From IMG/VR virus record IMGVR_UViG_3300034257_000039, positions 1-32,816 of that record: a stretch of DNA of 32,816 bases; one strand, given 5' to 3'. This document shows positions 1 to 32,816 of this stretch, in pieces (positions within the stretch are counted from its first letter, which is position 1; each line of letters starts with the position of its first letter). The notes under the pieces were generated by a model. It ran no database searches and was not told where the DNA came from. It worked only from the letters and a program-made list of their open reading frames with translations. The position numbers were made by a program, and so were the translations under genes. Origin of the DNA: a virus.

Positions 1-128
1 AAGTGTCAGATAGATTTAACAGAAAACGGACACTTTTTTAACAGTTGTTTTTTTCGGGGTCTTGCTTATGGTTTTAGGTAAAAGTGTCAGATAGATTTAA
101 CAGAAAACGGACACTTTTTTAACAGTTA
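1..128. repeat. 81-bp tandem repeat, left end of contig
   Basis: One full 81-base unit (1-81) is followed by a second copy (82 onward) that diverges at about 128. The same unit recurs at 32623, 32704 and 32785, and bases 1-113 equal 32704-32816, so the contig ends overlap. Each unit holds a 9-bp inverted repeat, AAAAGTGTC and GACACTTTT, separated by 21 bases. Read on the minus strand, part of the unit matches the promoter and first codons of the terS gene, with its ATG changed to ATA. Possible roles are packaging site, replication iterons or regulatory decoys; the sequence does not decide between them. Confidence 0.9.
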
Positions 129-190
129 ATTTTTAAAAGTATTCATCCTAGATATTCACATTCCCAGATTTATATAATTTTGCGTATGTT

Positions 191-427
191 TCATAAATAA
201 TTATCCGCTTCGCTCTCTTCTGGTTTTTCGTCATGCTCGGAAAATTCATCCCGGATAATCTCCCGAGGGATAGGAGGCTTAAAAAAAGGATTCATACAGG
301 GCGAAACGTGTTTCGGGGTCAAGGGAATATGCCAGCCCCGCCCACATCCAGAGCATTTAATCTCTATTGCTCTTTCTGTCGTTTCTGTAATTAAGAGGCC
401 TATTTTGCAGTGGTCACAATTAGTCAT
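191..427 (-). CDS. Small zinc-ribbon protein
   Basis: 78 residues. Two Cys pairs are visible, CDHC at residues 4-7 and CSGC at residues 25-28, about 18 residues apart, followed by a Trp-His. This is the usual spacing of a zinc ribbon. The C-terminal half is rich in Pro, Glu and Asp and probably disordered. No Shine-Dalgarno site is seen before the ATG, so the message may be leaderless. The gene sits between the 81-bp repeat array and the 41-bp inverted repeat, so a role in binding or regulating that DNA is possible but is only inferred from position. Ends with TGA. Confidence 0.7.
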   Translation of the reverse strand: MTNCDHCKIGLLITETTERAIEIKCSGCGRGWHIPLTPKHVSPCMNPFFKPPIPREIIRDEFSEHDEKPEESEADNYL

Positions 428-444
428 AAATTTAGAGAGTTCTT

Positions 445-755
445 AACTGTTGAAATAGTGTCCGAAACCGTCAGATCTGACGGACAAACCTCTGACACTT
501 AAACCGGAAAACGTAATCAGGATATAGATAACATACTAAAAAACATACTAATAGTTATTATATTTACCTCTAATCATACTCAACTCTTTTAATTATGCTA
601 AGGAGTGCGGACACTTTACTTTTTAAGTCTTCTCCTTAATCGCCTGGTTTTACTTTTGCTATATCATGTTTCAACCCCTTTTGCTATTTCTTATCTGACG
701 CTAAGGTCTAAACCGTCCGTCAGATCTGACGGTTTCGGACACTATTTCAACAGTT
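445..755. repeat. 41-bp perfect inverted repeat, candidate origin or operator
   Basis: Bases 445-485 are the exact reverse complement of 715-755, about 229 bases apart. Each arm contains the 16-bp perfect palindrome CCGTCAGATCTGACGG (468-483 and 717-732). Related GTGTC boxes lie between and beside the arms (TCTGACACTT at 491-500, CGGACACTTT at 608-617), and they echo the boxes in the 81-bp end repeats. The spacer is AT-rich and holds no supported gene. This architecture fits a replication origin, a partition-like site or a looping operator. The flanking 427 and 1257 genes point away from and into it respectively. Confidence 0.75.
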
Positions 756-762
756 AATTTTT

Positions 763-1257
763 TTACATTTTTTTTCTTAATCTTAGAGTCTTGGAGTCAG
801 ATTTTTTCCGTCTTGCATTTACAAAAACATCGTCAGGATACATATCTATTATTTTTTTAATCACTTCGCTTTTTTTCTGGCGATCATTTCCCATTTTTGG
901 GATCCTGTATTCTTCTTGTATTATATCCTGTAAAAAATCATTAATTTCTTTAGACGTTAAAAAAATATCCTGGGTTTTAAACCTCGGAGATTTATTCCTC
1001 AGATATTCAAAAAGATAATAAGCTCTAAATTCTGTCATTGTTTTCAGTTTAAGGGGCTCCTGCTCCTCCGGGTTTATTCCCTGGCCGTTTGCTAGTTTCT
1101 CCTGGAGGTCCTTAACTTCTCTTTGTAATATCTCGATCTGGGCCTCCAGCTGGAGAGATAAATCTCTTTGGTCCTGCAGCTCCTCCTCGATCTTGTAAAG
1201 CCGATCCAGGACCCCGGAGTCCGTCAGGGCCAGGAAAACATAATCCTCTGAGTCCAT
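763..1257 (-). CDS. Coiled-coil protein with basic C-terminus, unknown function
   Basis: 164 residues. Residues about 18-58 form a strong heptad-rich coiled coil. A predicted helical segment follows, and the last 20 residues are very basic (RRKKSDSKTLRLRKKM), suggesting nucleic-acid contact. The ATG overlaps the stop of the upstream gene as TAATG, so the two are probably co-transcribed and translationally coupled. A GGGGG stretch 6 bases upstream may serve as the ribosome site. The gene's 3' end abuts the 41-bp inverted repeat, so an origin- or operator-binding role is possible. No family is recognised. Confidence 0.75.
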   Translation of the reverse strand: MDSEDYVFLALTDSGVLDRLYKIEEELQDQRDLSLQLEAQIEILQREVKDLQEKLANGQGINPEEQEPLKLKTMTEFRAYYLFEYLRNKSPRFKTQDIFLTSKEINDFLQDIIQEEYRIPKMGNDRQKKSEVIKKIIDMYPDDVFVNARRKKSDSKTLRLRKKM

Positions 1258-1466
1258 TAAAGGCCCCCTTTATTTTGAGAAGGCGCCGCCTCTCCGGTTT
1301 CGATTAATTTCTCCATACCGAGGGCGAAAATGTAAGAATAAGTAAATCCTTTGTTTTTCAAAAAAAGCATTTTGTCCTTTTCTGCTCGGACTGTAGTAAC
1401 GGCCATCTGTGGGCCGTTTCTGTAAGTCCGACAAGGGCATTTTTTTATATACTTCCTGGGGCTCAT
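1257..1466 (-). CDS. Small basic protein, possible ribbon-helix-helix DNA-binding protein
   Basis: 69 residues. The start is ATG at 1466, chosen because GGAGGT lies 7 bases upstream; a longer reading from a TTG at 1502 has no such support. The N-terminus is basic (SPRKYIKK) with a Cys-Pro-Cys. A strand-helix-helix pattern follows (TTVRAEKDKMLFLKNKG, then YSYIFALGMEKLIE), which resembles ribbon-helix-helix repressors. It overlaps the downstream coiled-coil gene by one base (TAATG). Upstream lie 19-bp direct repeats that could be its operator. The RHH assignment is tentative. Confidence 0.7.
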   Translation of the reverse strand: MSPRKYIKKCPCRTYRNGPQMAVTTVRAEKDKMLFLKNKGFTYSYIFALGMEKLIETGEAAPSQNKGGL

Positions 1467-1586
1467 TAGGATAACCTCCAGGCTGTTGTTACTGTCTGAC
1501 AATCGAAAGGTTTAAAAAATTGTATTAGGAAATATTTATTAATAATCCTTGCTTTGTATAACATCGAATAGCTCCATTTAATTAAG

Positions 1587-1625
1587 CGGGTTAAATAACT
1601 CTTTTCGGGTTGAATAACTCCTTTT
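1587..1625. repeat. Tandem 19-20 bp direct repeat, possible operator
   Basis: CGGGTTAAATAACTCTTTT at 1587-1605 is followed directly by a near copy starting at 1606 (one substitution, one extra C). A weaker third copy may lie at about 1564-1583. It lies about 120 bases upstream of the small RHH-like gene at 1466, as expected for an autoregulated operator. Confidence 0.55.
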
Positions 1626-1661
1626 AATTGTGGGTTAGTTGTGAAATACTGGAAATTGGGA

Positions 1662-1707
1662 TTAAGGGGTCTGCCGGGAAGCTTACCCTTAACTCAAAAC
1701 TTTTTTT
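1662..1707 (+). terminator. Hairpin followed by T-run
   Basis: TTAAGGGGT (1662-1670) pairs with ACCCTTAA (1685-1692), and seven T residues follow at 1701-1707. It would terminate a plus-strand transcript, yet no plus-strand gene is seen upstream, so an unannotated short RNA or a chance hairpin are both possible. Confidence 0.4.
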
Positions 1708-1844
1708 ATTTTAGCGTTTTTACTCGGTCAGCTTTTGCGTTTAATGATACGATCCTCTATAATATATAATTGTCCTCGTATTCTTATTAAATTTATAATA
1801 TCTGTCCCCCCGCCTCCCATTTTTATATTTATTTGTGTTTTTTA

Positions 1845-2015
1845 TTAATCGGAGTCGCCAGGATATCTTATAAGCCTTTTTGGGAGTTCAAAGGCTGCGA
1901 AGTCGCCGCCAGGATAAACCCAGAAAAGGCCATCCCATAGAAACAGCTGATCGGGAAAATAAAATCCCTGGGAGATCCCCATATTAAAGAGCCTCTCGAA
2001 GTCCCGCAGGTTCAT
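1845..2015 (-). CDS. Small aromatic-rich protein, unknown
   Basis: 56 residues, last gene of the minus-strand operon. It starts with an ATG that overlaps the upstream TAA as TAATG, and ends in TAA at 1845. The protein is rich in Phe, Trp, Tyr and Gly (GFYFPDQLFLWDGLFWVYPGG around residues 17-37) and looks like a compact beta-rich fold. No family is recognised. Translational coupling to the upstream gene supports the call despite its length. Confidence 0.6.
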   Translation of the reverse strand: MNLRDFERLFNMGISQGFYFPDQLFLWDGLFWVYPGGDFAAFELPKRLIRYPGDSD

Positions 2016-2428
2016 TAAAAACCGCCGCCCATTTCCTCAAAATCTGCGAGTTTTTGGGCTGGCCGGGTTGTGTAACTGGCGAGCATCTGCTTATAAATAT
2101 CGTCGTCGCTCCCGATTTCGTCCTCTGCAGCTGACGCCCTGGGACGCTTTACCCTGCCTTCTGCTACGCATCTACAAAAAAGACGTATAGCGGATTTCTC
2201 AAAACGGGTATTATAAAGGCCCATTTTTTTAAACTCGTCCCGCCTCGCTTTGAGGCTGGAGATACTCGCCAGGCGCTCGGCGTCGTCCCAGGAAATCGGG
2301 ATAATAGCAGAACTATATTTAATTTCCAGCTGCTCGCCTGGGAGATCTCCGACTTCTCGCCATTTGAGATATAGGAAGGCCGTTAAGCTTTGCCAGCTCG
2401 GCCCATAAACTATTTTTCCATAATTCAT
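2015..2428 (-). CDS. Unknown operon protein
   Basis: 137 residues. The start is the ATG at 2428, which overlaps the upstream stop as TAATG; a longer reading from 2494 would run inside the upstream gene. The N-terminal third has Trp and hydrophobic stretches (GPSWQSLTAFLYLKWREVG). The middle is helical and basic, and the C-terminus is charged and Gly-ended. No motif is recognised. Overlaps on both sides place it firmly in the operon. Confidence 0.7.
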   Translation of the reverse strand: MNYGKIVYGPSWQSLTAFLYLKWREVGDLPGEQLEIKYSSAIIPISWDDAERLASISSLKARRDEFKKMGLYNTRFEKSAIRLFCRCVAEGRVKRPRASAAEDEIGSDDDIYKQMLASYTTRPAQKLADFEEMGGGF

Positions 2429-2634
2429 TAAGGGCCCTCCGGGATCTCCATTTCTGATAAAATTTCTATCCTTTTGTTCATTGCTGCAAGACAAGGAGTA
2501 AAGGACAAATTTAATTTAGTACGTCTAAAAGTATCTTCTAAAACTCGTTTTTTGGCCCAGATAATTAATTCCCTGCGTTTCTCTGGATCCTCTAGCCCGC
2601 CCTCTAGGATAAAATCCACATAAGACTTAGGCAT
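2428..2634 (-). CDS. Unknown small operon protein
   Basis: 68 residues. The ATG at 2634 lies inside the last codons of the upstream 332-residue gene (8-bp overlap), and the stop overlaps the next start as TAATG. The protein is mostly helical, with a charged central part (EDPEKRRELIIWAKKRVLED). No recognised domain. Tight packing is the main support for it being real. Confidence 0.65.
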   Translation of the reverse strand: MPKSYVDFILEGGLEDPEKRRELIIWAKKRVLEDTFRRTKLNLSFTPCLAAMNKRIEILSEMEIPEGP

Positions 2635-3625
2635 CCGGCCCGCCCCCTTGTCCGAGTTCTACCCTGAGCCTCTTATCCGCCCTGAGGGCCTTATCTATTG
2701 CTTCGCTCAGATCCGCCGCCCTGGCTACTATTTCCCATTGATAGGCGCCTTTTGCGTTTTTGGTAATTGTTATCCCGTCCTGGGAGATATTCCGGATAAT
2801 CTGCTCCTGAGGTCCAGCCTGTTCTAGGGCCTGGACCCTATCCGCCATTTTGTTTAAAATGAACGTGATAGGCTCCGGCTCTCCGTCCCCTATTGTTGCT
2901 TTTATAATAAAACCTGGTTCCGCCCTTTTATTTATCAAACCCTCTAAAAATTCCTCTCTTTTTTTGTTTTCTTGGATCAATTCGTTAAGGGCGTCCGATC
3001 TGCCTTTATGTTTAATCTCGCTGGCATCCTCGGGCTTTGCCTCCTCGGCCTGGTCTATATCTGGGCTGGGCTGGGCCTGTGCTTGTAAAAATTTGTCCCT
3101 TTCCTCTGCATGTCTGGGGTTTTCCTTCCTCCAGTTTATTTCTTCGGGTTGTGTCTGGCTTTGAATCAATTCGTTAAGGGCGTCCGATCTGCCTTTATGT
3201 TTAAACTCGCTGGCCTCCTCGGCCTGGCCTATAGCTGGGCTGGGCTGGGCCTGGGCTGGCTCTGGGCTGGGCGCTGGCTGGGCGCTGGGCTTATCCTTCG
3301 GCTTATATGTCCCGTTCCTCCTGGGCTTCTCAATGTCGAGGGCCCGGTCTACCATAGCCTCTTGATAAGCTGCAATAAGAGTAACTGCGTTAGTTCGGGC
3401 TATCCCTGGGACTACTCCGTCCGATAGCTTAACTTTTCGATAGTCGGCGCCGTCCTTAAAGCATACCATCCATTGAGCCGGGTTTTTAGTCACATCGATT
3501 AAAAAATCATAATCAATGACTAGACCCATACAGGCCCGTATATTATCAATCTGTTTTATCCTAAAACCTTTGAGGCCTAATAAAATCTCCATCCTGTAAT
3601 CTGGTGTTTCGAGGGTTTGCTCCAT
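2627..3625 (-). CDS. 332-residue protein with internal duplication, unknown function
   Basis: Three parts are visible. The N-terminal region (residues 1-105) is probably folded. A low-complexity Pro-Ala-Gln-rich linker (about 108-220) follows. The C-terminal region (about 225-332) is mixed alpha/beta. Within the linker the block KHKGRSDALNELIQ occurs twice, each time preceded by a QAQPSP-xx-QAEEA stretch, which marks a recent tandem duplication also seen in the DNA near 2980-3020 and 3160-3205. GAGGAGG stands 9 bases before the ATG. A repeated Asp-Ala-Leu-Asn-Glu helix could be a short linear binding motif. No family is recognised. Confidence 0.75.
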   Translation of the reverse strand: MEQTLETPDYRMEILLGLKGFRIKQIDNIRACMGLVIDYDFLIDVTKNPAQWMVCFKDGADYRKVKLSDGVVPGIARTNAVTLIAAYQEAMVDRALDIEKPRRNGTYKPKDKPSAQPAPSPEPAQAQPSPAIGQAEEASEFKHKGRSDALNELIQSQTQPEEINWRKENPRHAEERDKFLQAQAQPSPDIDQAEEAKPEDASEIKHKGRSDALNELIQENKKREEFLEGLINKRAEPGFIIKATIGDGEPEPITFILNKMADRVQALEQAGPQEQIIRNISQDGITITKNAKGAYQWEIVARAADLSEAIDKALRADKRLRVELGQGGGPDA

Positions 3626-3626
3626 A

Positions 3627-3887
3627 TTAAGGCGCCTCCTCTCTCTCTTCGTCCCTGAGAATATTCTCCAGTTTCTTTTCTAAGGATCTTTTTAAAGCAT
3701 AATTGTTTTCTGTTTCCCCTGGTTTGCTATAATATGCGTAACTGCTGGCCCGTTTTATGTCTAGCTCTAGCATAGATAATTGATAAAATATTTTTCCTAC
3801 GCTCCAGCCGGAGGGCTGCAATATTTTATTTAATTTCTTTATCGTTTCATAGTCGATAGTATGATCGAGTTTTAATTCCTGGACCAT
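3627..3887 (-). CDS. Unknown helical operon protein
   Basis: 86 residues, mostly helical, with a charged C-terminus (KKLENILRDEEREEAP). The ATG overlaps the upstream stop as TAATG, and AGGAGGCGG lies upstream. The segment ETIKKLNKILQPSGWSVGKIFYQLSML reads like a helix-turn-helix-sized unit, but no clear HTH signature is present. Function unknown; part of the 5935-1845 minus-strand operon. Confidence 0.7.
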   Translation of the reverse strand: MVQELKLDHTIDYETIKKLNKILQPSGWSVGKIFYQLSMLELDIKRASSYAYYSKPGETENNYALKRSLEKKLENILRDEEREEAP

Positions 3888-4174
3888 TAAACCGCCTCCT
3901 GTGCTTCTATCTCTTTCTCTATCTCCTCGAGGATTTCCAGGCCCCTAGCTGACCAGGGAATCACATAAGCCTTATTTTCTGCTTCTTTTTCGGCTGACCT
4001 CTCAATTAAAATAAGTTCGCCCGATGATAATATAAGGCCGCCTAGATCCTTAGCTCCGTTAAATCGGCCATAATGAAAAAGAGCCGTGTAGCTTTCCTTT
4101 TGCCACTTTTTAAAATAATAATAATCATAGGCCGCCCGAAAAAACATTTCTCGGGCTTTTTCTACCTGGCTCAT
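3887..4174 (-). CDS. Unknown operon protein
   Basis: 95 residues, starting directly after the upstream stop with GAGGCGG before the ATG. The N-terminal helix is rich in Tyr and Lys (AAYDYYYFKKWQKESYT). A beta-rich centre and an acidic C-terminal helix follow. No recognised motif or membrane segment. Adjacent genes overlap or touch on both sides, so it is translated as part of the operon. Confidence 0.7.
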   Translation of the reverse strand: MSQVEKAREMFFRAAYDYYYFKKWQKESYTALFHYGRFNGAKDLGGLILSSGELILIERSAEKEAENKAYVIPWSARGLEILEEIEKEIEAQEAV

Positions 4175-4816
4175 TTAAACCGCCTCGGGGTCCTCTAGGA
4201 TCAGGCGCTCAGGCTCCCTCTTTGCAGCTTTTCGAGGAGTATGTCGCTTTGTTGGCTTCTCTTTTTTCGCCGCCCCTTCTGTCAGGATCCCGAGGCCCTC
4301 CTCCTCCTGGGCTTCAAAGGCTGCTTTTCTGATCTCATAGTCCGGGTCATAATTCGATTTTATAACCTTCCCCAGGTCGTCAGCCTGAAACCCCGTACCC
4401 TCTACAGCTGCTAAGGCCTGGAGGAGGTCTGGATCCGCTTCTCCCTCCTCGCCCTGGTTGATCCCCTGGACCTCATAGAGTACCGCCTGTTTCAGCTGTT
4501 CCGCCCCCTCTACGCTCTCGCCGCTGTCGAAATCTAGTTTAAGTTCTTGCTGTTTTTCAGAGGTCGGGTATATCTCCCAGATTTTCATTTTGTGTTCTGT
4601 AATATTGGTACTCACATTTAGTTTTATATTCAGATCATCGAGTAAATGGCGGATCAGATCCCGCTTTTCTTGCGGGTTGAGATATTCGCCATTCTTTCGG
4701 AGCTGTTTATCGTACTTCTCGACTAGATCCCCGATAAGAGGATTAAAAACAGTTTCAAGGCTTGCGAGAACGTCCTTTGAAAGCTCCCAGCCCTGGAGGA
4801 CCTGGCTTAATTTCAT
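4175..4816 (-). CDS. Unknown acidic/basic modular protein
   Basis: 213 residues. The N-terminal 110 residues are mixed alpha/beta. An acidic stretch follows (about 100-165, many Glu), then a strongly basic tail (AKKEKPTKRHTPRKAAKREPERL, about 182-205). The basic tail suggests binding to DNA or to an acidic partner. The ATG overlaps the upstream TGA (ATGA), indicating coupling. No family is recognised. Confidence 0.7.
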   Translation of the reverse strand: MKLSQVLQGWELSKDVLASLETVFNPLIGDLVEKYDKQLRKNGEYLNPQEKRDLIRHLLDDLNIKLNVSTNITEHKMKIWEIYPTSEKQQELKLDFDSGESVEGAEQLKQAVLYEVQGINQGEEGEADPDLLQALAAVEGTGFQADDLGKVIKSNYDPDYEIRKAAFEAQEEEGLGILTEGAAKKEKPTKRHTPRKAAKREPERLILEDPEAV

Positions 4817-5160
4817 TTCTTCAATTCCTCCAGGAGGTCGGCGAGGTCAAAATTATCCTTGTTTCGTTTTTTTATTCCCTCAATGTCTACGCCCGCCTCA
4901 AAACCCGCCCAGGCTTCGAAATATGTAACTCGCCCGTATTTACATTGTGTACTTTTTCCCAGCTCGAGGGCCGCCTTTTCTATTTTTCCGATTTCGATAT
5001 TTGCTTTTTTATCAGCTTCTAAAATCTCAGGAAACCCAGATTTTAAAGCAAATAATAATTTAGCTTTGAGTTTCTCTATAGCCTGGGCCCTCTCTTCCCC
5101 TATGTTGTAAAGCGCCTCTAGTCCGTCAGATATTATCTTTTCGTTGTCGGTTGAATCCAT
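4813..5160 (-). CDS. Unknown helical operon protein
   Basis: 115 residues, largely helical. AAGGAG lies 8 bases upstream of the ATG. The central part (ALYNIGEERAQAIEKLKAKLLFALKSGFPEILEADKKANIEIGKIEKAALELG) looks like a helical bundle. Ends with TGA overlapping the next start (ATGA). No family is recognised. Confidence 0.7.
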   Translation of the reverse strand: MDSTDNEKIISDGLEALYNIGEERAQAIEKLKAKLLFALKSGFPEILEADKKANIEIGKIEKAALELGKSTQCKYGRVTYFEAWAGFEAGVDIEGIKKRNKDNFDLADLLEELKK

Positions 5161-5172
5161 GTTTAAAACTCC

Positions 5173-5481
5173 TTAATATGGGTCTTTATCTTCATAATCT
5201 GAAAAATCAAGCTTTCTCATAAACTCATTTAATTTATTGATACTATGAGCCTCTTTGACTGCTCTTTTAAGAGCCTCTGGGAGTTCTGCCTCTTCGGGTT
5301 TTTTATTTAAGACCATGCTAAACTCAAAAAATTCATGTTGATCTAATTCATATTTTCTAATCCCAGCGTATTTAATCCCGTTTTCGGTAATACCTATACT
5401 AAGTAAATGTATTCTGTAAGATTTCCCTGTTATTTTTGGATCCTCTATAAAACTAATACTCTCTTCTTCAATAAATTTCAT
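5173..5481 (-). CDS. Unknown beta-rich operon protein
   Basis: 102 residues from the ATG at 5481 (a TTG two codons upstream overlaps the previous gene and is less likely). GGGG lies about 10 bases upstream. Alternating hydrophobic residues (SYRIHLLSIGITENGIKYAGIRKYELD) indicate beta strands, followed by two charged helices. No family is recognised. Confidence 0.65.
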   Translation of the reverse strand: MKFIEEESISFIEDPKITGKSYRIHLLSIGITENGIKYAGIRKYELDQHEFFEFSMVLNKKPEEAELPEALKRAVKEAHSINKLNEFMRKLDFSDYEDKDPY

Positions 5482-5483
5482 TT

Positions 5484-5771
5484 TCAAAAATCCCCTTCGT
5501 TTTCTATTTTCCTGTAAAGTCCTTGCAGATATCTGTTATACTCCTGGATCTGGCCCTCCGGACTCATAAATTTTTTAGCGCCCCGGATCTCTGCCTTAAT
5601 CGTAGTATCTGGGAGAACTTCAAAGGGGACACCATCCTTAACCAGGCTACCGATAAGGGCCGCCCGCCATTGTAAGAAGCTGGGAGGCTTCCGGGTCGGG
5701 GTCTTGTTAAATGACCGTTCACCACATCCCCCGCTTTCAAATCCTGCTCGCTTCGGGCTCCAGGTACTTAT
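5484..5771 (-). CDS. Unknown operon protein with candidate ATA start
   Basis: 95 residues read in one open frame that has no ATG, GTG or TTG in its first 68 codons. The only sensible start is ATA at 5771, which overlaps the previous stop as ATAA, the same geometry as the ATGA overlaps elsewhere in this genome. GGAAGG lies 7 bases upstream. The reading frame continues past an internal ATG with ordinary codon use, and the residues before it (WSPKRAGFESGGCGERSFNK) are protein-like. The C-terminal half is helical (QIQEYNRYLQGLYRKIENE). An alternative is -1 frameshifting from the upstream gene, whose Lys-rich end offers A-rich slippery sites. Confidence 0.6.
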   Translation of the reverse strand: MSTWSPKRAGFESGGCGERSFNKTPTRKPPSFLQWRAALIGSLVKDGVPFEVLPDTTIKAEIRGAKKFMSPEGQIQEYNRYLQGLYRKIENEGDF

Positions 5772-5935
5772 TTTAACGCCTTCCTTTTCTTTTTCCTTTT
5801 TATTTGCTCTACTCCCAGCCGGACAGCATCCCGGCCCGCTTCCTCCAGGGAATTATACCATTTTAAGGCGACAAATTCCTTTAGGTCTTCTGCTTCTGGT
5901 TCGTTTATTCTTATTCTGGTTTTTAAATCAGCCGT
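5768..5935 (-). CDS. Small basic protein with candidate ACG start
   Basis: 55 residues, first gene of the minus-strand operon. An in-frame TAA directly precedes the ACG at 5935, so nothing upstream can be used. GGGAGG stands 7 bases before the ACG. The product begins ADLKTRIRINEPEAEDLKEF, a typical N-terminal composition, and ends in a very basic helix (KRKKKRKALK). The short beta strand followed by helices and the basic tail would suit an RHH-like DNA-binding protein, but this is inference. Confirming the start needs peptide data. Confidence 0.6.
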   Translation of the reverse strand, partial: TADLKTRIRINEPEAEDLKEFVALKWYNSLEEAGRDAVRLGVEQIKRKKKRKALK

Positions 5936-5942
5936 TTATTTA

Positions 5943-6087
5943 CCTCCCTATATCGATTAATGCCTCCATATATGGATTTAATATTATTTATAGTATGGGT
6001 TTAATTAGGGTTTAATATGGGCGTGTTATGGGTATAAATTTATATATTTCAGGCCCTTATATTAGAGCATCAAAGGAGGCTTAAAAT
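5943..6087. promoter_or_regulatory. Divergent promoter region
   Basis: Lies between two diverging transcription units. On the plus strand an archaeal TATA-like box sits at 6032-6047 (GTATAAATTTATATAT), placing the start of transcription near 6070 and the AAAGGAGG site of the lipoprotein gene at 6072-6079. On the minus strand a box reading ACTATAAATA lies near 5985-5997, upstream of the GGGAGG site at 5943-5948 of the minus operon. A GGTTTAAT-like element is repeated near 6000-6018 and may be an operator. Confidence 0.55.
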
Positions 6088-6510
6088 CTGCAAAAATATA
6101 TTTTATTAATCCTGTTCGTTTTCCTTGTCTCAGTCCTAGCCCTGGGCTGTGCTGAGAAACCGAAGACTATTAACGATGAAATCAAGACCCGCGTACAGTA
6201 TGGGACCGTAGACTCCGTAAGCGTGAATAATGGAATACTGACCGTTTCCGATACCCTGGATACTAAATACTCAAAACAATCTTTCAATTATGACGCCGTT
6301 TCCGCTGCTATCGAAATAATGGAGGGCGCCGAAAAGTACCCGGAAATAAAAAGCGTAATTATTGACATTGGAACCAATAACCCGTATATCCCTAAAATCC
6401 TGCATATCGAAACCAGAACAGGGAGCGGGATAAACTGGAAATCAGAGATTCCTATCAATGATATAAAGGAATATTCAAAAACAGTATTTGATAAAGTAAC
6501 CTGGTTTTAA
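6088..6510 (+). CDS. Lipoprotein with candidate CTG start
   Basis: 140 residues if translation starts at CTG 6088, which has AAAGGAGG exactly 8 bases upstream and a stop codon directly before it. That start gives a textbook lipoprotein signal: Gln-Lys-Tyr, a hydrophobic core (residues 5-19) and a lipobox ALGC with the modified Cys at 21. Starting at the later GTG (6223) would delete the signal. The mature part is about 120 residues with no recognised fold. It would be anchored to the outer face of the host membrane, where superinfection exclusion or host-surface alteration is a common viral lipoprotein role, here only inferred. Two terminators follow it. Confidence 0.75.
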   Translation: MQKYILLILFVFLVSVLALGCAEKPKTINDEIKTRVQYGTVDSVSVNNGILTVSDTLDTKYSKQSFNYDAVSAAIEIMEGAEKYPEIKSVIIDIGTNNPYIPKILHIETRTGSGINWKSEIPINDIKEYSKTVFDKVTWF

Positions 6511-6511
6511 G

Positions 6512-6534
6512 GAAAGGGGAAATTTTCCCCTTTC
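6512..6534 (+). terminator. Palindromic hairpin after lipoprotein gene
   Basis: GAAAGGGGAAA (6512-6522) pairs with TTTCCCCTTTC (6524-6534) immediately after the lipoprotein stop. There is no long T-run after it, so it may stabilise the message end rather than terminate by itself. Confidence 0.55.
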
Positions 6535-6573
6535 GTCTGTTCGCTTTTCGGTCTGCCCTAGAGTTCTTTCATA

Positions 6574-6600
6574 GAGGCCTGAACGCCTCGCCCTTTTTTT
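6574..6600 (+). terminator. Hairpin plus T7 terminator
   Basis: GAGGC (6574-6578) pairs with GCCTC (6585-6589), followed by GCC and seven T residues (6594-6600). It is a good fit for a terminator of the lipoprotein transcript. Confidence 0.65.
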
Positions 6601-6793
6601 AATAATCGTTAAGCCTTAAACGTTTCTATTTAGTTTAGATTTAGTACCGGGATAAGATGAAAAGACGCCCAGGCTCTAGCCCGGCTTAAACGTTAAGGGC
6701 TGGACGCCTCCCCCCATATCCCAAATATATAAATGACATTTAAATATAAGTTACTTCCTAATAAAATATAAATCGTAGCCAGGAGCTATAATA
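6601..6793. other. Intergenic region with inverted motifs and promoter
   Basis: No gene is seen. The element CGTTAAGCCTTAAACG (6607-6622) is related to CTTAAACGTTAAG at 6685-6697, and both are near-palindromic, so they may be operators. An ATATATAAATG box near 6724-6734 is a likely TATA element for the plus-strand gene starting at 6794. Confidence 0.45.
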
Positions 6794-6991
6794 ATGTTTT
6801 TCGTAACCTATCGCCCCCATAAATACGAAATAAAGAAGCCCTTTAAGACTCAAAAAGAAGGAGAGGATTTTATAAAATTGGCTAAAAGTTTAAGTTTTTT
6901 AATCCTTTCCTTCAAGGATCAGGACGGGAAAGATATTCCTTTTTACCAGGAGCCTATAATCTGGAATAATGAAAAAATCGAATGGAGGTAA
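6794..6991 (+). CDS. Small unknown protein
   Basis: 65 residues. AGGAG lies 8 bases upstream of the ATG. The sequence is Lys- and Phe-rich with alternating strands (FFVTYRPHKYEIKKPFKTQKEGEDFIKLAKSL), a compact alpha/beta pattern. No family is recognised. Its last codons contain the GGAGGT that serves the next gene, so the two are coupled. Confidence 0.6.
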   Translation: MFFVTYRPHKYEIKKPFKTQKEGEDFIKLAKSLSFLILSFKDQDGKDIPFYQEPIIWNNEKIEWR

Positions 6992-6995
6992 AATA

Positions 6996-7166
6996 ACGAA
7001 CTTAAAAGAGTATAAGGCCTGGCTCCAGCTGCAGATAGATGTCTGCATGAATAACGCCCGTTTTTATATGGAGGCTGGGGAAAGGGGCCAGGATCTAGTA
7101 ACTAAGTACCATGCTTACGCCGATACATACAGGGACGCTTTAAAGACAGCTCAGGAAATCGAATAA
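6996..7166 (+). CDS. Small helical protein with candidate ACG start
   Basis: 56 residues from ACG 6996, which has GGAGGT 6 bases upstream (6984-6989). An in-frame ATG at 6969 would add nine residues but lies before that ribosome site and overlaps the previous gene by 23 bases, so both starts remain possible. The protein is helical (NLKEYKAWLQLQIDVCMNNARFYMEAGERGQ) with many charged residues and no recognised family. Confidence 0.6.
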   Translation, partial: TNLKEYKAWLQLQIDVCMNNARFYMEAGERGQDLVTKYHAYADTYRDALKTAQEIE

Positions 7167-7173
7167 TCTTTAA

Positions 7174-7312
7174 GGCCTGTTAAGGGGTTTTCTCTCATCG
7201 GGGTTATCTTATTTTCGTGTATGATCTTAACAGGCCCGAAGGGTAGGCCCTGATTGCAATTATAGATAAATAATAGGTTCTTAAAAGTACAGGATTTTAA
7301 GAAACAGGGCCC
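7174..7312. ncRNA. Candidate structured RNA
   Basis: Two consecutive stem systems are visible. GGCCTGTTAAG (7174-7184) pairs with CTTAACAGGCC (7226-7236), an 11-bp perfect stem. GGCCCTG (7246-7252) pairs with CAGGGCC (7305-7311) and encloses TTCTTAAAA (7278-7286) pairing with TTTTAAGAA (7295-7303) over an 8-base loop. It directly follows the 7166 gene and has no open frame. It could be a regulatory RNA, a 3' untranslated structure or a protein-binding DNA site; the strand cannot be decided. Confidence 0.4.
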
Positions 7313-7483
7313 GAATATTAGAATGTAATTAACTTAGATAAAATTTTCTATATATTGCTGATTTTATCGATAGCCGCCGCCGTGTATCTATGAGTTGTTA
7401 CGGACTATCTAATTTAAACGGTTGTGCATAATTGCTACAACTTCATTAAGAACGCCGCCGCCGTGTAATAAAATAAGATTACT
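7313..7483. other. Non-coding stretch with a 14-bp direct repeat
   Basis: GCCGCCGCCGTGTA occurs at 7373-7386 and again at 7454-7467, 81 bases apart. GATAAAAT (7338-7345) pairs with ATTTTATC (7361-7368). No gene is seen. Confidence 0.45.
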
Positions 7484-7810
7484 TTATTTATGCTGGCGAA
7501 CTCCGTAAATTATTTCTGAGTAGGTCCGTAACAAATAATTAAGACCTACCCCCCAGATAATACTAGCTTCGCAAAAATGGGCGCTTAAATTCATCGAAAA
7601 CAAAGATATTGTAAATCCCATTTCTTTTTTTCCTCCCGGGTTGATTTTTGGGCCTATGTGTCTACTAAGCCAATCATTCCAGGACTTATAAGAATAGGCT
7701 TGTTTGCTCCGATTTACCCACCATAAAATAGCAAAAAAGTATAAGAAACACATAGCCAATTTAGAGCCCCGCCGCCTGATAGCGAAATACTCAGAGGTAT
7801 GGTTTTCCAT
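7484..7810 (-). CDS. Possible small membrane-associated protein, unknown
   Basis: 108 residues, ATG start, ends TAA. One hydrophobic segment (AMCFLYFFAILWWV, about residues 19-32) follows a basic N-terminus (IRRRGSK), giving a positive-inside signal anchor. The rest has several aromatic residues and another weakly hydrophobic stretch near 66-90. No ribosome site is seen, so it may be leaderless. It stands alone between non-coding stretches. It could be a late host-interaction gene. It is unrecognised and may be a chance frame. Confidence 0.5.
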   Translation of the reverse strand: MENHTSEYFAIRRRGSKLAMCFLYFFAILWWVNRSKQAYSYKSWNDWLSRHIGPKINPGGKKEMGFTISLFSMNLSAHFCEASIIWGVGLNYLLRTYSEIIYGVRQHK

Positions 7811-7858
7811 GATAATTAAACCATAGATAGAAAACTAAAATTAAAACCGTTAGCTGTT

Positions 7859-7909
7859 TACCTTATCCCCTTCTAATTTTTCCAGGTTAGAAGCGAAGGG
7901 AATAAGGTA
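7859..7909 (-). terminator. Long imperfect hairpin at end of structural operon
   Basis: TACCTTATCCCCTTCTAA and TTAGAAGCGAAGGGAATAAGGTA form a long stem with a small bulge around a 10-base loop. On the minus strand a T-rich stretch follows (about 7830-7853). It lies beyond the last tail gene (8183) and probably ends that transcript. Confidence 0.5.
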
Positions 7910-7910
7910 G

Positions 7911-8182
7911 GAAATAAAAATACACTTTTGCATATTTCATTCTTTATATATCTCTTTGGTCTTCGTGCGTTGCCCTCTACTCCTAAGAGGTTGCTGTGCT
8001 TAGATCAATGACTGCTTATACTCTACATTCACCTGAAATGAAAGGACGTTTTGAAGCTTCAAAAATACAACAAACTTAACAGTAATAAGTTTTTGTTTCC
8101 GTTTTTAAAATATGTAAAAATGTAACTATTTTTTGTCACATTTCATTTATATTAGACGTGATAAAGTTAAAAGTTTATAGTG
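7911..8182. other. AT-rich intergenic stretch
   Basis: No gene or strong repeat is seen between the hairpin and the end of the last tail gene, apart from a short CCTCT/AGAGG stem near 7973-7988. Confidence 0.4.
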
Positions 8183-8404
8183 TTAGCCCTGGCTTAGGCT
8201 GTAAGAGTTCCCGCCCTTTACGGGTAAAATAAGAGTCTTTGCTCCAGCTGTTGCAGCTGCAGGGAGAAGGGCATAAAACCCGCCTTTATTATCTGGGTAC
8301 ATTATGACCTTAACCCCTGGGGTTATCGCCTGTTTTTCGTAAAGGGAATAAGCCCCCGATTTACTCGGGATTACTAGACATTTATCTCCAGCTATAGGGG
8401 TCAT
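8183..8404 (-). CDS. Small beta-rich tail protein
   Basis: 73 residues, starting in an ATGA overlap with the 1148-residue tail protein, hence coupled to it. The sequence is a double repeat of strand pairs: CLVIPSKSGAYSLYEKQ and TLILPVKGGNSYSLSQ, with KVIMYPDNKGGFYALLP between them, so three related beta units. Such a small beta repeat at the end of a tail module suggests a tail-tip accessory or fibre-associated protein. No family name can be given. Confidence 0.65.
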   Translation of the reverse strand: MTPIAGDKCLVIPSKSGAYSLYEKQAITPGVKVIMYPDNKGGFYALLPAAATAGAKTLILPVKGGNSYSLSQG

Positions 8405-11400
8405 GTTATGATATTCACCGTTACCGTTTTACCGTCTTTTGTTAAAACCTCGGCTGTTTTGCCGTCGCTCGCTACTGACATTATAGTCCCTTCCTCTGGG
8501 CCCGCCTGTTTGCTTACTGTGTTGTCTATAAGGCTTTGGGTCGTTGCTGTCGAGTCGCTGATCTGGGGCTTTAGATACCCGTTTCCGATGTATTGGGACC
8601 ATTCCATCTCTAGGTAGGGGTCAGCATTCGAATAGATAAAATCTGGTATTAATGTAATTTCTGTTATGTTTTCCTCAGGTCCACAATTATAATTTATATC
8701 TGTGATCCGGAGCCAGGCCGGGCGAGGAATTCCGCTCATATCATCATCTCTATAATTCGACGGGTCCCTCGGATCGTAACAGCGAACGAAAGATAAAGGC
8801 GCCATATTTGTAAGGCTCTGAAGCCGATTGGAGAAGCCAGCCCCGAACCTGAGCCGCTGGTATAATTGCAGGTCAAAACGATTGACAAATTTTACTTTAA
8901 TTGTTGCCTGGCGAGATGTGAAATAATTTAGCCATTTAACGGCCTCGATTTCGTCCGTACTACATTTTTCATTTACTAGGTTATCCTCGATAACATACTC
9001 CCGCATTAATTCGGCCCCTGAAACTACTTCCGGAGTGCAAACCGTACATACTCCAAATAAACCGTTTGCGCTGCCTGTTCCGTAAAGTGTAACTGTATTG
9101 TAATTATTTTCCAGGTCTGGGGAAAGGGTCGGGAGGTCAATAAGGGAAGGGTCCGGATAAGTTAGGGTTACGGGCTCCGGGAGATCTAGGCCGCCGACCT
9201 CGAGGTCTATATCTGCAGGATGCAAAAAGTAAACGCCTGTTTTCCAGCTGGGAGCCTGGAGCGTTCCCGTATTAATCCACTTTGTAAAAAATATGTAATT
9301 ACAGTAATCAGCTATCTTTTTTATGGCTTCTAACCTGGTTGTTTTTGGGTCTATGGTTATCTGAGTTGTCGGCATATCAGGCCGATTTATTACACATGGG
9401 GTAAGGTCATTAACTGAATAATTCACCAAATAATTAATCCAGGTATCCCAGCCGACAAAAGAGCCCCCTAGCGTTAAGACTCTTGCGTCCCAGGGTATTT
9501 TCTGGATAGCTAGATTTTGGGCCCCGTCCGCTGCGTCTAGTTTTACAGTATTCCCGAAATATGAGAGGGTTGGATCAATCGAAAAAACCCGGCCCTTAAA
9601 CAGGAAATAGGGGGCCCCTTTGGCATACGCATTAAATTTAAAAGTGCTACCTCGACCTGGGACCGTATCGTCTGCAAAGTTCGCCGATAAACTCCAGGAG
9701 GTATCTAATATTGATTTTTTCACGTTTGCAGTAATAAAATTATAATCCCTCAATTCTCTAAACTCTCTTAATACAGGGTCGGGAGCTGTCAGATTTATAA
9801 ATGAACTTGCCCCGATATCAGAATCCGAATAAGTGTAAAGGCTTTGTTGTATCGGGTAATGTCGGACCGCTGTAAGGGTCGGAAGAACTGGATCATATTT
9901 TCTAACAAATACCCTATCAATATAACGATTTCCGCCCGCCCCGCTGGAGTATTCACCCTGGCCGAAATGGATTTTTAGGCCTGTTGTATAAGTCGAATCG
10001 GTAATACTTCCTAAAACTGTTTGACTTTCGAAAGTATCGCCGCTTTTAAAAGTGATATCAGAAGGACCGAGAATTATAGAATGACTTTTAAAATTATTTA
10101 ATGACGGATAAGTCGCCTCGGATCCTGTGCGTAATGTCGAGCTTGCCGCCCCGGCTGTTGATTTCTCTATAAACCAGGAATTAGAACCGTTATTAACCAT
10201 TATTCCGTAGGCGCTGGCCTGGTATGTATGCCACCAATCGGATTGAGCGCCCGCCCAATCTTGAAGGGCCCCGCTGCCTATTGTCGTGTCGGGATAGCTA
10301 TAATCATCTAGTTTATCCCGGTAATTGATAATACAGGGCCTTGAAAATGTTTGTTTTGAAACTGCGTTCCCGCTGCTAATTACTCCAGGAGCGCCCGCCA
10401 GCTGTAAGCAATCCCCGTAAAGGGTAACTGTTGCCGAGGCTGACCCTTTTTTATATATGTCCCATTTCGTCGAATTAGGATTACCTGAGCCCTCAAATTC
10501 ATCGAAAAACTCGAAAGTATCGTCCCCGCTGGAAACGCTGGAGGCCGCCCCGTTCCCGTAATAATAATATATTTTTGAATCGTTCGCGGGAAGCTTTACC
10601 CAGCAATCGATAATATTATAATTGCTTAAAATCCCAGGAGTTCTTATATCAATCCAAAATTTAAGAGGTTTGCCTCGAATATCTGTGATTCGTAGGTCCC
10701 GAAAGTCTGAACGCATCCCAGGCGAAACCTGGAGATATACCTCAGCCTGTACGCCGTCCGTTGTGCTGGGATTCGAAACTTTAATATCTCCTCTGAATTT
10801 CCAGGCTTTAAAGGGTCCTGGAGTTTCAGGCCTGAAAAATTGAGGATACCTTAATGAAACGTTACCTTTCAGGGTTATTTCTGCTTTTGGAGTATGGATA
10901 AAGTCCTTTATTGTGACTGCTGGGCTGCATGTTATCGCCGTACTTAGCGTTTCCGTATTAAGTGAATATGTAAAGGTTTTAGGCTGGGTTATGAACTTCT
11001 GACCTAGTGAAAGGGTCGGGTCTACTGCTGCATATTTTATAACAAAAGCGTAATCAATGTAAACGTATTTATTGGCGTCGTAATTTCTAAACCCTACCGG
11101 GAGGGCGTCCGTCCTAGATCCGGTCTGATTGGATACGACTGTCGAGCCGTCGATTATAAGCCGGGTCGCCCCGCTGCCTTTTCTTGAAAAGTCGAAAACA
11201 TGGAAAGCCCCGGAATAGTTCGAGGTCGAGGTCCTGGTCGTGTATCCATCATAAATAAAAGAGGTTAAGGGAGCCGTTCCATAAGTTACCCAGCCGCCGC
11301 CGCCGCCTCCTAGACCTGGATTATTAAGTTTCAAGAAGCCTACGCCCGCAAATTGGCCCGATTCTAACGGAATATTGGCCCGGATTATAGCCCTATATCC

Positions 11401-11847
11401 TTCGCCGAAAGTAACCAGGCCCTTTATTTCGCTGCTTGTGCTGGAGGTTGTCCCTAGTTTTAGTTGGCCGTTTACTATGCTGGCCGTTCCGTACTTGCTC
11501 CATTTCGCCGCGTTTAATGTTGTAGAGGCCTTGAAGTTATCGAAAAACTCGAAAGTTTTGTCTCCATTGCTGGCGCTCGCTGCCTGGCCGTTTCCATAAT
11601 AGAGATAAGCTTTTTTGTCGCTGGCGGGTAGCTTAATCCATACCTTAGCCGTTAAGAAATTTGTAAAACTTTCTACATAAAAATTTAATTCCCTTCCCTG
11701 CAGATCCGAAACCCGGATATCCCTAAAATCAAACCTCATGCCCGGAAGGAAAGGCAAATTAATAAAGGCCTGTTGCCCCGCGCTTGCGCTGGGATTCGTT
11801 ACGATTATTTCCCGTTTATGTTTCCAGGCCTGGTATATTTTCGCCAT
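8401..11847 (-). CDS. Tail-tip hub / receptor-binding protein with two DUF2341 domains
   Basis: 1148 residues. Residues about 7-105 and about 343-450 are two copies of the DUF2341 fold, recognisable from FDFRDIR or SDFRDLR, the LYYGNG or YYYGNG motif and the FEFFDNF/FEFFDEF ending. Each is followed by a lectin-like beta-sandwich of about 180 residues ending in YIDYAFVIKYA or YIDRVFVRKYD. Residues about 690-1080 look like a baseplate hub (gp27-like), with SFVGWDTWINYLVNY and TTRLEAIKKIADYCNYIFF. The end is a small beta domain. It sits after the tape measure and small tail genes, where tail-tip proteins belong. DUF2341 is known from archaeal surface proteins, so glycan binding on the host envelope is likely. 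The fusion of hub and receptor domains is unusual. Confidence 0.8.
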   Translation of the reverse strand: MAKIYQAWKHKREIIVTNPSASAGQQAFINLPFLPGMRFDFRDIRVSDLQGRELNFYVESFTNFLTAKVWIKLPASDKKAYLYYGNGQAASASNGDKTFEFFDNFKASTTLNAAKWSKYGTASIVNGQLKLGTTSSTSSEIKGLVTFGEGYRAIIRANIPLESGQFAGVGFLKLNNPGLGGGGGGWVTYGTAPLTSFIYDGYTTRTSTSNYSGAFHVFDFSRKGSGATRLIIDGSTVVSNQTGSRTDALPVGFRNYDANKYVYIDYAFVIKYAAVDPTLSLGQKFITQPKTFTYSLNTETLSTAITCSPAVTIKDFIHTPKAEITLKGNVSLRYPQFFRPETPGPFKAWKFRGDIKVSNPSTTDGVQAEVYLQVSPGMRSDFRDLRITDIRGKPLKFWIDIRTPGILSNYNIIDCWVKLPANDSKIYYYYGNGAASSVSSGDDTFEFFDEFEGSGNPNSTKWDIYKKGSASATVTLYGDCLQLAGAPGVISSGNAVSKQTFSRPCIINYRDKLDDYSYPDTTIGSGALQDWAGAQSDWWHTYQASAYGIMVNNGSNSWFIEKSTAGAASSTLRTGSEATYPSLNNFKSHSIILGPSDITFKSGDTFESQTVLGSITDSTYTTGLKIHFGQGEYSSGAGGNRYIDRVFVRKYDPVLPTLTAVRHYPIQQSLYTYSDSDIGASSFINLTAPDPVLREFRELRDYNFITANVKKSILDTSWSLSANFADDTVPGRGSTFKFNAYAKGAPYFLFKGRVFSIDPTLSYFGNTVKLDAADGAQNLAIQKIPWDARVLTLGGSFVGWDTWINYLVNYSVNDLTPCVINRPDMPTTQITIDPKTTRLEAIKKIADYCNYIFFTKWINTGTLQAPSWKTGVYFLHPADIDLEVGGLDLPEPVTLTYPDPSLIDLPTLSPDLENNYNTVTLYGTGSANGLFGVCTVCTPEVVSGAELMREYVIEDNLVNEKCSTDEIEAVKWLNYFTSRQATIKVKFVNRFDLQLYQRLRFGAGFSNRLQSLTNMAPLSFVRCYDPRDPSNYRDDDMSGIPRPAWLRITDINYNCGPEENITEITLIPDFIYSNADPYLEMEWSQYIGNGYLKPQISDSTATTQSLIDNTVSKQAGPEEGTIMSVASDGKTAEVLTKDGKTVTVNIIT

Positions 11848-11863
11848 TCCTTCCGCCTCTGTT

Positions 11864-12247
11864 TTATGGAGCCTGTATTATTCCCCAAAGGCTCGCCGCT
11901 GTGATACTCTGGCCTGTGTCAAGGTTTACGATTCTCGCTTTTACAAATTTGGCCGCCCTCTGCATTTGAATTAAACCGTTTACAGTATGCCCCGCATCGA
12001 TGGCGATATCCCCCGAGTCGATAGCATCGTCATAGGCTCCGATTGTGAAAGAAGAGGAAGCCCCTGCCGGATCTGCGAATAAATCAATTCTAGCCCCTAA
12101 TGTTGCAGCTGCATTAAACGTCATAGTATAGCCGACTGCAAAATCTACGGCTGTACTGAGATCTAGCCCGCCGCCGCTATCCTGTTTATTGTTAGCTGCT
12201 ACGGTAACGTTACTTATCCATATAGTTGGGGTTTTAGTTAAAGCCAT
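11864..12247 (-). CDS. Small structural tail protein
   Basis: 127 residues, ATG directly after the upstream stop with GGAGGC 6 bases before it. The composition (many Ala, Thr, Gly, Asp, few charged residues) and alternating strands fit a beta-sandwich virion protein: TIWISNVTVAANNKQDSGGGLDL at the start and KFVKARIVNLDTGQSITAASLWG near the end. Located between the Dit-like protein and the tail-tip hub, so probably part of the tail tip. No family is named. Confidence 0.65.
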   Translation of the reverse strand: MALTKTPTIWISNVTVAANNKQDSGGGLDLSTAVDFAVGYTMTFNAAATLGARIDLFADPAGASSSFTIGAYDDAIDSGDIAIDAGHTVNGLIQMQRAAKFVKARIVNLDTGQSITAASLWGIIQAP

Positions 12248-12631
12248 TTAAACGCCTCCTGTTGGCGTTTCTCTTTCTATTATTACAGGCTCGGCTTCTA
12301 TTGCCTCGGCTTTCATAGCCTGGATAACAGTAACGGAAGCCGCGTTAATTATAATATTAATCGGCTGCTCCGGGGCCGCCTGAGCTGGAGAGATAACCGC
12401 CTCGCATATAGCCGCTTTTAAATCAGCCTGGAGGATATCCTCCTTAATCGCTGCTCTCATAGCATCCTTAACGGCTGACTTCGGGGTCGTTGTGTTCCAT
12501 AAAACTGTTACATGGTGCATCTTTGGGTTTTTTACCGTTGTATCGTCTTTCGTTACATCTGCCGAAACCTGTACGATATTAGGGTCAGCGGTTGGCGTAA
12601 TTGATAAAGTAGTTTCCTCGATTCTTAACAT
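12248..12631 (-). CDS. Unknown structural-region protein
   Basis: 127 residues. AAGGAG lies upstream. The N-terminus is beta-rich (EETTLSITPTADPNIVQVSADVTKDDTTVKN), the middle is helical (AVKDAMRAAIKEDILQADLKAAICEAVIS), and the end is hydrophobic then acidic. Its position among tail genes suggests a tail-tip or assembly role. No family is recognised. Confidence 0.6.
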   Translation of the reverse strand: MLRIEETTLSITPTADPNIVQVSADVTKDDTTVKNPKMHHVTVLWNTTTPKSAVKDAMRAAIKEDILQADLKAAICEAVISPAQAAPEQPINIIINAASVTVIQAMKAEAIEAEPVIIERETPTGGV

Positions 12632-12643
12632 TTTGAAAACTCC

Positions 12644-13027
12644 TTAGGATCCTCTGAATTGATTTGTTACTGTTATTTCGACGGCTTCCCCGTCGCCATA
12701 AGTTTTATTTTCATTGAAAACGTGTCTTAGTAACATGGTTCCGCCGACAGTTCCAGAGTTAAAAATCCCTACTTCTCGAATAGTTACCGCCCCGGAAAAC
12801 GAAAAGAGTTTAACCCATTTACAGGTAGCTGGAGAAACATAAGAACAGTCAGCCGTAGCCCTTGCGGAGCCGTATAAAGTGTTTTCAGCGCCTAAAGCGT
12901 TTTGTTCGGCCCCCTCGGCTGTACTGCTCGAGCCATTGGCGATATAAATAAAAGCTGCAGGGACCGGAGAAACCCAATTTATGATTTGGGAAACCGCCGC
13001 CACTCCCGTATCTGTTACCGTTGTCAT
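12644..13027 (-). CDS. Tail fibre-like structural protein
   Basis: 127 residues with GAGGGGG upstream. The fold looks beta-rich: KLFSFSGAVTIREVGIFNSGTVGGTMLLRHVF followed by GDGEAVEITVTNQF resembles small phage tail proteins that carry a VGIFNS-type strand-turn. The segment AFIYIANGSSSTAEG resembles the end of the next upstream gene (FILIANGSSPS), which suggests a partial duplication. Exact role unknown; virion component likely. Confidence 0.65.
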   Translation of the reverse strand: MTTVTDTGVAAVSQIINWVSPVPAAFIYIANGSSSTAEGAEQNALGAENTLYGSARATADCSYVSPATCKWVKLFSFSGAVTIREVGIFNSGTVGGTMLLRHVFNENKTYGDGEAVEITVTNQFRGS

Positions 13028-13036
13028 TTTTCCCCC

Positions 13037-13195
13037 TCAGCTCGGGCTCGAACCGTTAGCAATTAAAATAAATTTCTGCTGTCCGATATCCTGGAAAGGT
13101 AAAACCTGGATAGTTACCGATGTTGAAATTAAATCTATGGCTGTTTTAAGTTCGTCCGCGCTTTCGTAAATTGTAGCTGTGTATAATCCGACCAT
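13037..13195 (-). CDS. Small tail-region protein
   Basis: 52 residues. AGGAGG stands 7 bases before the ATG, a strong site. The sequence has strand-helix-strand alternation (VGLYTATIYESADELKTAIDLI, then QQKFILIANGSSPS). The C-terminus resembles an internal segment of the next gene, so it may be a truncated paralogue. Function unknown. Confidence 0.6.
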   Translation of the reverse strand: MVGLYTATIYESADELKTAIDLISTSVTIQVLPFQDIGQQKFILIANGSSPS

Positions 13196-13207
13196 TTCAA
13201 GCCCTCC

Positions 13208-13342
13208 TTATACGATTTTCTCCTCCGTTCCGTCCGGTAAAATCCGGATATGCTCCCGGATAGTTCCGTCCGCTCGAATAGATTTTATTTCTACTGTCGT
13301 TTCCATGCCCATTTTTGAGCTTATTTCGTCTTGTCCTGTCAT
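13208..13342 (-). CDS. Very small tail-region protein
   Basis: 44 residues, ATG at 13342, with an AGGATGTGA-like site 4 bases upstream. The protein is a two-strand hairpin pattern (TVEIKSIRADGTIREHIRILPDGTEEKIV). It lies in a tightly packed tail operon, with 18 bases to the preceding stop. No family is recognised. Confidence 0.5.
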   Translation of the reverse strand: MTGQDEISSKMGMETTVEIKSIRADGTIREHIRILPDGTEEKIV

Positions 13343-13360
13343 TGTTCACATCCTGATTTT

Positions 13361-13699
13361 TTAGATAGCCCCGGCTCGACTGAACCCTATTGAGTAAGAA
13401 AATTTTCCAGAGCCGAGGATCAGCTCTTTTATATTTCCGAAACTGGAAATGTAACAATTAGTAAAACTTACGCCGTCTATTATCAGGGTCCCGAAGGTCC
13501 CGATAAGGGCCTCCAGGTCCTCGATTTCTGTATGATCTGTTGTGTAACATAAAAAAGTTCGAGGGAAAGAGGGCGCTATAGGCGAAATACTAGCATGAAT
13601 CAAACCAGAATAAAGCCGTAATTCTTTTTTCTGGATATCATAGCCTATATCCCCGGCCTCATAACAACTAATCGGGGCGCCGGAAAATGTAACTGTTAT
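13361..13699 (-). CDS. Small tail protein after tape measure (Dit-position), candidate ATA start
   Basis: 112 residues when read from ATA 13699, which overlaps the tape-measure stop as ATAA and has AGGGGG 8 bases upstream. No ATG, GTG or TTG precedes codon 33 in this frame, yet the sequence before that codon is clearly coding (TVTFSGAPISCYEAGDIGYD). The C-terminal part (LIIDGVSFTNCYISSFGNIKELILGSGKFSYSIGFSRA) is a beta-sandwich typical of small tail proteins found after tape measure genes. An alternative is a -1 shift of the tape measure at AGG GGG TAT, where the Gly tRNA could re-pair on the five-G run. Role in tail tip assembly is inferred from position. Confidence 0.65.
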   Translation of the reverse strand: MTVTFSGAPISCYEAGDIGYDIQKKELRLYSGLIHASISPIAPSFPRTFLCYTTDHTEIEDLEALIGTFGTLIIDGVSFTNCYISSFGNIKELILGSGKFSYSIGFSRAGAI

Positions 13700-16539
13700 A
13701 GAATATACCCCCTGGCTCGCCTTTGGCTTGTTGAATATCTTTCTATTTCCTCAATTAATTTTTTAATATCCATTCCGCTTGATAGCGTATTTGGGCCTAT
13801 TGAATATGAGTCGCCTTCGTAGTTATTTGTCGTTACCGGATTACTCAGGCCTGAACTATTATTGATTACCTGGGCGACGTTCCCCAATCCTGTTTTTAAA
13901 TTGCCTGGGATTTTGTTAAGGCTCATGTTTATTGGATCTGAAAAAATCGCATCCCAATTAGGTAATATTCGGAAAGGCCCCTTTTTCGCTGGGCTATGGG
14001 GCATATACTCATCAATCCAGCTCAGAATTTCGTTTATGGCGTCCTTTATGTCCTCGATCTTTGAGTTTATCCCGTTTAAGAGGCTCTGGAGAATAGCCGC
14101 GCCCGCATTGTAAAAACTGGACGCTGCGTTTCTTACCTTATCCGCCAGGCCTGTAACCGCGCCTAAGATAGTCGTAACCCTGCCAGATACCGCGTTATAA
14201 ATATCATCCCAGGCCCGCCGCCAGTTACTCAGTATATCCGCCGCTGCAGCTTTGACCTGATTAAAGCGGTTCTGAACATCTGAATAAAACCCGGATAGTC
14301 TGGAGGATATGCTCGAAGCCGCTGAGGATAAAGTCGCTAAGAAATCGTTCCAATGGGTCCGCCAGGAGGCCAGGATAGAAGCCGCCGCCGCTTTTACCTG
14401 ATTAAAGCGGTTCTGAACATCTGTATAAAACCCGGATAGTCTGGAGGCTATACTCGAAGCTGCAGAGGATAAAGCCGCTAAAAACTCGTTCCAGTGAGTA
14501 CGCCAGGACGCCAGGATCGAAGCCGCTGCAGCTCTGACCTGATTAAAAACAGCCTGTACGCTTGCATACCAGGAGGAAAGCCGGGCCGATATGCTCGAAG
14601 CTGCAGAGGATAAAGCCGCTAAAATATCGTTCCAGTGTGACCGCCAGGAAGTAAGGAGAGCCTGTATCCCTGCGATAATCTGATTATATCTAGCCTGCAG
14701 GCCTGCATAAAATGACGTTGCAGCTGAAACAATCAGATTAACCGAAACTGAGAAGGCCGCCGCCAGGAGGTCCCAGAGCGTTTTAAAGTTCGTCCGGAGG
14801 TTCGAGGCTCCCATGATTACCGCGTTATGGTAATACTCCAGCCTGTTAACGAAATTAGAAAAGGCTGTCGTTAGATAATCCCATACCGCCGCCGCCTTTT
14901 CCCGGATCCCGCCCCAATCCCTAGACCATGCCAGCGCCAGGAGGGCTATTAATCCGACTACAATAAGGACCGGGGCCCCTATTGCTGAGAGAGCCGCTAT
15001 TATTACGCCTATGGCTGCCTGGGCTGCTCCGAACGCTACCGCCAGCGCCCCGCCAGCTCCGAACAGGCCCGCTAGTGCCCCGATTCCCGAAGCTACCGCC
15101 CCGGCTACGACTAGGATAGGCCCCAGGGCTGCAGCTAGACCGATAAACCCGATAATTATTAATTTTACAGTAGGGGAAAGCTCATTGAAGCTTTTAAGAA
15201 CGCTCGCCAGGATAGGGAGCATTGCCTCGATTGCTGGGACTACAGTATCCTGAATCAAGGGGACTATAGTATCCTGGAAAATGGGGACGAAATCCTCGCC
15301 TATTTTTATTACAATAGCTTCGAAAGAGGCCTTTAATTTATCCAGGCTTGCAGATCCGCCCTCATCCATCAATTTAAAGGCCTTATCTGTTTCCCCTGCG
15401 CTCTTTCCCATTTCTACTAGGTTATTAGAGTATATTTTCTGGCCTGGTCCGGAGAGCATCATAACAGCGTTTCCAGCCTCTACACTCCCGAAATAGTCCG
15501 ATATCCTGGTCGTTGTATCTCCGAACTTAACCCCCAGCTTGTCGAGGGCTTGCTCGGCTGTCCCGCCGCCCTTCTGGAAATCCTTAAAACTCTGGCCTGT
15601 TAAGCCTTCAAAATTTTGGGCCAGTTTAGAGGTCGGGTCTGCTAGTTCCATCATAGCCTTTTGCAGCTTGCCAGCATCGGGAACCGTTTTATTGAGCCCG
15701 TCGCTTAGGACCCCTATAGCTCCCTGGAGGGTCCCGCCTGAGGCGATAAAGTCAGGGAAAGACTTTCCTGAAAGCTTCTCAAATGTTACCGCTGTTGCTG
15801 ATCCGTCTTTGGATAGCTCGACTAGCATCTGTCTTAGTTGAGTTGTTGCAACCCCAGTAGGCGCCCCCTGCGAGGTCATTGCAGCGATAGCCGCCGTAAC
15901 GTCCCCGAATGGTACTTTAAGATTAGCTGCGATTGGTCCGACGTCCTTAAACGCCCCGGACAGCTCGGCTATAGTTGTCTTTCCCAGGCGAACGCCAGTA
16001 AACATAATATCCGAGGCCTGAGCCGCTGTTATGTTCTCCGCCCCGTAGGCATTGACTACAGAGGAAAGGCCATTTACTGAGGTTATCAAATCGGCGTTTC
16101 CGCCTACCGCTGTCTTTTGAGCCTGGGCGATAAAATCGAAAACGTTTTCTTTTGGGACTCCTGCAGAAATAGCCTGATAAAGGCTCGTTGCTACCTGCTC
16201 CGTTCCGACTCCCATATCCTGAGAGAATTTTAAGGCCTGTTCTTTCATGCCTCCCATACTCTCTTTTGTAATCCCAGGAAGGAGAGTAAAAACCTGATTC
16301 ATATTTTTATCAAAATCTAGCGCCGACTTTGTAGCGTACCCAATCCCCCCGGCTACTGCAGCGATAGGAACAGTAATTCCCGCCGTTAGCTGGCCGCCCG
16401 CTGCGCTTAGATCTTTTCCCGTTTTAGATATCCCGGCCCCTAGCCCGCCTATTTCGGTTCTAAGGTCCGAAAAGGTCGTTTTAAGGGCCTTCATATCCCC
16501 TATAATACTGACTATTAATTGCGCCGCTGCTCCCGCCAT
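13696..16539 (-). CDS. Tail tape measure protein
   Basis: 947 residues, the longest helical protein of the tail module and placed after the chaperones. Residues about 90-300 match the TP901-type tape measure core (QALKFSQDMGVGTEQVATSLYQAISAGVP, and GVRLGKTTIAELSGAFKDVGP). A hydrophobic membrane-like stretch lies at about 453-540. Residues about 613-775 are 47-residue tandem repeats with WRTHWNxFLAxLSSAASSI. The family sets tail length and helps DNA entry; at roughly 1.5 angstrom per residue, a tail near 140 nm is expected. Starts at ATG with AGGGGC upstream. Confidence 0.9.
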   Translation of the reverse strand: MAGAAAQLIVSIIGDMKALKTTFSDLRTEIGGLGAGISKTGKDLSAAGGQLTAGITVPIAAVAGGIGYATKSALDFDKNMNQVFTLLPGITKESMGGMKEQALKFSQDMGVGTEQVATSLYQAISAGVPKENVFDFIAQAQKTAVGGNADLITSVNGLSSVVNAYGAENITAAQASDIMFTGVRLGKTTIAELSGAFKDVGPIAANLKVPFGDVTAAIAAMTSQGAPTGVATTQLRQMLVELSKDGSATAVTFEKLSGKSFPDFIASGGTLQGAIGVLSDGLNKTVPDAGKLQKAMMELADPTSKLAQNFEGLTGQSFKDFQKGGGTAEQALDKLGVKFGDTTTRISDYFGSVEAGNAVMMLSGPGQKIYSNNLVEMGKSAGETDKAFKLMDEGGSASLDKLKASFEAIVIKIGEDFVPIFQDTIVPLIQDTVVPAIEAMLPILASVLKSFNELSPTVKLIIIGFIGLAAALGPILVVAGAVASGIGALAGLFGAGGALAVAFGAAQAAIGVIIAALSAIGAPVLIVVGLIALLALAWSRDWGGIREKAAAVWDYLTTAFSNFVNRLEYYHNAVIMGASNLRTNFKTLWDLLAAAFSVSVNLIVSAATSFYAGLQARYNQIIAGIQALLTSWRSHWNDILAALSSAASSISARLSSWYASVQAVFNQVRAAAASILASWRTHWNEFLAALSSAASSIASRLSGFYTDVQNRFNQVKAAAASILASWRTHWNDFLATLSSAASSISSRLSGFYSDVQNRFNQVKAAAADILSNWRRAWDDIYNAVSGRVTTILGAVTGLADKVRNAASSFYNAGAAILQSLLNGINSKIEDIKDAINEILSWIDEYMPHSPAKKGPFRILPNWDAIFSDPINMSLNKIPGNLKTGLGNVAQVINNSSGLSNPVTTNNYEGDSYSIGPNTLSSGMDIKKLIEEIERYSTSQRRARGYIL
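14230..14700 (-). repeat. Tandem 141-bp repeats within tape measure gene
   Basis: The phrase TTAAAGCGGTTCTGAACATC recurs at 14261 and 14402, exactly 141 bases (47 codons) apart, and weaker copies extend the array to about 14700. At protein level four copies of a helical unit with WR-HWN and LSSAASSI are seen. Changes in copy number would change tail length. Confidence 0.8.
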
Positions 16540-16557
16540 TTTTGCCCCTAAAATTAG

Positions 16558-16797
16558 TTATACAGAATACCTATAGGCCCCGCCCTCTAGCGTTTCGCCT
16601 GGGTTGGCTTTTTTATATTCATCAATCCCCTTGACCGCCGCCTTTTCTGGGTCCTCGCCCTGGAGGATCTGGCCCAGGACTCCAAAGAAAACTAGGGCCT
16701 GGGATTTCCTGGCCTCCCAGCCTCTTGAATGATAAAGTAGAACCTGGTCTAGGGTCATTTCATCGAGGAGGCGCTCAGGAGTCGCCCAGCCGTACAT
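16558..16797 (-). CDS. Tail assembly chaperone, T-like frame
   Basis: 79 residues from the first ATG, but no ribosome site precedes it. The frame is open without a stop back to the slippery sequence at 16833-16839, so this is most likely expressed as the C-terminal part of a -1 frameshift fusion of about 220 residues (17219 to 16558). It begins MYGWATPERLLDEMTLDQVLLYHSRGWEARKS and is helical. This matches the gpG-T arrangement of lambda-like tails, where the fusion loads the tape measure with tail tube subunits. Confidence 0.8.
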   Translation of the reverse strand: MYGWATPERLLDEMTLDQVLLYHSRGWEARKSQALVFFGVLGQILQGEDPEKAAVKGIDEYKKANPGETLEGGAYRYSV

Positions 16798-16829
16798 TAA
16801 GCCGAGCTGGGCGAATACGTCCCCTATTG

Positions 16830-17219
16830 TCAGTTTTTTCCTTCTCCCTCGCCCTTGCCCTCGCCTTTGTTGGCTGCAGATATACGGCTCGAAAGAGACT
16901 CAACCGCGTAAACTAGGAATTTCATAAGGGTCATAGGCTCGATATTGTCGAGGATCCATTCCCGCGTAATTTTTGAATTGCTTCGCTGGCAGATTTTAAC
17001 GGTAATATCTACCACTTTATCAAAAACGTCAGCCGAAAAACTGGACTCCTCGAAATCGCCCAGGCTCATAATTTCGAGGGCGATTCGAGTCGGGATAAAA
17101 GAAACGTCGACTATTTCGCCGCCGATTTTTGCTAGGCGTTTAGGAGGCGCCAGGACGTCGAAATCCTTGATATTCTCCTCGGCGTTTAAGGCTGCATGGT
17201 TAGGGGTTTTACCTGTCAT
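16830..17219 (-). CDS. Tail assembly chaperone, G-like
   Basis: 129 residues, between the tail tube and the tape measure, the standard place for the G chaperone. It contains KIGGEIVDVSFIPTRIALEIMSLGDF and a helical C-terminal part. It ends with a charged tail (NKGEGKGEGEGKN) just before the slippery heptamer. GAGGGGT lies before the ATG. Together with the -1 product it makes the two-product chaperone set that folds tail tube subunits onto the tape measure. Confidence 0.8.
   Translation of the reverse strand: MTGKTPNHAALNAEENIKDFDVLAPPKRLAKIGGEIVDVSFIPTRIALEIMSLGDFEESSFSADVFDKVVDITVKICQRSNSKITREWILDNIEPMTLMKFLVYAVESLSSRISAANKGEGKGEGEGKN
16833..16839 (-). promoter_or_regulatory. Programmed -1 frameshift site A AAA AAC
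   Basis: On the minus strand the zero-frame codons are GGA AAA AAC TGA. The heptamer A AAA AAC sits directly before the stop of the G frame. A -1 shift gives AAA AAA CTG ACA ATA and enters the T frame with no stop until 16558. This is the classical tail chaperone frameshift seen in many dsDNA phages. Confidence 0.85.
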
Positions 17220-17228
17220 AGAAACCCC

Positions 17229-18026
17229 TCAGGCGCTCTGTTCGTCGTAGATCTCGAAAAGCTGGTCCCCGGCTGTTCTTGTTACGTCCGTAACTCCCTT
17301 TAGCTCAAAAACAGGCTTCATATTGTCCGCGCTTTCGTCAGCTGGGAATTTTAGTTCTATACCCTTCTGATTTGTTGCTGAATAAATTGTGATTCGGAAA
17401 ACCTTTCCGGCTGCGTTGGTGTTGGTCAGCCTTACGACTTTAGGGGAAACTGTGATAAGTCCGCCTGTTGTCATTTTTGCAGCTGCATAAGGAACATATG
17501 TATAAGAAACTTTTACCTGTTCCCCTGTGGTTATGACCGTTGAGGCTGCGACCCTGGCGATACATGGCCAGCCCGCCGAATCTACAGAGATAACATAGTC
17601 TGTATTTTGAACCGCTGCTCCGTCCGCGCTGTCTTTTACTGAAATCGAGGTAACGACTGAATTATCGCCGTTTTTGTGATTGAGGCGTACAGCTGTAACC
17701 CCTGTAAGTACGTGTAATTCATCAACTACGGGAGTTGAAGACCCGGCTACGCTCCCGGCTGTATCCATCCCGCCCCGGAGCATCATAACGTTTGAAAGTT
17801 TGAACTCCCATAATTCAAACTTTACAGTTGCGAAATGCTGGATATTGCCTACTCTGATTTCCTGGGCGTTACCTGGTTTAATTACCAGAGGCGTGAAAGA
17901 CTCCGAAAACTCGAGCCCGTCAGAGACTCCGATATCTATAAGGCTGCCAACATCGGCCCCGGCTTCGACCTTTGCCGACCCAAATTTAAGAGCTGTTGCA
18001 TTTTGTATGCTTGTTTGAAAGACCAT
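17229..18026 (-). CDS. Major tail tube protein
   Basis: 265 residues. The order (after tail terminator, before G/T chaperones) and the beta-rich sequence identify it: a start like ATALKFGSAKVEAGADVGSLIDIGVSDGLEFSES, then KFELWEFKLSNVMMLRGGMD, and an ending GIELKFPADESADNMKPVFELKGVTDV, all typical of tail tube proteins. An inserted Ig-like strand region (about residues 95-180) probably decorates the outside of the tube. CAGGTGT lies upstream of the ATG. Confidence 0.8.
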   Translation of the reverse strand: MVFQTSIQNATALKFGSAKVEAGADVGSLIDIGVSDGLEFSESFTPLVIKPGNAQEIRVGNIQHFATVKFELWEFKLSNVMMLRGGMDTAGSVAGSSTPVVDELHVLTGVTAVRLNHKNGDNSVVTSISVKDSADGAAVQNTDYVISVDSAGWPCIARVAASTVITTGEQVKVSYTYVPYAAAKMTTGGLITVSPKVVRLTNTNAAGKVFRITIYSATNQKGIELKFPADESADNMKPVFELKGVTDVTRTAGDQLFEIYDEQSA

Positions 18027-18038
18027 ATTTACACCTGT

Positions 18039-18422
18039 TTAAAATTTTAAATAAGAAACTTCGAAATCGTAGGGGATTTGATAAAGTTTTGTACTCTGTT
18101 CGTAAATATCGAGGGAATTTTGAGGGATTATTTTGATTATTTCGAAACCGTCGACTATGCCCGAATATCCGACCAGAGCCGACTCGACGGCCTGGGCTAG
18201 TTGCTGACATTGGAGGAAATCGAGAGCCCAGCTATCAACCTGAAATCTAGGGGACCCTATAACCCGGCTCCAGGGATTAGATACTTTAAAAATCGAAATT
18301 GCCGGGAAAGTACATTCTAACGGGAGTTCTTGCGGATAGATCCGGGAGCCTACCGCGTTTATTATTGCTGGATTAACCGCCAGGATAGACCGGACCGCCC
18401 CGTCTATTGTGGTAACGGTCAT
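18039..18422 (-). CDS. Tail terminator-like protein
   Basis: 127 residues, ATGA overlap with the upstream gene. The sequence has the alpha/beta pattern of tail terminator or tail completion proteins (gpU-like): SRIYPQELPLECTFPAISIFKVSNPWSRV, then FQVDSWALDFLQCQQLAQAVESAL, and KLYQIPYDFEVSYLKF at the end. Position just before the tail tube gene fits this role of stopping tube growth and joining the tail to the head. Confidence 0.75.
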   Translation of the reverse strand: MTVTTIDGAVRSILAVNPAIINAVGSRIYPQELPLECTFPAISIFKVSNPWSRVIGSPRFQVDSWALDFLQCQQLAQAVESALVGYSGIVDGFEIIKIIPQNSLDIYEQSTKLYQIPYDFEVSYLKF

Positions 18423-18871
18423 TTGAAGGGCTCCAGGATCCGGAGTATAACCGCGTTAAACTCCTCGATTATTTCGTCCTTGTTTTCGTCCAGGGCTGGC
18501 CGTAAAAAAGGCCTGGGCCTCTGATGATAAACCCGCCCTTTACTGTCCGTATCGCTAAAACCCAGCTCTAGGCGCCTAGCGTAATCCATATCTGAGCCGA
18601 CTTTTATCTCGACCTGGCCCGCTTTCTTTTTCGTTTCTAGCAGAGTTATAGACCGCTTTAAGTTCCCGGTCTGTAACATCGGGAAATCATCATTAACCCG
18701 GACCCCGCCCTCGCCTCCGGCCCTGGAATTGATCGCCGCCTCCCGAGCCACTACCGCCGCCCCGGCTGCTGTTGCAGTCAAGAGGGCCTTATCAAGCTCC
18801 TTTTCAAGACCTGCGAAATGAGAGAGGAGTTTTTCAACTCCCTCTATTTTGATCTCGAATACTTCCGCCAT
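18419..18871 (-). CDS. HK97 gp10-like tail completion / head closure protein
   Basis: 150 residues. The N-terminal FEIKIEGVEKLLSHFAGLEKELDKALLTATAAGAAVVAREA and the following SRAGGEGGVRVNDDFPMLQTGNLKRSITL, YARRLELGFSD and HQRPRPFLRPALDENKDEI are the hallmarks of the HK97-gp10 family. It lies between the connector genes and the tail terminator. GGCGGT precedes the ATG. Overlaps the next gene as ATGA. Confidence 0.85.
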   Translation of the reverse strand: MAEVFEIKIEGVEKLLSHFAGLEKELDKALLTATAAGAAVVAREAAINSRAGGEGGVRVNDDFPMLQTGNLKRSITLLETKKKAGQVEIKVGSDMDYARRLELGFSDTDSKGRVYHQRPRPFLRPALDENKDEIIEEFNAVILRILEPFK

Positions 18872-18873
18872 TT

Positions 18874-19497
18874 TTACCGCCAGATTTTGATATTCTTCTC
18901 TTCGGCTTCGTCCAGAGCCCAGGCTCTCGGGAGTTCGTTAAACATTTTAAAAAACCGGCTTCTGTAATAGATATCTTCTTTCATCAAAAAAAGAACGATA
19001 TCAATAAGCTGATACATGAAAGTTAATTTTCGAGGACAGCCGTTTTCTGCTCCGTCCTCGAAATACTCAGCTATAAAAGATCTGAAAAAACCGCTTAGTT
19101 TCTGGAGCCTGGGATCCTCAAAAATATAGGCGTCTTTGTCATATCCTCCCGTAATCTGTTTATGGGCCGCTGCTATTGCTTTTACCATTCCGGTTTTTGC
19201 GACGTCCTGGAAAAACTTTCCTTTTCCGTGAAAAAAGGGAGAGAACCGGAAACCGCCCCCCCCTGGCTTTTGTCCTGCGTTTTCGTTGCCCTGGATCCTG
19301 GGGTCCCTATCCTTTGCTGGATTCCAGGTTATCAGCTCGCCGTCTTTTTCATAGAAGGCGAGGAGTTTATTTTCGAGGAAAAGCGCGGTTTTATGCTCGA
19401 TATTGATATCATAGCCGCCTTTTCCGTCCCTTGTGACCCGTCCGGCCTGGATCTCCTCCTCGAGTCCCTGCTCGTCTAATGTGAAACAGAGATCCAT
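18874..19497 (-). CDS. Unknown virion-module protein
   Basis: 207 residues, coupled to the upstream gene by TAATG. It has charged, mixed alpha/beta sequence: QAGRVTRDGKGGYDINIEHKTALF in the N-terminal part, a Gly-rich turn at about residues 76-82 (GGGGF), then a helical C-terminal half (PRKLTFMYQLIDIVLFLMKEDIYYRSRFFKMFNELPRAW). No family is recognised. Its position between connector proteins and HK97 gp10 suggests a head-tail joining or assembly function. Confidence 0.6.
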   Translation of the reverse strand: MDLCFTLDEQGLEEEIQAGRVTRDGKGGYDINIEHKTALFLENKLLAFYEKDGELITWNPAKDRDPRIQGNENAGQKPGGGGFRFSPFFHGKGKFFQDVAKTGMVKAIAAAHKQITGGYDKDAYIFEDPRLQKLSGFFRSFIAEYFEDGAENGCPRKLTFMYQLIDIVLFLMKEDIYYRSRFFKMFNELPRAWALDEAEEKNIKIWR

Positions 19498-20138
19498 TAT
19501 AGACCCCCTGGTTTCTTTTCCAAAGTTTCGAGGCTGGCCTCAATGTGGTCTATTTCTCCGTCGAATAGGTCCGGGATAGTTTCGACGTGAAAAACCGTGT
19601 AAGTAAAGTTTTCGAACCCTGGCGCCGTTGTGGTTATTCTGTCCCCTTTCTGGACGTCAGTATCCGGCAAAAAAAAGACCCCTGGGACCTGCAGGATAAA
19701 CCGCCCGCCTTTATTGTCCTGGAGAGTACCGCCGCCGCCGCCCTGTTTCAAATTCGAAAACCTGCAGCTCCCTATCGAGGTTGAAACCTGAGTATATACC
19801 GGAGTGCCTACCTCGTTACATTCCAGAGTTGCAGATCCGGAAACTATAGCCGTCCCGCCCTGGCCTCCTGGGATCGTCAGCTCCTCGAGTCCTTCGCCTG
19901 GCTCAAAGGTCCCCGAAACATTCGATAGAATAAGATAACCTACCGCAGAGCCCAGGCTCCATACTCCAGAGGTCAGGACTACGCTTTTTATAGTCCCTTC
20001 TGCCTCGGAAACTGACCCTAAAAGGATTTTTGAAACCGTGAACCCGTCCGCGCCCATTGAAAACCCGAGGCGCTGATCCTGCATATTTCTAAGAATAGTA
20101 CAGGAATGAATCATCCGAACGTCTAGCCCGCTAGTCAT
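19497..20138 (-). CDS. Probable head-tail joining protein, unknown family
   Basis: 213 residues, GAGGGGT upstream of ATG. The sequence is rich in beta strands with Gly turns (LKQGGGGGTLQDNKGGRFILQVPGVFFLPDTDVQKGDRITTTAPGFENFTYTV). This resembles phage head-closure proteins such as SPP1 gp16-type, where a short beta barrel carries KGDRI. The N-terminal 120 residues are an additional beta domain. The head-closure assignment rests on the KGDRI-type barrel and gene order and is moderate. Confidence 0.6.
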   Translation of the reverse strand: MTSGLDVRMIHSCTILRNMQDQRLGFSMGADGFTVSKILLGSVSEAEGTIKSVVLTSGVWSLGSAVGYLILSNVSGTFEPGEGLEELTIPGGQGGTAIVSGSATLECNEVGTPVYTQVSTSIGSCRFSNLKQGGGGGTLQDNKGGRFILQVPGVFFLPDTDVQKGDRITTTAPGFENFTYTVFHVETIPDLFDGEIDHIEASLETLEKKPGGL

Positions 20139-20147
20139 TCGAACCCC

Positions 20148-20546
20148 TCAGCCTGTATTATTGACTTTTCCGGGCCCTACTCTCGAATAAGGGATACTCA
20201 ACCCTGAGTATCTGGCCGCCAGCCTGAATTTATCAGCTATCCGGGCCGCCTCCTCTTCATGGTGCTGGATATTGGCCTCTATGTTATTGCTTACTGAATC
20301 GTTCCCTAGTTTAACCTGGGCCGCCAGCTCGCCGTTTATCTGCATGTTTCGGAGGACCTGGGCCGCGCTTGCATAGATCCCGGCTGTATTCAGATCATCG
20401 TTTCCGGACTGATCCGCGCCAGCTGTCGGACCTGCTCGGCTTGCTACCTCTCGAGACTTGATATTAATTATTGCCAGATAATCGGCATCTGTGAGCTTCC
20501 TGGAGTTAGCCAGGGCTCGAACCTCAGTAGGAGAACATAGAGCCAT
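20148..20546 (-). CDS. Head-tail connector adaptor-like protein
   Basis: 132 residues, GGGGCGG upstream of ATG, directly after the capsid gene. It begins MALCSPTEVRALANSRKLTDADYLAIINIKSREVASRAG, the N-terminal helix pattern of gp6/gp15-type head-tail connectors, then AGIYASAAQVLRNMQINGELAA and a helical end. Such adaptors bind the portal and begin the neck. The assignment rests on pattern and position. Confidence 0.7.
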   Translation of the reverse strand: MALCSPTEVRALANSRKLTDADYLAIINIKSREVASRAGPTAGADQSGNDDLNTAGIYASAAQVLRNMQINGELAAQVKLGNDSVSNNIEANIQHHEEEAARIADKFRLAARYSGLSIPYSRVGPGKVNNTG

Positions 20547-20559
20547 GTAACCGCCCCGC

Positions 20560-21480
20560 TTAACTGCTTCCCATGCCGGAAATAGTACAGATACACGGAT
20601 CGGTAGCTGATACGGTCAAATGCTTGAACCTGGGAACCAGGGCGCCGACCTGGCGGACCATGATATCGCCGCTGTCGATGTTTCCGTCCTTATACCAGAG
20701 CTGATTGACCGGGATCTGAGTCTCGACAATATCCATAAATCTGATATTCTCGGGAGTTGCTACGGGTGAAACCATTCCATACCCTGCGCTCAGGTCGACA
20801 GATTCGATTATCTGGCCTGGAGTCTGACCGTTCGGGGCTGCTCGATTCAAAACTTTGAGGACCTGATCGGCTTCTGATATCCCGGCTGTCGATACTGAGG
20901 CGTCCAGCTCGGCGTAGTTGAAAGAGGGAAGGGTCAGATTATACCCGGCTGAGTAAATTTTCGCGGTTTTAAGCTTGCTAATAGCTCCAGCGACATTTTT
21001 AAGCATGTTTCCATATGTCCCGGAATCCGACCCGCTGAAATCGTTAGCCGCTACCTGAAACATTCCCTTTATTTCGTAAGAGGAGCCTTTCGGAGCCCAG
21101 CCGTCCACAATTATTTTAGACTGATGAAGGGCGATAGCTGCGGCCATATCCTCGGCGAGATCGTTTTGAACTTTAACGCCTTTCAGGTTGTAGGCGTCCC
21201 AATCCCTACGCTTAATTATGGCGTCCTCTTGCTGAACAGGGATTCTAGTAATAGAGCCCTGAACGTCTACCGCATCGGGTATGTCCTGCTGAATGTCGTA
21301 ATTGGTAACGGGCTCGCCTCGAGCAACGTATTTGAAAGTTTCTACTGACAAAACCCCGAGCCCCTGGCCGGATAACTCACGGTTTACTGGCGATAGCATC
21401 TTTCCTATACTGTTTGCTCTTAATACCGGGATAATTGCCTTGTCAAACTGGCGCCCGAGTGTGGATAGTGCGTTAGTCAT
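20560..21480 (-). CDS. Major capsid protein (HK97 fold)
   Basis: 306 residues, placed after protease/scaffold and decoration genes and before the connector. It resembles capsid/encapsulin-type HK97 proteins: RQFDKAIIPVLRANSIGKMLSPV, then TNYDIQQDIPDAVDVQGSITRIPVQQEDAIIKRRDWDAY (E-loop/spine region), LAEDMAAAIALHQSKIIVDGW, and a C-terminal MDIVETQIPVNQLWYKDG, IMVRQVGALVPRFKHLTVSATDPCICTISG (A-domain). AAGGAAGTGA precedes the ATG. The exact family is not certain, but the fold and gene order are consistent. Confidence 0.8.
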   Translation of the reverse strand: MTNALSTLGRQFDKAIIPVLRANSIGKMLSPVNRELSGQGLGVLSVETFKYVARGEPVTNYDIQQDIPDAVDVQGSITRIPVQQEDAIIKRRDWDAYNLKGVKVQNDLAEDMAAAIALHQSKIIVDGWAPKGSSYEIKGMFQVAANDFSGSDSGTYGNMLKNVAGAISKLKTAKIYSAGYNLTLPSFNYAELDASVSTAGISEADQVLKVLNRAAPNGQTPGQIIESVDLSAGYGMVSPVATPENIRFMDIVETQIPVNQLWYKDGNIDSGDIMVRQVGALVPRFKHLTVSATDPCICTISGMGSS

Positions 21481-21484
21481 TTTT

Positions 21485-21952
21485 TCACTTCCTTGTAATT
21501 ACCCAAATTGTTTTAACTCCGGTTGAGGCGTTGACGTCCTGGGCTGCGTCTGCGATTACGTCGTCCGTTCCTACTGTTGCAGCTGTGAGCTGTCCGTCTG
21601 CAGCTCTTTTGAGAGGGTCCCCGTTTGCGACGTTCTGACCCGAGGCTAAATATCCCATTTGTCGGCGTCCTGCTCCTCTTCTTACGCCTACCTGGTTGCC
21701 TCTTGCGTAGGCTGTGGTTATCGTTTCAGGCCTGAACTCTGCAGGCGTCCCCATGTAATCGAGATAGCCTATTTCGTTCCCCGAGGCGTCGCATTCTATG
21801 ACCTCGGCCCCTGTTGCTCCCTGCTTTACCAGGATCCCAGGAAGGCATTTCGCCGCTGTTGCTGTAGCCCCGATAAAATAGAGTTCTCTGTCAAGCCCGC
21901 CGCCCGCCACTACGTCATTAACAGGAATTTTAAAACCTGGTTGTGCGGTCAT
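21485..21952 (-). CDS. Capsid decoration / cement protein
   Basis: 155 residues, ATGA overlap with the protease/scaffold gene. It is beta-rich with short strands typical of DUF2190-like head decoration proteins: KCLPGILVKQGATGAEVIECDASGNEIGYLDYMG, then VRRGAGRRQMGYLASGQNVANGDPLKRAADGQL and DDVIADAAQDVNASTGVKTIWVI. It lies just before the capsid gene in the usual place. Role: stabilises the expanded capsid. Confidence 0.7.
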   Translation of the reverse strand: MTAQPGFKIPVNDVVAGGGLDRELYFIGATATAAKCLPGILVKQGATGAEVIECDASGNEIGYLDYMGTPAEFRPETITTAYARGNQVGVRRGAGRRQMGYLASGQNVANGDPLKRAADGQLTAATVGTDDVIADAAQDVNASTGVKTIWVITRK

Positions 21953-22986
21953 TCGTCCCAGCCTCCGGTAGTTGCATTATAAACTCCGAGGCTTCCGCCT
22001 GGTCCATCGCTTTTCGGGTACTGTCCCCCGGAGGCGCTGATCGGCCTGAGGGTTTCAAACTCGGCGCTGATCCTGTCGAAATCCGAAGCTGAAAGGGTAG
22101 TATAATCCTCTTCCTTTGTCTCGAGGTTCCGCTCCTGCCTGACAGCTGCAAACCTGGCATAAGCCGCCGCCCTGGTTTCCTTGTCCTTTTCTTCCTTGAT
22201 AGCCGCCGCTATCATTTCGGGTAATTTTTCCATATGTATCATGCTCGCTTTTTCAAGTTCGAGGGAGGCGATTAAAGCCGCCTGGTCTTTATTTTTCTGC
22301 TCGAGTTCTGTAATAGAGGCCTGGACTGCTGGGTCTACTGGATCCCCTGCAGCTCCTCCGGGTCCTCCGGGTCCTGCCTTGATATCGGCGAGGGCCTTCT
22401 CGAGGGCGTCGAGCCTGGCCGTTATCTCTTTCATCGGGTCGTTTGTCGGGTCTGCTGTGGGATCTGCCACTTTATCACCTTTTAAATTTTTAGTACAAGC
22501 TGATTTTTTAGATGCTGTGATCTCAAAAGTTGACGGGCTGCTCCGTCCTATCTTTTCGGTCTTTTTTGCTGCCTCAGCTGCGGAAATGTCCCAGGTTGAC
22601 CCCTCCCAGGCTGGAAACCTTACTAGGGTCATAGATCGGGCTGAAAATCCCTGAGAAAAGCCGTTTTCGTTCCCCTGCTCCCAGGCGTAAACGCTCCAGT
22701 TTTTTTCCCAGGTCCCTTCTAAAATTTTAGCTTCCGCCGCTGAGTCTGTGATAATTCCAGCCGCCCAAATATCGCCGCCGTCCTGCCAGGCGTCCGTGAT
22801 CCTCCCGATTTCCGCGTAAGGGTCCTCGAAAAAATCGCATATATGGGCCTCTGTCCGAGTGCAAACCCGGATAACCGAAGACTTCAACGAATTTATGGCG
22901 TTTTGAGCCTCGGAAGAAGGAACGCCCCAGCCGTTCGCGTTTATTACGTCCAGCGGAAAGCATTTCCCTTTAATTAAAATAGACAT
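21949..22986 (-). CDS. Prohead protease-scaffold fusion
   Basis: 345 residues. Residues about 1-150 resemble XkdF-like prohead protease domains: VCTRTEAHICDFFEDPYAEIGRITDAWQDGGDIWAAGIITDSAAEAKILEGTW. A Gly/Pro-rich linker (about 160-220) and a long charged coiled coil (about 220-280) follow, as in protease-scaffold fusions; the C-terminus is helical. It precedes the capsid genes. A TATA-like box (TTTATATTA on the minus strand) lies about 28 bases before the ATG, so this operon leader may start at the ATG (leaderless). Catalytic residues cannot be named with confidence. Confidence 0.75.
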   Translation of the reverse strand: MSILIKGKCFPLDVINANGWGVPSSEAQNAINSLKSSVIRVCTRTEAHICDFFEDPYAEIGRITDAWQDGGDIWAAGIITDSAAEAKILEGTWEKNWSVYAWEQGNENGFSQGFSARSMTLVRFPAWEGSTWDISAAEAAKKTEKIGRSSPSTFEITASKKSACTKNLKGDKVADPTADPTNDPMKEITARLDALEKALADIKAGPGGPGGAAGDPVDPAVQASITELEQKNKDQAALIASLELEKASMIHMEKLPEMIAAAIKEEKDKETRAAAYARFAAVRQERNLETKEEDYTTLSASDFDRISAEFETLRPISASGGQYPKSDGPGGSLGVYNATTGGWDE

Positions 22987-22989
22987 TTT

Positions 22990-23150
22990 ATAATTTTATT
23001 GGAACAACAATAATATAAATTTATGTATGTTAGTATGTTTGCTCACGGTTATGTGCTATCGATTTTAATTATATACAATTGGAACAGATTATATACTATT
23101 GAGTCTAATTGATAGCTTGACTTTCTGAAAAAAAAGGACGAAAGGAGCCG
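22990..23150. promoter_or_regulatory. Divergent promoter region between structural operon and cargo genes
   Basis: For the minus strand, TTTATATTA near 23011-23019 lies about 28 bases before the ATG at 22986, which fits a leaderless start. For the plus strand, two TATA-like boxes, ATTATATACAATT (23068-23080) and GATTATATACTATT (23087-23100), are about 20 bases apart, upstream of AAAGGAG (23141-23147). The word ATTGGAACA occurs near 22995-23005 and near 23077-23086 and may bind a shared regulator. Confidence 0.55.
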
Positions 23151-23155
23151 GTACT

Positions 23156-23470
23156 CTGGAGTATATTTTTGATAAAGAAGGAAAGGCCATATCGATTTTA
23201 GAGTATGGAAAGCTGTTTCAAGATTTTGATTATAGAATAATAGCCCAGGATACCCTAATAAATGGGGTTTTTATCTCGACTATCTGGGACGGAATAGACC
23301 CTTACGGAGGAAAAAGGGTTTTTTTAACTGACGTGTTCAATGATGACGAATTAACAGAACACCTGGAGAGCCGCCGATATCTTACAGAGGAGGAGGCCCG
23401 GCTAGGCCAGGCTGAACTAATAAAAAAGTATTCCCCCAGGAGGCTTTTAAATTCAAACTTATGTATTTAA
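23156..23470 (+). CDS. Small phage-type protein with candidate CTG start
   Basis: 104 residues. CTG at 23156 has AAAGGAG exactly 8 bases upstream; an in-frame TGA lies 30 bases before it and no ATG, GTG or TTG lies between. The segment GVFISTIWDGIDPYGGKRVFLTDVF resembles a common small phage and plasmid protein with the pattern VSTVWLGLDH-(F)-G-PPLIFETMVF, of unknown function. The C-terminal region is charged and helical (TEEEARLGQAELIKKY). First gene of the plus-strand cargo operon. Confidence 0.65.
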   Translation: MEYIFDKEGKAISILEYGKLFQDFDYRIIAQDTLINGVFISTIWDGIDPYGGKRVFLTDVFNDDELTEHLESRRYLTEEEARLGQAELIKKYSPRRLLNSNLCI

Positions 23471-23702
23471 ACAGTTGACCGCCGTAATGGTTTTTTTAGT
23501 ATCTGACGCCTTACTCTGGATTATCCGGGAGGATATAGGCATTTATTTTTATGTTGGACTTATTTTAATTCTCTGGATATTCTTTTTCGCGGTATGGTCT
23601 GGTTTTCCGTTCTTGCTTTCTGCTCCTGTCCCGAGTAAGATAATAATAGTAAATGATTTAAAAAGCGCCTTTGAAAAAGTAGAGGAGGAAAATAAATTAT
23701 GA
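23451..23702 (+). CDS. Small membrane protein with candidate ATT start
   Basis: 83 residues from ATT 23451, which has AGGAGG 7 bases upstream (23438-23443) and an in-frame TAA immediately before it. A later TTG (23475) has no ribosome site. The product carries two membrane segments (about TAVMVFLVSDALLW and IYFYVGLILILWIFFFAVW, residues about 9-22 and 30-49), then a short charged tail. It overlaps the previous gene by 20 bases and the next gene as ATGA. Function unknown; candidate host-membrane protein. Confidence 0.6.
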   Translation: MQTYVFKQLTAVMVFLVSDALLWIIREDIGIYFYVGLILILWIFFFAVWSGFPFLLSAPVPSKIIIVNDLKSAFEKVEEENKL

Positions 23703-23887
23703 GAAAAGCCCTTAACCATCAAATTAAAACTCCTGTTTGCTGTGAAATTTATATGAAAAAGCAATCTGTACGGATAGGCCCCTCCTTAAAAATGAAACCC
23801 GTTTCTCATATCTGCTTAATTTGTGGTAAAATAATTTTGGATCCTGCAGCTTTTGAGGAGATCCGGATAAAAGAGGCCATAGAATGA
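23699..23887 (+). CDS. Small Cys-containing protein, unknown
   Basis: 62 residues, ATGA overlap with the membrane protein; GAGGAGG upstream. It has a Cys pair CC at residues 14-15 and a CLICG motif at about residues 39-43, which could form a zinc-binding site. Basic N-terminus. Overlaps the next gene (ATGA). No family is recognised. Confidence 0.6.
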   Translation: MRKALNHQIKTPVCCEIYMKKQSVRIGPSLKMKPVSHICLICGKIILDPAAFEEIRIKEAIE

Positions 23888-24411
23888 AACAGGTTGAGAC
23901 TATCGAGGACCTCGAAGCCTATAAAAAAATTGAATGCGCTTGCGAGGTATGCCGGAAATTTTGCGAGTTTCGGCCCTGCTGGGGAACTCCAGAGGAAATA
24001 AAAAGGCTGATCGAGTCCGGATTCGGAGGCCGTTTAATGCTGGATTGGTTCAGTGATGAAACCCCAGCGGGCCGGGATATTCTTATCCTGACCCCTGCGA
24101 TAAAGGGAGCTGAGGGACAGCCCGCCCCCTTTTCCCCTCTAGGAAAATGTACTTTTCTAAAAAATGGTTTATGTGAAATAAACAATATAAAACCGATAGA
24201 AGGGCGAGCCTCCAGCCATTTAATGAGAAATGAATTAAACAAATGTCATGTAATCCTGGCGAAATGCTGGGAGACTGCAGAGGCCCAGGCCCTTATAGAA
24301 TACTGGCGAAAAGTTGTACTCTGTAACGGTTTACCCTCTGGATATGGCGGAAACTTACCGCCCGGATTTGAAGCTTTAAAACTTTTAAAAGATCTCAGTA
24401 AATTGATTTAA
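23884..24411 (+). CDS. YkgJ-like cysteine-cluster protein
   Basis: 175 residues. Cysteine pattern: C-x-C-x2-C-x3-C near the start (residues about 18-25), a CW at about 32-33 with the sequence WGTPEEIKRLIESGFGGRLMLDWFSDE, then GKCTFLKNGLCEI (about 102-114) and KCHVILAKCWET (about 132-143). This is the arrangement of the YkgJ/UPF0153 family, Zn or Fe-S binding proteins of poorly known function. The conserved RP-x2-CR end of the family (YxxRPxxCR) is replaced by IKPIEGRASSH, which departs from the usual pattern. Part of the cargo operon; starts at an ATGA overlap. Confidence 0.7.
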   Translation: MKQVETIEDLEAYKKIECACEVCRKFCEFRPCWGTPEEIKRLIESGFGGRLMLDWFSDETPAGRDILILTPAIKGAEGQPAPFSPLGKCTFLKNGLCEINNIKPIEGRASSHLMRNELNKCHVILAKCWETAEAQALIEYWRKVVLCNGLPSGYGGNLPPGFEALKLLKDLSKLI

Positions 24412-24423
24412 GGAATTTTTAAT

Positions 24424-24984
24424 ATGCCCGAAATAACCGAAACCCCGGAAACCCCAGAAACAACGACGACAGAAGAAACGACAGAAGAAACGACAGAAGA
24501 AATAAAAGAAGAAATCGAAATAGAGTTCCCCGAGTGCATTTTAAACTATATCAGCCTGGGCGAAGAAATAGAGGCCCTGGAGTCTAAGATCGGATTATAT
24601 GAAAGCTCCATAGAAGACCAGGAGGAGAGGCTCGAGAAATATCTGAATATGGGGACCCAGGCGAAGAATATAGGATCTGATTTAAGCTATATCCTGCTGG
24701 AACTTGCAGCGATTAACGCCGACCTGATAGAAAAGAGAACCGATATAATCTTAGACAGGAAGGAGCTAGATAGACTCTATAATAAAAGGTCTGATTGTTT
24801 CACAGAGGCCGAGGCCCTGGGCTGGGAGTATGCCCCGATATGGAAAACTGATAAAATATTCCCGTATTGTTCGCATACCTGGAGAATCAAAAAAAGTCCT
24901 GAGGAAATTAAAGAAGAACTCGAAAACATGGATCCTAGCGCCAGGGCGTTTATAAATTTATTGAGTGCGTTCAAAACAGAATAA
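24424..24984 (+). CDS. Thr/Glu-rich coiled-coil protein, unknown
   Basis: 186 residues, AAGGAA 8 bases upstream of ATG. The first 35 residues are low complexity, made of Thr, Glu and Pro (TETPETPETTTTEETTEET). Residues about 44-122 form a heptad-rich coiled coil, and the rest is a small mixed domain with Cys and Trp (CFTEAEALGWEYAPIW, CSHTWRI). Cytoplasmic; no membrane segment. Last gene of the cargo operon. No family is recognised. Confidence 0.65.
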   Translation: MPEITETPETPETTTTEETTEETTEEIKEEIEIEFPECILNYISLGEEIEALESKIGLYESSIEDQEERLEKYLNMGTQAKNIGSDLSYILLELAAINADLIEKRTDIILDRKELDRLYNKRSDCFTEAEALGWEYAPIWKTDKIFPYCSHTWRIKKSPEEIKEELENMDPSARAFINLLSAFKTE

Positions 24985-25159
24985 AACTTATTTTTTAAAT
25001 ATTTTTTCCTCTTTTTTTACTAAAAATGATATGCTCAGGCCCCGCCCTATATTTATTATATCCTTATCCTAAAATCAAAAACAAATAAGTATAATTTTCG
25101 TGTATTGAAATTATTATAGATATATTAAAATTTAATATACATTTTTACAGAAGTCCGCC

Positions 25160-25271
25160 GATGATTAAACGTTTTAGACTTTAATATATTAAGCCTATGT
25201 GAATAATAGTAAGATTTGGCTGTTTAGTCTACCCTCTCAGGCTGAAAAAAGATAGTCTAAAATTAATCATC
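25160..25271. repeat. Inverted repeat around about 70 bases
   Basis: 25160-25180 reads GATGATTAA-ACG-TTTTAGACT, and 25254-25271 is its complement apart from the three-base ACG insertion. The stem could fold in either RNA strand. An alternative 8-bp pairing, TTAAACGT with ACGTTTAA near 25278, would compete with it, as in a switching structure. Confidence 0.55.
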
Positions 25272-25346
25272 TAATGACGTTTAAGAAGTACAGAAAAGGA
25301 GTATAGAAAATATACTAAAATATGGGTAGGCCCTCGCCCAGGATTG

Positions 25347-25387
25347 GCTTTATTTTGGGCTCGGGCTTTGTGTGGATAAAATAAAGC
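25347..25387. repeat. Perfect 10-bp stem-loop
   Basis: GCTTTATTTT (25347-25356) pairs with AAAATAAAGC (25378-25387) over a 21-base loop. The flanking GCCCTCGCCCA can also pair with TGGGCTCGGGC in the loop, giving an alternative fold. Confidence 0.5.
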
Positions 25388-25609
25388 AAAAATAATAAGA
25401 GTTAGCTGTATAAAAATTTATCGTAATTAAAAGAGTTTGGGAAGTGGGCCCCCGGATCATGCAGGATCTAGGGGTAATGCCAAATTAAGGAGGTTCTCGC
25501 TGTCCTGATAGTCTATTTTCTACATAGAGGTTCTGCCATATGTCTCATCGACTCAGAAGATACTTAACAAATAATATTAGTTATCCTGATATAAAAATAT
25601 TATTATTGT

Positions 25610-25867
25610 TTAATAGTCCGCTTTTTTAGATGTCTTCTTTAATTTCTTTGGCTCGGCGCTTGCTGTGTATTCCAGGACTATAACTCCAGGGAGAAGGTCC
25701 TTAACTATCTGCAGTATTGCCTCTTGCATGTCTGGGACGTAGCCCTTAGTCATTTGGGGCGTAGCCATAGTATTAAGGTATTCCTCGAAGGTCTTATTAT
25801 CCGATTTCCAGGGCCCGCCGTCCGGGCGTTCTGCGATCCTATCGCCTACGAACTTTATTTTTATCAT
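25610..25867 (-). CDS. Unknown protein downstream of MuF
   Basis: 85 residues, ATGA overlap with the MuF C-terminal frame. The N-terminal part is basic and hydrophobic (KIKFVGDRIAERPDGGPWKS), a helix follows, and the end is very Lys-rich (KKLKKTSKKADY). Position after the MuF gene suggests a head-assembly role, but no family is recognised. Confidence 0.65.
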   Translation of the reverse strand: MIKIKFVGDRIAERPDGGPWKSDNKTFEEYLNTMATPQMTKGYVPDMQEAILQIVKDLLPGVIVLEYTASAEPKKLKKTSKKADY

Positions 25868-26262
25868 AGTTTTTCCTCTTCGTTTTTAATAAGTTGTTTT
25901 GTGCCTGGGATAACCGAGAGATCCAATTTAAGAAGCCTGAGCTGAACATCGTGATCCAGGATAAACTTATCAATCCTGTACTTGTCGTTGAAAGTGTCTA
26001 TATCCTTAAAAACGTCGCTTATGATCTCGCTGTCTATCCGATCCGGGAGGGCGTCGAAGTGCTGGCCGTATTGCTGGGTAAAATCCCGGTTTTCTATTAA
26101 AAGATCCTCATTCCTAGATTTCGAGGTTACGGGTAATAGGGCGCTTCTGCAATTGTGAACTATTACCCCGTTTGCGATATAACTTTCATCTTTTAAAACT
26201 GCGAGATTATAGACTGTTTGAGATTTGCATCTCCTGATTCTAGTAATTTTTTCAGTTTCCAT
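25864..26262 (-). CDS. MuF minor head protein C-terminal part with intein C-domain
   Basis: 132 residues. Residues 1-37 are an intein C-domain: TVYNLAVLKDESYIANGVIVHN is a block F/G sequence ending in His-Asn. Residue 38 is the C+1 Cys, and CRSALLPVTSK continues the MuF motif PPLHxxCR-x-LLPV of the N-terminal half. The rest is the MuF C-terminal tail. ATG start with AAGGGG 7-8 bases upstream. It overlaps the HNH gene by 70 bases. After splicing the joined protein would be about 326 residues. Confidence 0.85.
   Translation of the reverse strand: METEKITRIRRCKSQTVYNLAVLKDESYIANGVIVHNCRSALLPVTSKSRNEDLLIENRDFTQQYGQHFDALPDRIDSEIISDVFKDIDTFNDKYRIDKFILDHDVQLRLLKLDLSVIPGTKQLIKNEEEKL
26152..26262 (-). 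other. Intein C-domain (37 residues)
   Basis: Codes for a C-intein of 37 residues with the terminal His-Asn and the next residue Cys. Its own ATG and Shine-Dalgarno site support independent translation, so that the domain could act in trans. Confidence 0.8.
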
Positions 26263-26936
26263 CCTTCGCCCCTTTTTAATTCATTATCTGCTTTACTATG
26301 ACAAGAAGGGCAAAGAGTAATTAAATTTTCGTGATTGTGTCTTTTACATACTCTATAAGGAATGATGTGATGTACTTGTAAAGGCTGTTTATATAATTTT
26401 AAAGATTCATTTTCTGTTAAATTACATACTTGACAGGTATAATTATCTCTTTTTTTAACTTGCTCCCTGGCTTCGATAAATTTTTTATGTTTCCAATATT
26501 TTTCGCCGCCTGTCCATTGTGGGTGATCCTTACCGCATACGTTCCACATTGGATTATTATTCCCAATATGTTTTTCTGAACTGATTAATAAACCTGGGTG
26601 ATCGTTTTTTGTTAAACCTTCGCACCATGTAGGCCGCCCTATATTTTTTGGCTGGCCGTTCTTCCTTACAGCTTCATTCGCTGCCTGTGTTTGGGCTTTA
26701 ATCTGCTCCGGAGTCATTAAAGAATAGCGCCTTTGATTATCTTCAGAGATTGACCGGGATTTAATTTTTAATTCTTTCATCCATTTGGATATAGTTTTAG
26801 CATGAAAATCGAGTTCTTTATCGATCCCGTTTCTTATAGGGAGCCCCTTATCCCAATGTAACATATACAAAATATCTTTAATTGACATCCTGTATTTTAA
26901 TTCGCAAAACTTCCAGTTATTCAATTTTATTGACAT
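26193..26936 (-). CDS. HNH endonuclease inside split intein
   Basis: 247 residues from the ATG at 26936 (GAGAGGT upstream, 6 bases). It carries the HNH pattern CQVC (168-171), QVHHIIPY (187-194, two catalytic His), Asn 205 or nearby, and LCPSCH (208-213). A putative helix-turn-helix lies at about 40-70 (DFHAKTISKWMKEL) and a NUMOD3-like GNNNPMWN at about 125-132. HNH enzymes are typical homing endonucleases. The frame is the same as that of the intein N-domain upstream, separated by one TGA, and the 3' end overlaps the C-domain gene. Its role is probably homing of this intein. Confidence 0.85.
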   Translation of the reverse strand: MSIKLNNWKFCELKYRMSIKDILYMLHWDKGLPIRNGIDKELDFHAKTISKWMKELKIKSRSISEDNQRRYSLMTPEQIKAQTQAANEAVRKNGQPKNIGRPTWCEGLTKNDHPGLLISSEKHIGNNNPMWNVCGKDHPQWTGGEKYWKHKKFIEAREQVKKRDNYTCQVCNLTENESLKLYKQPLQVHHIIPYRVCKRHNHENLITLCPSCHSKADNELKRGEGWKLKKLLESGDANLKQSIISQF

Positions 26937-27038
26937 GAAATACCTCTCGACAGAAAGGTATATGTTCTTAAAATTAATATAACTTTTGGCGCTCCTGTTA
27001 TTGAAATAGCCTCTCGACAAGACTATTTTTAAGGGGCG

Positions 27039-28007
27039 TCAATATACTATAGCTATCTCGTCGTTTTCCTGGAGATCTCCAGCTAGAACCCATAAAAATA
27101 TATTATCTCTTTTTGTCAGTACAGGGTGATTTTCAGTAATTTTTATTGTCCTTTTGCCTGTCGATATCTCGATTATATTATCTGCGTATCTTAACATTGT
27201 ATGCGTTACGGGCTGATAATTTTCTAAATGGGTTAAAACGTGATCCCCTATTCTAATGTCTTCGATGTTCTTTTCACCGAATGACGTTTCAATTTTCGTT
27301 CCCTGAATTAAACAGTGGTGATGGAGAGGAGGCCTGAACTTTCCTATATCGTTTGAGTCTGTCCTTATTATCGTTCCGTGAAAAGTTTTACATTGATCTG
27401 TTGTTTTGTCGTCGATCTCTGCGTAAAACTGCAGCTCAGGGATACCCATATCCGCGTATCTGTGAACCGCTGTATTCTGGGAAACGTCAGCCGTAAAGGT
27501 CCGCGTGAATCGAGTTGCTTTGTATTTTGAGCCGCCCCAGAGATCTTTTATTCTGTTTGCTAACTGGTTAGGATGAATTTCATAAATTGCTTCTTCTTTA
27601 AGAATCCTTATTATGGATTCGGAAACCTCGGCGCTGAGTTCCTTTGAGGCCTTGACCGCTTCCTCTGTTATGGGTAATGGCTTTTTCTTTGCAGCTGCTC
27701 GCCTCTGGCCTGGGGAAGGCTTGCTTAACAGCCTCGCCGCCTGTGCTGATCCGCCTTTCTTCCCCGTCCCGAGGTCCAGGGCTTCTATTTTATTGTCGAC
27801 ATAATCGACGGACTCGATATAAATATCGTCGATAATCTTGTCTACCTGGGCCTGGTATGTCTGGCTCGAAAATTGAGTTTTTACGCTGCTCTGGATCTGA
27901 GGACCTGGCCGTCCTACCGCCCCTTTTAAAAAAGTCCTGGAAAACAGGTTTAAGAACCTGCCTTCTATTTTCCTCATTGCCTCAGTATCGGCGAGTCTCT
28001 GCTCCAT
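27039..28007 (-). CDS. MuF minor head protein N-terminal part with intein N-domain
   Basis: 322 residues. Residues about 1-231 are a MuF-type minor head protein: RFTRTFTADVSQNTAVHRYADMG, YAEIDDKTTDQCKTFHGT and GKFRPPLHHH leading to the conserved Cys. Residues 232-322 are an intein N-domain starting with Cys: CLIQGTKIETSFGEKNIEDI (block A) and TENHPVLT (block B, TxxH). The frame stops with TGA at 27039. The rest of MuF is in the next gene, so the whole protein needs splicing. The gene follows the portal gene, as usual for MuF proteins, which aid portal and DNA handling in the head. Confidence 0.9.
   Translation of the reverse strand: MEQRLADTEAMRKIEGRFLNLFSRTFLKGAVGRPGPQIQSSVKTQFSSQTYQAQVDKIIDDIYIESVDYVDNKIEALDLGTGKKGGSAQAARLLSKPSPGQRRAAAKKKPLPITEEAVKASKELSAEVSESIIRILKEEAIYEIHPNQLANRIKDLWGGSKYKATRFTRTFTADVSQNTAVHRYADMGIPELQFYAEIDDKTTDQCKTFHGTIIRTDSNDIGKFRPPLHHHCLIQGTKIETSFGEKNIEDIRIGDHVLTHLENYQPVTHTMLRYADNIIEISTGKRTIKITENHPVLTKRDNIFLWVLAGDLQENDEIAIVY
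27042..27314 (-). other. Intein N-domain (91 residues)
   Basis: Codes for Cys1 to Tyr91, with blocks A and B complete. The insertion point is exactly the conserved Cys codon of the MuF PPLHxxC motif, so the N-extein ends in His-His-His and the splice product restores PPLHHHCRSALLPV. Confidence 0.85.
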
Positions 28008-28016
28008 GATCCCCGG

Positions 28017-29267
28017 TTATGCTGTAGCGCCTTCCTCTATGTCCTCGATATCAGCGAAGCCCGCCCATTTCTGGAACTGCATTTTAGAAATAACGCCCGT
28101 ATTGAACATTTCCTGTACTGCTCCAGCATCCAATTTAATCCGGCTGAGTCTCTCAAAATTAATTGTTACTGAGTCCTCAGGCTGTCGTAGCATAACCAGG
28201 CGCTTATTAATAAACTCGTTCGCCAGGTCCTCTATTATTTTCTGGAGGCCCTCGAGAACTAACATTCTTTCGTCCTCTGCGACATATGCCGAGGCGAAGG
28301 TACTGCCTGAACTTTTCCCCATTGTTAAGGGGCTCTGTAAAAGGCCGATCTGTATATCAGTTTCTAGGGAGTCTTTGAAGTTCTGGACCTCTAGGGAGCC
28401 TTTGGCGTCTATGGGCGTTACTGACATACCGAAGCTTATCAGGTCCTCATTTTCCCCTAGATTTTTATGTTTCTCTGAAAATTCATCTATAGCCGCCTGG
28501 GCGTCCTCCAGGGTTATTACTTCCCTGGCGACTAGATCCTCCAGGAGCTTGAAGTCGAAAACATAGCGCCCCATACCGTATTTTTTTACGAAACTTACAT
28601 ATCCCTGGTTTATGTTCTGGAGATTTCTGATACTTTGCTCGATTGGATCCAGGAGGGAGGCCCCATAAATCCCGAACGTTTCGCGCTGCTTAACGTCGAG
28701 CTGGACCGAATCCCAGGCGTTATAAGTTCCATAGATAACATTTTCGAGCTTGTAAGGCGTTTCCTTCCCTTTCATCCCTTCATTAAGTAGGATCCCGGAT
28801 ATTTCGGGTTGCATAATATCGTCAGGAGTTTCACCAGATTTGACCCCTTCCCCGAGGATCGAGGTATAAGGCATTAAAAGAGGTTTTAGTTTGACCTTTG
28901 CCGGATCCTTTCCGATTACCTCGCCTAGATAGGTCCCATCCCTGGGAGTAAGTCGGGCCATTGTCTGCAGCTGCTCGGTAAATTTTGTTTTTCGGGCCCA
29001 TGTTGTAAATTCATCGGCCTGGATTAAGTTTTTAGATTCAAATTCAGCATTTTTGATAAGGGACAGGCCGAGCTTATTAAGGGAAGTTGAAACATGAGGC
29101 GAGGCCTTCCCTAACTGCTGAAAATATCTAAACTGGTTGAGAGTATCGAAATTTGAAAGCCCGCCCATTTTTGCGGTCATGTCTTCCCTGACTAGGGTAT
29201 TAACTCCCGCTGTTACCCTACGCTTAAAGGGTAATGGTTGAGAAGCCGCGCTTATTTCTGTTGCCAT
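28017..29267 (-). CDS. Portal protein
   Basis: 416 residues, AGGAGGGG before the ATG, positioned before MuF and after the membrane protein. Typical portal features are seen: GASLLDPIEQSIRNLQNINQGYVSFVKKYGMGRYVFDF, a helical part with QSPLTMGKSSGSTFASAYVAEDERMLVLEGLQKIIEDLANEFI, and a C-terminal GVISKMQFQKWAGF. The portal forms the dodecameric ring through which DNA is packaged and leaves. It is 416 residues, near the lower range for portals. Confidence 0.85.
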   Translation of the reverse strand: MATEISAASQPLPFKRRVTAGVNTLVREDMTAKMGGLSNFDTLNQFRYFQQLGKASPHVSTSLNKLGLSLIKNAEFESKNLIQADEFTTWARKTKFTEQLQTMARLTPRDGTYLGEVIGKDPAKVKLKPLLMPYTSILGEGVKSGETPDDIMQPEISGILLNEGMKGKETPYKLENVIYGTYNAWDSVQLDVKQRETFGIYGASLLDPIEQSIRNLQNINQGYVSFVKKYGMGRYVFDFKLLEDLVAREVITLEDAQAAIDEFSEKHKNLGENEDLISFGMSVTPIDAKGSLEVQNFKDSLETDIQIGLLQSPLTMGKSSGSTFASAYVAEDERMLVLEGLQKIIEDLANEFINKRLVMLRQPEDSVTINFERLSRIKLDAGAVQEMFNTGVISKMQFQKWAGFADIEDIEEGATA

Positions 29268-29608
29268 GTTTTCCCCTCCTGGGCTCTTGTTGCCTGGATA
29301 ATCATTTCTCCGAGTTCCAGGGCCTCGCCTGGAGTATATCCCATATCCGCGTATTTTTCAGCCTGGGAGATTATAGCCTCTGCCTCGCCTGGGCTGACAT
29401 TCCGGAGGGCCGAGTCTAGGGTCCTTTGTAATTCGGTTCCAATTTTTTCATACTTCTGGATTTCGGCCTCGGCGTTCTCTAGGTCGACTCTAAAATATTT
29501 TGGGAGGAGCCCCCGCTTATTCATATAAGTATAAAGCGCCGCCGCCGTCGAGAGGATCCCAGCAAAAAAGGAAATTAATTCCTGATAATTGAGATAAGAA
29601 AAAACCAT
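29252..29608 (-). CDS. Small membrane-anchored coiled-coil protein, possible holin-like or head protein
   Basis: 118 residues. Residues about 10-28 form a membrane segment (LISFFAGILSTAAALYTYM) followed by a basic patch (NKRGLLPKYFR) and a coiled coil of about 45 residues. It overlaps the portal start by 16 bases. A single-span protein with a basic flank and coiled coil could be a holin-like or a host-membrane factor; no named family. Start at ATG 29608. Confidence 0.6.
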   Translation of the reverse strand: MVFSYLNYQELISFFAGILSTAAALYTYMNKRGLLPKYFRVDLENAEAEIQKYEKIGTELQRTLDSALRNVSPGEAEAIISQAEKYADMGYTPGEALELGEMIIQATRAQEGKTWQQK

Positions 29609-29706
29609 AACTAACCCTTTACTTCCGTAGTCTCTTAATATATTTTATTTGAAATTCATTTGAAATAATAAAAACTTATGTTTTAAAAAAGAGATTTGCA
29701 GAAATA

Positions 29707-29767
29707 CTTAAGAAAAACTTAAGAAATGCTTAAGAAAAACTTAAGAAAAACTTAAGAAAAACTTAAA
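29707..29767. repeat. Six 11-bp phased repeats with CTTAAG core
   Basis: CTTAAG-type sites start at 29707, 29718, 29729, 29740, 29751 and (altered) 29762, each 11 bases apart, about one helical turn. Each unit is about ACTTAAGAAAA, with a 6-bp palindromic core. They lie about 130 bases upstream of the winged-helix gene at 29901 and upstream of the 29608 gene on the other strand. They would place binding sites on one face of the DNA. Operator, origin iterons or a bent-DNA element are possible. Confidence 0.75.
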
Positions 29768-29900
29768 ACTTGAAAGTTCTTTTTTCCAGATTTTCTTTAA
29801 AAGTAAAACGATATCTTTTAAAACCTTTAACCGCCTTCGTTTAATCCTTAGTTAATTTTTAAGAAATCTTAAAGAAATTAAACAAAAAGAAGGGTAGTAA
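29768..29900. promoter_or_regulatory. Leader region of winged-helix gene
   Basis: AT-rich region containing further AAGAAATCTTAAAGAAA-like words near 29863-29880. It carries the promoter of the plus-strand gene at 29901 and probably the minus promoter of 29608; no clear TATA box can be singled out. Confidence 0.4.
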
Positions 29901-30605
29901 ATGGAAAAAAAGCCGCCTCTTATTGGTTTAAAGACTGAATACCCCGATATTGAAATCGTACAGGTTTTAAACGGGAAGATTACAGAAGTGTTATTAAAGG
30001 GCCATCTGTTCGCGTTTCGTGATGATATCCCCGAGGGCCTGGACCCGTTACGTTTTGCTAATGATATGTTTAAAGTATTTGATTTTAAGAAAACAACAAT
30101 AGTAAGAAAATTAAAATCGAATACTGGCGCCATAGTAACCGATAACAGAACAGATAATAGACCAGATACTCCGGATAAAATTAAAGCCTTTTTAGACTCT
30201 AAAAGGGATCAAATAGACGAAAGAAGAGTAAAGGGCCGAGGGCGTTTAATCAATATTGAGGGTATCCCGTTCGCTACTATTAACAGCGTTTCTTTATTCA
30301 AAGAGCGGGCCATTGAAATTTATAGAAAAATGCCTATGGAATTTAAAGCCGCTGACGTTACCGAATATATGCAAAACGCCTATCCAGAGATTACGTTTTC
30401 GACGTCAAAGAACCGGGCCCGGTCTTATCTTAAATATTTCAAAGAGGAAGGTTTTGTTAATGTCGAAACGATAGGAAAGAACACAAAGGTATATAAATTT
30501 TTAAAGGCTCCTTTCGAAGCCGAGAAGCCAGCCCAGAGCGATTTTAACCCCGACGTTTTAAAAACTCAAATGGCTTTAGAACTTGATACCATGAGGAGAG
30601 CATAA
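29901..30605 (+). CDS. Probable winged-helix DNA-binding regulator
   Basis: 234 residues. The C-terminal part (about 138-200) reads FKERAIEIYRKMPMEFKAADVTEYMQNAYPEITFSTSKNRARSYLKYFKEEGFVNVETIGKNTKVYKF, a winged-helix pattern with a recognition helix (SKNRARSYLKYFKE) and a wing (GFVNVETIGKNTKVYKF). The N-terminal part is unknown. The gene stands alone on the plus strand between two minus-strand operons. It has iteron-like repeats upstream, so autoregulation or a replication-initiation role is likely. AAGAAGGGTAGTAA lies before the ATG. Confidence 0.7.
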   Translation: MEKKPPLIGLKTEYPDIEIVQVLNGKITEVLLKGHLFAFRDDIPEGLDPLRFANDMFKVFDFKKTTIVRKLKSNTGAIVTDNRTDNRPDTPDKIKAFLDSKRDQIDERRVKGRGRLINIEGIPFATINSVSLFKERAIEIYRKMPMEFKAADVTEYMQNAYPEITFSTSKNRARSYLKYFKEEGFVNVETIGKNTKVYKFLKAPFEAEKPAQSDFNPDVLKTQMALELDTMRRA

Positions 30606-30640
30606 GCCGGGTATGTCGCCCGGTTATCTTTTTCTTTTTT
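30606..30640 (+). terminator. Hairpin and T-rich terminator
   Basis: GCCGGG (30606-30611) pairs with CCCGGT (30619-30624) over a 7-base loop, followed by TTATCTTTTTCTTTTTT. It lies directly after the winged-helix gene. Confidence 0.7.
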
Positions 30641-30700
30641 GATTTGCCTTTTTGTGATAATTAGAGTTGCCCAGGAAGGCCCTATTTTATCCCTTTTGTG

Positions 30701-32137
30701 TTAGTTGCCTATAACAAAGGCTTGTCTGAAAGCTGTTTTTTTCTTCCCGAGGAGTTTTTCAAGATCGATCTTTTTGGGGCGGTTCCTTGTCAGATATTGA
30801 AAGGCCGCGCTCGAGGCGTCTACGCAATCGTCATGGAATTTTGGGTCTGGGAAGTGTGTAAGATCGCTTAGATATTCATAATTCCAGGGAGCCCGGACAA
30901 TATACACTAGGCCATTTTCAGCCGCCGCCGAAAGGGGTTTCGCTCGGACTACCTTATCGCCGCTTGCGAGTTCGCCCCGGAAACTATAGCCCTTGAAAAT
31001 AGTTGTCTTATACCTGTTTATTTCTCTCTTGGCCGCGCTGCCTGGTTCCTGCTCCATGCCTATGTCTATCTCATGCCCGTCTAGTTTCGCCGTTGCTTCG
31101 AAATGTGCCTCGGTCTGGCCTGGGGTTTTCCGGAAATGCTGGAGATCTAGGACATAATACCGCCCTTCATGCTCGCCCATAAGGACCCCCGCGCTCCAAT
31201 CAGGATTTTTATTTTCGGGGTTGGGCTCCGTCGCTGCTCCGTCCCACCATCGAACCCGGTTCATCTGGACTTGCTCGACGGGTAACTCATTAAGATTAAT
31301 GAAATTAAACCAGGGAGTCCGAAACATGTTTCCGGCTGAGTGCCTTATTTTCCAGTTTCCCCCGAGGAGGCGCTCCCTATCCACAAAGGAAAGGGCTAAA
31401 AGATTAGCTCTGTAACCAGGATCATTATTAAGAAGGGCCGGGTTATCGTCCAGGCTGGCCGGGATAAAGGTTAAGGATTTGGGTAAAAAATCTTTGTCAG
31501 GGATTAGGCCCTCGGTCTGGATCCGTAGCTCGGCCTTAGAGTCAGCCCAGAAAATTGAATCCCCGTTTTTGATAAACCATCTCAGGACCCCGGACCGCTC
31601 CGGGATAGGGTAACCTGTTTCCTGGTCTATCCAGTAGGCTATTAGGTCGGCGACCCAGCTCTCGGCGTCAGGGTTGCAGGTTGCTCGAACATAGGGTTTA
31701 ATTCCGCATACGCTCCGGTTACGGGAGAGCATATAAAAAAATTGTGACTCTGTAAAATGTGTTAGTTCGTCGAACGCTTCATAACAGATTTGCGAGCCCT
31801 GATAATTGAATTTCGTTTTTTCGTGTTCCATATGAGAGAACTTAATAGTATTCTGGAACTTCGGAAAATACCAGGATAAATCCGACTCTCTGGGGACCCC
31901 GCCCTTATAGGGATAGATATTCTCTGAATCATCCCAGAGGCCGCCCTCGTTCTGTATTTCCGGGTATGTTCTTCGAAAAATAACAGAGGTAAACCCTTTA
32001 ATGTGAATCCTTCGGATAGGATCCAGGAGGAGCGAAAACGATTTCCCGCCGCCCGCTGCTCCTCCGTATATCAAAATATCTGCAGGACTTAGGAAATATT
32101 GCTCCTGGGGTCCTGGCTGGGCTCTAAAATCTGTCAT
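30701..32137 (-). CDS. terL: Terminase large subunit (TerL)
   Basis: 478 residues. The ATPase part has Walker A GGAAGGGKS (25-33), Walker B ICYEAFDE (117-124) and the coupling motif ATCNPD (152-157). The nuclease part has RWWD (296-299), EQEPGS (362-367) and the late acidic motif HDDCVDA (435-441), typical of the RNase H-like TerL nuclease. It pumps DNA into the prohead and cuts it. ATGA overlap with terS. Length is normal for the family. Confidence 0.95.
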   Translation of the reverse strand: MTDFRAQPGPQEQYFLSPADILIYGGAAGGGKSFSLLLDPIRRIHIKGFTSVIFRRTYPEIQNEGGLWDDSENIYPYKGGVPRESDLSWYFPKFQNTIKFSHMEHEKTKFNYQGSQICYEAFDELTHFTESQFFYMLSRNRSVCGIKPYVRATCNPDAESWVADLIAYWIDQETGYPIPERSGVLRWFIKNGDSIFWADSKAELRIQTEGLIPDKDFLPKSLTFIPASLDDNPALLNNDPGYRANLLALSFVDRERLLGGNWKIRHSAGNMFRTPWFNFINLNELPVEQVQMNRVRWWDGAATEPNPENKNPDWSAGVLMGEHEGRYYVLDLQHFRKTPGQTEAHFEATAKLDGHEIDIGMEQEPGSAAKREINRYKTTIFKGYSFRGELASGDKVVRAKPLSAAAENGLVYIVRAPWNYEYLSDLTHFPDPKFHDDCVDASSAAFQYLTRNRPKKIDLEKLLGKKKTAFRQAFVIGN

Positions 32138-32610
32138 ACTTTACCGGGCCCTATTAAATCAGGATCCCGCCCATTGTCCGGAAGGTAAAAAATAACGGGG
32201 CTGTCTGAATACCCGCCGCCCTCGACGTTAAGCTTTTGGGGCTGATCCAGGCCTAGAAGCCTGGCCCGCCTTTCCTTAATCTTTAATCTTATTATCGCCC
32301 ACTTCTCCAGCTGTCGGGATAAGGGCCTCCCTGGATCCCCTTCTCCTGGCTTCGAGGCTTCATAGTTAAGCGCCGCCTCTAGCTCCATATAATTAAGATC
32401 TGCGAGTTCTCGGGCTATTGTTTCCTGGATTGTGATCTCTGAGTTTTTTTTCCATTGATCTATTAAAAATTTCAGGTCCCTGGAAACTGTCGGCTGAGAT
32501 ATCCCGAGCTGGTCGGCTATTTCTTCCTGATCGTAACGCATACGATACAATCGAGCGACTTCTCGCCGCCTGGCCGCCATATCAGCCTTTTCTTTCGGGG
32601 TCTGGCTCAT
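32134..32610 (-). CDS. terS: Terminase small subunit (TerS)
   Basis: 158 residues with a clear helix-turn-helix at about 27-49 (YDQEEIADQLGISQPTVSRDLKFLI), followed by a helical region for oligomerisation. It precedes TerL with ATGA overlap. No Shine-Dalgarno site precedes the ATG, so it may be leaderless. The 5' end lies beside the 81-bp repeat array, which contains altered copies of its promoter and first codons. TerS proteins often bind packaging sites near their own gene, so the repeats are the natural candidate pac site. Confidence 0.85.
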   Translation of the reverse strand: MSQTPKEKADMAARRREVARLYRMRYDQEEIADQLGISQPTVSRDLKFLIDQWKKNSEITIQETIARELADLNYMELEAALNYEASKPGEGDPGRPLSRQLEKWAIIRLKIKERRARLLGLDQPQKLNVEGGGYSDSPVIFYLPDNGRDPDLIGPGKV

Positions 32611-32622
32611 GGTTTTAGGTAA

Positions 32623-32816
32623 AAGTGTCAGATAGATTTAACAGAAAACGGACACTTTTTTAACAGTTGTTTTTTTCGGGGTCTTGCTTATGGTTTTAGG
32701 TAAAAGTGTCAGATAGATTTAACAGAAAACGGACACTTTTTTAACAGTTGTTTTTTTCGGGGTCTTGCTTATGGTTTTAGGTAAAAGTGTCAGATAGATT
32801 TAACAGAAAACGGACA
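32623..32816. repeat. 81-bp tandem repeat, right end of contig
   Basis: Copies begin at 32623, 32704 and 32785 (the last cut at the contig end). They continue the series at 1-81 and 82-128 if the ends are joined, giving about three units plus the partial homology within the terS start (32590-32622). Copy number in the real molecule may be higher, since assemblers collapse such arrays. Confidence 0.9.

Follow-up and report, generated by a model that had tools for sequence, protein, structure and literature searches.

The DNA analysed here, the whole of which is referred to as the window, is the 32,816-base record IMGVR_UViG_3300034257_000039; judging from its sequence, it appears to be the whole or most of the genome of a tailed virus (siphovirus) with a predicted Methanosarcina-like archaeal host. 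Its predicted proteins include a large terminase, a portal-like protein, a Mu-F-like head protein, a tail terminator, a tape measure protein and a major tail protein that has an Ig-like match; the genes for the terminase, portal, major tail and tape measure proteins have homologues in tailed viruses of methanogens. When terminases are compared, Methanoculleus virus Blf4 (L4768; 52% identity) is the closest of the named viruses, whereas the closest relatives are proviruses in Methanosarcinaceae archaea (one of the nearest resides in genome G082), to which many of the structural genes are ~30–64% identical; a portal match was present in 23 of 112 Methanosarcinaceae genomes. The 51 listed genes end with TAA (35) or TGA (16) and none with TAG, which fits a virus of a pyrrolysine-using methanogen, where TAG is read as pyrrolysine.

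Some further features of the window were recorded. A long tail-fibre-like protein is encoded at 8401–11847 (−), with the DUF2341 domain matched in two stretches; the tape measure gene contains an internal repeat (14240–14649; ~83% identity over 270 bases, with a shift of ~141 bases); and ~600 bases at 24985–25609 hold a convincing gene on neither strand. At 25864–28007 (−), the head-protein gene is divided into two parts and carries a split intein: the N half terminates in a Hint domain (...RPPLHHH|CLIQGTKIE) and is followed by a free-standing HNH endonuclease gene (26193–27020), and the separate C half opens with a C-intein (...IANGVIVHN|CRSALLP). In the relative L199 the head-protein gene is unbroken (...RPPLHFHCRSDLIP). 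The arrangement resembles known fractured-gene split inteins.

A sequence-only reading had assigned seven genes of the window to Shine-Dalgarno-led near-cognate start codons, and the codons are indeed found where it placed them: ATA 5771 (−), ACG 5935 (−), CTG 6088 (+), ACG 6996 (+), ATA 13699 (−), CTG 23156 (+) and ATT 23451 (+). All seven differ from ATG by a single base, and the two ATAA overlaps that it described are present at 5768–5771 and 13696–13699. A matching SD in a register of 7 or 8 (the distance in bases from the final G in the SD core to the start), which is also the register of most SD-led ATG genes in the window, precedes six of the seven codons, whereas the SD proposed for 5771 is weak. 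The frames of all seven genes are intact, with no stops or frameshifts, and in-frame stops located just before the starts at 5935, 6088 and 23451 exclude entry there by readthrough or frameshifting from far upstream. Homologous N termini support the start exactly at 13699, to within one codon at 5771 and 5935, and to within ~3 codons at 6088; the starts at 6996, 23156 and 23451 rest on the SD and the reading frame.

The predicted tail-tip/baseplate gene at 13361–13699 (−) starts with ATA behind the SD AGGGGGT (13713–13707), in an ATAA overlap with the stop of the tape measure gene. Among 11 homologous stretches, 10 have ATG or GTG at exactly the position of the ATA, and in the eleventh (L201) ATG is placed upstream. 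Eight homologues of the product align with it from residue 1 (35–46% identity); in the resulting nine-row alignment (the window and these eight), the ATA is aligned with the starts of the others, and most rows retain the G-rich SD. The functional prediction is based on the location of the gene directly after the tape measure gene and on a weak fold likeness: a search with the structural model (pLDDT 76.6, i.e. fair confidence, with an N-terminal strand) showed weak resemblance to baseplate/Dit-like (distal-tail) proteins, none at E ≤ 0.001. A frameshift fusion of the tape measure protein to this gene was considered and rejected because the homologues possess their own ATG or GTG at this point, often with in-frame stops shortly upstream.

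The two paired small genes on the same strand also have relatives. The conserved gene at 5484–5771 (−; 95 codons) starts with ATA in an ATAA overlap with the preceding gene; its SD, GGAAGG (5784–5779), is not contiguously complementary to the anti-SD, the best pairing being AGGA at −1.9 kcal/mol. Two Methanosarcinaceae homologues begin with M-SWSAKRAGFES and M-TWSPKRAGFES, compared to (ATA)-S-TWSPKRAGFES in the window, that is, one codon off. Conservation of the TWSPKRAGFES motif led us to reject the idea that the N-terminal half of this gene, where codon bias is weak, is non-coding or frameshifted. A tRNA-like attachment site in 5650–5771, suggested by a stretch similar to a tRNA 3′ end, was dismissed as well: there was no relevant Rfam or ARAGORN hit, and the stretch was unmatched in the 112 Methanosarcinaceae genomes. 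The preceding gene (5768–5935, −; 55 codons), whose product is possibly ribbon-helix-helix-like, judged by eye, starts with ACG behind the SD GGGAGG (5948–5943). An in-frame TAA immediately precedes the ACG, and there are zero ATG, GTG or TTG codons throughout the frame. Nine homologous stretches in Methanosarcinaceae have ATG at most one codon from the ACG (for example, M-TENYPTSFRL vs. ACG-ADLKTRIRI); taken singly, these matches are weak (E from 1e-4 to 0.007 per genome). An additional SD-led ATA at 5532 (−), which would lengthen the 5173–5487 gene to 119 codons, is probably due to chance, with TTG 5487 or ATG 5481 being the likelier start.

The lipoprotein gene at 6088–6510 (+) starts with CTG behind the SD AAAGGAGG (6072–6079). 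The signal peptide and lipobox QKYILLILFVFLVSVLALGC start right behind the CTG, an in-frame stop codon lies at most two codons upstream of it, and the homologue L206 begins with MRKSIFFLVLL...GCSEKPQT. For the products of the three remaining genes, a homologue search yielded nothing convincing. The small gene at 6996–7166 (+) has an ACG start, the SD GGAGG (6984–6988, register 7) and in-frame codon bias, and an in-frame ATG without an SD is located 27 nt upstream, at 6969. The small gene at 23156–23470 (+), likewise with codon bias, starts with CTG behind AGGAG (23143–23147, register 7), and the sole standard start in its frame is GTG 23333. The small membrane protein gene at 23451–23702 (+) starts with ATT behind AGGAGG (23438–23443), with an in-frame TAA immediately upstream and two downstream alternatives, TTG 23475 and ATG 23487, neither with an SD. 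The statement that six of the seven genes offer no suitable standard start is therefore to be narrowed, given the in-frame, albeit SD-less, alternatives at 6996 and 23451. Similarly, near-cognate starts recur within one genome, but calling their use systematic is too strong for these two genes and for 5771, with its weak SD.

The 51 genes as listed comprise 42 starting with ATG, 2 with TTG (both doubtful), 0 with GTG and 7 with near-cognate codons, the last count resting on sites chosen beforehand. The TTG starts, at 1502 and 2494, are superseded by SD-led ATGs downstream (~1466 and ~2428). On average, the SD is stronger in the near-cognate set than in the ATG genes (−7.1 vs. −4.0 kcal/mol; Mann-Whitney p = 0.006), a difference that we give little weight because these sites were selected by a reader who was searching for SDs. 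A scan that did not depend on that choice of sites, although designed after the finding had been read, considered SD-led frames that were 50 codons or longer, lacked a standard start both upstream and within their first 12 codons, and did not compete with a longer frame. The ratio of near-cognate to other starts was 4:0 for the window, compared to 2:30 for the Methanosarcinaceae loci harbouring the relatives (855 kb) and 8:91 for further loci from phages and prophages (2.26 Mb); the comparison loci overlap partly, such that the counts are not fully independent. The window differs significantly from the relatives (Fisher's test, p = 2.5 × 10−4, or p = 1.5 × 10−3 at 3:0, with the doubtful ATA 5532 dropped). 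The base rate, i.e. the share of near-cognate codons among the non-stop, non-standard triplets of the window, is 14.2%.

Orthologous starts in the proviruses (n = 150) are nearly all standard, with 135 ATG and 13 GTG, and the other two look like alignment or frame artefacts. Because the orthologues keep ATG or GTG, the near-cognate codons are derived in the lineage of the window. When only orthologous structural genes were compared, the difference was not significant (1 near-cognate start among ~22 in the window vs. 0 of 148 in the relatives, p = 0.13), indicating that small accessory genes account for most of the excess. Conservation of the rare codon in homologues, as in infC, was not observed, the homologues carrying ATG or GTG; this makes a long-standing regulatory device of individual genes less likely, and the choice is then between recent lowering of protein dose and relaxed start-codon selection in this virus-host pair.

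On the strength of the sequence comparisons, we consider it probable that low-efficiency near-cognate initiation is real in at least four genes, and probably in six or seven (ATA, ACG, CTG and ATT). It is unlikely that ordinary starts are used instead and that some of the calls are mistaken, with ATG 6969 taking the place of 6996, and ATG 23487 or TTG 23475 that of 23451: all three codons are in frame, but it is the near-cognate codon that an SD precedes, and none is found at 6969, 23487 or 23475. Moreover, the 5935 frame offers no ordinary start, and initiation at the first standard start would cut conserved N-terminal sequence from the products of 13699, 6088 and 5771. Very little credence can be given to the idea that the start codons were misread in sequencing or assembly, which the sequence-only reading had rightly discounted. 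The record is probably metagenomic, and six of the seven sites are known from a single assembly (other viral contigs bearing these six were searched for, and none was found); however, a second virus contig, which may or may not be an independent sample, matches the window with zero mismatches over 8071 bases and carries the ATA at 13699, the one site of the seven that it covers. Furthermore, for 7 of 51 start codons to be hit at random, ~4.6% substitutions would be required by a rough estimate, that is, ~1,500 changes and ~50 new stops, a rate that would have wrecked other frames. Given that the frames are intact, random error is implausible, and the same argument opposes start-loss mutations in dying, untranslated genes of a decaying provirus. 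Such decay, itself highly improbable, would account for the over-representation of small accessory genes and for the standard starts in homologues, but not for seven frames free of stops and frameshifts, a far larger target than the start codon, nor for the retention of the SDs, and one of the genes is a conserved predicted tail gene.

Relaxed start-codon selection in the host or the infected cell (involving, for example, aIF1 or the initiator tRNA), whereby random changes of ATG are tolerated, also accepts near-cognate initiation and is a possible explanation, although not the one we favour. The changes are varied within one genome (T to C, G to A, A to C and G to T) and absent from the homologues, as would be expected under such relaxation. 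On the other hand, ATG is kept at 42 of the 51 starts, and GTG, the most easily tolerated change, is found at none; the scarcity of GTG and TTG is curious under relaxed selection but not significant. In addition, ARAGORN identified no tRNA genes in the window, such that a virus-encoded tRNA, the mark of virus-directed recoding, is missing, and no initiation factor was noticed among the window proteins searched. Relaxed selection and dose lowering both fit the evidence at hand, and the low expression and altered host initiation suggested by the sequence-only reading are conjectural.

If low-efficiency near-cognate initiation occurs as we propose, the SD helix, in register at six of the seven starts, would align the initiator tRNA with the near-cognate codon, and a strong SD might keep that codon in the P site until Met-tRNAi is accepted, so that Met would be inserted at the N terminus despite the codon mismatch. 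At the two ATAA overlaps, a ribosome terminating the upstream gene might reinitiate on ATA. In archaea, aIF1 is reported to promote discrimination against non-canonical starts (cited in PMC8211752). The expected output of proteins started in this manner would be low: in E. coli, CUG initiation amounts to 0.86% of that from AUG (PMC11497404). By this value, the yield may be very low, which is awkward for a predicted structural gene; low output would, conversely, suit regulators and low-copy tail parts. A further conjecture, to which we attach rather low probability, is that start-codon identity is largely dispensable in this virus-host pair, a strong SD or a just-terminated ribosome being sufficient, so that genes drift to ATA, ACG, CTG or ATT.

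With at least four homology-anchored cases in a small genome, the virus would offer a compact natural system for gauging the weight that archaeal ribosomes give to SD pairing relative to codon-anticodon pairing. Real viral genes are truncated or overlooked by gene callers that accept only ATG, GTG and TTG, the 5768–5935 gene having no such codon. Should start-codon identity prove dispensable, standard callers would misplace starts, and similar genes could hide in other archaeal viruses.

Most known examples of near-cognate initiation in prokaryotes are single, scattered genes, and among bacterial genes with rare start codons are infC and pcnB (both AUU). As in the virus, these are single genes behind an SD, with a start one base from ATG and low or regulated output; however, each is one regulated gene conserved between species, whereas the virus has several unrelated genes in which the codon is not conserved in homologues. 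Blf4/L4768 and the Methanosarcinaceae proviruses are similar to the window in the terminase (~52–63%), the portal (up to ~54%) and the major tail protein (up to 53%), but their compared genes begin with standard start codons, and a scan of Blf4 for SD-led near-cognate starts returned zero cases. Searches of the open-access literature turned up no earlier description of archaeal viruses with near-cognate starts. Termination-reinitiation at ATGA overlaps has been reported in archaea and bacteria (PMC6728339), and the ATAA overlaps of the virus likewise span 4 nt in which the stop and start codons have bases in common; the viral start codon is, however, ATA rather than ATG, and reinitiation on ATA is only proposed here. 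Finally, in Ribo-seq of Methanosarcina mazei Go1, 5% of the 314 small ORFs lacking annotation were given a CTG start (PMC11456600). ACG, ATA or ATT starts were not noted in that account, and the viral case differs in that it includes conserved genes and lacks GTG starts; nevertheless, the host genus is probably related, and these small ORFs suggest that CTG starts can work there.
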